From assembly GCF_000214215.1 (NCBI RefSeq), contig NC_015559.1, positions 2,777,001 through 2,841,000 of the forward strand: a DNA stretch of 64,000 nt. Reading direction: 5' to 3'. Numbering within the stretch: position 1 is the stretch's first letter; each line of letters starts with the position of its first letter. The translations under genes and the position numbers were made by a program. The stretch comes from Marinomonas posidonica IVIA-Po-181 (GTDB taxonomy: Bacteria; Pseudomonadota; Gammaproteobacteria; Pseudomonadales; Marinomonadaceae). The notes under the pieces were generated by a model. That model made no database searches and had not been told where the DNA came from. It saw only the letters and a list, made by a program, of their open reading frames with translations. Positions 1 through 64,000 of the stretch are shown here, piece by piece.

Positions 1-282
1 GGTACAAGTCGTTCGAAGGTTGTCACTCAGGTCATCGCACCCGCATCATTACCCGGCATATTGGATACATTACGCGTCACCATTGGCTGGGCATGGACAT
101 ATCTAGTGGTGGCCGAATTAGTCGCAGCAACCAGCGGCCTCGGATACATAAGCCTCAAAGCCATGCGAGGTTTTCAGGTCGACGTTATTTTCTTGGCAAT
201 TGTCATCATTGGCCTATTGGGACTTTTGACGGATCAGTTTTTTAGAGTTTTAAGAGCGAGGTTAAGCGCATGGGCCAACTAG
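1..282 (+). CDS. ABC transporter permease, C-terminal fragment (cut by window edge)
   Basis: The reading frame is open from base 1 and ends at the TAG at 280-282, so only about 93 C-terminal residues are visible. The segment APASLPGILDTLRVTIGWAW followed by YLVVAELVAA matches the cytoplasmic EAA loop region of binding-protein-dependent permeases of the SsuC/TauC (nitrate/sulfonate/taurine) group. A hydrophobic last membrane span (VIFLAIVIIGLLGLLT) follows. The stop lies inside the next gene (13-base overlap with the ATPase), which indicates one operon. The permease forms the inner-membrane channel of the importer. The substrate cannot be read from this fragment. Confidence 0.85.
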   Translation, partial: GTSRSKVVTQVIAPASLPGILDTLRVTIGWAWTYLVVAELVAATSGLGYISLKAMRGFQVDVIFLAIVIIGLLGLLTDQFFRVLRARLSAWAN

Positions 283-1139
283 CAGAGCCACTGCCGTCTA
301 CTGTAAGCGACGAGCAACAAAAACAGGACAATACGACGCCGACTAAAGAGGCGACAACTTCGGAAAAGATCCAACTGCACATTGACGAGGTAACACTCAA
401 GTTTCCAACATCGACGGGGACCGATTTTACTGCGCTGGATAAAGTCTCAATGGAAGTACGAGAAAATGAATTCGCCGTCATTGTTGGGCCATCAGGGTGC
501 GGTAAATCCAGCCTACTTTATCTAACAGCGGGTCTCAACAGTCCAACTGACGGTGAAATCAAAGTCGCAGGAAAAGTGGTCGACGGCCCTGGAGCTGAGC
601 GAGGCATGGTCTTTCAGAGCTACACCTTGTTCCCTTGGCTCACCGTCTCCGAAAACATTGAGTTTGGTTTAAAGCAAAAGAAAATGCCTGCGCCAGAACG
701 AAAGAAAATCGTTCAAAAATACCTCAAAGAAGTCGGCTTAGAGAGCTTTGCAGATCGTAACCCAAAGCAACTTTCTGGTGGTATGAAACAACGCGTAGCA
801 ATCGCACGTTCGCTAGCGAATGACCCAGAAATTTTACTTATGGACGAACCGTTTGGTGCTTTGGACAGCCAGACTAGAATGCAAATGCAGCAGTTATTAC
901 TGCAAGTATGGGAACACAGTAAAAAGACAGTTGTGTTCGTCACACACGATATCGATGAAGCCATCATGCTCGGAGACAGAGTGTTTGTGATGGGCGCAAG
1001 ACCCGGACGCATCCAGAAAGTTCTCGACGTAAATATCCCACATCCCAGAACACTGGATATGGTAATGGAACCGGATTTCATCTCGTTGAAAAGAGAAATA
1101 CTGTCTCTTCTTCACGATGATCTTACAGAAATGCATTAA
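270..1139 (+). CDS. ABC transporter ATP-binding protein, SsuB/TauB (nitrate/sulfonate/taurine) type
   Basis: This 289-residue protein carries every ATPase motif: Walker A GPSGCGKS near residue 73, a Q-loop (MVFQSYTLFPW), the signature LSGGMKQR near 168, Walker B ILLMDEPFGALD near 188 and the switch histidine in VTHD. The N-terminal 35 residues are polar and low in complexity, an extension beyond the usual fold. The ATG at 270 has GAGG nine bases upstream and overlaps the permease stop. It should energise import by the upstream permease. The catabolic enzymes downstream suggest the cargo is an organic nitrogen compound rather than nitrate, but that is inference. Confidence 0.9.
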   Translation: MGQLAEPLPSTVSDEQQKQDNTTPTKEATTSEKIQLHIDEVTLKFPTSTGTDFTALDKVSMEVRENEFAVIVGPSGCGKSSLLYLTAGLNSPTDGEIKVAGKVVDGPGAERGMVFQSYTLFPWLTVSENIEFGLKQKKMPAPERKKIVQKYLKEVGLESFADRNPKQLSGGMKQRVAIARSLANDPEILLMDEPFGALDSQTRMQMQQLLLQVWEHSKKTVVFVTHDIDEAIMLGDRVFVMGARPGRIQKVLDVNIPHPRTLDMVMEPDFISLKREILSLLHDDLTEMH

Positions 1140-1159
1140 GTGCTTTAAGAGGCAAACCC

Positions 1160-2812
1160 ATGACTCACAAAACGTTTGATTATATTGTCGTTGGAGCTGG
1201 TTCAGCAGGTAGCGTGATTGCTAGCAGATTATCTGAAGACCCTGCGATTAGGGTTTGCCTTATTGAAGCTGGAGACAAAGACAACTCGCCTAGAATTCAA
1301 ATCCCAGCGGGCACCATATCTCTGTATAAAAGTAAGAAGTACAGCTGGAACTATTATTCTGCGCCACAAAAAAACATGAATCATCGAGTACTCCACTGCC
1401 CTCGAGGAAAAGCACTTGGAGGCTCTTCCTCAATGAACAGCATGATTTATATTCGAGGTGATGCAAAGGATTATGAACAATGGCAAACATCTGGCGCAAC
1501 TGGCTGGGGCTGGAACGACGTACTCCCTTACTTCCAAAAATCTGAAAAGAACCTGTTGGGTCAATCAGAACAATTCCATGGCACGCAAGGCGAGTTGCAT
1601 GTCGACAAACCCAATAGCCCAAACCCGTTTTCTCTAAAGTTTGTTAAAGCCGCCTCACAGGCATTGGGCTTAAGTCAAAACTCCGACTTCAACAGTGATA
1701 CTCAAATGGGTGTCGGCCTCTATAATGTGACTCAAAAAGATGGTTTTCGCCAATCCAGTTTTAAAGCGTTTGTTCAACCTATCGTTAAACAGCGTACAAA
1801 CCTCACTGTGATTCCCAATGTTCAGGTTGAAAAAGTTCTCATAGAGAATAAAAAAGCCATAGGTGTGATCGTCTGGCAGGAAGACGAAAAAACAACACTG
1901 ATTGCCAAGCAAGAGATTGTCTTGAGCGCTGGCGCGTTGGGTAGCCCATTCATTTTGATGAAATCAGGCATCGGTCCAAAACAAACGCTCGAACAAGCTG
2001 GAATACACGTTCAGCATGAGTTGAAAGGGGTTGGGCAAAACCTACAAGATCACTTAGATGGCTTGGTTACGGTAAGGTCAAATGCAACTCAAACATTGGG
2101 CTTTTCATTTGGCTCCTTACCTCAGGTTTTAACGTCTCCTTTCCAGTTTTTCCTAAAACGAAAAGGTTGGTTAACAACCAATTATGTTGAAGCTGGCGGG
2201 TTTGCCTCCACGACAAATGACAATCGCCCAGACATACAATTCCACTTTGTTCCCGGATACCGCAGTCACCGAGGTCGGCTGTTTGAATGGGGGCACGGCT
2301 ACGCAATCCACACCTGCGTATTGAGGCCAAAAAGTATCGGGCATATCTCGATCACCAAAGAACAAAACTTATTGCTCGATTACAACTTTTTATCGAATGA
2401 AGACGACGCAAAAACCTTAATTGAAGGAATACGCTGCGCTCGAAAAATCCTCTCCGATTCTGAATTTGATGAGGCGCGAGGAAAAGAGATGCTGCCCGGA
2501 GAGCACTGTCAAACGGACGAGCAGCTTATGGATTATGTAAAAGAATATGGCGCAACCGTGTTTCACCCTGTCGGCACCTGCAAAATGGGCACGGACACGC
2601 AATCGGTCGTCAAGCCAGACTTAAGTGTTCATGGCATATCGGGTCTACGTGTCGCCGATGCCTCGATCATGCCGACTCTAATAAGCGGTAACACCAATGC
2701 CGTCTGCATAATGATTGGAGAACGCGCTGCTGATTTCATAAAGAAAACTCAAGAAAGTTACACAAAAAGGCAAATTGATGGCAACCCAGCTGACGATAAA
2801 CACGCTCACTAA
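1160..2812 (+). CDS. GMC family FAD-dependent alcohol oxidoreductase (choline dehydrogenase-like)
   Basis: This 550-residue flavoprotein begins with the FAD-binding Rossmann motif GAGSAG (about residues 12-17). It has the GMC signature around GGSSSMNSMIYIRG (about residue 90) and the C-terminal block with HPVGTCKMG, ending RVADASIMP and NTNAVCIMIGERAA, which holds the active-site histidine and asparagine. Family members oxidise primary alcohols such as choline to aldehydes. The gene lies 20 bases after the ATPase and its end overlaps the following hydrolase gene by 35 bases, so it belongs to the operon. Its product could feed the aldehyde dehydrogenase at 5566-7050. Choline itself is doubtful because no betaine genes are nearby. 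Confidence 0.88.
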   Translation: MTHKTFDYIVVGAGSAGSVIASRLSEDPAIRVCLIEAGDKDNSPRIQIPAGTISLYKSKKYSWNYYSAPQKNMNHRVLHCPRGKALGGSSSMNSMIYIRGDAKDYEQWQTSGATGWGWNDVLPYFQKSEKNLLGQSEQFHGTQGELHVDKPNSPNPFSLKFVKAASQALGLSQNSDFNSDTQMGVGLYNVTQKDGFRQSSFKAFVQPIVKQRTNLTVIPNVQVEKVLIENKKAIGVIVWQEDEKTTLIAKQEIVLSAGALGSPFILMKSGIGPKQTLEQAGIHVQHELKGVGQNLQDHLDGLVTVRSNATQTLGFSFGSLPQVLTSPFQFFLKRKGWLTTNYVEAGGFASTTNDNRPDIQFHFVPGYRSHRGRLFEWGHGYAIHTCVLRPKSIGHISITKEQNLLLDYNFLSNEDDAKTLIEGIRCARKILSDSEFDEARGKEMLPGEHCQTDEQLMDYVKEYGATVFHPVGTCKMGTDTQSVVKPDLSVHGISGLRVADASIMPTLISGNTNAVCIMIGERAADFIKKTQESYTKRQIDGNPADDKHAH

Positions 2813-3941
2813 ACTTATCTCATTCGACACCACCAGTGTGCATTCTAATCTGGCGTTGATGGCTTATATTCAATCATTTCTCAATGAATATGGCGTTGAA
2901 TCAACACTGGATTACAATCAAGAGAAAACCAAAGCTAACCTGTATGCAACGATTGGCCCGATAGAAAAACCCGGTATTTTATTATCCGGACACACAGATA
3001 CGGTTCCTGTAAAAGGCCAATCATGGTCAACTGATCCATTTGAGCTAACACTTCTGGACAACAAAGCATTCGGACGCGGCACAGCGGATATGAAATCTTT
3101 CATTGCCGTTGCACTAGCCTCGGTGCCCAAAATGCTAAGCACAAACCTGACCAAGCCGATTCATTTTGCGTTCTCATACGATGAGGAAATTGGCTGCCTT
3201 GGCGTGCGCAGTCTAATAGAAAAACTGAAGCATCTGGATGTAAAACCCGCTGCCTGTATTGTTGGCGAACCGACTGAAATGAAATTGGTAACGTCACACA
3301 AAGGAAAGCTTGCAGCGCGTGTCACCGTGACAGGAAAAGAATGCCACTCGGGGATGGCGCCACACGGCGTAAATGCAGTGAACTACGCTGCCAGACTGGT
3401 TAACTGGCTTGAGAACGCAGCAAACGATAAAGCACAAAATGGCCCCTTTCACACACAGTATGACATTCCGTACTCGACCATCCATACCGGCATAATACAG
3501 GGCGGAACGGCATTAAATATCGTACCAAATCACTGCCAGTTTGATTTCGAAATTCGCAATATCGCAGACGATAATCCACAAGACCTGTTAGGACACTTTG
3601 CTGACTACTGCCAAGAACTAATCGGCGAAATGACACAAAAAGCGTCTGATACAGATATCGCCATCGAAGTACTTACCGAATACCCCGGACTCGCTAAAGC
3701 TAATGATGACGCAATCATCTCATACCTGAAAAATCTCACTGATGACGCAGAAGAAGGTCAAATAAACTTTGGCACAGAAGGTGGCTTGTTTAGCGAGCGC
3801 TTAAAACTTCCCACTGTCGTGTGTGGACCCGGAAGTATGCAGCAAGGCCATAAACCCGATGAGTTTATTTATATTGAACAATTGGCTAAATCAGAAGCCT
3901 TCATAGAGCGATTAATTGACTCGTTAAGCGAGTCACCGTAA
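2778..3941 (+). CDS. M20 family metallo-deacylase, ArgE/acetylornithine deacetylase-like
   Basis: This 387-residue zinc hydrolase shows the M20 metal and catalytic motifs: SGHTDTVPV (His and Asp), GRGTADMKS, the DEEIGCLG catalytic glutamate pair and EPTEMK, with a final histidine in QQGHKPDEF. The ATG at 2778 is preferred over the adjacent TTG at 2775, with AAGG just upstream. Family members remove acyl groups from N-acyl amino acids. Arginine genes are absent here and it sits in the catabolic operon, so it probably deacylates the imported compound rather than serving arginine synthesis. Translation is likely coupled to the GMC gene through the overlap. Confidence 0.87.
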   Translation: MATQLTINTLTKLISFDTTSVHSNLALMAYIQSFLNEYGVESTLDYNQEKTKANLYATIGPIEKPGILLSGHTDTVPVKGQSWSTDPFELTLLDNKAFGRGTADMKSFIAVALASVPKMLSTNLTKPIHFAFSYDEEIGCLGVRSLIEKLKHLDVKPAACIVGEPTEMKLVTSHKGKLAARVTVTGKECHSGMAPHGVNAVNYAARLVNWLENAANDKAQNGPFHTQYDIPYSTIHTGIIQGGTALNIVPNHCQFDFEIRNIADDNPQDLLGHFADYCQELIGEMTQKASDTDIAIEVLTEYPGLAKANDDAIISYLKNLTDDAEEGQINFGTEGGLFSERLKLPTVVCGPGSMQQGHKPDEFIYIEQLAKSEAFIERLIDSLSESP

Positions 3942-4057
3942 GCCTTTTGTCGCTTTAGTTTTTCCTATGCAAACAAAGAAAAAACATATTTTACCGAAGC
4001 CAGAACTCTCTATAAATTATTTAAACAGATTATAATTCTATTCCGAGGAACCATTCG

Positions 4058-5452
4058 ATGTCTGAAAATAAATCCGCCGAAATGTACCAAGTCTGGCAGC
4101 AAGACAAGGACCATTACATTCATCCATGGACAGACTTCTCCACGTTTAAAGAGACAGGTTCGATTGTCGTTGAAGACAGCGACAATGTTCACATCACAGA
4201 TGGAGACGGAAATCAGTATCTAGATGGTATTGGCGGTTTATGGTGCGTCAACATCGGTTATGCTCGTGAAGAAATGGCACAAGCCATTGCAGAGCAAATC
4301 ATGAAAGTTCCGTATTATTCTTGTTTTGGACACCACACTACCGTTCCTGCGGCGAAATTGGCCGCAAAAATAGCAGAGCTGGCACCGGGTAATCTGAATC
4401 ACGTTTTTTATGGTTGTGGAGGATCAGTAGCAAACGACACCGCTGTTCGCATTATTCACTTTTACTTTAATCAGCTTGGTAAAAAAAGTAAGAAAAAAAT
4501 CATTTCACGCATTGATGGATATCACGGCAGTACCTATATGGCGATGTCTATTACAGGCGTTAAATTTGACCACATTGGCTTTGATATCGATGAACAGCTT
4601 GTTCATCATATTTCCTGCCCCAACCCTTATCGTCGCCCTGAAAGCCAATCCATTGAAGACTTCTGCGATGAAAAAGTTCAAGAGCTGGAAAACAAGATTT
4701 TGGAGCTTGGGCCTGACAATGTTGCCGCTTTCTTTGCTGAACCTATTATGGGCGCAGGCGGTGTCATTGTTCCGCCGAAGGGCTACCACAAACGTACGCT
4801 AGACGTCTGTCGTAAGTATGGCGTGCTTTACGTATCGGATGAAGTTGTCACTGCATTTGGCCGTCTAGGACATATGTTTGCCTCTAAAGACGAGTTCGAC
4901 ATAGTGCCAGACATCATCACCTGTGCAAAAGGCCTCACCTCAGGCTATTTACCGTTAGGCGCGACGATTCTGTCTGACGATATTTACGAAGTAATCAGTA
5001 AGCCTCAAGCAGAAGGCGCTCTATTTACGCATGGCTTTACCTATTCCGGCCACCCAGTAAGCTGTGCAGCAGGCCTTAAAAATATAGAAATCATGGAGAG
5101 AGAAAACCTCTGTGGTCACGTCCAAGAAATCGGTTCGTATTTTGAAGAGCAACTAAAGACGCTTATGGATTTGCCCATAGTGGGTGACGTGCGCGGTAAG
5201 AAATTTATGGTTTGCGTCGAGAATGTGGCCAATAAGGAATCAAAAGAACTGATTGATCCTGAAGCTCAAGTCGGTAATAGAATTGCCGATCATTGCCAAA
5301 AACGAGGACTCATCGTCAGACCGTTAGCACACATGAACATATTATCCCCGCCGCTAACCTTATCGAAAGATAATGTGGATTTCTTAGTATCGACATTGCG
5401 AGAAAGTATTGTAGAGACAATGAAAGACTTAAAACAGGACGGTTATTTATAA
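4058..5452 (+). CDS. Class III PLP-dependent aminotransferase (taurine-pyruvate / polyamine-pyruvate type)
   Basis: This 464-residue enzyme has the class III pattern: DGIGGLWCVNIGY near the N terminus, the PLP-phosphate region YGCGGSVANDTA, the aspartate in VSDEVVTAFGR and the Schiff-base lysine in ITCAKGLTSGYLPLGA. Relatives move the amino group of taurine, beta-alanine, putrescine or similar omega-amines onto pyruvate. A 116-base gap separates it from the M20 gene, so it may have its own promoter. It is followed by a clear terminator. The aldehyde produced could go to the aldehyde dehydrogenase that converges on it. The exact amine is not determinable here. Confidence 0.88.
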   Translation: MSENKSAEMYQVWQQDKDHYIHPWTDFSTFKETGSIVVEDSDNVHITDGDGNQYLDGIGGLWCVNIGYAREEMAQAIAEQIMKVPYYSCFGHHTTVPAAKLAAKIAELAPGNLNHVFYGCGGSVANDTAVRIIHFYFNQLGKKSKKKIISRIDGYHGSTYMAMSITGVKFDHIGFDIDEQLVHHISCPNPYRRPESQSIEDFCDEKVQELENKILELGPDNVAAFFAEPIMGAGGVIVPPKGYHKRTLDVCRKYGVLYVSDEVVTAFGRLGHMFASKDEFDIVPDIITCAKGLTSGYLPLGATILSDDIYEVISKPQAEGALFTHGFTYSGHPVSCAAGLKNIEIMERENLCGHVQEIGSYFEEQLKTLMDLPIVGDVRGKKFMVCVENVANKESKELIDPEAQVGNRIADHCQKRGLIVRPLAHMNILSPPLTLSKDNVDFLVSTLRESIVETMKDLKQDGYL

Positions 5453-5473
5453 GACTATTGCCCCCCATATTCA

Positions 5474-5498
5474 ACCGCCTACTTGGCGGTTTTTTTTT
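5474..5498 (+). terminator. Rho-independent terminator after the aminotransferase
   Basis: ACCGCC, loop TACTT, GGCGGT, then eight T residues. It begins about 20 bases after the aminotransferase stop. Confidence 0.92.
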
Positions 5499-5520
5499 AC
5501 TATAAAAACTAAAAAAACTA

Positions 5521-5548
5521 AAAAAGCCCTTTACTCAAAAGTAAAGGG
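5521..5548 (-). terminator. Rho-independent terminator after the aldehyde dehydrogenase
   Basis: Read on the minus strand: CCCTTTACT, loop TTTG, AGTAAAGGG, then a T-rich tail (CTTTTT). It lies just downstream of the aldehyde dehydrogenase stop and faces the aminotransferase terminator. Confidence 0.88.
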
Positions 5549-5565
5549 GTTAACATTATTTTGTG

Positions 5566-7050
5566 CTAACCGAGTTTAATCCAAGTAGTTTTTAATTGAG
5601 TAAACTTGTCGAAAGCATGCAGGGAAAGATCACGGCCAAAGCCAGACTGTTTATACCCCCCAAAAGGCGTCGACATATCCAATGCATCCATAGTATTTAC
5701 GGAAACCGTACCCGCTTTAAGCCGCTTGGATACCAAATGAGCGCGGTTGAGGTTAGTCGTCCAAACCGACGCGGCCAAGCCATAAATCGAATCATTTGCT
5801 AACCTGATCGCATCCTCTTGATCGTCAAACGGCATAATAACGACCACAGGGCCAAACACTTCTTCACGGGCAATGTTCATTTCCGGTGTGACATTGTCCA
5901 AAATCGTTGGCGGAACAGAATTGGTCGTGCAGTCTCCCAAACCACCTGTCACCAAAATCGCCCCTTCGTCCAACGCCTCCTGAATATAAGTGCGGACTTT
6001 AGCTGCGTGATTAGAATCGATAAGCGCCCCAACTTGCGTATCTGGATCCATCGGATCACCAACCACCATAGATTCCGCTTTCACTTTCAACTTTTGTATA
6101 AAAGCGTCTTTAATACTGCACTCAACTAAGATTCTTGAGTTTGCAGAACACACCTCGCCTTGGTTGAAAAAGATCCCCATCGCGGCATGTTCCACTGCAT
6201 TATCCAGCTCACAATCGCCAAAAATGAGATTGGGGCTCTTACCACCTGTTTCAGGCCATACGGGTTTCATATTGGATTCTGCAGAGTAACCCATCAGCAA
6301 CTTTGCCGTCGGCGTCGACCCAGTAAAAGTAATGCAATCAATGTCGTTATGAAGACCCATTGCTTTACCAACAATGTGTCCGTGTCCCGTCACTACGCTC
6401 AGAACCCCGTCGGGTAATCCGGCTTCCTTGGCTAATGCCGCAATACGTAACGCAGTATGAGGAGACTGCTCAGCGGGTTTCAATACCACTGAATTACCTG
6501 AAATTAGAGCGGGGGCCAACTTCCAAGCCGCCAAATCTAACGGGAAATTCCACGGAACGATGGCGCCGACAACACCAACTGGCTCCTTGGTAATTGTCGC
6601 AATGTTTAAACCGTCTGTTGGCGCGACTTCACCGTATATTTTATCGATGGCTTCAGCATACCAATCAAAACACGCAGCGGCGCCCAATATATCGACATTC
6701 ATTGCGTCCATGATGGGCTTGCCCACGTTTATACTTTCTAGTAACGCAAGCTCTTCTTGATGTTCGCGAATCAGTTCAGCTAAGCGCTTCATGACAGCTT
6801 TACGGTCTGAGGGGGATTGATTCGCCCAAATGCCCTGCTCGAACGAATCTCTGGCATGTTTTACTGCCGTATCGACATCCTGTTCAGTACACGCAACCAC
6901 ATTAGCTATTTGTTCTTTTGTAGCGGGATTAACCACCGCATACGTTTCGCTATTTAACGCATCGACAAACTTCCCTGCTATAAATGCGCGGGATTCAATT
7001 TCTAAATTAGCGTTTTTTTCAAGCCAATATTGTTTTGTATATGAAGACAA
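5566..7050 (-). CDS. NAD(P)-dependent aldehyde dehydrogenase (PuuC/betaine-aldehyde dehydrogenase-like)
   Basis: This 494-residue enzyme has the ALDH superfamily motifs: IVPWNFPLDLAAWKLAPAL, the nucleotide-binding FTGSTPTAKLL, the catalytic glutamate in PETGGKSPN and the nucleophilic cysteine in NQGEVCSANS, then EEVFGPVV. The frame begins with TTG at 7050, preceded by AGAGG at suitable spacing, and no ATG lies nearby. Sequence style is closest to enzymes oxidising gamma-glutamyl-aminobutyraldehyde and other amino-aldehydes, which fits the aminotransferase and GMC oxidoreductase next to it. It is transcribed opposite to the rest of the locus, away from the FMO-like gene. Confidence 0.9.
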   Translation of the reverse strand: MSSYTKQYWLEKNANLEIESRAFIAGKFVDALNSETYAVVNPATKEQIANVVACTEQDVDTAVKHARDSFEQGIWANQSPSDRKAVMKRLAELIREHQEELALLESINVGKPIMDAMNVDILGAAACFDWYAEAIDKIYGEVAPTDGLNIATITKEPVGVVGAIVPWNFPLDLAAWKLAPALISGNSVVLKPAEQSPHTALRIAALAKEAGLPDGVLSVVTGHGHIVGKAMGLHNDIDCITFTGSTPTAKLLMGYSAESNMKPVWPETGGKSPNLIFGDCELDNAVEHAAMGIFFNQGEVCSANSRILVECSIKDAFIQKLKVKAESMVVGDPMDPDTQVGALIDSNHAAKVRTYIQEALDEGAILVTGGLGDCTTNSVPPTILDNVTPEMNIAREEVFGPVVVIMPFDDQEDAIRLANDSIYGLAASVWTTNLNRAHLVSKRLKAGTVSVNTMDALDMSTPFGGYKQSGFGRDLSLHAFDKFTQLKTTWIKLG

Positions 7051-7298
7051 ACCACTAACCTCTCAAATGTTATTTAGGGAGGCATCTCTCCCTCTACGTA
7101 TTTATACCCTATTCTACAAACATACCCATTTATCAATTAAACCTAAATTATAATTAAATAAACTCCTAAATAAGTTTTATTAATTCGATCAAGGTTACAT
7201 AAAATTTTTCAATTCAAGGATTTAGATAATCGTATTTTATTAATAATTCGACCTACCGTAACCTTCCAGTCATCAGTGCAAAAATCTTATGCATAAAG

Positions 7299-8591
7299 GT
7301 GACTAAATTGAAATTAGATAACACAGTAGTTGATACGCTAGTAATTGGCGCAGGTCAGGCAGGGATTGCAACCAGTGAGCACCTTACTGCCCTTAATGTT
7401 CCGCATATTGTTGTAGAAAAAGATCGGATAGCAGAAAGATGGCGTTCTCAACGCTGGGACTCGCTGGTCGCCAATGGCCCTGCATGGCACGATCGCTTCC
7501 CAAATCTTCAATTTGAAGAGCTTGACCCTGATGCATTTCCAAGTAAAGAACGCGTGGCGCGTTACTTTGAAGAGTATGTTGAAAAGTTTAGTTTACCGGT
7601 TTACACCGACGTCACGGTAAAGCAGGTCTCAACGCTTCAGGGGGAAGCAGGGTATGCAATCGAAACCAGTAAAGGGTGCATAAAAGCCAAACGTATTGTG
7701 TGCGCAACTGGGCCATTTCAGAAGCCATCCATCCCCCCGATCGTGCCCGAGCTTACCAACCTAAAACAGCTCCACTCATCTCATTATTTTAATCCAGAGC
7801 AGCTTGATTCTGGCGCCGTACTTGTCGTGGGGGCAGGTTCATCAGGTGTTCAAATTGCGGATGAAATAAACCGATCAGGTAAAAAGGTCTACCTTTCTGT
7901 AGGCCCACATGACCGTCCTCCGCGTTCATATCGTGGCCGAGATTTTGTATGGTGGCTTGGCGTGTTGGGCAAATGGGATGCGCCCGCTGCTGCGCCGGAT
8001 GCAGAACACGTTACGATCGCCGTAAGCGGCGCACACAAGGGTATAACAATCGATTTCAGAGAACTTGCCAATAACAATATCACGCTATTAGGACGCACCC
8101 ATGCATTCACCAATGGCACACTGAGTTTTTCAAATGATCTTGTTCAAAACATTGAGAAAGGTGATGAAAACTATCTTTCATTGCTAGAAGAAGCGGATGC
8201 TTACATCGAGAAAAATGGCTTAGATCTCCCAGAAGAGCCCAGTGCAAAACGAATTTTACCTCAGCCAGAATGCATGCTAAATCCAATTCGTGAGCTGGAT
8301 TTAGCCGCATCAGGGATCACCACTATTATTTGGGCAACCGGTTTTAAGTCAGATTACAGTTGGCTGGATTTAGACGTTTTTGATGATAAAGGTGCTCCAC
8401 AACACCAACGAGGCGTCACTGCGTTATCTGGAATCTATTTCGTGGGGTTGCCTTGGTTATCTCGTCGTGGATCAAGTTTCATCTGGGGATGCTGGCACGA
8501 TGCAAAATACATCGCAGATCACATTGAAACTCAAAGAAAGTATCACGAGTACGAATGCCATGTTCCAGAACCAAGCGTTGAAATTGCCTAA
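7299..8591 (+). CDS. FMO-like FAD/NAD(P)-dependent monooxygenase (CzcO/YUC type)
   Basis: This protein of about 430 residues has two Rossmann motifs, GAGQAG (FAD, about residue 17) and GAGSSG (NADPH, about residue 175). Between them lies an FMO-like segment (LHSSHYF), with ATGFKSDY near the C-terminal end. Family members oxygenate nitrogen, sulfur or carbonyl groups. The start is uncertain: GTG at 7299 has its ribosome site merged with it, while TTG at 7308 has AAGGTG about six bases upstream and may be the true start. It opens a three-gene run with RidA and DUF1028, divergent from the aldehyde dehydrogenase across a 248-base AT-rich promoter region. Confidence 0.85.
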   Translation: MTKLKLDNTVVDTLVIGAGQAGIATSEHLTALNVPHIVVEKDRIAERWRSQRWDSLVANGPAWHDRFPNLQFEELDPDAFPSKERVARYFEEYVEKFSLPVYTDVTVKQVSTLQGEAGYAIETSKGCIKAKRIVCATGPFQKPSIPPIVPELTNLKQLHSSHYFNPEQLDSGAVLVVGAGSSGVQIADEINRSGKKVYLSVGPHDRPPRSYRGRDFVWWLGVLGKWDAPAAAPDAEHVTIAVSGAHKGITIDFRELANNNITLLGRTHAFTNGTLSFSNDLVQNIEKGDENYLSLLEEADAYIEKNGLDLPEEPSAKRILPQPECMLNPIRELDLAASGITTIIWATGFKSDYSWLDLDVFDDKGAPQHQRGVTALSGIYFVGLPWLSRRGSSFIWGCWHDAKYIADHIETQRKYHEYECHVPEPSVEIA

Positions 8592-8622
8592 CTCCATCAT
8601 CATCCGTTAATAGGAAAAATAC

Positions 8623-9042
8623 ATGCCGACTCATACTCGAATTCGTATGTTTAATACTAAAGAAACCTACCCTAACCAATCGCTTGATAATGATCTATGC
8701 CAAGCCGTTGTGGCAGGCAATACCGTGTATGTTCGCGGTCAGGTAGGTACTGATTTTGACGGTAACCTTATTGGCCTAGGTAACCCTCAAGCTCAAGCAG
8801 AGCAAGCCATGAAAAACATCAAACAATTGCTGGAGGAATGTGGTTCGAATTTAACGCATATAGTGAAAACAACCACTTATATAACTGATCCAAGATTCAG
8901 AGAGCCCGTCTATAAAGAAGTCGGCAAATGGTTGAAAGGTGTCTATCCCATTTCAACTGGATTAGTCGTGGCCGGATTGGCGCAGCCTGAATGGTTGATG
9001 GAAATTGATGTTATCGCAGTTATCCCTGAAAGCGACGTATAA
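8623..9042 (+). CDS. RidA family (YjgF/YER057c/UK114) enamine/imine deaminase-like protein
   Basis: This 139-residue protein is the usual RidA length. It has the family pattern of a central RGQVGTDFDGN strand, the NIKQLLEECGSNLTHIVKTT helix-strand segment and the end VAGLAQPEWLMEIDVIAV. Such proteins hydrolyse reactive enamines and imines to carbonyls and ammonia. The start ATG follows AGGAAA. It lies 31 bases after the FMO gene and just before the DUF1028 gene. In this position it may finish imines released by amine oxidation rather than serve only general housekeeping. Confidence 0.9.
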   Translation: MPTHTRIRMFNTKETYPNQSLDNDLCQAVVAGNTVYVRGQVGTDFDGNLIGLGNPQAQAEQAMKNIKQLLEECGSNLTHIVKTTTYITDPRFREPVYKEVGKWLKGVYPISTGLVVAGLAQPEWLMEIDVIAVIPESDV

Positions 9043-9055
9043 ACTGGAGTCCAAT

Positions 9056-9730
9056 ATGACCTTTTCTATCGCAGGTTACTGTAAAAAAACAGGCATGGTG
9101 GGAAGCGCAATCACATCATCCAGCATTTGTGTTGCAAGTCGGTGTGCATTCGCAAAATCCGACGTCGGTGTCGTGTTGACACAAAACGTCACGAACCCTG
9201 CTTTAGGTCCGTTCGGTCTTGAGCAATTAAGCTCCGGAGCCACACCTGAAGAGACGCTTGAAAAGCTAAAAGAGCACGAAACCTATATTGAATATCGCCA
9301 ACTGGGCATTTTAAATGCTCAGGGCGAAGGCGTTACATTCAGCGGAGAAAATGCGCTAGGAATCTATAACGAAGCGTCTGGCAATGCGTGTATTGCCATG
9401 GGAAACCTTTTGGATAACTCTGACGTTCCCGCTGCAATGATCGCTTCCTTCGAAAGTAATGAAGATTTGCCCCTCCCACAACGACTGCTTTCAGCGTTAC
9501 AAGCAGGGTTAGACGCAGGTGGCGAAGCGGGTTCAGTACAATCGGCAGGGCTACAAGTTTACTCAAACCCAAGTTGGCCTATAGTGGACTTGAGAGTGGA
9601 CTGGCAAGACGCTCCTCTGTCAGAGCTTCAGATTTTGCTCGACATGTATGAACCTCAAATGAACGATTACATATTGCGAGCCGAGTCTCCAGCACACGCT
9701 GCAAGCTACGGTGTACCGGGTGACTTGTAG
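9056..9730 (+). CDS. DUF1028 family protein (Ntn-hydrolase-like, function unknown)
   Basis: The 224-residue product starts MTFSIAGY, then GMVGSAITSSSICV and NVTNPALGPFGLEQLSSGAT, the characteristic DUF1028 N-terminal half. The region QAGLDAGGEAGSVQSAGL and the end VDLRVDWQDAPL are also typical. The start ATG at 9056 has TGGAG upstream; a longer frame from 9005 overlaps RidA and looks spurious. The family is thought to adopt an Ntn-hydrolase-like fold and often sits beside RidA and peptidase genes, but its reaction is unknown. Here it would be the last step or an accessory hydrolase of the catabolic locus. Confidence 0.85.
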   Translation: MTFSIAGYCKKTGMVGSAITSSSICVASRCAFAKSDVGVVLTQNVTNPALGPFGLEQLSSGATPEETLEKLKEHETYIEYRQLGILNAQGEGVTFSGENALGIYNEASGNACIAMGNLLDNSDVPAAMIASFESNEDLPLPQRLLSALQAGLDAGGEAGSVQSAGLQVYSNPSWPIVDLRVDWQDAPLSELQILLDMYEPQMNDYILRAESPAHAASYGVPGDL

Positions 9731-9755
9731 AGAGATTTGTAACCATTGCCCGCTT

Positions 9756-9785
9756 TTTCTTAACCGACATGCTTTCTTAACCGAC
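9756..9785 (+). repeat. Direct repeat TTTCTTAACCGAC, two copies
   Basis: Identical 13-mers at 9756-9768 and 9773-9785, with starts 17 bases apart, between the DUF1028 stop and the LysR gene. They could be a regulator site or a small local duplication. Confidence 0.6.
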
Positions 9786-9815
9786 GCCTCCTGTTAACCT
9801 ATGCTTCTTCCGCCC

Positions 9816-9852
9816 TCTTGTGCATTGATCTCATTAAGGTCAATGCACAAGA
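9816..9852. repeat. Perfect 13-base inverted repeat with 11-base loop
   Basis: Arms 9816-9828 (TCTTGTGCATTGA) and 9840-9852 (TCAATGCACAAGA) pair perfectly. No T-run follows on either strand, so a classic terminator is unlikely. It could be an operator, or an RNA hairpin closing the upstream transcript. Confidence 0.75.
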
Positions 9853-10103
9853 CCGATACGCTGCGCGCGCACTGTCATAAAGCAAAACCTACCTCAAGGT
9901 TACAAAACGCCGCATTTTGATGTGAAAAAGCGCAACTATGCGACGTTTGTAGCTTCAAAAATTGGCAAAACAATTGCATTTAAAATTCAAAACCCAGTCA
10001 CGGTTAGTATTTGTTTTATCAATGCTAACGACGACTAAGGCAATACGTCAAAATGCGTGCTAAACCAAGTTGATGCAATAGACCATAATTAGGGGTACAA
10101 CCA

Positions 10104-11054
10104 ATGGCGAACAAATTTACACTAAAACAGCTGACCTACTTTGTCCTTGCCGGAGAACACAGCAGTGTCACTAAAGCAGCCGAGCTTTTGTTTGTCTCCC
10201 AGCCTTCGATTTCCTCTGCGATCCATCATCTTGAAGACGTTACAGGCTTACAATTGTTTATTCGTCACCATGCTCAAGGGTTGTCTCTGACCACTCAAGG
10301 ATGGCAATTTTTCCACAAAGCAAAAGCATTACTAAAAGGGGCGGATGATCTGTCTCAATTTGCTCAAACGCTTGGCACGGAAGTTTCCGGTTCTTTGAGT
10401 ATTGTAGGCTTCCCTACATTTACTTCTTTAATGATGCCTTCGATGCTTAAAGAGTTTGTTGATCAATACCCTGCCGTAAACGTGCAATGCGATGAAATGC
10501 ACCAAAGAGATTTGATCCAAGGGCTCATTAACAGTAAATACGAATTGGCAATCACTTACGATATGCAGCTTCCAGCCAATATTGAATTTACCCCTCTTAT
10601 CAGCCTTCCCCCTTATGTCGTTGTAGCGCTGAATCATCCGTTAGCTAAGAAAAAACAAGTCTCTATTCATGAACTGGCAAAACACCCAATGGTGATGTTG
10701 GATTGGCCAATGAGCCGAGAATATTTTAGCTCTCTATTTATTGGTCAAGGAATCGAACCTATGATTAGCCATAATGCTCATTCGTTAGGCATGGTGAGGG
10801 GCATGGTCGCAAACGGTTTCGGTTATTCGATTTTTAATACGCCAGTGCACAGTAATGTCGCGCTGGACGGAACAAAATTCGCGTCAATTCCATTAAAAGA
10901 AGAACTTATGCCATTAACGATGGGCGTCGCGAAATTAGAACAATCGCAGCTTACGCCAGCAGCAGAAGCGTTTGTGGAGGTTCTAAAAAACTTTGCATCC
11001 GGCATATTGACGCCAAGCCAAGAGAGCTCAGCGGAAAGGAAAACAGCCGTTTAA
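10104..11054 (+). CDS. LysR family transcriptional regulator
   Basis: This 316-residue regulator has an N-terminal winged helix-turn-helix (about residues 6-65: LKQLTYFVLAGEHSSVTKAA, then VSQPSISSAIHHLE) and a substrate-binding domain starting near GSLSIVGFPTFTS. The central part (PPYVVVALNHPLA) resembles the effector domain of CysB/Cbl- and NAC-like regulators. It lies at the end of the catabolic locus and most likely controls it in response to the imported substrate or an intermediate. It has its own long upstream region with repeats. The target promoter is not shown by the sequence. Confidence 0.88.
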   Translation: MANKFTLKQLTYFVLAGEHSSVTKAAELLFVSQPSISSAIHHLEDVTGLQLFIRHHAQGLSLTTQGWQFFHKAKALLKGADDLSQFAQTLGTEVSGSLSIVGFPTFTSLMMPSMLKEFVDQYPAVNVQCDEMHQRDLIQGLINSKYELAITYDMQLPANIEFTPLISLPPYVVVALNHPLAKKKQVSIHELAKHPMVMLDWPMSREYFSSLFIGQGIEPMISHNAHSLGMVRGMVANGFGYSIFNTPVHSNVALDGTKFASIPLKEELMPLTMGVAKLEQSQLTPAAEAFVEVLKNFASGILTPSQESSAERKTAV

Positions 11055-11089
11055 AAGAAAATTCCTCCAAACGAGGATGTTTTAAATGC

Positions 11090-11418
11090 TTAACCTTCGC
11101 TACGACTAGCAAGGAACTCATCGTAGTGGCCTCGGAAATGATCCAACTTCTTGTCTTTGATTTGAATGATTTCAGTAGCAAGAGAGGAAACAAACTCACG
11201 GTCATGGCTGACGAATATCAGAACATATCAAGCGCCATGTTCAAAGATTCAATGGACTCCATGTCTAAGTGGTTAGTAGGCTCGTCCATTATCAGTACGT
11301 TAGGCAGTTGCATGATTATCTTGCCAAACAGCAAAGGGGTTTTCTCACCACCAGAACAGACTTTCGCTCTCTTCTTAATGTCATCAGAAGACAACAACAT
11401 ACGCCCCAAAATGCCACG
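11090..11418 (-). pseudogene. Remnant of an ABC-F ATPase gene (YbiT-like), C-terminal piece with frameshift
   Basis: On the minus strand this encodes [17 protein letters not shown], a signature (SGGE) and Walker B with [19 protein letters not shown], then a TGA at 11218-11220. In the next frame it continues [19 protein letters not shown] to a stop at 11090. That is the end of a YbiT-type ABC-F protein in two frames; a small deletion near 11221 removed the few codons between ALDMF and LIFVSHD. The 5' side stops exactly at the palindrome 11419-11451, so at least three quarters of the gene is missing. It is surely non-functional. The event probably accompanied insertion or recombination at the palindrome. 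Confidence 0.88.
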
Positions 11419-11451
11419 AGCAATTAAAGGGGTCAGACCCCTTTAATTGCT
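11419..11451. repeat. Perfect palindrome, 16-base arms (repeat copy 1)
   Basis: Arms centred on A11435 with core AAAGGGGTCAGACCCCTTT; the pairing is perfect from 11419 to 11451. Extra TTTAATTGC pieces follow at 11453-11470. A near-identical palindrome lies at 13044-13070. It looks like a dispersed REP-type element rather than a terminator. Confidence 0.85.
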
Positions 11452-11531
11452 TCCTTTAATTGCTTTAATTCGCCCACGGCCCAGAAGTACTGGAACAAGT
11501 CCCATATTCATAAGTAATTGTTCCACTTTTA

Positions 11532-12863
11532 TTATTTTGCTTTTAGGAAGTCTGCGACCTTTAGCAAGATGAACTCATTATCATCAGCTTTCCCTTGCTG
11601 ACGACCTACGGAGAATGGGTAATTATTGTCGTTTGCGACAACGATTGTATCTTCATCCACTCGATCGACATCTTCAATCGTCACAAAAGGAAAGCTGAAC
11701 ACGCCGTTATGTGAGCCGCGTGGTGCAATGCCATCAGGATCTTTAATTTTCATCAAATCGATATAGGCAATTTTACGCAACACATGTTGAGCATCCATCT
11801 CGCGTAAATCGATCAGGTAGATTCGTTTGAACTGCGCTGGCTTTTTGGACCAACCTTCACGAGGATCTCCTTGACCACTATCTCGCTCGATAATCAAAGC
11901 ACGATGCTTATCAATCATATTAAAGTCGCCAATGGCATGATTCGCTGCCGCTAGTGGATAATAACGAACACCGTCTAACCATTCTTGGGTTTCTTTATTA
12001 AATGCCAAAATCCGTAACACTGGCTGATCATTGATGACTTCGGTAGTCTCTGTTTTAGTGTCAAAAATGGGTTTTTCTAACAGTGGATATAATGTTTTCC
12101 CATCTTTTGAGATTGCCATTCCCTCATAACCACCAGATCGCTTAGTGATGATTGTAGACCCATTTTCATCTGGGTTAGGCAAGCGTTCAAAAGCATTATC
12201 CGGAGAAACATAAAGCATTTCATCCGTCTTAGTAGCAACCACATTTTGAATCACTCCCGATTTATCGGTTTTGATCAACCAAGGGCCAAATTCATCACCA
12301 AACCAGTAGCCATCCTCAACAGGTTGAATTGACTCGATATCAAAATCTGCGCCGGTCAAATAACGGTACTCACCGGTTTCATCAATGATAGGAAAAGGCA
12401 CCTTGTTATCTGGGTCTGATAGAAAAATGGTTTTCTCCACCATCACCCGACCGACTTTCCAGTCGAGTTTAACTTCATGGAACATCAGCATGGCATCCGC
12501 CGAGTTCGCTTTTGTTCCAAAACCGTTATCGGTCAGAACAAGAAAACGATTATTTCCAAGCGAGCGGATACCAGAAAAGCCCTGTAAAGGTTGACCTGGA
12601 AAAGGACGAGACAAGCCTGTTACCTCATCATAAATCCCATAACTCGTGTCAACACGATGATTATCTTTCGAGGTAAAACGACCCGACTGATTAAAATAAT
12701 GCGGCGCATTCTTCGGCGGTAATACGAAGGTTTGAGCTGGTAATTGTGCATGAGCAGTTAGTGTCGCGTCATACTCAGGTACCAACTCAGCAAAGGTTAC
12801 TGAGGAAAAACTAAACGCTGTTATTGAGCTAGTAAAAGCGAGAACAATGGCTAAACGAGACAT
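11532..12863 (-). CDS. Secreted esterase-like/phytase-like beta-propeller protein (PF13449 type)
   Basis: The 443-residue product has a signal peptide (about residues 1-25, hydrophobic core IVLAFTSSITAFSFS, cleavage near TFAEL). The body has the pattern of the esterase-like phytase family: GFSGIRSLGNNRFLVLTDNG, DIESIQPVEDGYWFGDEFGP, YEGMAISKDGKTLYPLLE and IGDFNMIDKHRALIIERD. These acidic-rich repeats fit a calcium-binding propeller. The natural substrate of the family is poorly known; phosphate esters are possible. The gene is flanked by the two palindromic repeat copies, which suggests it arrived or moved as a cassette. It ends only 80 bases from copy 1. Confidence 0.8.
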   Translation of the reverse strand: MSRLAIVLAFTSSITAFSFSSVTFAELVPEYDATLTAHAQLPAQTFVLPPKNAPHYFNQSGRFTSKDNHRVDTSYGIYDEVTGLSRPFPGQPLQGFSGIRSLGNNRFLVLTDNGFGTKANSADAMLMFHEVKLDWKVGRVMVEKTIFLSDPDNKVPFPIIDETGEYRYLTGADFDIESIQPVEDGYWFGDEFGPWLIKTDKSGVIQNVVATKTDEMLYVSPDNAFERLPNPDENGSTIITKRSGGYEGMAISKDGKTLYPLLEKPIFDTKTETTEVINDQPVLRILAFNKETQEWLDGVRYYPLAAANHAIGDFNMIDKHRALIIERDSGQGDPREGWSKKPAQFKRIYLIDLREMDAQHVLRKIAYIDLMKIKDPDGIAPRGSHNGVFSFPFVTIEDVDRVDEDTIVVANDNNYPFSVGRQQGKADDNEFILLKVADFLKAK

Positions 12864-13043
12864 GGATGACTCCTTTTATGTTTAAGCTACGTGAAAATAT
12901 CAGCAGTACAGGAGTCAAAGACTAAGGCCAGCTCATGAAATAAAAATTACAGGGGCATGTTATTTCCATTACACCTGAACAGTATTGATCTTGACTAAAT
13001 AAACATAAGATTAAGGAAGGTACGAATAAGTCTACTAAGACTC

Positions 13044-13070
13044 AATTAAAGGGTTCAGACCCCTTTAATT
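13044..13070. repeat. Palindromic repeat copy 2 (one mismatch)
   Basis: Reads AATTAAAGGGTTC, A, GACCCCTTTAATT: the same element as 11419-11451 with a single mismatched pair. The two copies bracket the phytase-like gene. Confidence 0.82.
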
Positions 13071-13278
13071 CAAGCTCGGTAACCCATTGAAATAACATAA
13101 TGACTCACCACCCCAGAAAAAGCGTGCGATCAAAACAAGCGTGTGAATAGAATTTTGAAGAGAGATAAAAAAGCAGAAAAAATCCTTATCAATCTAGCCG
13201 TACATCCCTTACGTTCAGCTCATCATAGATCAGTGTTTTGAATTGTGCGAATTTAAATTTATTTGCCGATATCGCAAT

Positions 13279-13304
13279 GTCTGATGGCGCTTCGCCGACC
13301 AGAC
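13279..13304. repeat. REP-like imperfect hairpin
   Basis: GTCTGATGGCG, CTT, CGCCGACCAGAC forms an imperfect stem, followed by CTAC. This GC-rich style is typical of REP elements scattered between genes. It sits in otherwise AT-rich DNA. Confidence 0.5.
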
Positions 13305-13353
13305 CTACAAGCTGTTGTTGGCGACGAGAGGATTTGAGGTTAATGGGTGAATT

Positions 13354-14271
13354 TTATTGTTTAATATGTTCCTTACGCCATGTATTTGGAGTCACACCAA
13401 CAATTCGTCGAAAAGCTGCTGAAAATTTACTTGGATTTGAATAGCCAATACTGATTGCCACATCAGTGATATTTAAGTTCCCTTGACATATTAGGCGCTT
13501 GGCGTGTTCCATTCTACGCAAGGTAAAATACGCATAAGGCGTGTACCCTGTGGCCGCGGAAAATGAACGAGTAAAACTTTGAGTATCTTGTCCAACTAAT
13601 GTGGCTAATTCAGCAACACTAACATCACTGCACACTCTACTTTCGATATACTCAAGTACGGTTTTAAGGTGTCGCTTACTTAAAGAGTAAACCGGTTTTT
13701 TCGACACCGGCTTATATTCAGCATTACTCAAGTGCTGGAGAATAACATTCAGACCTTGTTCAAAAAAAGCACTTGATAGCCCATGTAGTTCTGCATCACG
13801 CCATAATGCATTCATAATTGAACTAAGGTACACATCGTTATGCAATTGAGAGGCTGCTGGAATAAAATCTTCTGTAGTATAAGTATGTTCTGCAAGAGAA
13901 TTTAAAGCGCTTAAATTCACAGCAATACCCAGCATTTCAGTGCCGGGGAAAGAACCAAAAACTGACGTGTCTGGCAAAGCCATAGTGAAAGTGCCAGGAC
14001 GTAATACACCCTCAAGAGATGGCCCTTCACCAAATCGATGCATTCTCCCAACCTTTGCAGTACATAGTGTTAGCATTAAAAAAGGGGCCGCCTCAATTTC
14101 ACCTTCAAACGGGGAAAAACGTGCATGGGCAAGCATTGCCAAGCCTTCTTTGTCGGACACCGAAATAGAAGGTGTTGCATCTAATTCAGCCATTCTGACG
14201 TTAAAATCATCAACTTCATTTAACCAAATATCAGACTCTTTTCTCTGCATATTATCGACCTGAGACTTCAT
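13354..14271 (-). CDS. AraC family transcriptional regulator of the siderophore locus (PchR-like role)
   Basis: The 305-residue protein has an N-terminal ligand-sensing half and a C-terminal double helix-turn-helix (about residues 200-300: SVAELATLVGQDTQSFTRSF, then ITDVAISIGYSNPSKFSAAF, GVTPNTWR). It is divergent from the TonB receptor, sharing the 111-base region with the Fur palindrome. That is the arrangement of PchR with FptA in pyochelin systems, where an AraC activator senses the ferric siderophore. A similar role is inferred. Regulation of the adjacent phytase-like gene is possible but less likely. Confidence 0.85.
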   Translation of the reverse strand: MKSQVDNMQRKESDIWLNEVDDFNVRMAELDATPSISVSDKEGLAMLAHARFSPFEGEIEAAPFLMLTLCTAKVGRMHRFGEGPSLEGVLRPGTFTMALPDTSVFGSFPGTEMLGIAVNLSALNSLAEHTYTTEDFIPAASQLHNDVYLSSIMNALWRDAELHGLSSAFFEQGLNVILQHLSNAEYKPVSKKPVYSLSKRHLKTVLEYIESRVCSDVSVAELATLVGQDTQSFTRSFSAATGYTPYAYFTLRRMEHAKRLICQGNLNITDVAISIGYSNPSKFSAAFRRIVGVTPNTWRKEHIKQ

Positions 14272-14337
14272 TTAATTATCTCCTGTTTTGGAGTATTTCG
14301 CTGCTATTGGAGTAGTCAGTAACTAAAAATAGATGCT

Positions 14338-14368
14338 AATCTAATTGATAAGCATTATCAATTAGATT
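14338..14368. promoter_or_regulatory. Predicted Fur box (long palindrome) between araC-type gene and TonB receptor
   Basis: Perfect 14-base arms (14338-14351 and 14355-14368) around GCA. The core TGATAAGCATTATCA fits the 7-1-7 Fur consensus TGATAATnATTATCA with one difference. It ends 14 bases before the receptor start codon, so bound Fur would block transcription or initiation. The divergent regulator could be repressed by the same site. Confidence 0.85.
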
Positions 14369-14382
14369 CTTTGGAGAAGTTA

Positions 14383-16431
14383 ATGACTCAACAGAAAGCC
14401 CTGAAAAAGCTGTTATTACCACTGGTTCTTATGAGTGAAATCGCTATGGCTGATGACAGCTCTGACACGATCAATTTAGACGCCATCATTGTAAGTGCCG
14501 AGTTGCTCGACAAGTCAGCCAAAGAGAGTGCACAAAGTATTGAAATATATGATGAAGACACTCTTAAAAATCAAGCGGGCCTAAACTCTGCCAAAGACAT
14601 TTTAAACACAACATCTAACGTTAATTTAGTAGAAGGTACAGGAACAGCCGCCACAGTACGAGGCATAGACGGTACCGGTGCAGCACAAAATACTATTGCC
14701 ATTTACGCAGGCGGCAGACAAAGACTCAACTACGAAGTAGATGACAGACCTTTGTCTTTTAATGAAGTCGTCTACAGTGACATCAATTTATTTGATGTAG
14801 AAAAGGTCGAGGTACTGCGTGGAGCCCAAAGCACACTATCTGGCCGAAATGCCATGGCAGGGACGATTAACATTAAAACAAAAGACCCTGTATACGAAGA
14901 CGAAACCATACTTCGTGCCGCCGCTGGGAATTATGATGCACAAGAACTGTCCGCAGCCGTTAACAGAGCCATTGGTGATGATGACACCATGGCTTATCGT
15001 TTGTCTGCAGACCTAAAAGACAGAGATTCCACGGTTAAATACGGATCAACAGATAATGTCGATGATGTGAGTCGGTATGAAAGTGTGAACCTCAGAGGTA
15101 AGTTACTGATAGAACCAGATTCAGAAGACAACAAACGATTACTTTTAGGGGTATCTCATACGGACTACGCAGGACCACACCTAGAAACCGTAGCGGCTCC
15201 TTATGAAGACAGAAAAGCCGCTACTTTTGATGGACAGGCTTATCATAATACTATCGCTGACACAGTATCCTTGGATTATTCACAAGACCTCAACTCTGAC
15301 GCGTATTTCCGATTAAATAGCTCACTAACAAACGCAGAGTTTGTTCGGACAACTGCAGACAACGGCACCAATGTCGACATTGACAGCACTGAGATAGTCC
15401 TAGAGCCTCAGCTCCACTATAGCAATGAAACTTTAAGTCTTGTCGCTGGGATCTATTACTACAGCGCAGCAGAAGATGAAGATACCGAATTGTTCTCTAC
15501 CAAATATCGTTATAACGACGATACAGAAGCACTCAGCGCTTATATTGAAGGGGCGTTTAATTTATCAGATAACCTCACTCTATCATTGGGCGGGCGTCAA
15601 GAGCATGAATCAAGAAAACGCGATGGTGGCGTTTACAGTAATGGCGCAACGAGTAACGACTTTGATTACGATGAAAATTATTCACAATTTCTACCTAAAG
15701 TCGGCATCAATTGGCAACAATCTGAAATGATTAGCTGGGGCGCACAAATATCAAAAGGCTACAACGCTGGAGGAGCAGGAATCTATTTTGATAATTCATT
15801 TGCAGTACAGGATTATGATTTCAAAGAAGAAACCTCTTGGACCTATGAAATTTATAGCCGCCAACAGTTTTTACAAGGCAAGCTAAGCAGTAGCCAAAAC
15901 CTTTTCTATTCTCGCTATAAAGACCTACAGCTCGCCTACAGTTCAAGCGGTGATTTCGATAAAGACCTTTCGTATTTAATTGCCAATGTAGACAAGGTAA
16001 ATACTTGGGGCTTTGAGCAAGGCTTAACAGCAATACTGTCAGACGAATTTACTCTATCAGGCAGTTTAGGCTTTCTAAATACTGAGATTGTTGAGTTTTC
16101 TAGCGACACCAGTTTAGAAGGTAATGATCTTGCGATTGCACCTTCAGTTACTTCTAGTATCAGCCTAGATTGGCACAAAGACAATTGGACAACCAACCTA
16201 AACCTTCGTTATTCCGGTGCGTATTACACCTACCCAAATAACGAATCTGCCTCAAAAACAGATGCTTATGTTGTTGCTAATGCAAGAGCTACCTACCAAA
16301 TGGGTGATGCCCAATGGTTCGCAAGCATAGACAACTTATTCGATGAAGACGCCATTATTTATCAACGCTCAACGTCAGCCGTATTGTTACAACCACGTAC
16401 TTTCCTAGTGGGAGTGGAATACGCACTTTAA
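14383..16431 (+). CDS. TonB-dependent outer-membrane ferric-siderophore receptor
   Basis: This 682-residue receptor has a signal peptide (LKKLLLPLVLMSEIAMA), a TonB-box-like DAIIVSA, a plug domain (VEVLRGAQSTLSGRNAMAG, then TINIKTKDP) and a beta-barrel ending PRTFLVGVEYAL. The ATG at 14383 is chosen over the TTG at 14371 because GGAG lies seven bases upstream and the signal peptide then begins MTQQ. It sits immediately downstream of the Fur palindrome and upstream of salicylate synthase, so it should import the iron complex of the siderophore made by this cluster. The closest functional analogue is FptA, on context. Confidence 0.9.
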   Translation: MTQQKALKKLLLPLVLMSEIAMADDSSDTINLDAIIVSAELLDKSAKESAQSIEIYDEDTLKNQAGLNSAKDILNTTSNVNLVEGTGTAATVRGIDGTGAAQNTIAIYAGGRQRLNYEVDDRPLSFNEVVYSDINLFDVEKVEVLRGAQSTLSGRNAMAGTINIKTKDPVYEDETILRAAAGNYDAQELSAAVNRAIGDDDTMAYRLSADLKDRDSTVKYGSTDNVDDVSRYESVNLRGKLLIEPDSEDNKRLLLGVSHTDYAGPHLETVAAPYEDRKAATFDGQAYHNTIADTVSLDYSQDLNSDAYFRLNSSLTNAEFVRTTADNGTNVDIDSTEIVLEPQLHYSNETLSLVAGIYYYSAAEDEDTELFSTKYRYNDDTEALSAYIEGAFNLSDNLTLSLGGRQEHESRKRDGGVYSNGATSNDFDYDENYSQFLPKVGINWQQSEMISWGAQISKGYNAGGAGIYFDNSFAVQDYDFKEETSWTYEIYSRQQFLQGKLSSSQNLFYSRYKDLQLAYSSSGDFDKDLSYLIANVDKVNTWGFEQGLTAILSDEFTLSGSLGFLNTEIVEFSSDTSLEGNDLAIAPSVTSSISLDWHKDNWTTNLNLRYSGAYYTYPNNESASKTDAYVVANARATYQMGDAQWFASIDNLFDEDAIIYQRSTSAVLLQPRTFLVGVEYAL

Positions 16432-16462
16432 ACCGAAAACATCAGCAATTCGATCAAGAAGG

Positions 16463-16510
16463 TGCAAATAACTAGTTTTATCAATGTGTTAAGGAATTCA
16501 GTTATTTGCA
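16463..16510. repeat. 11-base inverted repeat upstream of salicylate synthase
   Basis: TGCAAATAACT at 16463-16473 pairs with AGTTATTTGCA at 16500-16510, separated by 26 bases. It could be a regulator site or an RNA structure in the leader. It overlaps the alternative TTG start at 16506. Confidence 0.6.
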
Positions 16511-16565
16511 TCCTATTGAGCTGACACTTAAATGTTTACCAGACAGTCGAGATGGAGTTTTGAAC

Positions 16566-17900
16566 ATGAGTAATATTGCCCTAGACCTAAATATAACAAG
16601 CTCAAACACAAAAAATGATGTGTTCGAATTAGCCGCTAGATTAGCAAGCAGCAAGCTTTTTGAAGACTATATGATTTATGAAAAAGACGGCGAATGCTGG
16701 TTCGGTGGGGGTATCGAACGGTCGGTGACTTTATATGCAGACCGTTTAGAGTCCAGCTATAAGGGTCAATCATTAGTAGTAGAAGCTACAGATAAAACAC
16801 TATTTGAATTACTCAACACAGAGCTGTCTTCATGGGAAGGTGCCTGGCAAGCAAACGGATGGGCCTGTTTCGAACTGGCATACGCTGTAAATGAACCTAA
16901 TGTTCTCAATGACGATGAGCAAGCCGGAAAAGTCCCCCTACTGTTTTTATCTCAACCTAAAGCGATCGTGTCATTAGGGCAACACACTCCTGAAATACAA
17001 ACTAAAGACGAAAGCCTAAAACAAAAAATCAACGAACTCCTAAATACTCCCAAAGTATCTAACGCCTCAACAAATGGCGTCTCCATTCCAGATAGTGAAG
17101 AATACAAACAATGGGTCAATAACTCATTGACTCAAATAGAAAAAGGCACGTTAGAAAAAGTCATTTTATCAAGAAAACTAAAATTGGACTTTTCACCTGA
17201 CTTTGTTGCTACTTGGTTGCGTGGTCGCAAAGAGAATACACCGGCTCGATCTTTTTCACTGAATTTAGGCGATTGGCAAGCCAGTGGCTTTAGCCCTGAA
17301 CTCGTTATGTCTATTGATAAAAACCGTATTGTCACGACAGAACCTCTTGCCGGAACTCGTCGTAGAGATGGCATTTTTGCAGAAGACATCTCTCGTTTTA
17401 ACGAGCTATACCGAGATCCAAAAGAAACACATGAACACGCCATTTCGGTCTTCTTAGCAACAAATGAGCTAAAAGCGGTCTGCCATGAACCTTCCATTGT
17501 TGTTCGTCGGTTCATGGAGCGAAAGGAAAGAGGATCTGTTCAACATCTTGCATCAACAGTATGTGGTGAATTGAAAGATGGATTGAACCCATGGGATGCA
17601 TTCGCAAGCCTATTCCCTTCTGTTACTGCTTCAGGAATCCCCAAAAAACCTGCCTTTAAAGAAATACGCCGTAATGAAGTTGAAAGTAGAGGCCTGTATG
17701 CGGGAGCCGTTCTTCGTCTCAGCCATGATGGCACCTTCGACGCAGCGCTGGTACTGAGAAGTTTGTTAGGCCATAAGGGCAAATCCTGGTTGCAAGCTGG
17801 CGCGGGCATCGTCAGTAACTCTACTCCTGAGCGAGAGTTAACTGAGACAACGGAGAAACTGAGCAGTGTTGCTCCTTGGGTCATGAAGCAAATGGCATAG
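16566..17900 (+). CDS. Salicylate synthase (Irp9/YbtS/MbtI type, chorismate to salicylate)
   Basis: The 444-residue product matches the MST family, which carries out both isochorismate formation and pyruvate elimination. Diagnostic segments: KVILSRKLKL, TEPLAGTRRRDG, HEHAISVFLA, RKERGSVQHLASTVCG, FPSVTASGIPKKPA, ESRGLYAGAVLRLS and GAGIVSNSTPERELTET. These resemble MbtI/Irp9 more than PchA or EntC, so no separate PchB lyase is needed, and none is present. The ATG at 16566 has GGAG upstream; a TTG at 16506 would add 20 residues with no family counterpart. Salicylate made here should be activated by the ligase at 28729-30399. Confidence 0.88.
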   Translation: MSNIALDLNITSSNTKNDVFELAARLASSKLFEDYMIYEKDGECWFGGGIERSVTLYADRLESSYKGQSLVVEATDKTLFELLNTELSSWEGAWQANGWACFELAYAVNEPNVLNDDEQAGKVPLLFLSQPKAIVSLGQHTPEIQTKDESLKQKINELLNTPKVSNASTNGVSIPDSEEYKQWVNNSLTQIEKGTLEKVILSRKLKLDFSPDFVATWLRGRKENTPARSFSLNLGDWQASGFSPELVMSIDKNRIVTTEPLAGTRRRDGIFAEDISRFNELYRDPKETHEHAISVFLATNELKAVCHEPSIVVRRFMERKERGSVQHLASTVCGELKDGLNPWDAFASLFPSVTASGIPKKPAFKEIRRNEVESRGLYAGAVLRLSHDGTFDAALVLRSLLGHKGKSWLQAGAGIVSNSTPERELTETTEKLSSVAPWVMKQMA

Positions 17901-17965
17901 TTCAAACCATTTGCTTGATGACAGATTCCAATAGCTAACACATACTTAATTAAGGGATATAAATA

Positions 17966-19273
17966 GTGCAATACTCAAACACACCAGAATTTTTTGATTT
18001 GATTGGGGTCGGATGTGGCCCATCTAACCTAGCTTTAGCCATCGCATTAGACGAACAAAAACAAAACCTAAACACTGTATTTTTAGAGAAACAAGCGGAC
18101 TACAGCTGGCATGGCAATACCATTACAGGTAATAGCTATTTACAAATTTCATTTCTTAAAGACCTTGTCTCCTTTCGTAATCCAATGAGCTATTACAGCT
18201 TTATTAACTATTTAAAAGTACACAACCGTTTACACGATTTTATTAACCTTGGCACCTTTTACCCTAGCCGATTAGAGTTTAATGACTACTTACGCTGGGT
18301 CGCTAAACAGTTTTCTCATCAATGCCAATACGATGCTGAAGTGATTGCGATTGAACCGATCAAAACACGCGATACTGTCACTTCATTGAATGTACTTTCT
18401 CGTGATCATGATGGAAAAGAAACCTCTCGCATCACTCGCTCACTGGTCATTGGCACAGGCGGAAAACCTTACATTCCAGAACCTTTTAAAGCCTTAAAAA
18501 CCGACTCACGCGTTTTTCACCACTCTACTTATTTAAAATCTGTAAACCTTATTACCTGTAACACAGAGAAAAGAGTGGCCATTGTCGGTGGAGGACAAAG
18601 TGCGGCAGAAGCATTCTTAGATATTTACGAGAATGATCCATCTATAAAAATTGATTTGATCGTCAGAGGCTCATCATTGAAGCCTTCAGACTCAAGCCCT
18701 TTTGTAAATGAGATATTCGCGCCGAAAGCAACAGATGCCATGTTCAACATGACAAACCATAGCCGCGCCGAAACGCTAAAAGAGTATCATCACACAAATT
18801 ACGCTGCGATCGATTTGCCAATGATCGAACAGATATACAGCATTTTATACAAACAAAAAATCACCGGCGATATTCGCTACAGATTTTTGCCTAATACGAA
18901 CGTTGAAGCCTCTAGCACTCAAGAAAACGGTATTTCACTAAAAATCATCAACTCATCTAATGGTTCATCCGAAACCAATGTTTATGATCAGGTCATTTTG
19001 GCTACGGGTTACGAGCGAAATACACACCGTGAGCTGCTTTCCTCTATATCTGATTATACAAAAGATTTTGAAGCCGACAGAGACTACCGACTACTGTCTG
19101 ACCCGCGTCTACAAACGCCTATTTATCTACAGGGGTATTGTGAACACAGTCATGGGATTAGTGACACCTTACTTTCCATACTGGCAACACGATCGGGAGA
19201 GATCACCACGTCTCTATACAAGGCCCTAAATTCAACTAATAAGAAAAAAGAAGTGTCTAGCGCTCTTATCTGA
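17966..19273 (+). CDS. Flavin-dependent amine N-hydroxylase (SidA/PvdA/IucD family)
   Basis: The 435-residue enzyme has the FAD motif GVGCGPSNLALAIAL (about residue 12), the family block QISFLKDLVSFRNP followed by FINLGTFYPSRLEFNDYLRW, an NADPH motif IVGGGQSAAEAFLDI (about 206) and ATGYERN near the end. Family members hydroxylate the side-chain nitrogen of ornithine (PvdA), lysine (IucD) or histamine (BasC). Sequence style is close to PvdA, but substrate is not decidable by eye. It starts with GTG and has AAGGGA upstream. The hydroxylated nitrogen would give the siderophore a hydroxamate-type iron ligand. There is no acyl- or formyltransferase partner and no histidine decarboxylase in the cluster. 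Confidence 0.88.
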   Translation: MQYSNTPEFFDLIGVGCGPSNLALAIALDEQKQNLNTVFLEKQADYSWHGNTITGNSYLQISFLKDLVSFRNPMSYYSFINYLKVHNRLHDFINLGTFYPSRLEFNDYLRWVAKQFSHQCQYDAEVIAIEPIKTRDTVTSLNVLSRDHDGKETSRITRSLVIGTGGKPYIPEPFKALKTDSRVFHHSTYLKSVNLITCNTEKRVAIVGGGQSAAEAFLDIYENDPSIKIDLIVRGSSLKPSDSSPFVNEIFAPKATDAMFNMTNHSRAETLKEYHHTNYAAIDLPMIEQIYSILYKQKITGDIRYRFLPNTNVEASSTQENGISLKIINSSNGSSETNVYDQVILATGYERNTHRELLSSISDYTKDFEADRDYRLLSDPRLQTPIYLQGYCEHSHGISDTLLSILATRSGEITTSLYKALNSTNKKKEVSSALI

Positions 19274-19382
19274 CCATCACAAGATCCATGTTAATAAACG
19301 GTAAGTATGAGTGGGCAGTTCCTATGCTCACTCAAGAGCCCATGCTGTTTAAAACCAGAGTTCTCTTTTACAACAAGGCTTA

Positions 19383-22300
19383 ATGACAATGAATATCGCA
19401 CAAAAGCAATTACTGCTAAAACGGTTAGCTAAATCACGCGGCTTAGAGGTATCCACTCATATAGAAGATCCTTCTAGCAACATACCGCCTTTAGAAAATA
19501 CGCTTTCAGTGCCTCTTTCTCACGCCCAAGAAAGAATGTGGTTTCTTCATCAATTAGACCCAAGCTCATCGGCCTACAATGTATGCGTTCTTTGGCACTT
19601 AAAAGGGCCGCTAGACTACAAAGCACTTAAAGAAAGCGCTGTTCGAATTACCATGCAGCACAGTATTTTTAGAACGCTTTACTATACAAATGACGAGGGT
19701 AACTCTAGACAAAAAATAGTGTCAAGCTTACCGCCTGAATGGCACACACAAGATCTGAGAAAGTATGAGAAAAAAGAGCAAAATGAAAAGCTCAATGCGA
19801 TTGCTCAAAAAGCCAGCACAGACCCTTTTGATTTAACCCAAAAGAGTGGATTACGCTTAATACTAGCCACTCTCGATGATGATTACCATGTGTTGGTTAT
19901 GATCGGCCAGCATATTTCATGGGACGGCCCGTCATTCGGCATTTTTTCCAATGAACTTGCCCGTGGCTATAACTTATACCTAAAAAACGACACATCTAAT
20001 CAGTCATCGACACCATTACAATACGTAGATTTTGCTGACTGGCACCGTAAGCAATGGCAAACTGACACAGAAAAACGCGAAACGGCCCTAGCCTTCTGGC
20101 AAAAAGAGCTTTCACCATTACCCGAGAAGCTAGACTTCCCTACTGACTTTGTTCGCACAGCAGGGAATGATGAGTCTGGTGGCTGGTGCAGCACAGATTT
20201 AGACAAAACCACAACGGCCTCTTTGCAGAAACTGTGCGCCGAAGAGCAGGTTACCCCTTTCGAAATTTTAATCACCACGATCGCTATTCTTATCACTCGC
20301 CTAGCACGGGCCTCTGAAATAACAATTGGCACCGTTGCCTCTCACCGCAATATGCCAGAGCTCAATGATGTCATCGGCAACTTTGGTAACGTGGTTCCTA
20401 TTCGTTTAAAAGTATCGCCAAGCTTTAGTTTTCGTCAGCAATTACAACAATGCGCCAAAGTCTGTCGCGTGGCCTTTTCAAACTCAGACATTCCATTTGA
20501 ACATTTATTAGAACGACTGGATATAACCCGTGGAGAATCCTCTAATCCTTTATTAGATACCATGGTGACCTTCTTAGCCCACGGTATGAATCCACCTGAA
20601 ATGGATGGCTTAAATGTAGAATGGCGCAAGCACTTCAATGGTACAACTCAGACCGATTTATCCTTCGACGCCTTATTGCAAAACGACTGCTTACAGATAC
20701 AAGCCACATGGAGAAAGTCTCTTTTCCACGCCAACACCATACCAAAGCATTTGCAACGTTTAGCAAATTTACTAGGTACATTTGCTAACGCCCCTGATCA
20801 GATTATCGCCGCTGAAAGTCTATTACTCAAAGAAGAATACAGTCAACTTGTTGACTCATGGGGACACCGCCCAGCGCTCTCGAAAAAAGCGCCAACCGTC
20901 ATTGATTGGTTTGAAAACATAGTCAATGAAAAACCAAAAGACATTGCGGTTTATCAAACTCGCGCACTAAAAAAGCATGATAAAAAAGACGCTACCCAAC
21001 CCGAAGAAAAATTGGATTTTGAAACCTTAAATGCTCGAGCAAACGCCTTGGCTCGCTGGCTCATCAAACAAAATATCGGACCAGAAAAACAAATCGCTAT
21101 TTGCTTACCTCGAGAAAAAGAATGGTTTGTTGCCATGCTAGCCATCTTAAAAGCAGGTGCTTCTTTTATCCCTATTGATCCAAATTACCCAAGCGATTAC
21201 ATAGACAGAGTGGTTCGCCTTGCTGAGCCATACTTCATCTTTATTAATAAACAAGCATCGACTGAAAGCTCTTTGACAGGCGCAATCACACAGCAAAGTG
21301 GCAAACTTGTCGACCTTCATACTGCCGAAACGGCCGCAATGGAAGGAGGTTTATCTAACACCAACGTATCGGACAATGATCGTCTCGAAAAACTGTTACC
21401 AGAACACCCTGTGTATACGGTCTTCACTTCTGGTTCCAGCGGTCAACCCAAAGGGGTTGTCATCCCTCATTCAGCCTTAGCCAATTTACTTAGCAGTCAT
21501 AAAAAAGACCTTTATGAAGCAGCCATAAAGCGCACAGGTCGAAGCACCCTACGAATAGGCCACGCATGGTCATTGGCTTTCGATGCCTCTTGGCAGCCTA
21601 ATTTATGGATGTTTGAAGGTCATGAATTGCACTTATTTGATACCGATGTTATGCAAGATCCTATTGCTCTGGCTCAAGAAATCATTCAACGTAAACTGGA
21701 TTTTATCGAGCTAACACCAGGCATGTTAGACGAAGTTCTGCCTTGGTTGGAGTCAGGGGTTACCTTGCCAAGTGGCGAATACCTAGCAGGGCATATCCCA
21801 GCCTTGCTTGGCTTTGGTGGCGAAGCGGTCAAAGCCCAACTTTGGCAAAAAATGATCGACCTAGAACAGACCACTGGCTTCAACCTGTATGGGCCAACTG
21901 AAACCACAGTCGACTCCATGATTGCCCGTGCAGAAGCAAATAAATCCCCAAGCATTGGTATGCCAATATGGGGCGCGCACGCTTATGTTCTAGACAAATG
22001 TATGCAACTCGCACCACCTGGCATTCCAGGTGAGCTGGCTATCTCAGGAGAAGGACTAGCAAGAGGTTACCTTGGTCGTGGTGACCTTACCGCCAGCCAT
22101 TTTGTCGCAAACCCTTACGGCCTGCCTAGCTCAAGACTATATCGCACTGGTGACCGAGTCCGTTGGTTGCGAGATGGCATGATGGAATACATTGGACGTA
22201 TTGACGAGCAGATTAAGATTCGGGGGTTCCGTGTAGAACCATTAGAAGTAGAAGCCTCTGTCGAAAGGATTATCCAATTACCTTGTGCAATCGTCGTCAA

Positions 22301-24773
22301 AAATCACAACAACAAGGTACAACTACTGTGCTTTTATGAGCTAGGCAATCAAGCTGATGAGGCAGACATTTCCCGATCTCTGAAAAACAAATGTGCTCAC
22401 TCCCTACCAGATCATCTAATGCCTAAACATTTCATGGGAGTTGAGAAATTACCACGTTTGCCAAATGGCAAAATTAATCGTCGTTCTTTGCCCGATATCA
22501 CCTTATCAGATAGCAATATTGGACGAGAGCCAAGCACAGAATTGGAACATACTTTATGTGCTCTTTTTGCTGATGTATTGGGTCTTAAGAAAATAGAAAT
22601 TGATGACAGCTTTTTCGAATTAGGCGGGGACAGTATTTCCGTTATCCGACTCGTAAGTTTGGCTCGTCGGGAAAACATATTGTTGTCAGCAAGACAAGTT
22701 TTCACAGCCCGTAGCGTGGCAAAAATTGCCCTTGAATTGGAACAAAGCGGCACAGCCAATACAACCAAGCCTAAAACCCCAGATCAGGCCTCAAACAACA
22801 AAAACTGTAAGGCCAACCAGTTAGCAAGGCAAATGGGCTTACCACTTCATAGCTTACTGCCTGTACTTCTCGCCACAGCAGGCGTTGGTACAGGGCTTAT
22901 TGCCACCAATAAACAAGGCAATGTTAACCTGAAAATCCAGCAAACAAAGTGCCTTTCTACGCAAAACGATCAAGCGCTATCTATTATGCTATCTAAGCTC
23001 GGAACTGAGTTGACACACAGCAAACAACTTAGTGCGCAAATTAGAGGTTGGTGCTGGCAAATTGCTCATTCAGAATCCGCTATCAACCTTGAAGATCAAG
23101 CGGTTATTCACACAATAAATCATCAGCAAAAGCATGATTTAGAGTTTCGTTTCCTTCACACCTTCGCCACAGCCGATGCAGCAGAAACAGAACTCAACCA
23201 ACAAGTAAGCACTGACACCAACAACGCACTGGTCAGTGTTTTTGCTTACCACCTGCAAGAAGATCCAGAGCAGAAATTGCGTTTTGCGGTATTCACAGAA
23301 TCCTCAAAAATAAGCGACTCAGCACTTAACAAACTGCTTGCAGAGTACCGAAGAGTCATCCAATTGTTGTCAACAGCATCGGATCTAGAAGCCTCTTTAA
23401 CCGACTTATTGCCAGCAAATTCAAGCACCAAAATCACTACCCCCTTACAACGGAAGATGGTTCTAAACTGCGATGATGAAAATGACCCTTGGACCATTCA
23501 ATTAGAGCTGACACTCACATCATCGTTAGACCCTAAGCATGTTGAAACTACCCTAAAGCGCAATACCCATCATTTATTAAATAAACATGACGTATTGCGT
23601 TCTGGTTATTTCAATAATGGCGAGCAAACCTTTATAGCAGAAAACTTACAGCCTGATTGGCAGTATGAAGACTGGAGCCACTTAGCAAAAGCGGATCAAA
23701 ACAAACAAATCAATGAGTTCAGAGAAAAATGGGAATCTTACAGGTTCACACTCCACCAGCCACCACTAATTCGGTTCATGTTAATTCGTTTAACAGACGA
23801 TCATTTAACAGACGATCATTTAACAGACAATGAATGGCTACTCTTCATTAACTCCCATCATTTGTTATTGGATGGTTGGTCAACACCACGCCTGTTACAC
23901 GAGCTACTTAATAACGCAGATGATATTGATACACAAGTCACACCTACATTGGCTTGGGCGGATTATTTAAGCTGGTTACAAGAACAAGATAAAAGCCAAT
24001 CTTGGTTGTACTGGAATCGTGAACTAGACAGCATAAAAACACCCTCAGTCATTGCACCAGAACGCAAAAGCCGTACGCCAACACAAGACATATCGGAAGT
24101 ATTAAGCTCATCAAAAAATACTTCATTGATCGCAACGGCCAATAGAATAAACACACCTCAAGCGGCACTTTTCCAGCTCGCTTGGGCTCGAACTATCTCC
24201 ACCTCTTTAGCCCAAAAAGACGTTGTCTTTGGCTTGTTTGACTCAGGCAGAGCCTTAAACCTAGATGGCATAGAATCACTCATCGGCATGCTTGTACAAA
24301 TTGTTCCTATACGGATTAACACAGCCGATCAAACACCGATAAGCGAACAGTTAAAAGAGCTACAAACAAAAAAGTTTGAGTGGCAATCATTGGCACCGAT
24401 TCATCTTGACCACCTTGCGGCAACAGAAAAACACGGGGAGGTTTTTGATACCTTGCTAGTGATAGAAAACGCACTAGAAGGCGATGTAGAAATAACGCGA
24501 GCCTCTCCAAACGCAAAACAGCAGACAACAACCGTTGCCAACATCACCAACCAACGCTGGCGTGACTCGATTGCCCAAAGTCTTGGATTGTTTGTCTACC
24601 CCGGCAAAGAGCTAACTCTTCGCCTGTGTTATGACCCAATTGCGCTGAGCCACCAATTTGCGCAAGAAATATTGCTCAGCTTTAAAACACATTTGAGTGA
24701 CATAACACAGGAAATAAACGCAGAGACAACATCAAAAGATGAGTCCACAACACCTCAAATGACCACACCATGA
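19383..24773 (+). CDS. Non-ribosomal peptide synthetase, C-A-T-(half C)-C
   Basis: The 1796-residue synthetase has a condensation domain (about 30-450) whose active site reads QHISWDG in place of HHxxxDG. An adenylation domain (about 500-1020) follows, with core YTVFTSGSSGQPKG near 677 and NLYGPTETT. A carrier domain has its phosphopantetheine serine in LGGDSIS near 1083. Residues 1130-1350 look like the second half of a decayed condensation or epimerisation domain (QLARQMGLPLHSLL). A full C-terminal condensation domain starts at TPLQRKM (1353), with intact HHLLLDG near 1492. There is no thioesterase. I read the pocket as D-A-Q-E-L-F-L-V-D-K; its acidic residues fit a basic side chain, perhaps ornithine, lysine or an N-hydroxy form. 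Confidence 0.9.
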   Translation: MTMNIAQKQLLLKRLAKSRGLEVSTHIEDPSSNIPPLENTLSVPLSHAQERMWFLHQLDPSSSAYNVCVLWHLKGPLDYKALKESAVRITMQHSIFRTLYYTNDEGNSRQKIVSSLPPEWHTQDLRKYEKKEQNEKLNAIAQKASTDPFDLTQKSGLRLILATLDDDYHVLVMIGQHISWDGPSFGIFSNELARGYNLYLKNDTSNQSSTPLQYVDFADWHRKQWQTDTEKRETALAFWQKELSPLPEKLDFPTDFVRTAGNDESGGWCSTDLDKTTTASLQKLCAEEQVTPFEILITTIAILITRLARASEITIGTVASHRNMPELNDVIGNFGNVVPIRLKVSPSFSFRQQLQQCAKVCRVAFSNSDIPFEHLLERLDITRGESSNPLLDTMVTFLAHGMNPPEMDGLNVEWRKHFNGTTQTDLSFDALLQNDCLQIQATWRKSLFHANTIPKHLQRLANLLGTFANAPDQIIAAESLLLKEEYSQLVDSWGHRPALSKKAPTVIDWFENIVNEKPKDIAVYQTRALKKHDKKDATQPEEKLDFETLNARANALARWLIKQNIGPEKQIAICLPREKEWFVAMLAILKAGASFIPIDPNYPSDYIDRVVRLAEPYFIFINKQASTESSLTGAITQQSGKLVDLHTAETAAMEGGLSNTNVSDNDRLEKLLPEHPVYTVFTSGSSGQPKGVVIPHSALANLLSSHKKDLYEAAIKRTGRSTLRIGHAWSLAFDASWQPNLWMFEGHELHLFDTDVMQDPIALAQEIIQRKLDFIELTPGMLDEVLPWLESGVTLPSGEYLAGHIPALLGFGGEAVKAQLWQKMIDLEQTTGFNLYGPTETTVDSMIARAEANKSPSIGMPIWGAHAYVLDKCMQLAPPGIPGELAISGEGLARGYLGRGDLTASHFVANPYGLPSSRLYRTGDRVRWLRDGMMEYIGRIDEQIKIRGFRVEPLEVEASVERIIQLPCAIVVKNHNNKVQLLCFYELGNQADEADISRSLKNKCAHSLPDHLMPKHFMGVEKLPRLPNGKINRRSLPDITLSDSNIGREPSTELEHTLCALFADVLGLKKIEIDDSFFELGGDSISVIRLVSLARRENILLSARQVFTARSVAKIALELEQSGTANTTKPKTPDQASNNKNCKANQLARQMGLPLHSLLPVLLATAGVGTGLIATNKQGNVNLKIQQTKCLSTQNDQALSIMLSKLGTELTHSKQLSAQIRGWCWQIAHSESAINLEDQAVIHTINHQQKHDLEFRFLHTFATADAAETELNQQVSTDTNNALVSVFAYHLQEDPEQKLRFAVFTESSKISDSALNKLLAEYRRVIQLLSTASDLEASLTDLLPANSSTKITTPLQRKMVLNCDDENDPWTIQLELTLTSSLDPKHVETTLKRNTHHLLNKHDVLRSGYFNNGEQTFIAENLQPDWQYEDWSHLAKADQNKQINEFREKWESYRFTLHQPPLIRFMLIRLTDDHLTDDHLTDNEWLLFINSHHLLLDGWSTPRLLHELLNNADDIDTQVTPTLAWADYLSWLQEQDKSQSWLYWNRELDSIKTPSVIAPERKSRTPTQDISEVLSSSKNTSLIATANRINTPQAALFQLAWARTISTSLAQKDVVFGLFDSGRALNLDGIESLIGMLVQIVPIRINTADQTPISEQLKELQTKKFEWQSLAPIHLDHLAATEKHGEVFDTLLVIENALEGDVEITRASPNAKQQTTTVANITNQRWRDSIAQSLGLFVYPGKELTLRLCYDPIALSHQFAQEILLSFKTHLSDITQEINAETTSKDESTTPQMTTP
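23790..23832 (+). repeat. In-frame 15-base tandem repeat inside the NRPS
   Basis: TTTAACAGACGATCA occurs at 23790-23804 and 23805-23819 and partly at 23820-23832. It encodes LTDDH, LTDDH and LTDN just ahead of the HHLLLDG motif of the terminal condensation domain. Confidence 0.9.
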
Positions 24774-24789
24774 TCACGGAGAAATTAAC

Positions 24790-25002
24790 ATGAGTGACAG
24801 TATTTTTGACGATGAGTCGATTTTATTTTTAATTCTAATAAATGCTCAAAAACAGTATTCGATCTGGCCAAATATTCTCCCAATTCCTGATGGTTGGCTG
24901 GCTGATAATGGCCCTATGTCTCGCAAAAAATGCATGGACTGGCTCGAAGCCAATTGGACCGATTTACGCCCTATTCAATCTCAACAAGAGCAAGCTGTCT
25001 GA
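24790..25002 (+). CDS. MbtH-like NRPS chaperone
   Basis: This small protein (70 residues) has the MbtH pattern: QKQYSIWPN, P.GW (PIPDGWLAD), a CMDWLEANWTDLRP end and the conserved tryptophans. MbtH proteins bind adenylation domains and raise their activity or solubility. A GGAG ribosome site lies just before the ATG. It falls between the large NRPS and the stand-alone threonine adenylation enzyme and overlaps the latter by one base (TGATG), so it probably partners one or both. The N terminus (DDESILFLILINAQ) is slightly unusual in having LILI where relatives are more polar. Confidence 0.92.
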   Translation: MSDSIFDDESILFLILINAQKQYSIWPNILPIPDGWLADNGPMSRKKCMDWLEANWTDLRPIQSQQEQAV

Positions 25003-26723
25003 TGGATCAATTAATCACCCCTAACCAATCAGGGGACACACTTCATGACCGTTTTGAACAACAAGTACAGATTTGGCCCGATAAAATAGCGGTGAGTTAC
25101 CAAGATCAACAACTCACCTATCAACAGCTAGATGTATTAGCAAAAGCACACAGTGAAGAGCTTATCAGCCGTGGGGTTCAGTCGGGCGATATGGTGGCCG
25201 TCATGCTTTCAAGAAGTGTCGACCTTATTGTACACATTATTGCTGTCTTGAAGACTGGCGCTTGCTATGTCCCTATTGACCCTAATTACCCTGCAGATCG
25301 AGTGGAATGGGTTATAGAAACCAGCACCCCTGTCTGTTTCATTAGCCGCCGTGAGTTGTGCCAGAACATATGGCCTGAGCAACTTCCTTCGCAGCTAAAA
25401 GAACGCTTTTATTTCATTGAATCGGCTCCTCAAGTCAATGTAAACAATAGCCAAGCATCGACTGATACACCTTCACATCAAGAGACAGAAAATAACCAGC
25501 ACTCAGACCTTGCTTATGTGATTTTTACATCAGGTTCCACAGGGAAACCCAAAGGCGTCATGGTTGGCCACAGTCAGGTCATTAGCTTGCTAGATGCAGT
25601 CACCCCCATGTTAGCCAACGACCATAATGATGTGTGGACACTGTTTCACTCCTTTGCCTTTGATTTCTCAGTCTGGGAAATATGGGGGGCACTCACTACT
25701 GGTGCGCGCCTATGCATTGTTCCTCAGGAATCCACATGGTCAGCAGATGCTTTCTTAGAATTATTAAAGCAAGAACAAGTCACCATTCTGAATCAAACCC
25801 CTTCTGCTTTTTACGCATTGACTGCTGCAGTCAATGAGGCACATACCAAAACAGGAGCAAGACAAACACTGTCATTACGCAGTGTGATCTTTGGTGGTGA
25901 AGCGCTCAACCTAAACAAACTGAATGCATGGTGGAAACATTACCCAGAAGGCAAACCACGATTAATCAACATGTATGGCATTACAGAAACCACTGTACAT
26001 GTCACTTGGTTAGAGCTTTCTAAAACTCTCTTTAATAATGATTCAAGCCCTATTGGCCATGCGCTCACAGGCCTGCAAGTTCACCTGCTCAATGAAAAGT
26101 TAGAGCCAGTCAATGAAGGTGAAGTGGGCGAAATGTTTGTCAGTGGAAAGCAATTGGCGATCGGCTATTTGAAGCAAGCGGGATTATCTGCAAGTCGCTT
26201 TGTCGCTAGCCCTTTCCATAAGAGCCAACGCTTGTATCGCTCGGGTGATCTGGCCATGTGGCAAGATGGGCAACTTTATTATCAAGGGCGAGCAGATCGA
26301 CAATTAAAAATCCGAGGTTTTCGTATTGAACCCGGTGAAATTGAGTCGGCTATGGAGTCACACCCTGTCGTACAAAATTGTGCTGTTATACCAAAGCCTG
26401 AAAAAGATGGCTCATCACCAAAAAGCTTGATCGCATTTTTGATTGCCACAAAAGACTCTCACACTGAAATGAATTCAAAAGACACGCTCTCAGCGCTTAG
26501 GGATCACGCAATAAGCCTGCTGCCAGCACACTATATTCCGACCGAATATGTCTTTGTTTCCTCTTACCCACTTACCGTCAATGGCAAGCTTGATCAGGCC
26601 GCCCTGTTAGAAATCTGGCAACAAAAATCAAACGTCCCAACCGCTCATGATAATCGTATGGCACTTCTTCAAAAGAAGTTAGCCAAACTCCAAAAAAACT
26701 ACGCTCAAAAGGAGATAGAGTAA
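25002..26723 (+). CDS. Stand-alone L-threonine adenylation enzyme (NRPS A domain)
   Basis: The roughly 573-residue enzyme has only an adenylation domain: core YVIFTSGSTGKPKGVM, NMYGITETTVHVT, YRSGDLAMW, GRADRQLKIRGFRIEPGEIE and the A10 lysine in VNGKLDQ. The specificity residues read D-F-W-N-I-G-M-V-H-K, from FDFSVWEIW, LNQTPSAFY, VIFGGEAL and MYGITETTVH. This is the classic threonine code. The ATG at 25002 overlaps the MbtH stop; a frame from 24930 lies inside that gene. It must load threonine in trans onto a separate carrier, most likely the second carrier of the next protein, whose cyclization domain would make a methyloxazoline. Its stop overlaps the next start by one base. Confidence 0.9.
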   Translation: MDQLITPNQSGDTLHDRFEQQVQIWPDKIAVSYQDQQLTYQQLDVLAKAHSEELISRGVQSGDMVAVMLSRSVDLIVHIIAVLKTGACYVPIDPNYPADRVEWVIETSTPVCFISRRELCQNIWPEQLPSQLKERFYFIESAPQVNVNNSQASTDTPSHQETENNQHSDLAYVIFTSGSTGKPKGVMVGHSQVISLLDAVTPMLANDHNDVWTLFHSFAFDFSVWEIWGALTTGARLCIVPQESTWSADAFLELLKQEQVTILNQTPSAFYALTAAVNEAHTKTGARQTLSLRSVIFGGEALNLNKLNAWWKHYPEGKPRLINMYGITETTVHVTWLELSKTLFNNDSSPIGHALTGLQVHLLNEKLEPVNEGEVGEMFVSGKQLAIGYLKQAGLSASRFVASPFHKSQRLYRSGDLAMWQDGQLYYQGRADRQLKIRGFRIEPGEIESAMESHPVVQNCAVIPKPEKDGSSPKSLIAFLIATKDSHTEMNSKDTLSALRDHAISLLPAHYIPTEYVFVSSYPLTVNGKLDQAALLEIWQQKSNVPTAHDNRMALLQKKLAKLQKNYAQKEIE

Positions 26724-28732
26724 TGTCTGATTCCCAAACAATATTGCATGAAATTACGGCGCTTTTAGCACAAAAAATCAATGTAAATGCAGACAGCATT
26801 TCCCCTAATGACAACCTTTACGCATTAGGACTAGATTCAATCACCCTAATGGGGATTGTGGCTCACTGGCGTGCGCAAGGCTATCTAGTAAATTTCACCG
26901 CTTTGTCATCCAAACCATGCGTGAATGACTGGGTTAATATATTAGCTAATGCCAAACACCCTGAGCACGCTTCTGCTCCTCAAGCCACACAGAAAATCGC
27001 TTCAACACCAACCGAAAAAGCATTTCCACTTGCCCCAATGCAACAAGCCTACTGGTTAGGTCGCAACCCTGAACAACCTCTTGGTGGCGTCTCTGCGCAT
27101 TTATATACCGAGTTTGAAAGCGACAACCAGATCGTCCCAGAAACCCTTGAAAAAGCTTTAAATAAATTAGCTGAACGTCATTCTTCTCTCAGGTTAATAG
27201 TGACCCGAGATGGTCAACAAATTCACAAATTAAGTGAAAACAGCACACCTATTCCTCTAGTGATTAATGACTTACGTGAAAAAGACGCTACCACAATTGA
27301 ACAAACACTAGAAAATACACGTCAGCTGCTTTCATCACAGATGCTCGATATTGAAAATGGTGAAGTGCTTGCCATTGCCTTAAGCCAATTACCCAATGGT
27401 GGCAGCCGATTGCACCTAGATGTGGATATGGTGGCCGCTGATGCCGTGAGTTACCGAGTACTGCTACGTGAACTTGCCATGCTCTATCAAAACCCAGAAA
27501 TCGAACTTGCTGAACTACCTATGAGCTTCAGTGATTGCCGTCACAATATAGAACAGAACTATTCAGACGTGAAAAAGCGCTCTGGTGAATGGTGGAATAA
27601 TCGTCTTCACCAAATGCCTGAAGGCCCAAAACTTCCGTTAAAAACCAGCCTATTCGAAACAAAGAATACTCAGCCACATACCACAAGACGTCACTTTTAT
27701 TTTGATTCCACACTGCGTGATCAGCTTTATCAAGTATGTCGTGAACACAACCTTACACCGGCTACTGTCTTAGCAACGGTGTTAGCAGAAACACTTGCCG
27801 GCTGGAGCAGTAACTCACACTTCCTTATTAATGTGCCTTTATTCCTTCGCCCAATCGATGGACCTGATCTATCAGGCGTTGTCGGTGATTTTAGCAGTTC
27901 AATCATGCTTGAAGTGAATTTAAGCGAAGTAGAGACATTCCTTGACCGTGCCAAAACAATCCAATCACAACTACATGAAGACGCCTCCTATGCGGACTAT
28001 AACGGCGTTCAAGTATTACGTGATATTGGCCGCTTAAAAGGCCATCAAGTTACCGCCCCCATCGTCTTTACCAGTGCTTTAAACCTTGGAGAACTATTTG
28101 AACCTGTCGTACGAGACGTCTTTGGCGACCCAATATGGATCATCTCTCAAGGCCCTCAAGTATTACTGGATACCCAAATAACCGAACTGGATGGTGGCTT
28201 ACTGCTCAACTGGGACTGTCGAGAAGACATGTTTATTGATGGTGTCTTGGATGCCATGTTTGAATTTTTCCATACCTCTGTTCTTGCCCTTGCTAATAAA
28301 GCTGACACTTGGTCTCAGTGCCTATCCGATAATTTACCGAGCGAGAGAATACAAGCCGAAACAAGCAACAACGAAACGTTAGCACCTGAACAAGAAGCTG
28401 TTTTACCAACCACCACAACAGAAAAAGCGGTTGCCTCAATCTGGTCAGAAACCATTGGCTCTAAAACAGATGACATCAACCTCAATTTGTTTGCCTCTGG
28501 TGGTGACTCCGTTTTAGCCACAACGCTAGTAGCCAAACTAAGAGAGGTTTTTGGCGTCGACTCCATTGACCTTAAAGCCCTGTTTAACGCCCCAAGCATT
28601 GCTGGTGCAGTTAGCTCTATCATTGCTACATGTGGCGATGAAATGGTGAATGAAATCGCGACTTTCTATTGCGAAATCATTGAGTTAGATGATGAAAGTA
28701 TCAAAGCAGAATTAGAAGGCACTGTATTATGA
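26723..28732 (+). CDS. NRPS: aryl/peptidyl carrier, heterocyclization domain, peptidyl carrier
   Basis: The 669-residue protein has an N-terminal carrier (serine in LGLDSIT near residue 40, aryl-carrier style). A heterocyclization domain follows, with PMQQAYWLGRN and LGGVSAH near 110-130 and the cyclization motif D-x4-D-x2-S as DMVAADAVS near 235-243, replacing HHxxxDG. A C-terminal carrier has its serine in SGGDSVLATT near 596. No adenylation domain is present, matching the free-standing ligases on both sides. Predicted work: salicyl on carrier 1, threonine on carrier 2, condensation and cyclodehydration to salicyl-methyloxazoline, passed to the large NRPS. The layout resembles pieces of the pseudomonine and acinetobactin systems. 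Confidence 0.9.
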   Translation: MSDSQTILHEITALLAQKINVNADSISPNDNLYALGLDSITLMGIVAHWRAQGYLVNFTALSSKPCVNDWVNILANAKHPEHASAPQATQKIASTPTEKAFPLAPMQQAYWLGRNPEQPLGGVSAHLYTEFESDNQIVPETLEKALNKLAERHSSLRLIVTRDGQQIHKLSENSTPIPLVINDLREKDATTIEQTLENTRQLLSSQMLDIENGEVLAIALSQLPNGGSRLHLDVDMVAADAVSYRVLLRELAMLYQNPEIELAELPMSFSDCRHNIEQNYSDVKKRSGEWWNNRLHQMPEGPKLPLKTSLFETKNTQPHTTRRHFYFDSTLRDQLYQVCREHNLTPATVLATVLAETLAGWSSNSHFLINVPLFLRPIDGPDLSGVVGDFSSSIMLEVNLSEVETFLDRAKTIQSQLHEDASYADYNGVQVLRDIGRLKGHQVTAPIVFTSALNLGELFEPVVRDVFGDPIWIISQGPQVLLDTQITELDGGLLLNWDCREDMFIDGVLDAMFEFFHTSVLALANKADTWSQCLSDNLPSERIQAETSNNETLAPEQEAVLPTTTTEKAVASIWSETIGSKTDDINLNLFASGGDSVLATTLVAKLREVFGVDSIDLKALFNAPSIAGAVSSIIATCGDEMVNEIATFYCEIIELDDESIKAELEGTVL

Positions 28733-30399
28733 ATGCGGCATTCGATGGACTTACTCCGTGGCCAGAAGAATTGGCAGAAACCTATTGCAAAGGCGGTTAT
28801 TGGCAAAACCAAAACCTAGCCAGCTGGTTTGCTGAGAAAGTCTCTAATAAAGAAAACATTGTTCTCAGTGGACTGGGGATAGATGGTAAGCCTCAGGACC
28901 TCACAGGGAAAGAATTACACCTTTGCGTGCAGGAACTTGCGCAAGGCTTGGCGAAACTAGACATTCAACCAAGTGAGAAAGTGGTATTACAAATGGGTAA
29001 TACCAATAGCTTTGTTATTACCTTGTTTGCACTGTTTGAACTAGGTGCTATTCCAGTGATGGCACTGCCTGGCCATAGGTATAGAGAAATAGAACATTTC
29101 CTTAACCTAACCAAGGCTCGTACATGGATTGCAGGAGACATTGAAGAAAACTCTCCTATTCCAGACTTGGCCGTTAAGCTAAAAGAAGGTGTACCTAGCT
29201 TACAAAATATCATTCTTGATAAACAAGATACTGGCTCGTTTCACTCATTAGGGTCCTTACTAAAAAAAGGGAATAAAAAGTTTGAAAGCACCAATCTCGG
29301 TCATGCAACTGACCCAGCTGGAATAGCTGTATTGTTATGCTCAGGTGGCACAACTGGATTACCTAAGCTGATTCCTCGAACGCATCGTGATTATCTATTC
29401 AATGCAAAAGCCAGCGCTGAAGTATGTGAATTAGATGAAAATGATGGCTATTTAGTCGCATTACCAGCAGGACACAACTTCCCATTGGCTTGCCCGGGGA
29501 TTTTAGGCGCCTTCGAACAAGGTGCTAAAGTGGTTATGTGCCCTTCTCCTAGCCCAGACATTGCCTACCAATGGATCACAGATACCAATGCCACTGTTAC
29601 CGCCCTCGTCCCTCCCCTAGTTCGAGTATGGCTACAAAATGCTGAGCTTGGCTTTAAAGCCCCAAGCACATTGAGAATGCTGCAAGTAGGTGGATCACGC
29701 CTAGATGCAGATTTAGCCCAATGTATTCCGAATAAGTTAAGCTGCAAATTACAGCAAGTATTCGGCATGGCCGAAGGCCTATTAAACTTCACTCGCAGTA
29801 AAGACCCAGACCTTTTGGTACAAAAAACACAAGGTCGACCTTTGTCTGAGCTGGATGAAATTCGAATAGTTGATAGCCAAGGACAAGACGTACCCAATGG
29901 CCAACGAGGCGAACTTTGGACAAGAGGCCCTTACACTTTAAGAGGTTATTACAAGGACCCAAAAGCAAATGATTCTTCATTTTCGGCAGATGGTTATTAC
30001 AAATCAGGCGACCTTGTCCGCCGTTTAAGTTCTGGTCACCTTATTGTTGAGGGACGTATAAAAGAAGTCATTCGTAGAGGCGCAGAGACCATACCAGCAG
30101 AATCTCTCGAGACGCACTTAAGCCTACATTCAGAGATTCAAGCCGCCGCGGTGATTGGACTACCTTGCGAACGTTTAGGACAGCAAGTATGCGCTGTACT
30201 GGTTAACAAAGAAGAGACAGATCTAACACTGACGCTAAATGAAGTCCGTCATTTCTTAATTGAAGAAGGCGTTGCGCATTTTATGCTGCCCGATTCAATC
30301 GAATATGTGCCTGAACTTCCTCTTACTGCTGTAGGTAAAGTGGCCTACCAACAATTGATCTCAAAATTTTCTCCCCCTTCACCTGAGACCACATATTAA
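28729..30399 (+). CDS. Salicylate-AMP ligase (PchD/YbtE/MbtA type)
   Basis: The 556-residue ligase has core LCSGGTTGLPKLIPRTHRDY (about residue 203), QVFGMAEGLLNFT, and a final lysine in LTAVGKVAY. Its pocket reads N-F-C-A-Q-G-V-L-N-K: N, F and C from HNFPLACPG, L and N from GLLNFT. Dihydroxybenzoate enzymes such as DhbE and EntE carry Y, S and V at the second, third and eighth places; F, C and L mark salicylate activators. This agrees with the salicylate synthase in the same operon. It overlaps the previous gene by four bases (ATGA) and should load the N-terminal carrier of that protein. Confidence 0.9.
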   Translation: MNAAFDGLTPWPEELAETYCKGGYWQNQNLASWFAEKVSNKENIVLSGLGIDGKPQDLTGKELHLCVQELAQGLAKLDIQPSEKVVLQMGNTNSFVITLFALFELGAIPVMALPGHRYREIEHFLNLTKARTWIAGDIEENSPIPDLAVKLKEGVPSLQNIILDKQDTGSFHSLGSLLKKGNKKFESTNLGHATDPAGIAVLLCSGGTTGLPKLIPRTHRDYLFNAKASAEVCELDENDGYLVALPAGHNFPLACPGILGAFEQGAKVVMCPSPSPDIAYQWITDTNATVTALVPPLVRVWLQNAELGFKAPSTLRMLQVGGSRLDADLAQCIPNKLSCKLQQVFGMAEGLLNFTRSKDPDLLVQKTQGRPLSELDEIRIVDSQGQDVPNGQRGELWTRGPYTLRGYYKDPKANDSSFSADGYYKSGDLVRRLSSGHLIVEGRIKEVIRRGAETIPAESLETHLSLHSEIQAAAVIGLPCERLGQQVCAVLVNKEETDLTLTLNEVRHFLIEEGVAHFMLPDSIEYVPELPLTAVGKVAYQQLISKFSPPSPETTY

Positions 30400-30413
30400 G
30401 GAATATTTCTATT

Positions 30414-31247
30414 ATGACAAATGACACTTTCAGCAAGTCGTTCACCCAAACTAAGGACTCTAAAGTTACTCAGCCAGAATGGTCAGCAAGCGAATATGAA
30501 GAAGGCAATGAAGGGCAATTCCAAGCGGCTTGTCATGCCATGGAATCCATTAATGCTTGGAATACCAGAGACAAAGGCTATGCCGCCGATATTGGTTGTG
30601 GCAGTGGTCGATTAGTGGAAGCACTGGCTCGTAAAGGAGGTTGGCAAGTCGATGCAAAAGATGTGTCCCAATCTATGATCGATGCCGTTATAAAACGCTG
30701 TGAAGGTTTACCCGTTACCGCCAGTGTGTGTGACGCCAGTGATCTATCATTGGAAAAAAATAAGTACGCGCTTGTGTCTAGTTGCTGGATGTTGCATTGG
30801 CTTAAAAACGCAACCAACACATTAGAGCAAATGGTCAACGCACTTACCCCATCTGGCAACTTAGTACTGCAATGGAGTTGTGGACAACCTAGATCCGAAG
30901 GGTTTCTGTTACGAGACACACTGCAAGAAGTTTTCGACCGTCCTAAATGGATCGAACGACTAAAATCCGCGCCGCTGGCAATGTATCACCATCCAATAGA
31001 AGAAATGAGTAGCCTGCTTGAGAGTATGGGGCTAGAAATCGTTTCTACCCGCGAAAATATTCTTATCAGTGGCGGTGAAAATATTGCCGGCCTAAAACGC
31101 TCACTACGTTCCGCTGCCTTTGCCGCGCAAACCGTTGTATTGGGTGACGATGTAGATGAACTGATCGATGAAAGTTTGTACTTATTAAACGCACGAAATG
31201 CGCTGCGTATCTCAAACACGGAAATCATTGCTCGAAAACCTGACTAA
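30414..31247 (+). CDS. Class I SAM-dependent methyltransferase (siderophore tailoring, predicted)
   Basis: The 277-residue protein has the SAM-binding motif ADIGCGSGRLVEALA (about residue 57), an acidic strand end (DAKDVSQSMID) and the LHWLKN segment of BioC/ubiquinone-type methyltransferases. It lies 14 bases after the salicylate ligase with AAGGA before the ATG, so it is co-transcribed. A role in methylating the siderophore (oxygen, nitrogen or oxazoline side) is inferred from position only. A BioC function is unlikely because no biotin genes are near. The C-terminal 60 residues are helix-rich without a known motif. Confidence 0.82.
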   Translation: MTNDTFSKSFTQTKDSKVTQPEWSASEYEEGNEGQFQAACHAMESINAWNTRDKGYAADIGCGSGRLVEALARKGGWQVDAKDVSQSMIDAVIKRCEGLPVTASVCDASDLSLEKNKYALVSSCWMLHWLKNATNTLEQMVNALTPSGNLVLQWSCGQPRSEGFLLRDTLQEVFDRPKWIERLKSAPLAMYHHPIEEMSSLLESMGLEIVSTRENILISGGENIAGLKRSLRSAAFAAQTVVLGDDVDELIDESLYLLNARNALRISNTEIIARKPD

Positions 31248-31293
31248 AAATGCCCTCACAATCCGCAAGGGTATAAAAAATATCAGCCCTATC

Positions 31294-31316
31294 AGCCAAC
31301 TAAAAAGGAGTTGGCT
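31294..31316 (+). repeat. Small hairpin ahead of the 156-residue unknown gene
   Basis: AGCCAACT, loop AAAAAGG, AGTTGGCT. It includes an AAGGAG sequence and could be a weak processing or attenuation hairpin in the 92-base gap. No T-run follows. Confidence 0.45.
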
Positions 31317-31339
31317 AACGTTAACTTATGGAGATACTT

Positions 31340-31810
31340 ATGAGCTTATTAGCCCATGAAACCAAACACTGTCCCCTAATGCTCGCTATCGCTAAAGGCA
31401 AGCCAACTATGGAACAACATTTAGAGTCATTAACCCATTGGGATAATTGGTTTGCCGATGAAAAACCCATTCATGTAATACGTTTTTTTGATGATGCTGA
31501 CTCCCTTCATCCGCCTTCAGGTGCAGGCAAAGAGACCAAGAAATGGATGAATGAAGGCGCCGACAATAAATTCCGCGCCTTTATAAAACATATGATGATT
31601 GTTGTGCCAGAAGACCAATATGAACGTATGAAAAATATGAGTGTCACAAAAGTGTTTGGCATCCCTGGAGGCATATTCCCTTCCACCGATGACGCGTTCG
31701 AATGGTTAGCTCAGCAGGCTGACACAGATATTTTTGACCATGATGATGCTTGGCGAAATGACATAAAAGAAACAATCAGAGCACACCTTGTAGAAGAACT
31801 ACCAAAGTAA
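31340..31810 (+). CDS. Unknown 156-residue protein in the siderophore operon
   Basis: I do not recognise this family. The product is soluble, starts MSLLAHETKHCPLML, and is mixed charged and aromatic. Notable parts are HWDNWFADEKPIHVIRFFDD, a GAGKETKKW segment (not a true P-loop), MMIVVPEDQYERM and KVFGIPGGIFPS. There is no signal peptide or membrane span. The ATG at 31340 has GGAG six bases upstream; an ATG at 31328 would add four residues. It lies between the methyltransferase and the transporter, so a role in siderophore assembly, release or iron removal is plausible. A distant STAS/SpoIIAA-like fold is possible but not supported by a motif. Confidence 0.8.
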   Translation: MSLLAHETKHCPLMLAIAKGKPTMEQHLESLTHWDNWFADEKPIHVIRFFDDADSLHPPSGAGKETKKWMNEGADNKFRAFIKHMMIVVPEDQYERMKNMSVTKVFGIPGGIFPSTDDAFEWLAQQADTDIFDHDDAWRNDIKETIRAHLVEELPK

Positions 31811-31847
31811 AAACAGCCATGCCACCAACTAAATTTAGAGGTAAAAA

Positions 31848-33047
31848 ATGACAACATATAAACGCTCTACTTGGTCGTTATTGTTTAGCTTATACGCTAC
31901 ACAATATGTAGGGATTAGCTTTTTATTGGTGGCACTAGTGGCTATTTTACGCAGCCAGGGAATGCCTTTAGAGAAACTAAGTATTGTGTATAGCCTAGGT
32001 GTTTTCTGGGTATTTAAGTTTCTTTGGGCACCTTTGATTGACCGTTTTTCATTGCGTCGATTTGGTCATTACCGAACTTGGCTGCTGACTTTACAGGCCG
32101 CCATGATGATCAACTTAATTATTCTAGGATTTTATGATCTCTCAACCGACTTTGTATTAGTCATGTCTCTTTGCGCTACATTCTCATTTTTCTCCGCAAC
32201 TCAAGATGTGGCGGTGGACGGTTTAGCTTGTCGCCTTCTCGATGTGAACAGTCGTGGAGTGGGAAATGGCATACAGCAAGCTGGCACCATGTTTGGGAGC
32301 TTGGTTGGCAGTGGTTTGGTATTGTCTATTTACCCAATGCTAGGATGGCTTGGCTGTATGTTGCTTATGGCAGGACTGACCGGTATCTCTTGGCTTCAGC
32401 TAATTTTCTATAAAGAACCGACTGGAAAGGTACGACCCCAAATAGGCTATAAACGTTTAGTGGGATTTTGGCGGTACGTATCAAAACCATGGCTGGTGCT
32501 TTTGTTTCTGTACCCAATAGGTGGCGGTATGGCATACGCCATCATTAACCCTATGCTTGTCGATATAGGCTGGTCGTTAAGTAGTATTGGAACAGCTATA
32601 TACCTTGTGGCAACACCATTTGGTATCGTCTCAGCATTAATTGCAGGAAAACTCATTCAGCTCGTTGGAAGACGCAAAGCTCTGCTTGGCTTAATGTCTA
32701 CGCAAGCCTTGTTTTTGTTGGTGCTACTCATTCCTGCTTACGGTGTGAATGAGACACTCCCTGTATACGCATGCCTTATCACGTATTTTATTGTCCATTC
32801 CCCGATACCTGCCGTGCTGTATACCCTAATGATGGATCAAACAGATCAAAGGACGCCTGCAACGGATTTTACCATTCAAGCCAGTACTCTCATGCTTATT
32901 GGTATTATCACATCTGGCGCAAGCACGGCATTAGCAGGTGCATTCGGCTACATTGCTGTTATCTGGATGGCTTCCGCAATGTGTGTTGTGGCGTTTATTG
33001 CCGTATGGTTTCTAGGCACAACAAACAGACTCACAGCTTCCACATAA
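31848..33047 (+). CDS. MFS siderophore transporter of the RhtX/FptX type
   Basis: The 399-residue protein has about 12 hydrophobic spans. Its start, WSLLFSLYATQYVGISFLLV, then FWVFKFLWAPLIDRF and FSATQDVAVDGLACRLL, matches the AmpG-like RhtX/FptX group that imports ferric siderophores (rhizobactin 1021, pyochelin) across the inner membrane without an ABC system. It is the last gene of the cluster, 37 bases after the unknown gene, and no ABC importer is present in the cluster. It would be the inner-membrane partner of the TonB receptor at 14383-16431. Export by this protein is a less likely alternative. Confidence 0.87.
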   Translation: MTTYKRSTWSLLFSLYATQYVGISFLLVALVAILRSQGMPLEKLSIVYSLGVFWVFKFLWAPLIDRFSLRRFGHYRTWLLTLQAAMMINLIILGFYDLSTDFVLVMSLCATFSFFSATQDVAVDGLACRLLDVNSRGVGNGIQQAGTMFGSLVGSGLVLSIYPMLGWLGCMLLMAGLTGISWLQLIFYKEPTGKVRPQIGYKRLVGFWRYVSKPWLVLLFLYPIGGGMAYAIINPMLVDIGWSLSSIGTAIYLVATPFGIVSALIAGKLIQLVGRRKALLGLMSTQALFLLVLLIPAYGVNETLPVYACLITYFIVHSPIPAVLYTLMMDQTDQRTPATDFTIQASTLMLIGIITSGASTALAGAFGYIAVIWMASAMCVVAFIAVWFLGTTNRLTAST

Positions 33048-33617
33048 GTGTTTTAAATACGACGCAAGATGCTTAAAGACGTCCTTGCAACTAACGATCA
33101 GTCAGCCTGCAAAATAGAAAATAAGTGCGATTCTGTAAAAGAGACATGAAAGAAGCCAGCTGCTGAAGTTAGAACTACAATGAGAAAGAACAGGAAGTTT
33201 GGTTTGGTATGGAACGCTGTTAAACGTATAAAGAGATAATGAGCCATTGGTGAAAACCTCGACGCGCTTTTTATGCAGTGAAAGATTGGCGAAAAGATTA
33301 AAGCGACTTTTTACGTTTTTCTGTAAAGAGTTTTTTTGCGCTAGACAAAAGATCCCCACTTCGTCTTCCCCTTGAAAAACTTTCCTTTCAAAGAAAATGG
33401 GAAGGAACACGAGATTTGGTATGGTTTGGAACGCTTTTAAACGTAAAAAGAGATAATGAGTCACTGGTGAAAACGCTCGACACGTTCCTGAATGTGCGAA
33501 AGGATTAAAAAGATTTTTTGGTTACTTTTGCATCGTTTGGCAAAAGTTACCCGCCTAGCAGGGCGGAAAAATAATGTTCCTCAACCAAAGCCATTCAGAG
33601 GGAACAAAAAACAGGCA
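33048..33617. other. Long intergenic region with duplicated segments
   Basis: I find no supported gene between the transporter stop and the tRNA-Val terminator. The region contains an imperfect direct duplication (33201-33266 and 33414-33484) and a repeat-like end, GGTTACTTTTG with CAAAAGTTACC, near 33530-33552. It looks like repeat-derived spacer DNA. Confidence 0.6.
33201..33484 (+). repeat. Imperfect direct duplication of about 68 bases
   Basis: 33201-33266 and 33414-33484 share blocks TTTGG, GGAACGCT, TTAAACGTA, AAGAGATAATGAG, TGGTGAAAAC and CTCGAC in the same order. The two copies start about 213 bases apart. Both are followed by GAAAG, GATTAAA and TTTTT-rich stretches, so the repeated unit may be longer. 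Confidence 0.75.
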
Positions 33618-33621
33618 CAAA

Positions 33622-33654
33622 AAAGCCCCGACCTTTTAAAAAGATCGGGGCTTT
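33622..33654 (-). terminator. Rho-independent terminator after tRNA-Val
   Basis: Read on the minus strand: AAAGCCCCGATC, loop with TTTTTAAAA, GGTCGGGGC, then TTTTTT. It directly follows the tRNA on that strand. Confidence 0.88.
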
Positions 33655-33660
33655 CGAATG

Positions 33661-33737
<77 letters not shown>

Positions 33738-33820
33738 AAAAAAGTGTTGGCTATTATACCCAGCGCTTTACGTTTGACAAGCTTTCTTACGCACTTTTTT
33801 AGTCTTTTCGTGATTTGCTT

Positions 33821-34009
33821 TTAGGCCTCGAGGGGAACCAGCAATTCGTGACCGATGACTTCATCAATCAGGTGATACGGCACCTTGTATTTCTTGTCTC
33901 GAAATTTCACTAAGGCAAAGTCGTAACACATTTCAATCACAGTGCAGTTAACGATCACACCATTATCAATCACTCGAACTATGTTGTAATTTCTCAAGGT
34001 AATCGCCAT
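33821..34009 (-). CDS. Small hypothetical protein, 62 residues
   Basis: I do not recognise the family. The product MAITLRNYNIVRVIDNGVIV continues with aromatic and charged residues (CYDFALVKFRDKKYKVPYHL) and would fold as a short beta-rich domain. The ATG at 34009 has GAGGTGA five bases upstream, an excellent ribosome site, which is why I accept it as a real gene. A TTG at 34012 would add one residue. It lies 26 bases downstream of uvrB on the same strand side and before tRNA-Val, possibly co-transcribed with neither. Confidence 0.65.
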   Translation of the reverse strand: MAITLRNYNIVRVIDNGVIVNCTVIEMCYDFALVKFRDKKYKVPYHLIDEVIGHELLVPLEA

Positions 34010-34037
34010 CAACTCACCTCTGATTGTAAATGCGTTA

Positions 34038-36062
34038 CTATTCGCCGACGTCTTTTAGTTTTTTCTGTAAGACACGAATCTGGTCACGATAGCCAGCGGC
34101 CAATTCAAACTTCAGCTCTTCTGACGCCTGTATCATTTCTTTTTGCAGTTGGATCATGGCTTTACGCACTTGTGCCACGTCATCCATGCTTTCCACTTGG
34201 TACTCTTTCGCGGTTTCTGCGACTTTCTTGGTCTTATTACCACGCTTCCCAGCCCCTGGGTTATAAGCACCTTCTAAGATATCTTCCACCGATTTATTAA
34301 TACCTGTCGGTGTAATGCCGTGCTTAGCATTATGTATTTGTTGTTTCTCTCGACGCCGTTCGGTCTCACTGATGGCACGTTCCATAGAACCTGTGATTCT
34401 GTCCGCGTATAAGATGGCTTTACCATTTACATTACGAGCAGCACGACCAATGGTCTGAATCAAAGAACGCTCGGAACGTAAGAAACCTTCTTTGTCCGCA
34501 TCTAAAATGGCCACCAGACTCACTTCAGGAATATCCAAACCTTCTCGCAGTAAGTTGATTCCCACCAGCACATCAAACTCGCCCAGACGTAAATCTCGAA
34601 TGATCTCAACCCGTTCTACGGTGTCGATATCAGAGTGCAAATAACGGACACGTACCCCATGATCATTTAGGTAATCGGTTAAATCTTCCGCCATGCGTTT
34701 GGTTAACGTTGTCACTAACACTCGCTCACCGATTACAGTGCGTTTGTTGATTTCCGACAACAAGTCATCCACTTGCGTGGCAACAGGTCGAACTTCCAAC
34801 TCTGGATCAATCAAGCCCGTCGGACGCACAATTTGCTCGACCACCCAATCCTGATGTTCTTCTTCGTACTTCCCCGGTGTCGCGGACACAAAGATGGTTT
34901 GTGGTTTGATCTGCTCCCATTCCTCAAAGCGCATCGGTCGGTTGTCTAACGCTGATGGCAAACGGAAGCCATATTCCACTAAGTTTTCTTTACGAGATCG
35001 ATCGCCTTTGTACATGGCACCAATTTGCGACACGGTCACATGAGACTCATCCACGACCAACAAGGCATTGGCGGGCAAATAATCAAACAAGGTCGGTGGT
35101 GGCGACCCTTCTTCTCGACCAGACAAATAACGCGAATAGTTTTCGATACCAGAGCAATAGCCGAGCTCTTGCATCATTTCCAGATCGTAACGGGTGCGTT
35201 GCTCTAGACGTTGTAATTCAACCAACTTGTTAAGGGATTTAAGCTGTTCAAGGCGCTGATCCAGCTCTACCTTAATTCGATCGATTGCCCCTTCAATGGT
35301 TTCTCTTGGTGTTACATAGTGGGTTTTAGGGTAAATCGTCACGCGAGGTACTTTGCGTAAGGTTTTATTGGTCAAAGGATCAATAAAGGACAAATTCTCG
35401 ACTTCATCATCAAACAATTCAATACGAATCGCCGTGTCTTCGGAATCCGCAGGAAAGACTTCAATGACATCGCCGCGCACACGGAAATTGCCACGCTCCA
35501 GTACTAAGTCATTACGACTGTATTGCAGCTCCGCCAAACGACGCAATACCGCTCGCTGATCGATACGATCACCTCGGTCCAGATGCAACATCATTTTTAG
35601 ATAGGATTGCGGGTCGCCCAAACCGTAAATCGCCGACACGGTCGCGACGATGATAACGTCTTCCCTTTCCAATAAAGCCTTGGTGGCAGACAGACGCATT
35701 TGTTCTATGTGTTCGTTGACGGAGGCATCTTTCTCGATAAAGGTATCTGACGCCGCCACATACGCTTCTGGCTGATAGTAATCATAATAAGAAACAAAAT
35801 ACTCGACGGCGTTGTGAGGAAAAAACTCCTTAAACTCTCCGTACAATTGCGCCGCTAGGGTTTTGTTGTGCGCCATGATGATGGTTGGGCGTTTCACCTG
35901 AGAGATAACATTCGCCACGGTATAGGTTTTACCGGATCCAGTCACCCCTAATAGGGTCTGGTGAGCCAAGCCAGCGTCAACCCCTTGCACCAATTTCTCA
36001 ATGGCTTTTGGCTGATCACCAGCCGGCGAATAAGATGAGACAACTTGAAACTCTTGCGACAC
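34038..36062 (-). CDS. uvrB: UvrABC excinuclease subunit B
   Basis: The 674-residue helicase-like protein has Walker A GVTGSGKT near residue 40, the beta-hairpin region with [25 protein letters not shown], the motif VI segment QTIGRAARN and a C-terminal UVR motif ([20 protein letters not shown]). It verifies damage after UvrA handover and directs UvrC incision. The GTG at 36062 gives the same length as the E. coli protein and has AGGA eight bases upstream; the frame can be opened to a TTG at 36089 but that adds unmatched residues. It stands alone, divergent from the persulfide dioxygenase-like gene. Confidence 0.95.
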
Positions 36063-36263
36063 GACTTTGTTCCTAAGCTTAAAAATCAATTCGATAGATT
36101 AGCAAAAATTCTCTCTCTCGTCTGGTCTTTCCACAGGCCTACTCCGATTGATTAAGATCAAACTCCACGATCTTTCCACAAACCGACAATACATTAGACT
36201 TTACTAATTTAATAGCCATATATAACATAATGAAATATACTTATAACCTAGTGAGGTTTTATA

Positions 36264-37148
36264 ATGATGAATACTAAAACGCAATCCGACGTTCAAATAA
36301 AAGCCTTCTTTGATGAAGCAACATTCACTGTCTCCTATGTGGTCACTGACCTAGCAACAAAGCGATGCGCTATTATTGATTCCGTATTGGACTATGATCA
36401 TGCCGCTGGAACCACAGACACTCAATCTGCCGACGCCATCATTGACTATGTCAAACAACACCAACTTCAACTCGATTGGTTGCTGGAAACCCACGTTCAT
36501 GCCGATCACCTTTCTGCCGCGCCCTACCTGCAAAACACCTTGGGTGGCAAAATTGTTATTGGTGATCAAATTACTCAAGTGCAAGCCACTTTCTCTAAAA
36601 TCTTAAATGTCGAAGCTGAGTTTCGCCGTGACGGATCTCAATTCGACTTATTGGTGAATGAGCAAGATACCTTGCCACTTGGGGAAAACAATGTTCGCAT
36701 TTTACACACCCCAGGACACACGCCCGCCTGTTTGACCTATCTGATTGCAGACGCGGCTTTTGTTGGCGATACGCTGTTTATGCCAGACTTTGGAACAGCA
36801 CGCTGTGATTTTCCTGGTGGCAATGCCAACACCTTGTACCGCTCTATCCAAAAGATTTTTGCTCTACCTGACGAGACACGCCTTTTCATGTGTCATGACT
36901 ATAAAGCCCCTAATCGCGATGTGTATGCGTGGGAAACCACAGTAGGCGAGCAAAAAAATCATAATCAGCACATTCATACTGGCATTTCCGAAGACGCTTT
37001 TTGTCAAATGCGCAACACCAAAGATGCCACACTCAGCATGCCAAGGCTGATTTGGCCAAGTGTACAAATCAACATGCGCGCAGGGCATTTACCACCAGAA
37101 GAAGAGAATGGTGTGCGCTACCTTAAAACCCCCATTAATCTTAAATAA
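36264..37148 (+). CDS. MBL-fold persulfide dioxygenase-like protein (Blh/ETHE1 type)
   Basis: The 294-residue protein has the metal motif THVHADHLSAAPYL (about residue 76), a second metal histidine in TPGHTPACLTYL, GDTLFMPDFGTARCDFPGG and a late metal histidine in CHDYKAPN. This pattern is that of Blh/ETHE1 sulfur dioxygenases, which oxidise glutathione persulfide to sulfite. The usual GHDY reads CHDY here. The gene lies nine bases before a SulP transporter, so the pair probably detoxifies sulfide and exports or exchanges the sulfur oxyanion. Generic glyoxalase II activity is less likely. Confidence 0.87.
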   Translation: MMNTKTQSDVQIKAFFDEATFTVSYVVTDLATKRCAIIDSVLDYDHAAGTTDTQSADAIIDYVKQHQLQLDWLLETHVHADHLSAAPYLQNTLGGKIVIGDQITQVQATFSKILNVEAEFRRDGSQFDLLVNEQDTLPLGENNVRILHTPGHTPACLTYLIADAAFVGDTLFMPDFGTARCDFPGGNANTLYRSIQKIFALPDETRLFMCHDYKAPNRDVYAWETTVGEQKNHNQHIHTGISEDAFCQMRNTKDATLSMPRLIWPSVQINMRAGHLPPEEENGVRYLKTPINLK

Positions 37149-37156
37149 GGATTGGG

Positions 37157-38893
37157 ATGAAAACATTGGATCGCGGCTTGCCGGCCATGGCATGGTTAAG
37201 ACAGTATTCTCATAAAGACCTGGCTACAGACGGCATGGCCAGTTTTATTGCGACTATTTTGCTGATTCCACAAAGTATGGGCTATGCCATACTAGCCGGA
37301 CTTCCTGCGTATTTGGGCTTATATGCCAGCATACTGCCGTCCATTGTTTATTCTTTACTGGGCACCAGCCGCAGCCTTGCGGTGGGTCCGGTGGCCATCA
37401 CTTCAATGATGACAGCCACCGTTATCTTACCTTTGGCCATGCCCGGCAGCGATGCCTACGTTAGCTTGGCCATTTTATTGGCGTTTGTATCAGGGGTCTT
37501 TCTAGTATTAATGAGCCTATTAAAAATGGGCTTTTTAACCAACTTATTAAGTCACCCTGTTATATCCGGTTTTATCAGCGCCTCAGCCATCTTGATTGCG
37601 GTTGGTCAGCTCAAACATTTATTGGGCATTCAGGCACATGGTAATAATCTGATTGAACTCATCCAAGACATGCTAAGCCACGCTGATGAGATTAATTTGC
37701 CAACATTCATCATCAGTAGCTTGGTGATTGGGTTATTAGTCTTTTTTAAACAATACCTAAGTAAAATATTGAAAGCGCTGGGACTATCGTCTGAAACCGC
37801 TAACTTACTGAGTAAAGCGGGTCCAGTCTTGGTGGTGGTACTTACCACTGTGTGTGTGGCCTTGCTGTCACTGGATCAACAAGGCATTAAAATCGTTGGT
37901 CACATTCAATTAGCCTGGCCTTCCATTGACTTAACCAACATAGAAACAGACACCTTATGGTCTTTACTGCCCGGGGCATTTTTAATCAGTGTGGTGGGAT
38001 TTGTCGGCTCAGTGTCAGTGGCGCAGTCCTTTGCCGCCAAGCGTAAAGAAGACATTCAACCTAACCAAGAATTACTTGGCTTAGGTACGGCAAACATCGC
38101 CTCAGCCCTAAGTGGTGCTTTTCCTGTTACCGGCGGCTTTTCTCGTACCGTGGTCAACACCAGTGCTGGTGCCAAAACGCCGATGGCCGGAATTCTAACC
38201 GCATTATTCATGCTGCTTGTGCTGTTCTTTTTAACGCCTCTTTTTTACTATCTGCCCAATGCGGTTTTGGCCGCCAGCATTATTGTGGCCATTTTACAGC
38301 TGGTCGATATAAAAGATTTCATCCGACTTTACCACTTTTCAAAACAAGAAGCCTTGGCCTTAGCGGCAACCTTTTTAGTGGTGTTATTTGTTGGTATGGA
38401 AACGGGCATCATCGTCGGCATTAGCTTATCCTTGTTGTTTTTCCTATGGCACACCAGCCACCCTCACATCGCTGTGGTTGGCCGTGTCCCTGGAACCGAG
38501 CATTTTCGAAATGTACAACGCTATCAGGTTGAGACGACCCCAGACATTGTCACCATACGAATCGATGAAAACCTTTTCTTTGCCAATGCGAGAGTATTAG
38601 AAGACTATGTGTTGAGCCTCATTGCGCAACAAAAAGACGTGAAACACGTTGTGCTGATGTGCAGTGCGGTGAATATGATTGATGCCAGTGCGCTAGACAG
38701 CTTAGAAGCCATTTCTGAACGCCTTAACTCAGCTGGGGTTACTCTGCATTTCTCGGAAATCAAGGGGCCAGTGATGGACAAACTCCGTCAGGCGACCTTA
38801 ATCACAAACTTAACAGGGCAGATATTCTTAACCCAACACCAAGCCATGCAAGCATTAAGTCATCCTGTCGAAGCACAAAATCAGGGCGAGTAA
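37157..38893 (+). CDS. SulP family anion transporter with STAS domain
   Basis: The 578-residue membrane protein opens with the SulP signature (FIATILLIPQSMGYAILAGL, then PAYLGLYASILPSIVYSLLG) and has roughly 10-12 spans. The C-terminal cytoplasmic STAS domain (about residue 440 on) has DASALDSLEAISERL. SulP proteins carry sulfate, bicarbonate or other anions. Tight linkage to the persulfide dioxygenase-like gene suggests sulfite or sulfate movement. Bicarbonate remains possible. Its 3' end lies in an inverted repeat shared with the convergent ComEA-like gene. Confidence 0.9.
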   Translation: MKTLDRGLPAMAWLRQYSHKDLATDGMASFIATILLIPQSMGYAILAGLPAYLGLYASILPSIVYSLLGTSRSLAVGPVAITSMMTATVILPLAMPGSDAYVSLAILLAFVSGVFLVLMSLLKMGFLTNLLSHPVISGFISASAILIAVGQLKHLLGIQAHGNNLIELIQDMLSHADEINLPTFIISSLVIGLLVFFKQYLSKILKALGLSSETANLLSKAGPVLVVVLTTVCVALLSLDQQGIKIVGHIQLAWPSIDLTNIETDTLWSLLPGAFLISVVGFVGSVSVAQSFAAKRKEDIQPNQELLGLGTANIASALSGAFPVTGGFSRTVVNTSAGAKTPMAGILTALFMLLVLFFLTPLFYYLPNAVLAASIIVAILQLVDIKDFIRLYHFSKQEALALAATFLVVLFVGMETGIIVGISLSLLFFLWHTSHPHIAVVGRVPGTEHFRNVQRYQVETTPDIVTIRIDENLFFANARVLEDYVLSLIAQQKDVKHVVLMCSAVNMIDASALDSLEAISERLNSAGVTLHFSEIKGPVMDKLRQATLITNLTGQIFLTQHQAMQALSHPVEAQNQGE

Positions 38894-38908
38894 AGAGACT
38901 CGCCCTGA
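38881..38908. terminator. Inverted repeat at the 3' end of the SulP gene (possible bidirectional terminator)
   Basis: TCAGGGCGAGT, loop AAAGAG, ACTCGCCCTGA: 11-base perfect arms spanning the SulP stop. No T-run on either strand, so termination here is uncertain. Confidence 0.5.
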
Positions 38909-38916
38909 GCGACAGG

Positions 38917-39222
38917 TTATTGCGCTTCTTCTGTCTCTGGCACTTGGATAAGCGCCCTATTACGCTGTAATAAGGCATGGCCAATGCCTTTTACTTCAAC
39001 AAGTTGATCAACGGAAGTAAAGGGGCCATTGGCTTCACGGTATGCCACTATGGCTTCGGCCTTTTTCTGACCCACTCCCGACATAATGGCTGCGAACTGA
39101 TCCGCTGTGCCGATATTAATGTCCAAAGGCGAAGCCGCCATGAGCAGAGTCGAAAAACACAAGGAAAGCGCCATAACGCAATGAGTAATACTGGAACTGA
39201 GTTTTTTAAGTAGGGTTTTCAT
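38917..39222 (-). CDS. ComEA-like helix-hairpin-helix protein
   Basis: The 101-residue protein has an N-terminal signal or anchor (VMALSLCFSTLLMAA) and a helix-hairpin-helix domain: LDINIGTADQFAAIMSGVGQ, KKAEAIVAYREANGPF and VDQLVEVKGIG. ComEA proteins bind incoming DNA in the periplasm during transformation. The short single-domain form is typical of gammaproteobacteria. No other competence gene is present nearby, so the role is by family only. It converges on the SulP gene. Confidence 0.88.
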   Translation of the reverse strand: MKTLLKKLSSSITHCVMALSLCFSTLLMAASPLDINIGTADQFAAIMSGVGQKKAEAIVAYREANGPFTSVDQLVEVKGIGHALLQRNRALIQVPETEEAQ

Positions 39223-39261
39223 ATAAAGGTCCTTTTCAAATTAACACTGGCATCATGCCAA

Positions 39262-39305
39262 TAAAAAACCACTCATTGATTAAAATTTAATCAATGAGTG
39301 GTTTT
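39262..39305 (-). terminator. Rho-independent terminator after pyrF
   Basis: On the minus strand a 20-base perfect stem (AAAACCACTCATTGATTAAA with its complement, near-zero loop) is followed by TTTTTTATTGG. It lies between pyrF and the ComEA-like gene. Confidence 0.9.
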
Positions 39306-39353
39306 AGAGTAAAAGTTTTTTTGTCTAACTTCAAGACAGTGACGAAGTGTCCT

Positions 39354-40055
39354 TTAAAGACCTAAGCTCTGATTCACTTCCGTTAACACCGCTATCGGAT
39401 CCGCTGCCTGCGTGATAGGACGCCCAACGACAAGGTAATGACTGCCTGCCACCATGGCTTCGGCTGGTGTCATAATGCGTTTCTGATCTCCTTGATCAGA
39501 GCCTGCTGGGCGAATACCCGGAGTGACCAAAACAAAGTCCTTACCCAATTCAGTGGATAACATTTGTGACTCTTGAGCCGAGCAAACCACACCGTCCATT
39601 CCAGACGATTTGGCCAATGCCGCCAAGCGTTTCACATGCTGTTCTGGTGTCATATCAATACCGATTTCACGTAAATCCGACTGATCCATGCTGGTTAATA
39701 CCGTCACAGCAATCAATAACGTGTTTTGATCTGGCAATTGCTGTAAAGCATTGGCAGACGCCTCCATCATTCGACGACCACCAGACGCGTGAACATTCAC
39801 CATCCACACTCCCGATTTGGCAGCCACGCTCACTGCATTGGCAACGGTATTTGGAATATCGTGAAATTTTAAATCGAGAAAAATCTCAAAGTTTAATTTA
39901 TGCAATTCCTCTAAAATGGCTGGGCCAGACGTAGTGAATAACTCTTTACCGACTTTAACTCGACATTGGCTCGGGTCAAGTCGCTTTGCCATCTCGATAG
40001 ATTGCGCCATGGTTGGAAAATCTAGGGCAACTACGATAGGGGATTGGCAGCTCAT
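39354..40055 (-). CDS. pyrF: Orotidine 5'-phosphate decarboxylase
   Basis: The 233-residue enzyme of UMP synthesis has the catalytic lysine block [15 protein letters not shown] (about residue 60), an N-terminal VALDFPT and a phosphate-binding end [17 protein letters not shown] with VVGRPIT. Length matches E. coli PyrF. It follows lapB as in enterobacteria, at 77 bases distance. Confidence 0.96.
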
Positions 40056-40132
40056 TTAGTGTCCTCTTATGCAGTGACAAGCTAAGGTACTTGTCATGTC
40101 TTTCTATTAACTTAGTAAAATCAAAAGCGAAT

Positions 40133-41311
40133 TTATTCGCCTTCTAAACCATGAATGGGTTTCACAACACCCCAGGTTTTACAGCTCGGGCATTGCCAAT
40201 GTAGCTGATGACCAGAAAAGCCACACTGGCGACATTGATATTTATGCTTGGCCTGAACCAACTGATCAATCAGCTCATACAGAACCGATAAGTGTTGTTG
40301 GTTATAGCCTTGAGAGTCGGCTATCTGTATGTTGATCAGCTCTTTAAAGCCTTTAATCGTAGGGTGTTTTCTTAATTGCTCAACCAAAAACATCTCCGCG
40401 TACTCGCGGTCATTGTCCATATAATGTTCAACCAAAGCCATGATCAGGGTGGTCGAAGGCTTTATATCGTTCTGCTCTTGTAAAAACTTAATATAACCAC
40501 CGCTGCCCCAAACTTTTTGATAGCATTCTTTTAATTGCGGTATGATCACAGACACAAAATCACTATCCTGTTCTGCGACGTGTTTCAGCTCTTTAATGGC
40601 ATCTCGATAGCGGTTTTGTTTTTTCAATACATCTGCAGCGCCGATACTGGCTCGGACACAAGTAGGGTCCACTTCCAACGCTTGTTTGTATTGTTGATAG
40701 GCTGGCTTCCACTGTTCTTTCTTTTGATGCTCTTGCGCCATTTCACAATGAAAATGCCCTAGGCGTTTTATCTCTTTTTTTGTAGCGGTTTCTTTGACCA
40801 ACTCTGAGCCAATTTGAATGGCTTTGTCCCAACTTTGCTCAAACTCATACAGATCCACCAAGAGGGTCAAAATTTTCGGCTGAAACTCGCTCTTTCGTGC
40901 TGTAGACGCCATATTGAGCAACAAGCGTCCAGCACGATCCAATAAACCGGCCGACATAAAATCACTGGCAAGCTCAAGCTGTACCATGCGCATTTCTCGT
41001 TGCGAAATTTCAGGGCGTGCTAATAGATTCTGGTGGATATTAATGGCTTTTTGGATCTCGCCTTTTTTGCGAAACAAGTTACCGAGAGTTAAATGAATAT
41101 CAAAGGTTTCTGAATTGACTTCCAAGGAATCAACAAAAGCATCAATGGCTTCGCTGTGCTGATCATTTAATAAATGATTTAGACCACGAAAATAGTCATT
41201 AGGAATGGATTTCTTCAGGGTTTTGCTTTTTTTAGTCGGCGTTTTACGCCCCATTGTCCAACCGACAAAGAGTGCAACAAACAATACTAGGAACAAGCCG
41301 ACTTCGGTCAA
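40133..41311 (-). CDS. lapB: Lipopolysaccharide assembly protein B (TPR plus rubredoxin-like domain)
   Basis: The 392-residue protein has an N-terminal membrane anchor (VGLFLVLFVALFVGW), several TPR repeats in the middle and a C-terminal metal knuckle, YQCRQCGFSGHQLHWQCPSC. LapB guides turnover of LpxC and LPS assembly. The start is a TTG at 41311, supported by AAGGAG seven bases upstream and by tight spacing (six bases) to lapA. The gene order ihfB-lapA-lapB-pyrF is conserved in enterobacteria. Confidence 0.95.
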   Translation of the reverse strand: MTEVGLFLVLFVALFVGWTMGRKTPTKKSKTLKKSIPNDYFRGLNHLLNDQHSEAIDAFVDSLEVNSETFDIHLTLGNLFRKKGEIQKAINIHQNLLARPEISQREMRMVQLELASDFMSAGLLDRAGRLLLNMASTARKSEFQPKILTLLVDLYEFEQSWDKAIQIGSELVKETATKKEIKRLGHFHCEMAQEHQKKEQWKPAYQQYKQALEVDPTCVRASIGAADVLKKQNRYRDAIKELKHVAEQDSDFVSVIIPQLKECYQKVWGSGGYIKFLQEQNDIKPSTTLIMALVEHYMDNDREYAEMFLVEQLRKHPTIKGFKELINIQIADSQGYNQQHLSVLYELIDQLVQAKHKYQCRQCGFSGHQLHWQCPSCKTWGVVKPIHGLEGE

Positions 41312-41316
41312 CGCCG

Positions 41317-41640
41317 CTACTCCTTCCCTACCGACAGCTCTTTCGTAATGGATGCTTTTCTAAGGGCATCAACTTCATCTCGCGCTTTTTCATACTTACG
41401 GTTTAATACCCGAATTTGACGTTCGCTGCGTAAATAAGCAACAGAACTGACTAATAAGGCAATACAAGCTCCGACTGTAAACGCCAAGATGATGTAGAGC
41501 GCAACACTCAGCTCTGGGCCTTGCCAGAAGACCAAATCAAGATGGATAAGTTGTGGGTTGCGGATAGCAAAAAATACTCCCACCGCAAGAAAGAACAGCA
41601 CAAGAACCGTATAGATAACTCTTTTCAGCCATTTAAGCAT
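41317..41640 (-). CDS. lapA: Lipopolysaccharide assembly protein A
   Basis: The 107-residue inner-membrane protein has two hydrophobic spans (VIYTVLVLFFLAVGVFFAI and LYIILAFTVGACIALLVSSV) and a charged C-terminal coiled region. This is the DUF1049/LapA layout, and the adjacent lapB confirms it. It likely works with LapB in LPS assembly. Confidence 0.93.
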   Translation of the reverse strand: MLKWLKRVIYTVLVLFFLAVGVFFAIRNPQLIHLDLVFWQGPELSVALYIILAFTVGACIALLVSSVAYLRSERQIRVLNRKYEKARDEVDALRKASITKELSVGKE

Positions 41641-41714
41641 AAAACAACCTATCGAGAATAGAATGGCGATATTATGCCGTGATAGCTGAAAAATTTCGAG
41701 GTATTAGATGTAAA

Positions 41715-42023
41715 TTAGTTGAGTTCGTTCGCCGTTGACTCTGACGATTCGTTGACCAACTCACGTAATTCCTTACCAGGCTTAAAATGAGGGACATACT
41801 TAGCACTTAATTCAACCGATTCGCCCGTTTTAGGATTACGTCCAATTCTTGGCGCTCGATAATGCAACGAAAAACTACCGAAACCGCGAATCTCAATACG
41901 CTCACCATTCGCTAAAGAGTCAGACATATGTTCTAACATCGCTTTGATGGCTTGTTCAACCTCTTTAACAGGCAAATGAGATTGCTGATCGATAAGCAGT
42001 TCTATCAGCTCAGATTTTGTCAT
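41715..42023 (-). CDS. ihfB: Integration host factor beta subunit
   Basis: The 102-residue DNA-bending protein shows the HU/IHF core: [29 protein letters not shown] and the end [12 protein letters not shown], which includes the beta-arm proline that intercalates DNA. Its place upstream of lapA supports the beta rather than the alpha subunit. The C-terminal tail [11 protein letters not shown] is slightly longer than in E. coli. Confidence 0.95.
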
Positions 42024-42235
42024 TACCTTCCTCGCGTCTAATATTTGACCAGTATTATGTAAGACTAGCTAAATTTGGAAAGAAAGCAATAAGTTATAGC
42101 TTATTACGCAGATTTTTATCCATTTTATTCAATCCTTAGGAGGAATAATAGTTTTTCACTTGGTTCTACAACTAGCATCTGAACAAGCTAGCTTTTATAA
42201 TAGCGCCCATATTCAACCAGATCGGAAGAAAAATA

Positions 42236-42766
42236 ATGAGCTACAGCAATATTCCAGCGGGTAAAGACGCACCAAACGACATCAATGTCATTATCGAAAT
42301 TCCAGCGCAAGCAAATCCAGTTAAATACGAAGTCGACAAAGACATGGATGCGCTTATCGTAGACCGTTTTATGACAGCGCCTATGTTTTACCCAGCTAAC
42401 TATGGTTATGTTAACCACACGTTAGCTGACGACGGCGACCCTGTTGATGTATTAGTGATCACACCTTACCCAGTCGTGCCTGGTTCTGTCATTCGCTGCC
42501 GCCCTGTTGGCGTTTTGAACATGTCTGACGAAGCTGGTATGGACGCAAAACTGGTTGCTGTCCCACATGAGAAATTAAGCAAAGAATATGGTCACATTCA
42601 AGATGTGAACGACATTCCGCAATTGCTTCGTGACCAAATCGAGCACTTCTTCGAGAACTACAAGAAGCTTGAAGAAGGTAAGTGGGTGAAAGTAGAAGGC
42701 TGGGCGAATGCTGACGAAGCACGCAAAGCCATCGTTGAAGGCGTAGAAGCTTACAACGCACAATAA
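42236..42766 (+). CDS. ppa: Inorganic pyrophosphatase
   Basis: The 176-residue cytosolic enzyme has the family I signature [10 protein letters not shown] (about residue 66) with further metal and substrate residues in [13 protein letters not shown]-like and [20 protein letters not shown] segments. It drives biosynthetic reactions by hydrolysing pyrophosphate. It is transcribed alone with its own terminator and faces away from ihfB. Confidence 0.96.
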
Positions 42767-42831
42767 GACGACTTCTCGCTGACCGCTTCTTTCTTCAACT
42801 TATAGCAAGAGCATCACCAGCAAGAGACGAA

Positions 42832-42862
42832 AAAAAACCGATCCATTTGTGATCGGTTTTTT
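42832..42862. terminator. Terminator between ppa and trxB (bidirectional)
   Basis: AAAACCGATC, loop CATTTGT, GATCGGTTTT with A and T runs on the two flanks. It serves ppa on the plus strand and could serve trxB on the minus strand. Confidence 0.9.
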
Positions 42863-42924
42863 ATTGCCTATCAGTCAGGTTTAAAGGCCTATCAAATGCA
42901 GAAGCCTGACAGGCTCAGCAAAGC

Positions 42925-43968
<1,044 letters not shown>

Positions 43969-44004
43969 TTAACGAAAAATATTAATTACTGAAATAGGGC
44001 TTAT

Positions 44005-44775
44005 CTATGACTTTTCAACCGTTATACTTGCCTTTTCTGAACAGACACAACAGGCTGGATCTTGTGTTAATTGCATTTCCCGCCAACTCGCTTGAAAGCC
44101 ATCAAACAGCTTCAATGAACCATGTTTAACCACCCCTGTCTGACTCACCACCTTCATAGCTTCCAGTGCTTGGTAGACACCGAGTAAGCCCACGACTGGT
44201 GACAATATACCACTTTCATTACAACTTAATGCTTGATCGGATAACGCAGGATATAAGCACTCATAACAAGGCGAATCTTGCTGGTCATACAAGAAGCTGA
44301 CTAATTGCCCTTCCCAACGAATCGCGGCGGCACTAATCAAGGGGGTTTTCAACTGCCAACATGCTCGGTTGATGGCTTGTCGAGTGGTAAAATTATCAGT
44401 GCAATCAAGTACCGCATCCACTTCAGAGATCACTCCCTGCAAGCTTTCATCAGACAATCTTTGTTCAATAGTTTGAAATTCTGTGGCGGAGTTTTTAGCC
44501 CGCAACTGACCCACCGCGGCCTCAACCTTAGTTCGCCCTATCTGGCTTTCTTCGTACAGGACTTGGCGCGGCAGATTGCTGTTTTCAATACGATCATCAT
44601 CGGCCAATAGCAGATGCCCAACACCTGATGTAGCCAAATAAGTGGCCGCAATATTGCCCAATCCACCTAAGCCAACAATCAGCACTTTCGCCTGCTTTAA
44701 CCTAAGCTGACCTTCAACGTCGAAGTCTGCAAGCAATAGTTGACGACTATAACGGTCTAACTCATTTTCGTTCAT
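44005..44775 (-). CDS. moeB: HesA/MoeB/ThiF family adenylyltransferase
   Basis: The roughly 256-residue E1-like enzyme starts with the RYSRQLLL segment, then the ATP motif VGLGGLGNIAATYLA and DDDRIENSNLPRQVL, with CTDNFTTRQAINRAC. A C-terminal zinc-type pair (CYECLYPA and CCVC) is present. MoeB adenylates the C-terminal glycine of MoaD for molybdopterin synthesis; ThiF does the same for ThiS. No moa or thi gene is adjacent, so MoeB is chosen by length and overall pattern. ATG 44775 has AAGG close upstream; the GTG at 44781 is less likely. Confidence 0.82.
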   Translation of the reverse strand: MNENELDRYSRQLLLADFDVEGQLRLKQAKVLIVGLGGLGNIAATYLATSGVGHLLLADDDRIENSNLPRQVLYEESQIGRTKVEAAVGQLRAKNSATEFQTIEQRLSDESLQGVISEVDAVLDCTDNFTTRQAINRACWQLKTPLISAAAIRWEGQLVSFLYDQQDSPCYECLYPALSDQALSCNESGILSPVVGLLGVYQALEAMKVVSQTGVVKHGSLKLFDGFQASWREMQLTQDPACCVCSEKASITVEKS

Positions 44776-44865
44776 GTTCACCTTACTTTTCTTATGTTTG
44801 ATTCTGCCCGAGTGGTCAATTTTTTGCTAAAATCTTTTTATTAATCCATTCAACGAGCAAACAGC

Positions 44866-46164
44866 ATGAAATTCCCCGGTAGACGTAAACTCAAGCATTA
44901 CTTTCCAGTATCTCAACCTAAGCCCATCTTACCATCCATTGATGTGCAACCGGATAAAGATACCTACATTGTTGGGTTAGACGAAACCATTGTTGACGTG
45001 GTTGCCAATGTTTCTGATGAATTTCTGTCACAGTTTAGCATTCACAAAGGGCTATCCAATCTAGTGGATACTGATACGGCCTCCGCCATCTATCGTGAAC
45101 TTGCCGCTCAAGGCTGTATTTCCGATCATTTTGCAGGTGGCACCATCGGCAATACCATACATAATTACTCCGTCCTTGCCGATGATAAGTCTGTGTTGCT
45201 CGGCGTGATGTCAGCCAATATCACCTTAGGCTCACCTGCTTACCACTACATTTGTCATACCAGTAGTAAGGTAGACATGAACCATTTACAAGGCGTGTCT
45301 GGCGACATAGGTCGAGGCATCACCTTAATCACGCCAGATGGGGAACGCACCTTTGCCATTGCACCAGGAGATATGGATGAGCTCAATGCTGAACACATTC
45401 CTGAGAACATCATTGCAGGCAGTGCGGCATTGGTTACCTGTGCCTACCCATTACGTCACCAAGGCAAACCCATCAAACAAGCCATGTTGACCGCATTAGA
45501 ACACGCCCATCAACATCAAGTACCGACCGTTCTTACCCTTGGCACCAAGCATCTAGTGGAAGAAAATAAAGACGAGTTACTGGATTTGATCAAGCGTCAT
45601 GTCAATGTCCTAGCAATGAATGAGCTAGAAGCCGAAGCGCTAACAGGTCTATCTGATCCCCTGCAAGCAGCCGATCAAATTCTAGAGTACGTTGATATTG
45701 TGTTATTAACGGCCGGTCCTGATGGTATGTATCTATGTGGATATACTGACGATACAGTAAAGCGCGAAACCACAAACCCAATTAAGTCTGGCCGCCTTGC
45801 GGATTTCAATCGCTGGGAATTTAGTCGTCCTATGCTACGTTCTGCGTGCCAAAACCCCATCAAGGTCTTTTCTCATATCGACCCTTATATGGGTGGACCT
45901 GAAAAAATCCGCAACACCAACGGCGCGGGTGATGGTGCTTTATCGGCGTTATTGCACGATATCTCAGCCAACCACTTCCACAAAGACAGCTTACCGAATT
46001 CCAGCAAGCACGCTGCGCCTTTCCTTGCCTACTCTTCGTTTGCCCAGATTTGCAAATATTCGAATCGAGTAAGCTATGAAATCCTTGTGCAAAATGCACC
46101 TCGTCTCTCTCGTGGTTTGCCCGAGCGTGAAGACAGTTTAGAAGAAGCGTACTGGGAAAGATAA
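44866..46164 (+). CDS. gsk: Inosine/guanosine kinase (PfkB family)
   Basis: The 432-residue kinase has PfkB features: an N-terminal substrate region (GLDETIVDVVANVSDEFL), GGTIGNTIHNY and the C-terminal anion-hole motif NTNGAGDGALSALLHD with catalytic aspartate. The length and start (MKFPGRRKLKHYFPVS) match E. coli Gsk, which phosphorylates guanosine and inosine in purine salvage. It diverges from moeB across 90 bases. Confidence 0.92.
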   Translation: MKFPGRRKLKHYFPVSQPKPILPSIDVQPDKDTYIVGLDETIVDVVANVSDEFLSQFSIHKGLSNLVDTDTASAIYRELAAQGCISDHFAGGTIGNTIHNYSVLADDKSVLLGVMSANITLGSPAYHYICHTSSKVDMNHLQGVSGDIGRGITLITPDGERTFAIAPGDMDELNAEHIPENIIAGSAALVTCAYPLRHQGKPIKQAMLTALEHAHQHQVPTVLTLGTKHLVEENKDELLDLIKRHVNVLAMNELEAEALTGLSDPLQAADQILEYVDIVLLTAGPDGMYLCGYTDDTVKRETTNPIKSGRLADFNRWEFSRPMLRSACQNPIKVFSHIDPYMGGPEKIRNTNGAGDGALSALLHDISANHFHKDSLPNSSKHAAPFLAYSSFAQICKYSNRVSYEILVQNAPRLSRGLPEREDSLEEAYWER

Positions 46165-46190
46165 CGGAAAAGTTCAGCCTTTCTAAACGT

Positions 46191-46228
46191 AAAAAAGCCA
46201 TGCAGACTCTCATCTGCATGGCTTTTTT
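46191..46228. terminator. Bidirectional terminator between gsk and cheW
   Basis: AAAAAAGCCATGCAGA, loop CTCTCA, TCTGCATGGCTTTTTT. It serves gsk on the plus strand and cheW on the minus strand. Confidence 0.93.
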
Positions 46229-46247
46229 CGTTAACAAGCTTTTGCTA

Positions 46248-46757
46248 TTAACTCATTGCTTCAATGCCAAGCGCATCATTACGCTCAAACATACGATCCA
46301 ATTCCAGCAAGATAACCAGCTCTTCCTCTTTTTGGTAAACACCTTGGATAAACATCAAGGCTTCATCATTACCAACGCTAGGACTCTGTTCAATCTCACC
46401 TTGATACAGATAGAAGACTTCTTGCACGGCATCAACAAGCAGACCAATCTGCTCTCCGTCGTGTTCCACTATAATAATACGTGTATCATCTGTGATGGTG
46501 CATTCTGGCAGACTAAAACGAACACGTGTGTCCACTACCGTGACAACATTACCGCGTAAGTTAACGATACCAAGCACATAAGAAGGCGCACCCGGGACAG
46601 GAGCAATTTCGCTGTAACGCAAAACTTCCTTAATCTGCATGACGTTGATGCCGTACGTTTCGTCAATTAGTTTAAAAGTAAGGTACTGAAGCAATTCACC
46701 TTTCTTGCTTTCAGTAACGCCTTTACCCGTTTCGTTAATAGGTGCTAATTCCGACAT
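46248..46757 (-). CDS. cheW: Chemotaxis coupling protein CheW
   Basis: The 169-residue adaptor shows the CheW fold landmarks: LLQYLTFKLIDETYGINVMQ, IAPVPGAPSYVLGIVNLRGN and VVTVVDTRVRF. It links methyl-accepting receptors to CheA. No cheA or cheY is near, so this is a stand-alone copy, as often found in marine gammaproteobacteria. An alternative is a CheV-less variant coupling to another array. Confidence 0.93.
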   Translation of the reverse strand: MSELAPINETGKGVTESKKGELLQYLTFKLIDETYGINVMQIKEVLRYSEIAPVPGAPSYVLGIVNLRGNVVTVVDTRVRFSLPECTITDDTRIIIVEHDGEQIGLLVDAVQEVFYLYQGEIEQSPSVGNDEALMFIQGVYQKEEELVILLELDRMFERNDALGIEAMS

Positions 46758-46864
46758 GGCTCATATCCATATTCAATTTAATAAAGAAATACTCTAGAAC
46801 TCATCACAAGCTTTGTCTAGCTTAGCCAAATTGCGATGAGTCTTCGAGCTAATTTAAGTAACAA

Positions 46865-47725
46865 TTAGTTGTCTTGTTGTATACCAACGATAACCCAGTT
46901 ACCGCTTGCAGAAGATAGATTTTTCTCTAAATGCCAAATTTCATTGGTTTCAGAGGTTTCATCTCCCTCTTTAATCCATCCTGAAAATTGCAAAGAAATC
47001 GACGCAGTGGATCCTGACATTTCACCGCGCACTAACTCTACCATTAAAGAAACAACTTCTGTGGCTGGCTTATTGTCACCATGTTTAGCACGCTCAGTTA
47101 CCAACATATTGTAAAGCTCAGGGCTAACATAATCCAAGATGGTATCAAAATTGTTGTCATCCCAGGCTTTTTGCAGCAACACATAATGCTTCTTCGCTTC
47201 CGCGACAAAGGCTTGCTCATCGAAACCAGGTGGCAACTGCATGTCTGGCATACCACCAAAACCGGACAAACCAGGCATGGCGGTCGGTTGAGCAGGTTGA
47301 GACGCACCTGACATATCACGGTACATGCCACCAGCTTGCGCCTGTGCTTGAGCCGCCTGACGTTTTGGCGCAATGAAAAACTTGTAAATCAAGAAGCCAA
47401 TCAAGGCAAATAACAAGATATCTCCGAACGAAATACCATCAAAAGCGCCGCTGCCTAACAAGGCTGCAAATAGGCCGCCAGCAAGCAAACCACCCAACAG
47501 ACCGCCACCTAGACCACCCAAAAAGCCTTTGCTTTTAGTCGAACTATTCGTACTGTTAGTTGCTTTAGAGGTCGAATTAGTCGCACTTTTTTGCTTGGAA
47601 ATAGAGAAGCTTTTACCAAAGCTTTTACCACCACCAAACTTTTTAGCTTGCACTTCAGCGCTGTACCCACCCGCGCCGATTGCTAAAATAAACGCCATAA
47701 ACATGGCAAATGCAGTTGTTTTCAC
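46865..47725 (-). CDS. Tim44-like domain membrane protein
   Basis: The 286-residue protein has a signal or anchor at its start (FAMFMAFILAIGAGGYSAEV), then a Ser/Thr/Asn/Lys-rich stretch and a glycine-rich membrane segment (LGGLGGGLLGGLLAGGLFAA), a further span (ILLFALIGFLIYKFFI) and a C-terminal Tim44-like domain (about 165-285: FDEQAFVAEAKKHYVLLQKA, ending NWVIVGIQQ). The bacterial function of this family is unknown. It lies 13 bases after trpS on the same strand, possibly one transcript. Confidence 0.87.
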   Translation of the reverse strand: MKTTAFAMFMAFILAIGAGGYSAEVQAKKFGGGKSFGKSFSISKQKSATNSTSKATNSTNSSTKSKGFLGGLGGGLLGGLLAGGLFAALLGSGAFDGISFGDILLFALIGFLIYKFFIAPKRQAAQAQAQAGGMYRDMSGASQPAQPTAMPGLSGFGGMPDMQLPPGFDEQAFVAEAKKHYVLLQKAWDDNNFDTILDYVSPELYNMLVTERAKHGDNKPATEVVSLMVELVRGEMSGSTASISLQFSGWIKEGDETSETNEIWHLEKNLSSASGNWVIVGIQQDN

Positions 47726-47738
47726 AGTTCTTCTCCGA

Positions 47739-48746
47739 TTATTTAAAATTCACTAGACCAACCGCGTTGCGTAGGTCTGAAACCATACGACGTGCACGTG
47801 CACGTGCTTTTTCAGCGCCAGCTTGAAGTACGTCTTCGACATACGCTGGATTCGCCATCAATTCATGATATTTTTCACGAGACTCAGCCAGTTGACCATT
47901 AATCAAGGCAAAGAGTTCCTTCTTCGCTTCACCCCAAGCAATGCCATCGACAAACTTCTGACGCATCTCAGCGGTTTGTTCAGGTGTCGCAAACGCTTGG
48001 TAAATATCAAATACCGTTGAATCGTTTGGATCTTTCGCTTCACCAGGTTCTAACAAGTTGGTTTTAATCTTGTTGATGCCTTTTTGCAGCTTCTTCTCTG
48101 TTTCAAACAATGGAATCGTATTGTTGTAACTCTTACTCATCTTACGACCATCAAGGCCTTTTAGGATCGATCCTTCTTCCCCAACCACTGCTTCGGGCAA
48201 CACAAAATGCTCACCAAACAAATGATTAAAGCGACCAGCAATGTCACGGGCCATTTCGATATGCTGAATTTGATCGCGCCCAACAGGGACTTTGTGCGCA
48301 TTAAACGCAAGAATGTCCGCCGCCATCAACACAGGATAACAAAACAGTCCCATGGTGATGCCGAAATCTGGATCCTGTTCATTGGCTAGGTTTTCGTCTA
48401 CTGCCCCTTTGTAAGCGTGTGCACGGTTCATCAAACCTTTCGCTGTCACACAGGTCAGCAACCAATTCAATTCCGTAATTTCTGGAATATCCGATTGACG
48501 ATAAAAAGTTGCTTTATCCGTGTCCAATCCACAAGCTAGCCAGGTCGCTGCAATTTCCAAACGAGACTGTTTCACACGTTCGGGATCCTGGCATTTGATC
48601 AAAGCATGGTAGTCCGCAAGAAAAAAATAAGATTCGGTATTTTCTTGACGGCTTGCTTCGATCGCAGGACGAATCGCCCCCACATAGTTGCCTAAATGAG
48701 GAGTGCCTGTAGTGGTCACACCGGTTAAAACAATTTCTTTTGCCAT
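47739..48746 (-). CDS. trpS: Tryptophanyl-tRNA synthetase
   Basis: The 335-residue class I enzyme has the HIGH-like motif in [11 protein letters not shown] (about residue 15) and the KMSKS loop in [10 protein letters not shown] (about 195-205), both for ATP binding. It charges tRNA-Trp. Length is in the normal range. Confidence 0.96.
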
Positions 48747-48921
48747 TAGTGTTTACTCTTTTCCTACTTTACAAAGTGTCAAAATGTGCGCTTACCTTAT
48801 CACAAAACCTTGCCTTAGCACTGCTTGCAATAGAATATTTAATTCAATGTTTTCATACACTTTTTTGCTTTACGTATTGATGGCGTCAAAACCTATAAAA
48901 TCAAGTCATCCCCAGTCAGGC

Positions 48922-50832
48922 TTACAACTGTTTACCCCATAACGCTTCAAGCAGTCCCGAATAACGTTTAATACGAGATTCCGCCGCCAAACGAATGAGT
49001 GAACGGCGGCCCCACAAGGTAAAACGTTGCTTTGCCCTTGTAATGCCGGTATAGACAAGCTCTTTTGTCAAAACTGGTGACGGTGTCATAGGCAACACCA
49101 GTGCGACCTCTGAGAATTCAGACCCTTGAGATTTGTGTACTGTCATCGCAAACACCACTTCATACTCATTTAATCGACTTGGCAACAAGCCAACAAACTC
49201 ACCATCAGGTTGCATAAACCAAACCCTAAGCCGCTGCTCTTCATCGGCCAGACAAATTCCTATATCGCCATTAAACAACCCCAGTGCCGCATCATTACGG
49301 GTCAGAATAATGGCTTTCCCCGGATACCAAAGATGAGGGTCACGCAGCAAACCACGTTGATAAAAATATTGCTCAAAATGAGCATTTAGACGCTCAACCC
49401 CAAACTCACCTTGTCGTACCGCCGTCAAGATTTGGTATTGAGAAAACCTATGATAAACCGCCTTAATGTCTGCGCCTTCGCCAACCGCTTGCCAATAATC
49501 ATCATAGCCTTTGGCCAAACGCGCTATGTCTGGTTTGGTTTGATGATCATCCGGTTCATGCCATTGCACGTCTTGATAATCTTGATCAAGACACGCCATC
49601 ACATGATTCGCCTCACCGGTGTTCATGGCTTTCGCTAAATGACCAATGCCACTGTTGGCATCAAAGCGATAACTTTTACGCAATAAGGTTAGTACTCGAC
49701 TGATCGGCGGCGCCGTCGAATTGGCAAAACGCATCACCTCCTCTCCTGTACAAGCAAACAAGTGATCCGCCCAATTCGGTTGAAAATACGCTTGTTCAAT
49801 ACCATAGGACAAATCACCGAGCACACTGCCAGCTTCAACCGAAGCCAGCTGATCTTTATCTCCCAACAAAATCAAGCGAGCGTGGCTTGGTAAAGCATCA
49901 ATCAATTTGGCCATCATTGGCAAATCAACCATGGACACTTCGTCGACCAGTAACACATCCAGATGCAATGGATTATCACTATGATGCTTAAAACGGCTGC
50001 GCCCGAAGTCGCTCCCTAACAAACGATGCAATGTGCTCGCCTGCTCTGGAATAGCATGTTTAATGTCATCACTTAGGGGCAAAGAAGCCTTAGCTCCAGC
50101 AATCGATTCGGTTAACCGAGCCGCCGCTTTTCCTGTGGGGGCTGCCAGTTCGATGCGCAGTCTTTGACCTTGTTGCTGAGATTCCGCCACCAGTAAGGCT
50201 AATAATTTGGTCACTGTGGTGGTTTTCCCGGTTCCCGGACCACCGCTAATAACGGAAAATGGCAAGCTTGCTGCATTGGCCACCGCCACTTTCTGCCAAT
50301 CAAGCTCGTGGCTATCAGCGGGAAATAACGAACCAATCAAAGCATGATCGAATGGTCGAGTTGGCGCCGACAGTTGACGATTAATATAACTTAAGACCGA
50401 CTGTTCATATTGAAAATAACGGTAAAGGTACAAGCGAGTTCCTGCTAACACCATCGGCTTCTCTGTTATGGCTTCGGCTTGGCAAACCAGGTCTGATTGC
50501 CATAATTGTTGACACCATTGCTCAACAGAATGCACACCTGACGTCATTAAAACTTGCTGCAACTCATTAGCTCGAATGCCTTCCGGTGGCTGCAACCACA
50601 CATCGGCTAAATCCATACAGATATGTCCTGCTCCCAATGCCGCACTGGATAATGCGCCAGCCATTAACACCGCCACATGAGATTCACCAGCATGAGTGGC
50701 CAATTGCTCAATCCATTGCACGTCAATGGCCTTTAACATACCTCGGTTTCGCCAATCTGCCAAGCAGTGAACCTCATCAGAGAGAAGATCCATATCGGCG
50801 TTCAACCAATCCAATTGCTTAGAAGAGTCCAT
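48922..50832 (-). CDS. recD: Exodeoxyribonuclease V subunit RecD
   Basis: The 637-residue 5'-3' helicase has Walker A ISGGPGTGKTTTVTKLLA near residue 190, VDEVSMVDLPMMAKL, LLGDKDQLASVEAGSVLGDL, and the late motif VFAMTVHKSQGSEFSEV. The ATG at 50832 is chosen because AGAGG lies eight bases upstream and the product then begins MDSSKQLDW; a longer frame from 50916 lies inside recB. It overlaps the recB stop by 14 bases, typical of translational coupling. RecBCD repairs double-strand breaks. Confidence 0.94.
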   Translation of the reverse strand: MDSSKQLDWLNADMDLLSDEVHCLADWRNRGMLKAIDVQWIEQLATHAGESHVAVLMAGALSSAALGAGHICMDLADVWLQPPEGIRANELQQVLMTSGVHSVEQWCQQLWQSDLVCQAEAITEKPMVLAGTRLYLYRYFQYEQSVLSYINRQLSAPTRPFDHALIGSLFPADSHELDWQKVAVANAASLPFSVISGGPGTGKTTTVTKLLALLVAESQQQGQRLRIELAAPTGKAAARLTESIAGAKASLPLSDDIKHAIPEQASTLHRLLGSDFGRSRFKHHSDNPLHLDVLLVDEVSMVDLPMMAKLIDALPSHARLILLGDKDQLASVEAGSVLGDLSYGIEQAYFQPNWADHLFACTGEEVMRFANSTAPPISRVLTLLRKSYRFDANSGIGHLAKAMNTGEANHVMACLDQDYQDVQWHEPDDHQTKPDIARLAKGYDDYWQAVGEGADIKAVYHRFSQYQILTAVRQGEFGVERLNAHFEQYFYQRGLLRDPHLWYPGKAIILTRNDAALGLFNGDIGICLADEEQRLRVWFMQPDGEFVGLLPSRLNEYEVVFAMTVHKSQGSEFSEVALVLPMTPSPVLTKELVYTGITRAKQRFTLWGRRSLIRLAAESRIKRYSGLLEALWGKQL

Positions 50833-53800
50833 ACTGTATTGCCTCTTGAGAAGTCGATTGACCACGTGTGTCATTCTCACCGATAGGTTTCCCTTGAAAC
50901 AGAGCATCCATGGCATTGACGTGCGCTAGAGTCAAACGCGTACGGAACACACCCGTTTCCTTTTGTGGCGACATACCACGCAAAAAGCCATAAACCACAC
51001 CACCTATATGGTGCTCATAATCATAGTGAGGCAAACGTTGCCGCAGCAGCCGGTGCAGAGCTAGGGTGTAAAGTTGATATTGCAAATCATAACGATGATC
51101 CAGCATCGCATGATTTAATGCTTCTTCACCGTAGTCTTTAAAGTCTTCCCCCAAATAATTGGATTTATAATCCAACACGTAATACCGACCTTGCCATTCA
51201 AACAATAGGTCAATAAAACCTTTCAACATGCCTTTTAGGGGGCGATCTTGAATCCTTGGCGCTTGTTTAGACAAAGGGTCATGGGTTCTGGCAAGCGCAT
51301 CCAATTGCAATGCATTCATATGGCTTACCGGTAAGAAAAATTCCATCTCTTTGCGACAAGCCGACACAGGTAGTGTGGCCAAGGTCGCTCCCGCCTCCAA
51401 TTCTGTTTGCAAAATATCCGGTAACCACTCAGTTAACACCGACTGCCAATCCTGAAAGCCATTTCGTTGATAATAAGCCGCCATATTAGCCTGCTGATTC
51501 GTTCGGATCAGATCCGCAAAGCTAGGCTTATCAATCGTCTCAAGCAGAGCTTTCCCTTCTAGCAAATCATGTAAAAAGGTTCCGGGCGCCGCGCCTCTTG
51601 GAAAGCTAAAGCGGTTCGCTTGCGGCTCTACTGTTAACTCAGCAATCGCCTCAGGTAAGGGCACTGACATGGCATCCATTGGTTCAACCGTCACTAACTC
51701 ATCTAAACCAGGTAAGCTTTCGTCACGAATCTCTTTGTCTTCCACCACCAGTGACGAATAACTGCCAATCCACCAGTCTCGTTCCACTCTTCCCATAAAC
51801 TCACGTGCGTTGGCTGATTCTAATGGTGCTTGCTGCATTTCAAATCGAGGTAGAACCGAAGGCTCTGATGGTAAGTCGACAAGCTTCATTTGCTTAAGGG
51901 TATGCGCTTCACACAATCGCAACAGACTTGGGTATAAATCCCCAGCAGCGAAGGCCTCACCTTCTGCCAATAACGCTCCCACACCACTTAAATGCACATC
52001 TAACGACGCTTCTCGACTCTTAGTGGCTTTTTTACCAACGTCCATACAGCCAATAAAACAAGCCTCTTTAGAGCGAGTTAATGCCACATAGGCCAATCGA
52101 ATTTCTGCAGCATACAATTCTTCTTTGTGTTGCTCGGTTTGCGCCTCATCTGGGTCGATCGCAATCCACAATTGCTGCTGTGCATCATGATAAAGGGCTG
52201 ACTTTTCCCTATCCTGATAAGGTGTCAGAGCAAAGGGCAAATACACAATGGGATATTCCAAACCTTTACTCTTGTGAATAGTCACAATACGCACCAGTTC
52301 AGCATCTGTTTCGAGACGAATTTTTTGCTCATCACTGTTGCCATTTGGCGACTGGATAGACAAACGAAGATAGCGTAAAACACCTTCTTTCGAATCCAAT
52401 TCCAAGGACTTTTCTTGAAGCTTTTCAGTAAGGTGCAAGAAATCAGTGAGGCGTCGTTCTCCGTCTACATGACGCAGCATGTTGGGGGCTAAGCTCACGT
52501 CCTGCATAAAAACGCGCAGCATGGGCAATAAGCCCTGTTGCTCCCACAAGGTTAAATACCCCTGGAAAGCCTGTACCCACTTTTCGTACACCACATCATC
52601 ATGATTCAATGTGTCTAATTCCAACAAGGACCAATCCACCAAACTGGTCGCCAACGCCGAACGCAACTTGCCTTCTTGGCCGTTAGACAGAATCGCCGTT
52701 AAAACGATTAACAACTCTCTGGCCTCAACCGTTTCAAATACCGAACCTTTGTCACTCAAATACACGCTGGCAATGCCACGTTGACGAAGGGCCTCTTTTA
52801 GCGCATTGGCTTGGCTGAAATTCGTCACCAACAAAGCCACGTCCTGAGGCCGCACACCTTGACCAGACAACGTCGCTTGTTGTTGCTGCCCCGACAATAA
52901 AAGCTCATGCAAATGGGCGGCACAGGCTTCGGCCATTTGCTCGCGATAATCCTTTGGTGAGACCGACTCTTCTGATGCTTGATACAAAAACTGCAATGCC
53001 GCTTGTGTCTCACCATGGCGCTGAAATTGCCCCAGTACACCTCGGTCTTGTACCGCTACAAAAGGAATCCCAGACACACGAAACGGAGAGTCTTGCGTGG
53101 TAAACAACGCGTTCACAGATTGAATCATGGCGGCGGATGAACGGTAATTGGTGGCCAGTGAATACACAGCGTCCACCTGTTTTTTGGCCGCCAGATAGGT
53201 ATAAATATCAGCCCCGCGAAAGGCATAAATGGCTTGTTTAGGGTCACCAATCATAATCAAACCAAGACTGGCCTGCGTGGTGCTTGCAGGCTGATAAACC
53301 TCAGAAAAAATACGATATTGCACCGCATCCGTATCCTGAAATTCATCAATAAGCGCGATAGGATAAAGCTGTCGAATCCGCTGCGCTAACTTGCCACTGT
53401 CATCTTGCGTCAAAGCCTGATCTAAGGAGGTTAGCAAGTCCGTAAAGGTCAGAGATTGAGTGGCTCGCTTCCACTCAGTCATGCGCTCTTTCACCTGTTG
53501 CCACAAGGATACTAAGAGCACTGCTTTTAGTTTACCGGCTTCAGGGAAAGCTTGTCGCAATTCGGCCACCAGCCCAAAGAAAGAATGCTGTGGCACCTCC
53601 CCTCCTTTGCTGATGCGAGTTGCATGTTCATTGGCATCAAACTTCTCTAAGCATTTATCCAGTTCAAAATGTCCAGATGTCGCCCACTGCTGCATGGCCG
53701 ATACATCTTTCGCAGGGTCCTTGCGCCAGAAGGTACGCTTAATGCCACTGTGTTCTAATGCATCAATGATATCTTGTGACTGCTCTAACCAAGTTTCACG

Positions 53801-54511
53801 AACAATTTGTATTTGCTGCTGAGCCGATTGTAAGGCGGCTTCCCAATCATAATCTGACGCCAATATTTTGGCGTCAGGCTGATTATTCAACAGATATAAA
53901 TCACGCAGCAGAGCGTCCGGCGTCGACCAAATGGGCTTTATCAACGCAACTTTGCTGTCACTCATTGGATAAAAAACACGCCGCCAAACATCCTTCACGG
54001 CCATCGCAAGTGGCGCCTGCTCATCCGTTTCAATGGTTTGCTGAAACAGCATACGACTTTCAAAGGCATTTTGACTGAGCATGCGCTGACAAAAACCATG
54101 AATGGTAAACACCGCTGCTTCATCCATTTGCTTCTCAGCATAAAGCAGTTTTTCAATCGCATCCGCTTGCTGTTCTGCCGTCATCACACTGAGCCACTGA
54201 GACAGAAAAACATCGTCACTCTGCTGCAATATTAAGGCTTTACGCGCGCCGCGAATACGAGCTCGAATTCGCGCTTTTAATTCCGCGGTGGCCGCTTCGG
54301 TAAAGGTCACCACCAGAATTTGATCTACCGTTAATGGCTGCTCCAAATCCCCTGGCTGACCCGTCGGCACCAATAAACGCAGATACAGGTTGGCAATGGT
54401 ATAGGTTTTCCCTGTCCCTGCACTGGCCTCAATAAGGCGTTTGCCAAACAGAGGAAACGACATGGCATCGAGCGTTTCCGGAATACTCTGTAAGTGATCG
54501 ATGTCGCTCAT
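50819..54511 (-). CDS. recB: Exodeoxyribonuclease V subunit RecB
   Basis: The 1230-residue helicase-nuclease has Walker A EASAGTGKTYTIANLYLR near residue 30, AAVFTIHGFCQRML, LIDEFQDTDAVQYRIF, VTIHKSKGLEYPIVYLPF and the C-terminal nuclease block with LDYKSNYLG (catalytic Asp and Lys). Size agrees with the family. Its start overlaps the recC stop by four bases. Together with RecC and RecD it resects ends until Chi-like sites are met; the Chi sequence of this organism is not evident. Confidence 0.95.
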   Translation of the reverse strand: MSDIDHLQSIPETLDAMSFPLFGKRLIEASAGTGKTYTIANLYLRLLVPTGQPGDLEQPLTVDQILVVTFTEAATAELKARIRARIRGARKALILQQSDDVFLSQWLSVMTAEQQADAIEKLLYAEKQMDEAAVFTIHGFCQRMLSQNAFESRMLFQQTIETDEQAPLAMAVKDVWRRVFYPMSDSKVALIKPIWSTPDALLRDLYLLNNQPDAKILASDYDWEAALQSAQQQIQIVRETWLEQSQDIIDALEHSGIKRTFWRKDPAKDVSAMQQWATSGHFELDKCLEKFDANEHATRISKGGEVPQHSFFGLVAELRQAFPEAGKLKAVLLVSLWQQVKERMTEWKRATQSLTFTDLLTSLDQALTQDDSGKLAQRIRQLYPIALIDEFQDTDAVQYRIFSEVYQPASTTQASLGLIMIGDPKQAIYAFRGADIYTYLAAKKQVDAVYSLATNYRSSAAMIQSVNALFTTQDSPFRVSGIPFVAVQDRGVLGQFQRHGETQAALQFLYQASEESVSPKDYREQMAEACAAHLHELLLSGQQQQATLSGQGVRPQDVALLVTNFSQANALKEALRQRGIASVYLSDKGSVFETVEARELLIVLTAILSNGQEGKLRSALATSLVDWSLLELDTLNHDDVVYEKWVQAFQGYLTLWEQQGLLPMLRVFMQDVSLAPNMLRHVDGERRLTDFLHLTEKLQEKSLELDSKEGVLRYLRLSIQSPNGNSDEQKIRLETDAELVRIVTIHKSKGLEYPIVYLPFALTPYQDREKSALYHDAQQQLWIAIDPDEAQTEQHKEELYAAEIRLAYVALTRSKEACFIGCMDVGKKATKSREASLDVHLSGVGALLAEGEAFAAGDLYPSLLRLCEAHTLKQMKLVDLPSEPSVLPRFEMQQAPLESANAREFMGRVERDWWIGSYSSLVVEDKEIRDESLPGLDELVTVEPMDAMSVPLPEAIAELTVEPQANRFSFPRGAAPGTFLHDLLEGKALLETIDKPSFADLIRTNQQANMAAYYQRNGFQDWQSVLTEWLPDILQTELEAGATLATLPVSACRKEMEFFLPVSHMNALQLDALARTHDPLSKQAPRIQDRPLKGMLKGFIDLLFEWQGRYYVLDYKSNYLGEDFKDYGEEALNHAMLDHRYDLQYQLYTLALHRLLRQRLPHYDYEHHIGGVVYGFLRGMSPQKETGVFRTRLTLAHVNAMDALFQGKPIGENDTRGQSTSQEAIQYGLF

Positions 54512-57500
54512 TCAGCTTGCTCCAAATGTCGATGCATGGGCAACCAAACCTGCTCACAAAGGCAAACAAAATGGGCTTTGTGTGCCGTTAGATCAGGGAA
54601 ATAACGTTGCCAATAAGCATCCTCTACTTCGCTTGACGTAAACGCACTGGTGCTTTCTTGATAGGTTTTTAAAGCCTGCGACCAAGCCGCATCATGGTCT
54701 TCCGCGGTTTTGCTGGCACAATAGCTTTTACACCAAGCATCGGCACTTTTTGCTGGAAGAGGCAAAGGCTGAGACAAACCGGATTGCAATAAGGCAGTCA
54801 ACTCAAGCAGATGCACTTGAGCCTCATTGGGTGGCAATATCACAAACTCATGTTCAAGCAGCTTGCCCGTTTTCAGCAGATTAATCAGATGATGTTGCTT
54901 GGCAGTACCTTGCGCGCACAATGCCAAATGCTCAATCCAAAAGCGCATTTTTTGATTGGCAGACACGTCCCCCATACGATAGGACAAACGCGTTGTAGCC
55001 GTCGGCATATCTAACCAAGTTTGCAAGGTCAAAGCACCCAAGGACAAATGCACTTCTAACGGCGGTAACTTTGCCAAATCGTATCCTTGCAGAACTTGAT
55101 AGAGCTGACGACATTGTTGCTGACTTTGCGCCAAGGATAAGCGGCCAAACGCACCGTATGGCATCACGCCAGTCAGTGCTAAACGCTGTAAAAACACTTG
55201 CTCTTCGCCATTCAACATGGCTTGTAATAAGGCATCTTTTAATTGATAACCCGTTAAACCATCAAGTGTAAAGGGTTCGTCTTCCAGCTCTTGCTCTTCT
55301 TTTAAGGACAAGTACGCTTTCAGCCGACGCTGAGTAAAATAACGCGTCGGATGACTCATAAAGCGCACTATTTCATCTAAAGCCAATGTATCGGTACCTT
55401 GCTCAAACGTGGCTAAAGGTGAAACGTCTCGCTCAACGTCTTGCTTCTTCGTCATCAAGGCTGGCAGCCAATGCTGGTTAAAACTGTAAAAAACGGACGG
55501 GCTATTTCCCATTTGATAATACAGTCGGTTGAAAGGCTGTAATGGGTGTTCAGTCACCACTTTATGTAAAAAAGCCTGTTGCGAACTATCTGGCGCAAGG
55601 TCTTGATCCTCATCAAAGACACAACTCTGACCTAAGTACTCCAGTAATTCGCTCAATAAGATGGATGGATTTTTCTCGCTGTTGTCCTGAATACTGCGAC
55701 CGACATAGCTCAAGTAAAACACCTCTCGAGCAGACATTAAGGCTTCTAGGAAGAGGTATTTGTCGTCTTCACGGCGACTACGGTCACCACTGCGATAATG
55801 GCCAACCATCAAATCAAAGCCCATCGGCGCCACACTGCGAGGATAATCTCCCTCGTTTAACCCTAAAACACAGATCACTTTAAACGGCACAGAACGCATT
55901 GGCATCAGGGTGCAGAAGTTGACTCGGCCGGCTAAAAATCGCTGACTACCTTGCGATTCTTGTAGCCTTGGCGCGAGCAATTGTCTGACCACTAATTGGT
56001 CTAAAACGTCGTTATATTGGGCATGCTGCCACTCCGACATTAACGCATCAAGCTGATTCGACAATAACTCTCGAAATGTGTCCTGTTCTTCCAGTAAGAA
56101 AAAATCGTCCGCCAAGGCATACAAGGTTTTCACCCAGCCACTCGGTTGCAGTGGTTGCTGTAAACTCTCTTGTGCTTGATGTATCAACGCCAGAAATTCA
56201 GCGAGCTTACCAGCGACCACCGCTTCTAATCCTTCGACATCCCCATAACTCAAGGTTTCTTGCCAAATATGATCGTGCCCCATGGCATACCCCAACAACA
56301 TACGACGGACACCATTTAGCCAAGTATGAGAGACTTGTTTTGGCAGCTGATGTTGTTGTGCCGTTTGTTCATCCAATCCCCAACGAATACCCACTTCCAC
56401 TGACCATTGACGGATCCGGTCAAGCTCATGAGCGGAAAGATCAAAGCGGGCCATTACCGCTGGCACTTCTAAGACACTGATCAATTCCGACAAGGTAAAG
56501 CGACTTTCGCCCAATCCCAACAGATATAAATACGCATCAACAATGGGGTTTTCCATGCCACCTGATTGATCAATCAGCGCGAATGGAATGTGTTTATTGC
56601 CTTCAGCTTGACCAAACACAGCACGAACAAACGGGCTGTAAGTATTCACATCCGGCAACATAACAATGATGTCTTTCGGCGTCAGCTGTGGATCACGCTC
56701 AAACATATCGAGCAATTGATCGTGCAATACTTCCACTTCTCGTAACGGACTGTGGCACACATGCACACGAATGCTCTGATCATCGGCTGCGATTGGATGT
56801 CGATAGCCGCTGTTACTTAAATGAAGATCGGTTTCTTGTTGCGCGCCATGGTTTTCAAGGGTTAAAACATCCTGCTGAACCCATTGTAAAAGCCCTGAGC
56901 GATCAGATGTTTGGTAATCTTCGAACACCTCTAATTCATCGTTTGCAATGTCTTGTAGTTGCCCTATGTAATCTCTTCCTAAGCGTCCCCAACTGGCGAG
57001 CAAAGGGTTAGCATCAAGGTGTAACGCCTCTAATCGCAAACCCGGCTTTACATTCTGACGCTTAATTTCACGCCCAAGATAATGCTTATCCACTATATCG
57101 CCCCAGTAAAAACGACACGGATTCTGTAGAAATAAGTGCATCTCAATCCAACCAGAATCTGCCAGGACACGAAGAGACTCTAGGGTATTGGGCGGTAAGG
57201 AAGACACCCCAAAAATAAAGATTCGCTCCGGTACACCACTTGGTCGCACGCCCGATGCACAGGCTTCGGTTAGAGCTTCGATTAAATTACCACGGTGATA
57301 AAGAGAGGCACCTTGCTGACTGATGTCTGAGACGAGATCGCGCCATAAAATGGCTTGCCAAGGCTGTTCTAAAAAATGCTGCTGTAAAAATGGATCATCA
57401 ACATGATTGGCCTCCCAAGCGGCAATCCAATCTGGTCGATACACCAAATATTGATCATAAATATCCGCAATACTGCTACACAGTTGAAAACATCGAACCT

Positions 57501-57861
57501 GACTGTCATCCTCACTGAGATACCAAGCTAACGCCGCAAACTCAGGCTCAGCCAACCTGAATTCTAAAATGCGCATTAGGCGCCAAACTAAAAACGGCTT
57601 ATTAAATTCACTTTGTGGCGGTATATCAGATAAAGCTTGTTTAAAGGTATGCCAAACAAAAGTAGACGGCAGAGGAAAGGTTAATCCGGCTGAAATGGAA
57701 TGAGATTCCGCTAAGCGCATTTTTAACCACTGCGCCATACCAGGGTTCTGCACCAGAATGTGTTCGTCATCAAATGGGTTGTCTGGCGGTGATACCGCCA
57801 AGATCTTCGCCAGTAATACAGCCAGATCCTCTAACCGATTACCTGTATATAGCCGAAACAT
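54508..57861 (-). CDS. recC: Exodeoxyribonuclease V subunit RecC
   Basis: The 1117-residue protein begins MFRLYTGNRLEDLAVLLA and contains ILVQNPGMAQWLKMRLA, YRPDWIAAWE, the block IFIFGVSSLPPNTLESL and a central LGLNEGDYPRSV region. These are RecC hallmarks; the helicase motifs are inactive in this family and RecC recognises Chi. In E. coli a protease gene separates recC and recB; here they overlap directly. Confidence 0.94.
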   Translation of the reverse strand: MFRLYTGNRLEDLAVLLAKILAVSPPDNPFDDEHILVQNPGMAQWLKMRLAESHSISAGLTFPLPSTFVWHTFKQALSDIPPQSEFNKPFLVWRLMRILEFRLAEPEFAALAWYLSEDDSQVRCFQLCSSIADIYDQYLVYRPDWIAAWEANHVDDPFLQQHFLEQPWQAILWRDLVSDISQQGASLYHRGNLIEALTEACASGVRPSGVPERIFIFGVSSLPPNTLESLRVLADSGWIEMHLFLQNPCRFYWGDIVDKHYLGREIKRQNVKPGLRLEALHLDANPLLASWGRLGRDYIGQLQDIANDELEVFEDYQTSDRSGLLQWVQQDVLTLENHGAQQETDLHLSNSGYRHPIAADDQSIRVHVCHSPLREVEVLHDQLLDMFERDPQLTPKDIIVMLPDVNTYSPFVRAVFGQAEGNKHIPFALIDQSGGMENPIVDAYLYLLGLGESRFTLSELISVLEVPAVMARFDLSAHELDRIRQWSVEVGIRWGLDEQTAQQHQLPKQVSHTWLNGVRRMLLGYAMGHDHIWQETLSYGDVEGLEAVVAGKLAEFLALIHQAQESLQQPLQPSGWVKTLYALADDFFLLEEQDTFRELLSNQLDALMSEWQHAQYNDVLDQLVVRQLLAPRLQESQGSQRFLAGRVNFCTLMPMRSVPFKVICVLGLNEGDYPRSVAPMGFDLMVGHYRSGDRSRREDDKYLFLEALMSAREVFYLSYVGRSIQDNSEKNPSILLSELLEYLGQSCVFDEDQDLAPDSSQQAFLHKVVTEHPLQPFNRLYYQMGNSPSVFYSFNQHWLPALMTKKQDVERDVSPLATFEQGTDTLALDEIVRFMSHPTRYFTQRRLKAYLSLKEEQELEDEPFTLDGLTGYQLKDALLQAMLNGEEQVFLQRLALTGVMPYGAFGRLSLAQSQQQCRQLYQVLQGYDLAKLPPLEVHLSLGALTLQTWLDMPTATTRLSYRMGDVSANQKMRFWIEHLALCAQGTAKQHHLINLLKTGKLLEHEFVILPPNEAQVHLLELTALLQSGLSQPLPLPAKSADAWCKSYCASKTAEDHDAAWSQALKTYQESTSAFTSSEVEDAYWQRYFPDLTAHKAHFVCLCEQVWLPMHRHLEQAE

Positions 57862-57959
57862 TCTGTGTCCTTAACGACATTTATCGCCACAATGCAAAGT
57901 CATAAAGAGATAAGAATACCACAACAAAACACTAAGAATTAAGCCGAACAAAGAGAGTT

Positions 57960-58035
<76 letters not shown>

Positions 58036-58092
58036 ACATCACGCGATTGCGTTTTGCAGAAGGTTTTCAAAACCTTAAAGGGAAGTGTTTTA

Positions 58093-58168
<76 letters not shown>

Positions 58169-58211
58169 ACAAAACAGCGCAGAATTTTATGGGTGCGGAT
58201 GTTTCCTGTCA

Positions 58212-58262
58212 ATCCCTTATTCTGAATATTTAATGCTATTCTAAATATTCAGAATAAGGGAT
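58212..58262. repeat. Perfect 21-base inverted repeat with 9-base loop
   Basis: Arms 58212-58232 and 58242-58262 pair without mismatch (ATCCCTTATTCTGAATATTTA and its complement). The loop is ATGCTATTC. It lies between the tRNA-Ala pair and the EAL-HDOD gene. No T-run follows, so it may be an operator, an RNA hairpin or a mobile repeat. Confidence 0.88.
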
Positions 58263-58320
58263 GCACAAAAAAACATTGATCCCATTAAACAAATCTTAAT
58301 CAGCCAACTTAGAGCAATAT

Positions 58321-59547
58321 ATGATTGACTTTCCAACTGTGTTAGATGACTTAATGATGGCTCAACAACCCATTCTCAAACGCAATAAAGAGATTTTTGG
58401 TTATGAACTGTTATTCCGTGGAATGGATGCCCAAAAAGCACAATTCTCAGATGGTGAATTAGCAACCAGCCAAGTACTGGTCAACCTCTGTATTGGAATT
58501 ACTAAGCTAGAATCACAGTTGAAAAAACCATTTTTCGTTAACATGACCACAGAACTCATGTTATCAGATGCATTTTTACCGATCGACCATGATACGGTTT
58601 ACATTGAAATCTTAGAAAGCCAGCGACTGACACCAGAATTCTATCAAGCCGTCGAAAAATGGCGAGTGGCAGGTTATCGCTTTGCTTTGGATGATTACCA
58701 GTTTAAAGCGGATTACGAAGCTTTATTGCCTTGGGTTTCCATTGTCAAAGTTGATGTTCTTGCCACACCACCAGAAAAATACATGGCTGAGATTGCAGCA
58801 CTAAAACGTCGCGGTATGGTTTTACTAGCAGAAAAAGTGGAAAACGAAGCCATGTTTAAGCTTTGTAAGAAACTTGGCTTTGACCTCTTTCAAGGGTATT
58901 TTTTGCAGCGCCCTGAGCTCATCAAAGGCAAAAAAATTGATTCAGCAACCCATGGTGCCATTGAACTGGTGAACGCCCTCCAAGACAAAGACATTAGTAT
59001 TGATGAGATTTCTCAATTGGTAGAAAAGAACCCCAAACTGTCTTATCAGTTACTCAGAATTCTAAACAGTCCGGTTTGTGGCATTGCCAAAAAAGTTGTC
59101 TCAATCAAGGAAGCGGTTATCTTTTTAGGCCTAGTAAAACTAAAACGATGGGCATTACTAATCACTTTAACATCATCCACATCTCAGCCTAACGCTTTGC
59201 TAAAAGTACTGTTAACCCGAGCAAGGTACTGCCAACTTCTGGCTGAAAAAGAGCAAGCATCGCTATCTGAATCCGCTTTTATGGTTGGCCTAATGTCCGG
59301 AATAGACGCGGTATTTAATGTTGAGAAGCAAGTAATACTAGAACAAACAGCACTAGAGAACGACGTTCTTGACGCCATTCTTCATCAATCTGGAGAGTTA
59401 GGACACTACTTAACACTGGCAATAAGCTGCGAAGAGCAACAATGGCAACACATCGAAACATTAAACAAAACACCTCTCTCTGAGCTAAATCGAGCTTTTC
59501 TCGATGCCATGCTTTGGTCAGACGAAGTCATGCGCTCAATTTCTTAA
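58321..59547 (+). CDS. EAL-HDOD signalling protein (YuxH-like)
   Basis: The 408-residue protein joins an EAL-like domain (about 10-205) to an HDOD domain (about 205-400, LSYQLLRILNSPVCGIAKKV, then SIKEAVIFLGLVKLKRWALL). The EAL signature is altered: the first motif reads LLFRGMD and the later glutamate motif IEILES, while LDDYQF replaces DDFGTG. Active phosphodiesterases keep those residues, so this domain probably binds or senses rather than degrades cyclic di-GMP. It stands alone between a long inverted repeat and a tRNA-Leu gene. The start ATG lacks a strong ribosome site. Confidence 0.87.
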   Translation: MIDFPTVLDDLMMAQQPILKRNKEIFGYELLFRGMDAQKAQFSDGELATSQVLVNLCIGITKLESQLKKPFFVNMTTELMLSDAFLPIDHDTVYIEILESQRLTPEFYQAVEKWRVAGYRFALDDYQFKADYEALLPWVSIVKVDVLATPPEKYMAEIAALKRRGMVLLAEKVENEAMFKLCKKLGFDLFQGYFLQRPELIKGKKIDSATHGAIELVNALQDKDISIDEISQLVEKNPKLSYQLLRILNSPVCGIAKKVVSIKEAVIFLGLVKLKRWALLITLTSSTSQPNALLKVLLTRARYCQLLAEKEQASLSESAFMVGLMSGIDAVFNVEKQVILEQTALENDVLDAILHQSGELGHYLTLAISCEEQQWQHIETLNKTPLSELNRAFLDAMLWSDEVMRSIS

Positions 59548-59612
59548 TTATTTTTCGTTAAACAATTGACAGTCAAAGAAAAAAACATAGAATACGTGTC
59601 ACCTTTTTCAAG

Positions 59613-59697
59613 GCCAGTGTGGTGGAATTGGTAGACACGACGGATTCAAAATCCGTTGCCGAAAGGCGTGGCGGTTCGAGTCCGCCTACTGGTACCA
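59613..59697 (+). tRNA. tRNA-Leu (anticodon CAA)
   Basis: The 85-base class II tRNA has acceptor GCCAGTG/TACTGGT, anticodon stem ACGGA/TCCGT around TTCAAAA, a variable arm with TGCCGAAAGGCGT, T-arm GGTTCGAGTCC and encoded CCA. A strong terminator follows. Confidence 0.97.
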
Positions 59698-59702
59698 ACA
59701 TT

Positions 59703-59738
59703 AAAAAAGCGCTTATGTATGACATAAGCGCTTTTTTT
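59703..59738. terminator. Bidirectional terminator between tRNA-Leu and the thioesterase gene
   Basis: AAAAAAGCGCTTATGT, loop ATG, ACATAAGCGCTTTTTTT. It ends tRNA-Leu on the plus strand and can end the minus-strand thioesterase gene. Confidence 0.93.
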
Positions 59739-59754
59739 ATTTCCTACAGCCAAG

Positions 59755-60186
59755 CTAAAACTCTTCAAACCCCTGTGTCACATAGTCGGGCAAATCTTCT
59801 TCTTTAGGAATGGGCATTGAATGTCCAGACTCGTCAATGGCCACAAATTTAAACAGGCCTTCCGTGACTTTTTCTCTGTGTCCAATACGCCCTCTTCGCA
59901 CCCATGCTTCCACCATGATATTCATAGAGGTGCGACCAACCGATTCAACCCTTGTATAAACACCCAAGATGTCTCCAACTTTTACAGGCCGAATGAAACT
60001 CATCCCATCTAAAGCGACGGTGACCACTCGCGACTGTGCCCTCTGTCCGGCACAAATCCCCGCGGCGATGTCCATTTGAGAGACAACCCAGCCACCAAAA
60101 ATATCACCCGCTGGGTTGGTATCAGCTGGCATAGCCACAGTACGGGTGGTTAAACGACCTTTAGCTTTAATTTCAGGATTCGACAT
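59755..60186 (-). CDS. yciA: Acyl-CoA thioesterase, YciA family (hotdog fold)
   Basis: The 143-residue protein matches YciA: TRTVAMPADTNPAGDIFGGW with the catalytic aspartate, VVTVALDGMSFIRPVKVGD and MVEAWVRR. It hydrolyses acyl-CoA thioesters and may protect free CoA. It lies 21 bases after the OsmC gene on the same strand, so both may be co-transcribed. Confidence 0.93.
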   Translation of the reverse strand: MSNPEIKAKGRLTTRTVAMPADTNPAGDIFGGWVVSQMDIAAGICAGQRAQSRVVTVALDGMSFIRPVKVGDILGVYTRVESVGRTSMNIMVEAWVRRGRIGHREKVTEGLFKFVAIDESGHSMPIPKEEDLPDYVTQGFEEF

Positions 60187-60207
60187 ATGGTTTCCTATTA
60201 ATGCGGC

Positions 60208-60675
60208 TCATGACATTTGTATCTCAGTCATGACCTTAGTATGGACCGAGTTAGCAATAAAGCATTCTTCATGGGAGAGATGATGCAAATGCTCAAGCAT
60301 AGCAAAGTCAGCGTGAAGATCCCCAGAAAAAGTCACCCTAGGTCGTAATATCACCTCTGTCATCGCCATTTTTCCAGCATCATTTTTTGCCATAACCCCC
60401 ACGGCATCATCTCGATATTCATCAATGATAAAACCTTTTTGGGCCGCAATGGATAGAAAGAACAACATATGACAACTGGACAAAGAAGCCACAAATGCTT
60501 CTTCAGGGTCAACGTTTTCATCAACAGAATATCTAGGAACAATGTGTGATGATGAAGAAGCGGGAAGTTTTACGCCACCATCAAATAGCCAATAGTGGCC
60601 ACGGCTGTATCGATTATCGGTAAAGAGTTCATCCTCTTGTCTTGTCCAAACGACCTGTGCCGTATACTTCGCCAT
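60208..60675 (-). CDS. OsmC family peroxiredoxin-like protein
   Basis: The 155-residue protein contains the OsmC core: VDPEEAFVASLSSCHMLFFL with one redox cysteine (about residue 88) and HLSHEECFIANSV with the second. The redox cysteine pair is typical of organic hydroperoxide reductases. It is closer to general OsmC than to Ohr, since the N terminus has no YETSA-like motif. It probably reduces organic peroxides. Confidence 0.9.
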   Translation of the reverse strand: MAKYTAQVVWTRQEDELFTDNRYSRGHYWLFDGGVKLPASSSSHIVPRYSVDENVDPEEAFVASLSSCHMLFFLSIAAQKGFIIDEYRDDAVGVMAKNDAGKMAMTEVILRPRVTFSGDLHADFAMLEHLHHLSHEECFIANSVHTKVMTEIQMS

Positions 60676-60703
60676 ATTGCCTCCACTATTAATTATAGGC
60701 GAT

Positions 60704-62755
60704 CTACAATGTGACCTCTCCGCTGACGATCTGCTGATTTAAAATCACCAACTCCGCCAGGCTTATCGGTTTAGAGATATAATAGCCTTGCATCAAGTCA
60801 CAACCTTTTGTCACCAAACGATCATACAGGAGCTTACTTTCCACGCCCTCAGCCACCACATGGTAATCATAAGAATTGGCAATTGAAACAAGCGAATCGA
60901 CAATCACATCGTGACCTTGTTCATTACCTAAATCGGTAATAAAACTTCTGTCTATCTTTATTTCATCTACTGGGAAGTTGATCAATTGTTGAAATGAGGT
61001 ATAGCCCGTTCCAAAATCATCTAACGATAAACGACACCCAAGTGCTCGTAAATTCTTAATAGTGTTCACACAAACGGCATCCACATCAATTAAAAAGGTC
61101 TCTGTGATTTCAATACACAAACGCTCAAATCGAATACCGCTGCGAGCGACTAACGCACTAAAACGATCCACAAACGAGGTATCCATTAGCTCTTGTGAAG
61201 AGACATTGATGGACAGCATAAAGTCATTTTCCAAACCGGATGTCGCCACATCATTCAATGCCATGTTAATGACCATAGAATCAATATCTCGAACCAAACC
61301 TCGCTCTTCGGCGACTGAGACATAAACTTCTGGAGACATATTTTTCAAATCGCCAAAATCACTTCTTAACAAAGCCTCGACACCAACAATTTTATGCTGA
61401 GACGCACTAAAGATCGGCATATACAAAAGATAAAAAGCGTTCTCTTCAATGGCTTGGATAATTTGCTTCTCTATCGCGCTTTTTTGCTCGGCTAATTGAC
61501 TAATTTCATTACTAAACAGCTGGATTCTTTCGTCTTTGTTTAGAATGGCTTGACTGGCGATTTCTGCCCTTTCCAACACCAGCTGACTATTAGCGGGAAC
61601 CGACTTCTCAATAGATGCACCAATTTTAATGTCTAAACAAAGCTCACCTAATCCAACCACAGTAATAGGTGACAATAATGAACGAATCAATTTTTCTTCA
61701 TCCTCTGCGGACAAGGCTTTGCGTCTTCGAACAAAAATCAGTTCGTCATGACTCAGTCGGGCACTGATGTAAAAATAACTCCGAAAGAAGACCAAATGAT
61801 TTTGGACGATATCTTGAAGCAAGGTATTCGACATAGTGAGGCCAAAATTACGAACTAAGCTGTTCCAATTTATGATCTTCACACGGTAAAAAATCGCCTG
61901 ACGCCCTAAGAGTTTTTGATATTTATGCTCAAATCCATTGACGTTAAAAAGAGTTGAATTGTGGTCATGGTAAGCCTGATTTTTTATTCTTTTCGCTTCT
62001 CGATATCGAAAAATGCAATAAAAACACAAGCCAAAAATAAGCCAGCTGTAGAACAAGATCATGTAAAGCGTATGCTTTTCAAGGTACATGCCCGATACTT
62101 TAAGATCAGTAACACTAAGCCGATAGGTTCGTTGGTCTTGCAATGGCAAATTATGCACAAAAAACTCAAAACTGTGCACACTGCTTAAATCCACATAGGA
62201 AAGATCAAATGGAATATTGTGCATGTCTTCCCACCAGGTTTCAACCTTAAAACGGGATAATGGCACCTGAATAAAACCATTACGATCGACTCGAACAGCA
62301 TGAAATTTATAATCTTTAACAACATCAGGAGAGGCTATACTCTCATCAAGGTAACTCTTTACAAAGATACGTACACGGCCATCAAAACCTTCCGCTGTCG
62401 ATTCTGCGCGAAGTTTGAAAGAAAGAAAATCATAAGTATCTAAAGGAAATCCCTTATCTTCCACTTTTGGCAAGACTAACACCAAACCACACAAATTATT
62501 TTCTGGCTGGTTTAAAGGCTGGCAAGTCACTTGATAGCCAAAAGTCTCACCATCTGTAGTCGACTGAAGTGAAGAGTTTTGCCCTGAAGGCAAAACACGC
62601 TCAAAAGCTTTGTTGCTTGAGGCCATCAAGTGTATTTGTTTTATATTCCAATCCGAATTTACAAAGATCAAAAAAACAAGACTTAACACTACGATAAACG
62701 AAAACGTAAAGCTAAAAACCCTTCTTAAAGAGAAGAATTTTTTAGTTTGATCCAT
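60704..62755 (-). CDS. Membrane-bound EAL domain cyclic di-GMP phosphodiesterase
   Basis: The 683-residue protein has a first membrane span (FSFIVVLSLVFLIFV), a periplasmic sensor of about 190 residues, a second span (LYMILFYSWLIFGLCFYCIF), a degenerate GGDEF region (SHDEL at the signature) and a complete EAL domain (about 430-680): VEALLR, INVSSQ, EITET, DDFGTGYTS, EIKIDRSF, AEGVE and LMQGYYISKP. All metal and catalytic residues appear intact, so active phosphodiesterase is likely. The signal it senses is unknown. Stand-alone transcript. Confidence 0.92.
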   Translation of the reverse strand: MDQTKKFFSLRRVFSFTFSFIVVLSLVFLIFVNSDWNIKQIHLMASSNKAFERVLPSGQNSSLQSTTDGETFGYQVTCQPLNQPENNLCGLVLVLPKVEDKGFPLDTYDFLSFKLRAESTAEGFDGRVRIFVKSYLDESIASPDVVKDYKFHAVRVDRNGFIQVPLSRFKVETWWEDMHNIPFDLSYVDLSSVHSFEFFVHNLPLQDQRTYRLSVTDLKVSGMYLEKHTLYMILFYSWLIFGLCFYCIFRYREAKRIKNQAYHDHNSTLFNVNGFEHKYQKLLGRQAIFYRVKIINWNSLVRNFGLTMSNTLLQDIVQNHLVFFRSYFYISARLSHDELIFVRRRKALSAEDEEKLIRSLLSPITVVGLGELCLDIKIGASIEKSVPANSQLVLERAEIASQAILNKDERIQLFSNEISQLAEQKSAIEKQIIQAIEENAFYLLYMPIFSASQHKIVGVEALLRSDFGDLKNMSPEVYVSVAEERGLVRDIDSMVINMALNDVATSGLENDFMLSINVSSQELMDTSFVDRFSALVARSGIRFERLCIEITETFLIDVDAVCVNTIKNLRALGCRLSLDDFGTGYTSFQQLINFPVDEIKIDRSFITDLGNEQGHDVIVDSLVSIANSYDYHVVAEGVESKLLYDRLVTKGCDLMQGYYISKPISLAELVILNQQIVSGEVTL

Positions 62756-62818
62756 TTTTTTACCATCGATAAGTTAATGAGTTGAAAAAAGTTTCATTAC
62801 TATATCTGATTGATATGG

Positions 62819-62846
62819 AAAAAAGCCAATGTTTCCATTGGCTTTT
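62819..62846 (-). terminator. Rho-independent terminator after the CbiX-type gene
   Basis: Minus strand: AAAAGCCAATG, loop GAAA, CATTGGCTTTTTT. It lies 50 bases after the chelatase stop. Confidence 0.9.
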
Positions 62847-62896
62847 CAATCATTGACTCTACCTTACGTTGGGCATAAATAGAGGCCGTGCAAAAT

Positions 62897-64000
62897 CTAT
62901 TTATGAGCCAGTGCTGTATGACGACAGTCATCTTCTATACGGTCTTTTTCCTCCGCTAAGATGTCATCTGTAAACTGCCCCATAAAACAACAACATACTC
63001 CTTCCCCTATCATGGTTCTTGGACCAAATGGATGCCCTATATGCTTGTAAACCCCATGTGAATGCCCATGATGTGAATGGCTGTGACCATGTGAATGACC
63101 GTGGCTATGATGCTCATGTGAATGACCGTGGCTATGATGCTCATGTGAATGACCGTGTGAATGATCGTGACTATGATGCGCATGACCATGCGAGTGATGA
63201 TGTTGATGGTCTGACTCAGACAAGCCTTGCGTATCGTCCTGAGGGTCTACAAACTCTGCATGGTGATGATGAACTTCGACTTCCCCTGCAGCAAGACGGC
63301 GCTTAAAAGAACTCATCAAGGTTTCTTGACCCGTTTCTAAATCATCTTGGCGTATTTCTTCGATACGATTCACAAAGGCATCAATGACCTTTGGATGATC
63401 ATTCAGATAAGGTGTCTGAATCAACTCAACCTCAGGATACTCCTTAGCGACTTTATCAACATAACCTTGGATTCGCTTAATCAAACGGCCAGTAAATAAA
63501 AAGTACGGTGCCACCACAACACGCTTAAAACCCAATTTCAAAAGTTTTTCCAATCCCACACCAACAGAGGGATAAGTCACACCTGAATACACAGTGTCAG
63601 CCCAGCCAAAGCCCATGTTTTCGTTAACAATGCGAGTCAATTTTGCCGCTTCGGCATTGGCTGAGGTATCTGAGGTGCCCCGTCCGACTACCACTAACAT
63701 AGTATCGTAAAGATTTTCTGGCGGTTGTTCTGGATCCAGCCCTAACGACTCATAAATTCGTGCTTGAAAGGCTTCGATCATATCGTCCTGTAAACCAAGC
63801 TCACGGCCATAAGTTACCTTCAAACCTGGGTGTTTTTCTTCATAGGTGGTCAACACGGAAGGAATATCATTTTTCGCATGGGTGGCCGCAAACAACATTC
63901 CTGGTACAGCGTAAATCTCTTCCACACCTTGCCTAATGAGACTGTCTAACCCCATATGAATGTTAGGAGCCGAAAACTCCAAAAAGCCATACTCCACAGG
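62897..64000 (-). CDS. cbiX: Sirohydrochlorin cobalt-chelatase, CbiX/SirB-like, histidine-rich (5' end outside window)
   Basis: At least 367 residues are visible and the frame is still open at the right edge (PVEYGFLEF), so the true start is outside. Two chelatase repeats occur: LDSLIRQGVEEIYAVPGMLF in the first and VGLEKLLKLGFKRVVVAPYF in the second, with TMLVVVGRGTSDTSAN between. A histidine-rich tail follows (about 270-325 of the visible part, with repeated HSHGHSHEHH). After it comes a cysteine cluster GVCCCFMGQ and an acidic end. CbiX-type enzymes insert cobalt into sirohydrochlorin for B12; the His tail would store or deliver metal. Nickel chelation is possible. Confidence 0.88.
   Translation of the reverse strand, partial: PVEYGFLEFSAPNIHMGLDSLIRQGVEEIYAVPGMLFAATHAKNDIPSVLTTYEEKHPGLKVTYGRELGLQDDMIEAFQARIYESLGLDPEQPPENLYDTMLVVVGRGTSDTSANAEAAKLTRIVNENMGFGWADTVYSGVTYPSVGVGLEKLLKLGFKRVVVAPYFLFTGRLIKRIQGYVDKVAKEYPEVELIQTPYLNDHPKVIDAFVNRIEEIRQDDLETGQETLMSSFKRRLAAGEVEVHHHHAEFVDPQDDTQGLSESDHQHHHSHGHAHHSHDHSHGHSHEHHSHGHSHEHHSHGHSHGHSHSHHGHSHGVYKHIGHPFGPRTMIGEGVCCCFMGQFTDDILAEEKDRIEDDCRHTALAHK
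63087..63170. repeat. Tandem repeat of about 27 bases in the histidine-rich coding region
   Basis: The unit GTGAATGACCGTGGCTATGA followed by TGCTCAT occurs at least twice in tandem near 63087-63150, with partial copies on both sides. It encodes the repeated Ser-His-Gly-His and Glu-His-His segments of the CbiX-type protein. Confidence 0.85.

Follow-up and report, generated by a model that had tools for sequence, protein, structure and literature searches.

The sequence of a 64,000-nucleotide stretch of the Marinomonas posidonica chromosome (the window) supports a complete gene set for a salicylate/methyloxazoline/hydroxamate siderophore, distinct from pseudomonine, at positions 13354–33047 (Table 1). 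The product is apparently an undescribed siderophore whose building blocks are salicylate, threonine and, probably, hydroxylated ornithine; none of the listings and passages covered by the literature searches describes the locus. All the genes named in the original prediction are intact open reading frames, encoding an AraC regulator, a TonB receptor, a salicylate synthase, an N-hydroxylase, a C-A-T-C NRPS, an MbtH protein, a threonine-type adenylation (A) protein, an ArCP-Cy-PCP protein, a salicylate-AMP ligase, a methyltransferase, a protein of 160 aa (U160) and an MFS protein. Domain searches confirmed the C, A, T and C domains, MbtH, the stand-alone A domain, ArCP-Cy-PCP, the aryl-AMP ligase, the methyltransferase and the MFS domain, and the catalytic motifs of the two C domains, the Cy domain and the three carrier domains are intact. 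The genes had also been described as running in one direction and mostly overlapping; the gene set held up, but overlaps occur at only 3 of the 10 junctions from the receptor to the MFS gene, with gaps of 14–109 bp at the other seven. The GC content of the locus (43.2%) is close to that of its flanks (44.3 and 44.7%), and composition gives no support to a recent foreign island, despite a tRNA-Val at 33661–33737. A plasmid search with megablast gave no matches.

Table 1. Features of the siderophore locus (positions within the window)
Feature	Position	Strand	Basis
AraC-family regulator, 305 aa	13354..14271	-	HTH_18 E 3.4e-22
GGAGT-N14-GGAGT direct repeat	14290..14313	+	candidate AraC-regulator operator
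Fur-like palindrome before receptor	14338..14368		28/31 positions self-complementary
TonB-dependent siderophore receptor	14371..16431	+	plug and barrel domains
Salicylate synthase, MbtI/Irp9 type	16506..17900	+	TIGR03494 over cut-off
L-ornithine N5-hydroxylase, PvdA type, by kinship	17966..19273	+	3s5w, 490 bits
NRPS, C-A-T-(about 230 aa without assigned domain)-C	19383..24773	+	Pfam domains, motifs, pocket anchors
MbtH-like protein	24790..25002	+	PF03621 E 1.2e-17
Stand-alone adenylation protein	25002..26723	+	AMP-binding E 2.3e-85; pocket DFWNIGMVHK
ArCP-Cy-PCP protein	26723..28732	+	GLDS, DMVAADAVS, GGDS motifs
Salicylate-AMP ligase	28729..30399	+	best solved relative 5wm2, salicylate-AMP ligase, 466 bits
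SAM-dependent methyltransferase	30414..31247	+	Methyltransf_25 E 2e-16
U160, predicted SpoIIAA-like fold	31328..31810	+	AlphaFold pLDDT 85.8; Foldseek top 2q3l E 2.8e-4
MFS protein, likely RhtX/FptX-like ferri-siderophore importer	31848..33047	+	MFS_1 E 1.9e-26

We consider it fairly probable that the locus, under Fur and AraC control, serves to synthesise a mixed phenolate-oxazoline-hydroxamate siderophore, composed of salicyl-methyloxazoline and N5-hydroxyornithine, and to recapture and import it. Salicylate would be supplied by the synthase, which passes the TIGR03494 equivalog cut-off (383 against 325 bits), has MbtI and Irp9 as its best solved relatives and, read by eye, probably starts at the ATG at 16566. 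The ligase would then place salicylate on the aryl carrier. Its motif HNFPLACPG has a Cys where HNYPLSSPG of DhbE has a Ser, the same as in 5wm2, and we take this position to be Ser240 of EntE and Ser247 of BasE. A Ser-to-Cys change there is described as shifting the enzyme towards salicylate, and wild-type BasE is described as accepting salicylate too (passages of PMC12005286). Because of the latter, and because 5kei, a DHB ligase by its PDB label, carries this Cys as well, the residue alone is no proof of salicylate use; at the sequence level the ligase has a salicylate-type pocket.

The stand-alone A protein, together with MbtH, would charge the final carrier of the ArCP-Cy-PCP protein with threonine. 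The pocket code of the A protein presumably specifies threonine; read by eye, its likely start is 25002 (the listed frame begins at 24930), which gives 573 aa and an overlap with the MbtH stop. The Cy motif DMVAADAVS fits DxxxxDxxS, and a GLDS or GGDS motif is present in all three carrier domains. The best solved relatives of the ArCP-Cy-PCP protein are heterocyclizing synthetases, namely dihydroaeruginoic acid synthetase (7emy), HMWP2 and EpoB. The combination of a Cy domain bearing DxxxxDxxS with a Ser/Thr-loading A domain is that of phenolate-oxazoline assembly, and the single, non-tandem Cy domain would form the salicyl-methyloxazoline.

The N-hydroxylase probably acts on L-ornithine at N5, judging by its kinship. 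It scores 490 bits against 3s5w (PvdA, L-ornithine 5-monooxygenase) and at most 267 against the other 11 solved sequences; the next five, all named L-ornithine N5-monooxygenase, reach 264–267 bits, followed by MbtG (263, the highest for a lysine-type enzyme), KtzI (260), a further lysine type (191) and the putrescine type (160). Against the histamine N-monooxygenase family TIGR04439 it scores 191 bits, with a cut-off of 700. The histidine decarboxylase of the pseudomonine/acinetobactin pathway we take to belong to PF00282, and this family had no match in the genome at E 0.001, whereas a control search matched 8 of 14 genomes; the predicted absence of a histidine decarboxylase is borne out for the PF00282 type, the one covered by the search. 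Given a PvdA-like hydroxylase and no PF00282 match, we read the pathway as phenolate-oxazoline plus N5-hydroxyornithine; on the same grounds a histamine-based product was rejected as improbable.

N5-hydroxy-L-ornithine made by the PvdA-like enzyme would be loaded and acylated by the C-A-T module. This added full module with an acidic pocket, a feature of the original prediction, is present, and its A pocket reads DAQEGGLVDK. A literature search on the pocket code found no match in print and returned one paper, on the ornithine code only. The ornithine pocket DVGEIGSIDK (passages of PMC3992020) shares Glu278 and Asp331 with ours. As DAQEGGLVDK was found in no paper, we can only infer that the domain loads N5-hydroxyornithine. 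The C-domain motifs QHISWDG and HHLLLDG are intact, the latter in the terminal C domain. Between T and the terminal C domain lie about 230 residues (1125–1354) without an assigned domain. A phmmer search of the PDB with this stretch gave nothing meaningful, and an AlphaFold model of residues 1117–1796, built from two sequences, had a pLDDT of 31. Read as the worn C-terminal lobe of a C/E domain, the stretch aligned at the expected end in hhalign against 29 C-type domains (P 0.036), but with a probability of only 1.4%; a shuffled control was placed elsewhere (P 0.24). In the class sample, where 6 of 321 genomes matched (the own genome included), matches from outside the own genome reached at most the last few residues of the stretch.

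No formyltransferase, acetyltransferase or thioesterase was seen among the locus genes, so either the terminal C domain or some other route must account for the hydroxamate. Our guess is that the terminal C domain releases the chain in place of a thioesterase, most simply by an intramolecular attack of the N5-hydroxylamine on the thioester, which would yield a cyclic hydroxamate. The end product would then be salicyl-methyloxazoline-cyclo-N5-hydroxyornithine, possibly methylated at a position that we would be guessing. With one hydroxyornithine, the molecule would have only four donors, which counts against this monomer. The same building blocks would give a hexadentate or larger dimer or oligomer if the terminal C domain joined at least two chains or the module iterated, the N5-hydroxylamine of one salicyl-oxazoline-hydroxyornithine attacking the thioester of another. 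This outcome seems to us clearly less probable but not negligible: besides the donor count, the Pfam search found no thioesterase domain, and the closest solved relatives of the terminal C domain, with its intact motif, are ordinary C domains. On the other hand, the locus shows no sign of iteration, and kasichelins with one oxazoline and one hydroxamate are reported to bind iron in CAS assays (passages of PMC12305651).

Sequence comparison points to an assembly that combines a phenolate-oxazoline with N5-hydroxyornithine as most likely the nearest logic, the type represented by kasichelin, amychelin and cahuitamycin. In mycobactin and nocobactin, a salicyl-oxazoline is combined with an N-hydroxylated basic amino acid and a cyclic hydroxamate; mycobactin shares an MbtI-type salicylate synthase with our locus but uses a lysine hydroxylase (MbtG) and PKS parts, whereas the hydroxylase here is nearer PvdA than MbtG. 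As described in part of PMC12305651, a phenolate- or catecholate-oxazoline from Thr with one hydroxyornithine lactam binds iron, and kasichelins A–D (Streptomyces, kas) resemble our system in the Cy-made Thr oxazoline, the hydroxyornithine lactam hydroxamate and the lack of a thioesterase. They differ in a β-amino acid linker module, epimerization domains and salicylate genes proposed to lie elsewhere; our locus has no linker module, ends in a terminal C domain and carries its own salicylate synthase and ligase. Cahuitamycin, which we group with amychelin and gobichelin, shares a salicylate synthase, a salicylate-AMP ligase, a Cy-made oxazoline and an ornithine hydroxylase, but is described with Ser, more modules and a formyltransferase (passages of PMC4757757), none of which was seen here. 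Amychelin is described with a stand-alone release enzyme, AmcB (cited in PMC12305651), likewise not seen here. Mupirochelin was rejected as a relative: the available part of PMC10080011 describes modules for Thr and Cys together with a thioesterase, and a hydroxylase of this kind is absent from its gene list for the cluster.

Pseudomonine and acinetobactin, originally named as the nearest logics, did not retain that place. By their logic, the terminal C domain would hand the chain over to a free N-hydroxyamine, N-hydroxyhistamine or a different one, and one more amino acid would lie in between. A stand-alone Thr A protein, an aryl oxazoline and C-domain release are indeed shared with acinetobactin, but BasD has tandem Cy domains (passages of PMC12005286) and our locus a single one; with the added C-A-T module, a hydroxylase of PvdA rather than putrescine or histamine type and no PF00282 decarboxylase, we regard such a route as improbable. 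We think it very improbable that the locus has fallen silent or is decaying: a salicylate synthase with at least 91% identity occurs in only 2 of 48 Marinomonas genomes, and a near relative (G032) has lost about 14.3 kb of biosynthesis, the methyltransferase gene being partly deleted, but reading frames and catalytic motifs are intact here and, in Marinomonas transparens, which keeps the locus at 77–94% amino-acid identity, the 11 genes compared are under purifying selection (dN/dS 0.13–0.26). MbtH, outside that set, is 96% identical.

Turning to control and uptake of the proposed salicyl-methyloxazoline-hydroxyornithine siderophore, the TonB receptor, Fur palindrome and AraC regulator predicted in front of the genes were all found. 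The palindrome matches the Fur consensus at 14 of 19 positions, and a palindrome lies in the same place before the receptor at all seven U160-bearing loci, in a shorter form in one (G028). A GGAGT direct repeat, in N14 or N15 form, precedes the receptor at 7/7 of these loci, to which the motif was fitted; in N14–16 form it occurs once on the plus strand of the window and once more on the minus strand. It is a candidate operator of the AraC regulator, and regulation by both Fur and this protein seems plausible. The receptor, with a likely ATG start at 14383 (read by eye), would import the ferric complex; its best NCBIfam family is TIGR01783 (201 bits, under the cut-off of 223.5). The MFS protein is likely a ferri-siderophore importer, the direction being presumed; because its best NCBIfam family, TIGR02718, is below cut-off (133 against 356 bits) and AmpG is almost equal (125 bits), we infer its substrate only. 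No exporter was recognised.

U160 had been listed as an unknown protein; it is there, and by its neighbours and predicted fold it appears uptake-linked rather than part of assembly. It has no Pfam or NCBIfam match. In Foldseek, its predicted model matched only 2q3l (SpoIIAA-like/DUF3478) under 0.001, with TM scores of 0.50 (query) and 0.61 (target) and 16% identity, followed by SpoIIAA chains from 5e-3. Among the genomes searched here, all occurrences of U160 are in Marinomonas and lie next to receptors of the siderophore type. A related receptor, U160 and a regulator (AraC proteins 55–58% identical to ours) stand together without such biosynthesis at loci in four other Marinomonas genomes, which makes a role as a biosynthetic enzyme unlikely. 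In the genome G031, the neighbouring genes, whose ORF sizes suggested an NRPS cluster, in fact encode the restriction-system proteins HsdR and HsdM. With the MFS protein, U160 may serve uptake or intracellular handling, although its role is a guess.

The locus predicts a simple, testable marine siderophore, and the relative that lost biosynthesis alone, keeping regulator, receptor, U160 and MFS gene, would form a natural producer/non-producer pair with it. The terminal C domain is a candidate maker of the cyclic hydroxamate, a release step left open in the available part of the kasichelin paper (PMC12305651). U160 ties a family without Pfam or NCBIfam assignment to siderophore-type receptors. 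Most tentatively, and with more doubt than confidence, the siderophore may be an unusually short one, salicyl-methyloxazoline-cyclic N5-hydroxyornithine closed by the terminal C domain, whose biosynthetic block sits inside an older AraC/receptor/U160 uptake module; SpoIIAA-like U160 might then represent a new class for ferri-siderophore handling or signalling, and relatives that lost the block might live on as users.

The open reading frames predicted at window positions 13354-33047 are present with their stated domains confirmed, and the original prediction of a siderophore gene set was right overall. Motif checks located the motifs of both NRPS C domains (QHISWDG and HHLLLDG) and the serine of each of the three carrier domains, and showed that the Cy motif, DMVAADAVS, is intact. 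The genes had been described as mostly overlapping; overlap occurs at 3 of 10 junctions from the receptor to the MFS gene. Across the 11 genes compared with Marinomonas transparens, a relative with the same locus (stretches L012/L045/L046; MbtH excluded), amino-acid identity is 77-94% and dN/dS is 0.13-0.26, and therefore the locus is being kept. In the same comparison, the receptor has a dS of 0.70 versus 0.14-0.27 in the other 10 genes, as if it had been exchanged or placed under other pressure. The NRPS segment between T and the terminal C domain is conserved in M. transparens and may represent a degenerate lobe from a C or E domain. Approximately 10 kb separates the MFS gene from uvrB in M. 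transparens.

Features of the siderophore locus and its flanks (window positions)
Feature	Position	Remark
Phytase-like esterase-domain gene	11532-12863	flanked by the AraC gene and a gene further upstream
TonB receptor	14371-16431	
NRPS	19383-24773	C-A-T-C; ~230 residues without domain assignment separate T from terminal C
NRPS residues 1125-1354	22755-23444	between T and terminal C
ArCP-Cy-PCP protein	26723-28732	aryl-carrier/cyclization/carrier
U160	31328-31810 (+)	160-aa protein
MFS protein	31848-33047	RhtX/FptX-like transporter candidate
tRNA-Val	33661-33737	shortly after the cluster, then uvrB

The salicylate synthase exceeded the TIGR03494 cut-off in a profile search; among solved structures, MbtI and Irp9 are its best matches. 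The best solved relative of the ligase is the salicylate-AMP ligase 5wm2, and its HNFPLACPG and AEGLLN segments align with HNYPLSSPG and AEGLVN of DhbE. According to the available text of PMC12005286, a Ser-to-Cys change shifts BasE and EntE towards salicylate, and wild-type BasE accepts both acids. 5kei, which has the same residues as our ligase, nevertheless carries the label of a DHB ligase. The predicted use of salicylate is argued more strongly by the dedicated salicylate synthase than by the ligase residues. The pocket anchors of the stand-alone A protein, DFWNIGMVHK, match the threonine code; together with the ArCP-Cy-PCP protein, this threonine A protein would form a salicyl-methyloxazoline.

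The N-hydroxylase scored 490 bits against the L-ornithine 5-monooxygenase 3s5w (PvdA), versus 267 down to 126 bits against 11 other solved sequences, namely five further L-ornithine N5-monooxygenases (264-267), MbtG (263), KtzI (260), a lysine type (191), a putrescine type (160), a sequence named only monooxygenase (160) and a desferrioxamine lysine type (126). It fails the histamine family TIGR04439 (191 bits, 700 needed), and no PF00282 decarboxylase was matched in the genome, in a search whose control gave matches in 8 of 14 genomes. In the C-A-T-C protein, the A domain has the pocket DAQEGGLVDK, which was not found in the published literature searched; its Glu278 and Asp331 also occur in DVGEIGSIDK, printed as an ornithine code in the accessible part of PMC3992020. 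The hydroxylase kinship, the lack of PF00282 and these two pocket residues therefore replace the pseudomonine/acinetobactin logic, previously proposed as nearest, with the hydroxyornithine group, so that phenolate-oxazoline plus hydroxyornithine is the better reading of the predicted chemistry.

The nearest product found is kasichelin, which the available text of PMC12305651 describes as a phenolate/catecholate oxazoline from Thr with a beta-amino acid linker, one hydroxyornithine lactam and an unexplained release step. Judged against that text, both systems are without a thioesterase, whereas the Marinomonas locus lacks the linker module and has a terminal C domain, which would be a natural candidate for ring closure. 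The joining of two chains by this domain stays a real rival because the solved structures nearest to it are those of ordinary C domains; ring closure by the terminal C domain is our guess. In the literature searched on Marinomonas siderophore NRPS clusters and on salicylate/oxazoline/hydroxyornithine combinations, the locus is described in none of the titles and abstract openings, nor in the accessible text of PMC4359443, PMC4849084, PMC12662954, PMC12971057, PMC12305651, PMC4757757, PMC10080011, PMC12005286 and PMC3992020; Marinomonas is absent from the main text of PMC12971057. One Marinomonas strain was CAS-positive with no siderophore gene from antiSMASH, according to the part of PMC4359443 seen.

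A salicylate synthase at least 91% identical occurs in 2 of 48 Marinomonas genomes, and the TIGR03494 cut-off is passed by 1 of 369 genomes of the class sample, our own. A third candidate, in G013, was rejected as a distant chorismate enzyme (30% identity over part). The ArCP-Cy-PCP protein is matched in 68 of the 369 (E 0.001); among the matches listed, only our own genome has a full-length match, the widest partial one covers residues 11-552 (G143, 32%), and partial matches reach 36% for Cy and 43% for short carrier stretches. Outside the window, G000:C1:2361102-2375569 of our own genome holds a 2864-aa NRPS frame, a chorismate-binding enzyme and an aryl-carrier-like match in a frame of 307 aa; it is likely a second siderophore region. 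Two consecutive heterocyclization-like matches occur in each of two frames from other Marinomonas genomes, G033:C16:51129-53630 (986 aa) and G025:C1:298868-301432 (1001 aa), perhaps a different oxazoline siderophore type.

The near relative G032 keeps the AraC regulator, receptor, U160 and MFS protein at 97-99% identity, and window position ~16510 is joined directly to ~30850, inside the methyltransferase gene (breakpoints by eye), indicating that ~14.3 kb of biosynthesis was lost. Elsewhere in G032, we found no salicylate synthase (E 1e-30) and only two weak carrier-type matches to the ArCP-Cy-PCP protein (E 5.6e-7 and 1.5e-4). This strain is likely a non-producing user of the siderophore. 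A methyltransferase remnant is retained along with the uptake genes (L043:16614-20000, L044:1-1888). The phytase-like gene has no tblastn match in the G032 stretch, and the gene upstream of it is 99.7% identical there.

U160, the "unknown protein" of the original prediction, is present and can be read from its neighbours as part of uptake. It has no match in Pfam or NCBIfam. Its AlphaFold model (pLDDT 85.8, 7 sequences) retrieved the SpoIIAA-like DUF3478 protein 2q3l as the sole Foldseek match below 0.001 (E 2.8e-4), followed by SpoIIAA chains. A search of 56 genomes gave homologues in 7, our own among them and every one of the same genus; of the 369 class genomes, only our own has one (E 1e-5). 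In G024, G025, G028 and G031, U160 (42-53% identity) adjoins a receptor of 42-61% identity, and an AraC of 55-58% identity lies no more than a few kb away; U160 therefore travels with receptor and regulator. None of these four has the biosynthetic genes nearby (tblastn E 1e-8, 19-35 kb each) or a salicylate synthase in the genome (E 1e-30). A periplasmic-binding gene adjoins the receptor in G025 and G024, followed in G025 by FecCD-type permease and ATPase genes; G031 also has a FecCD-type permease. Beside the G031 locus lie HsdR and HsdM of a type I restriction system (L048:2701-10916).

Upstream of the receptor, all seven U160-bearing loci, three of which are close relatives and thus not independent cases, carry a palindrome and a GGAGT-N14/15-GGAGT direct repeat. 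The palindrome is symmetric at 28-30 of 31-33 positions in six loci and shorter in G028. The proposed Fur palindrome holds as a conserved palindrome before the receptor. It agrees with the Fur consensus at no more than 14 of 19 positions, and four places in the window attain that level; a putative regulatory site is better argued from the symmetry of the palindrome, where it lies and its conservation. The locus is a variant within a well-known kind of siderophore, and it yields a clear prediction.

Follow-up and report, generated by a model that had tools for sequence, protein, structure and literature searches.

A terminal condensation domain behind a half-deleted epimerization domain as proposed release domain of a thioesterase-less siderophore synthetase in Marinomonas

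The window analyzed here, a stretch of 64,000 nucleotides from Marinomonas posidonica IVIA-Po-181, contains a siderophore cluster whose NRPS ends in a condensation (C) domain, and the question is how the finished product leaves this enzyme. A sequence-only reading had claimed that the cluster holds no thioesterase (TE) or reductase and that the NRPS ends with an intact C domain carrying HHLLLDG. Both points held, as neither TE nor reductase domains were found in the cluster proteins scanned, the motif lies at nucleotides 23856-23876, and Pfam placed no domain C-terminal to the second C domain of the 1796-aa protein. The extent given for that domain, 23437-24773, was otherwise right but its start was off-frame by one base. 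The same reading had raised two release options, an external N-hydroxy amine and a cyclizing N-hydroxyornithine side chain, but had overlooked both a deleted epimerization (E) domain before the terminal C domain and an MbtH gene. The features of the cluster are as follows.

13354-14271, minus strand: AraC-type regulator
14371-16431, plus strand: TonB-dependent siderophore receptor
16506-17900, plus strand: salicylate synthase (TIGR03494, 383 bits against a cut-off of 325)
17966-19273, plus strand: L-ornithine N5-monooxygenase of PvdA type, by similarity (490 bits to PvdA 3s5w; PF13434)
19383-24773, plus strand: NRPS, C-A-T-[E remnant]-C, 1796 aa (ORF, Pfam, orthologues)
19509-20852, plus strand: C1 domain, LCL-type (Pfam; placed among LCL domains by the tree)
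20967-22502, plus strand: A domain, code DAQELFLVD(K)
22551-22730, plus strand: T (peptidyl carrier) domain
22755-23417, plus strand: E domain remnant (alignment to the intact Pseudoalteromonas E domain; dN/dS; pLDDT)
23418-24692 (about), plus strand: terminal C domain, the proposed release domain
23856-23876, plus strand: HHLLLDG catalytic motif, residues 1492-1498, the second His being residue 1493
24790-25002, plus strand: MbtH-like protein (PF03621)
24930-26723, plus strand: stand-alone A domain with Thr-type specificity residues (code DFWNIGMVHK, by eye from the A4/A5 motifs)
26723-28732, plus strand: ArCP-Cy-T protein (Pfam; aryl carrier GLDSI, heterocyclization domain DMVAADAVS, PCP GGDS)
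28729-30399, plus strand: salicylate (aryl)-AMP ligase, a member of the DHB-AMP ligase family (TIGR02275, 532 bits, below the equivalog cut-off of 724)
30414-31247, plus strand: SAM methyltransferase, role unassigned
31328-31810, plus strand: 160-aa protein with no assigned family, beside siderophore receptors
31848-33047, plus strand: RhtX/FptX-like MFS siderophore transporter (TIGR02718, 133 bits, below the cut-off)

The NRPS reads C-A-T-[about 220 aa]-C; Pfam matched Condensation in two stretches, and AMP-binding and PP-binding once each. A tail of about 26 residues closes the protein after the terminal C domain. The MbtH gene sits between the NRPS gene and the stand-alone A gene, whose start is probably 25002 rather than 24930. 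Together with the salicylate synthase, the salicylate-AMP ligase, the ArCP-Cy-T protein, the Thr-type A domain and the PvdA-type hydroxylase, this gene set predicts a small mixed-ligand siderophore, putatively salicyl-methyloxazoline-N5-hydroxyornithine. It was noted that the methyltransferase is present in the Marinomonas clusters, and that no counterpart was found in the Pseudoalteromonas cluster described below.

We examined the N-hydroxylase for evidence on the releasing nucleophile. It scored 490 bits to PvdA compared to 160 for the next, amine-type enzymes, and only 191 bits against the histamine N-monooxygenase model, whose cut-off is 700; by similarity it would be an ornithine N5-monooxygenase. 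A genome-wide search for decarboxylases of the PF00282 family found none, which makes N-hydroxyhistamine supplied by the acinetobactin route unlikely. The suggestion that an N-hydroxy amine releases the chain in the acinetobactin or anguibactin style is thus disfavored, and we dropped it as the leading model. A domain scan of the cluster proteins revealed no N-acyltransferase or N-formyltransferase, and with a PvdA-like hydroxylase the hydroxamate would therefore be made most simply by lactam closure. The other option, cyclization of the N-hydroxyornithine side chain, gained support from the hydroxylase type, from the missing acyl- and formyltransferases, from the relatives of the A domain, and from the precedent of kasichelin A of Streptomyces sp. 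K17/9, which comes from a TE-less C-A-T-E line and ends in an N-OH-Orn lactam; how kasichelins are released is speculative according to their authors (PMC12305651).

The A-domain code is identical in the Pseudoalteromonas orthologue. Among the fetched loci, the nearest relatives of the A domain lay in protein-terminal C-A-T-E modules, 45-59% identical over the specificity region and mostly sharing the motif FDASWQPxLW, in actinobacterial siderophore clusters of Streptomyces, the Rhodococcus group, Millisia and Paractinoplanes. Two of the Streptomyces loci (L043, L064) encode SalS and SalL; some 11 kb downstream lies a PvdA homologue that, judged by contig number and position, is very probably on the same contig. 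From these relationships, the substrate of the NRPS A domain is probably N5-hydroxy-ornithine. Of the elements expected of a kasichelin-type line, the cluster has a salicylate synthase, an aryl-AMP ligase, a Cy domain and a Thr-type A domain, as well as an L-Orn N5-hydroxylase without an N5-acyltransferase. A terminal C-A-T-E module with an active E domain was not found in Marinomonas, where the E N-lobe is deleted.

This deletion was recognized by comparison with orthologues. The megaplasmid of Pseudoalteromonas sp. Bsw20308 (L032) encodes a PvdA-type oxygenase, salicylate synthase, a 2068-aa NRPS, MbtH, A, T-Cy-T and AMP ligase, an architecture conserved at 37-44% identity, and the NRPS of Marinomonas transparens (L037, G035) is 91% identical to that of the window. 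In the Pseudoalteromonas NRPS, a full E domain (INHLVIDASSW, LERHGRE, DLSRTIGWF, FNFLG) stands between the T domain and the C domain; only there is the E domain upstream of the terminal C domain intact. In the window and in M. transparens, alignment to this domain showed that the N-lobe, and with it the HHxxxD motif, is absent, and that the leftover residues, about 220, correspond to the C-lobe, in which the remaining E motifs are eroded. The alignment thus shows that Marinomonas lost the catalytic half of the E domain, which Pseudoalteromonas keeps.

Between the two Marinomonas species, dN/dS was 0.37 for the E remnant compared to 0.17 for the terminal C domain, 0.15 for C1 and 0.11 for the A domain, with a bootstrap probability of 0.02 for the remnant being no looser than the terminal C domain. 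By this measure, constraint on the remnant is about two-fold looser than on the terminal C domain, where purifying selection persists. AF2 gave a pLDDT below 50 over the first half of the remnant, a value that is weak alone since the input alignment is partly misaligned there. When searched alone in 369 genomes of the class, the remnant matched only in the source genome.

The orthologue set is small, comprising two Marinomonas species and one Pseudoalteromonas. A scan of genome contigs returned M. transparens as the sole orthologue, the other 78 loci being C domains at 25-32% identity, and a terminal-C profile run across the class revealed no further orthologue, its one other genome match being a 4396-aa multimodular NRPS.

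The terminal C domain carries the HHxxxDG motif and the C fold of PF00668, and an alignment of 58 rows shows no variation in the HHxxxDGWS columns. Its reading frame is no chance ORF, given an AF2 pLDDT of about 90 over most of the domain, Foldseek top matches to solved C domains (SrfA-C, PvdL E2-C3, tyrocidine synthetase) and the dN/dS of 0.17. By sequence, its best solved matches were the C domains of McyB, BacC, SrfA-C and PvdL; elongation C domains matched at 1e-27 to 1e-32 compared to a marginal 0.003 for the amide synthase VibH. In the best tree, it fell within the clade holding all 45 sampled DCL (C-after-E) domains (SH-aLRT 99), with an AU test not rejecting an LCL grouping (p = 0.36); it is of the elongation type and may belong to the DCL subtype. 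Marinomonas and Pseudoalteromonas both retain HHLLLDGWS and SGR, while near the active site they share changes at positions that do not vary among 56 elongating DCL domains, including TVSGRP to FDSGRA, INTLP to VQxVP, FENYP to IENAL, and Y to Q in the THYP segment. Such altered surroundings are what a C domain no longer serving an acceptor carrier might look like.

There are three carrier domains in the whole cluster, and because all of them would be needed for salicylate, threonine and OH-Orn, no acceptor carrier is left for the terminal C domain. In the route we propose, salicylate would load onto the ArCP of the 26723-28732 protein, and Cy would join it with threonine and cyclize the pair to salicyl-methyloxazoline on the PCP of the same protein. 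C1, whose donor we infer to be this thioester, would transfer the salicyl-methyloxazoline to N5-hydroxy-ornithine bound to the T domain of the NRPS. The terminal C domain, presumably descended from an after-E condensation domain, would then bind the acyl thioester as donor and promote attack by the substrate's own N5-hydroxylamine, and the N-hydroxyornithine lactam would be freed. The predicted product is salicyl-methyloxazolinyl-cyclo-N5-OH-Orn, C16H19N3O5, with an expected [M+H]+ of 334.140, or 14.016 more should the methyltransferase modify it. By our own arithmetic, the same formula is obtained when the linker residue is subtracted from kasichelin A (C20H26N4O6). In Pseudoalteromonas, the E domain would make a D-residue before release; in Marinomonas, where the catalytic half of that domain is gone, an L-lactam would therefore be expected.

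Release through the terminal C domain, which had been proposed as the likely release step, appears to be the best-supported reading of the sequence, and we consider lactam closure by this domain, with slightly more confidence than doubt, to be the explanation. A more specific history is put forward tentatively, as possible rather than probable: an elongation-type, probably DCL, C domain may have been repurposed in marine Gammaproteobacteria as an N-OH-Orn lactam-closing offloader, and in Marinomonas it may have outlived the half-deletion of the E domain and would so act on an L-substrate.

A serious alternative is that the terminal C domain has no part in the chemistry. N5-hydroxy-ornithyl thioesters may cyclize spontaneously, and a thioesterase or hydrolase could also act in trans, leaving the terminal C domain as a gatekeeper, as a structural element, or as a domain bereft of its acceptor module. 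The same lactam comes from TE-less C-A-T-E lines without a terminal C domain, which is thus not required (PMC12305651, PMC7413640), and trans hydrolases have been assigned for amychelin, cahuitamycin and kineochelin (PMC12305651, PMC4757757, PMC13238742). VibF C1 is a C domain that is catalytically silent yet dimerizing (PMC5577590). Outside the cluster, PF00975 matched the terminal part of a second NRPS in the genome as well as stand-alone alpha/beta-hydrolase-type proteins (two above the cut-off, three below), and stand-alone proteins such as those at 2026950 and 1159426 could act in trans. However, every catalytic residue of the terminal C domain is kept, its low dN/dS persists while the adjoining E domain decays, the domain is retained in two genera, and neither the Marinomonas nor the Pseudoalteromonas cluster has a linked hydrolase. 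We regard this account as somewhat unlikely.

The second NRPS (L127:3844-17538) is a 2864-aa protein of two modules that includes an E domain and ends in a TE, neighbored by MbtH, enterochelin-esterase-type and TonB receptor genes. Its product is probably a catecholate siderophore, and many members of the genus carry NRPSs similar to it.

The terminal C domain could instead take a free small amine or hydroxylamine, such as a polyamine or free N5-hydroxy-ornithine, in the manner of VibF C2 or BasB. C domains that accept free amines are well established (PMC5577590, PMC12005286), and the residues by the active site of the terminal C domain depart from those of carrier-accepting C domains. Nevertheless, such an acceptor has no genetic support in a genome without PF00282 (with pyruvoyl-type and polyamine pathways outside the search), the hydroxylase is of PvdA rather than amine type, and the domain lies far nearer to elongation C domains than to VibH; we consider this account quite improbable. 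Very improbable, finally, is a single module split over the NRPS, the stand-alone A domain and the first carrier of the T-Cy-T protein and elongating with threonine, which would fit the gene order (NRPS, MbtH, A, T-Cy-T) and the protein-end C domains that elsewhere precede split modules, but is disfavored by the carrier count and by the aryl-carrier motif GLDSI of that first carrier, the sole remaining cluster site for salicylate, and would leave C1 without a donor.

We also considered whether the 160-aa protein could be an unrecognized release enzyme. Searches of Pfam and NCBIfam found no match to it, and PDB none that was convincing. In L035, L036 and L032 (39% identity), its homologues adjoin ORFs of receptor size or annotated TonB receptors. 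One Marinomonas genome (G034, L035:12612-17892) keeps AraC-, receptor- and MFS-sized ORFs and the 160-aa gene in the same neighborhood but has no biosynthetic genes there, with a 136-aa methyltransferase fragment remaining (L035:15754-16089). This locus suggests that synthesis was lost and uptake kept, and the strain is likely a siderophore 'cheater'. Because the protein adjoins receptor-sized ORFs in genomes without biosynthetic genes, a release function is disfavored, and its role is probably in uptake. In another genome (G183, L029:143-598), a homologue at 54% identity has an in-frame TAG.

Returning to lactam closure by the terminal C domain, release from TE-less N-hydroxy-lactam siderophore lines is stated to be unsolved for the kasichelins (PMC12305651), and a search of the literature on Marinomonas siderophores and on bacterial terminal-C lactam release found nothing direct. 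The compact three-carrier system exposes one candidate release domain, and the natural pair of a C-A-T-E-C enzyme from Pseudoalteromonas and its C-A-T-(half E)-C counterpart from Marinomonas would make stereocontrol and release separable. Because the mass of the predicted product is defined, the claim can be checked by LC-MS. TE-less N-hydroxy-lactam siderophore lines are already known, and a terminal C domain in such a line is the variant here; what appears new, from the protein comparisons, is the C-A-T-E-C orthologue of Pseudoalteromonas set against the half-lost E domain of Marinomonas.

Among known systems, erythrochelin EtcD has a bacterial terminal C domain for which cyclization has been proposed as the release step of an OH-Orn siderophore. 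The ring made by EtcD is a diketopiperazine, formed with a free alpha-amine, whereas the N-terminus of the Marinomonas product is predicted to be capped by salicyl-oxazoline. VibF C2 of vibriobactin is similarly a C-terminal C domain without a TE and with a methyloxazoline donor (PMC5577590), but its acceptor is a soluble polyamine, and no such pathway is indicated in Marinomonas. The acinetobactin and pseudomonine systems share the phenolate- or catecholate-methyloxazoline, and BasB, an NRPS T-C protein, releases through its C domain (PMC12005286), a role that is only proposed here; there, N-hydroxyhistamine acts on the oxazoline directly, while Marinomonas has an extra C-A-T, an Orn-type hydroxylase and no PF00282. 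Nocobactin is likewise a phenolate-oxazoline siderophore without a TE, its NbtE ending in C-A-T-E with a cyclic N-hydroxy lactam (PMC7413640); however, the lactam is a lysine caprolactam, the assembly line is longer, and it has no terminal C domain. Kasichelin shares the phenolate-methyloxazoline, the TE-less line and the C-terminal N-OH-Orn lactam that is predicted here (PMC12305651), and its cluster also contains a methyltransferase without an assigned role, kasB, like that at 30414-31247. The kas line differs in an extra beta-aminoisobutyrate/beta-Ala module, the Marinomonas cluster having no linker residue, and in ending at the E domain, whereas in Marinomonas a C domain follows the deleted E domain.
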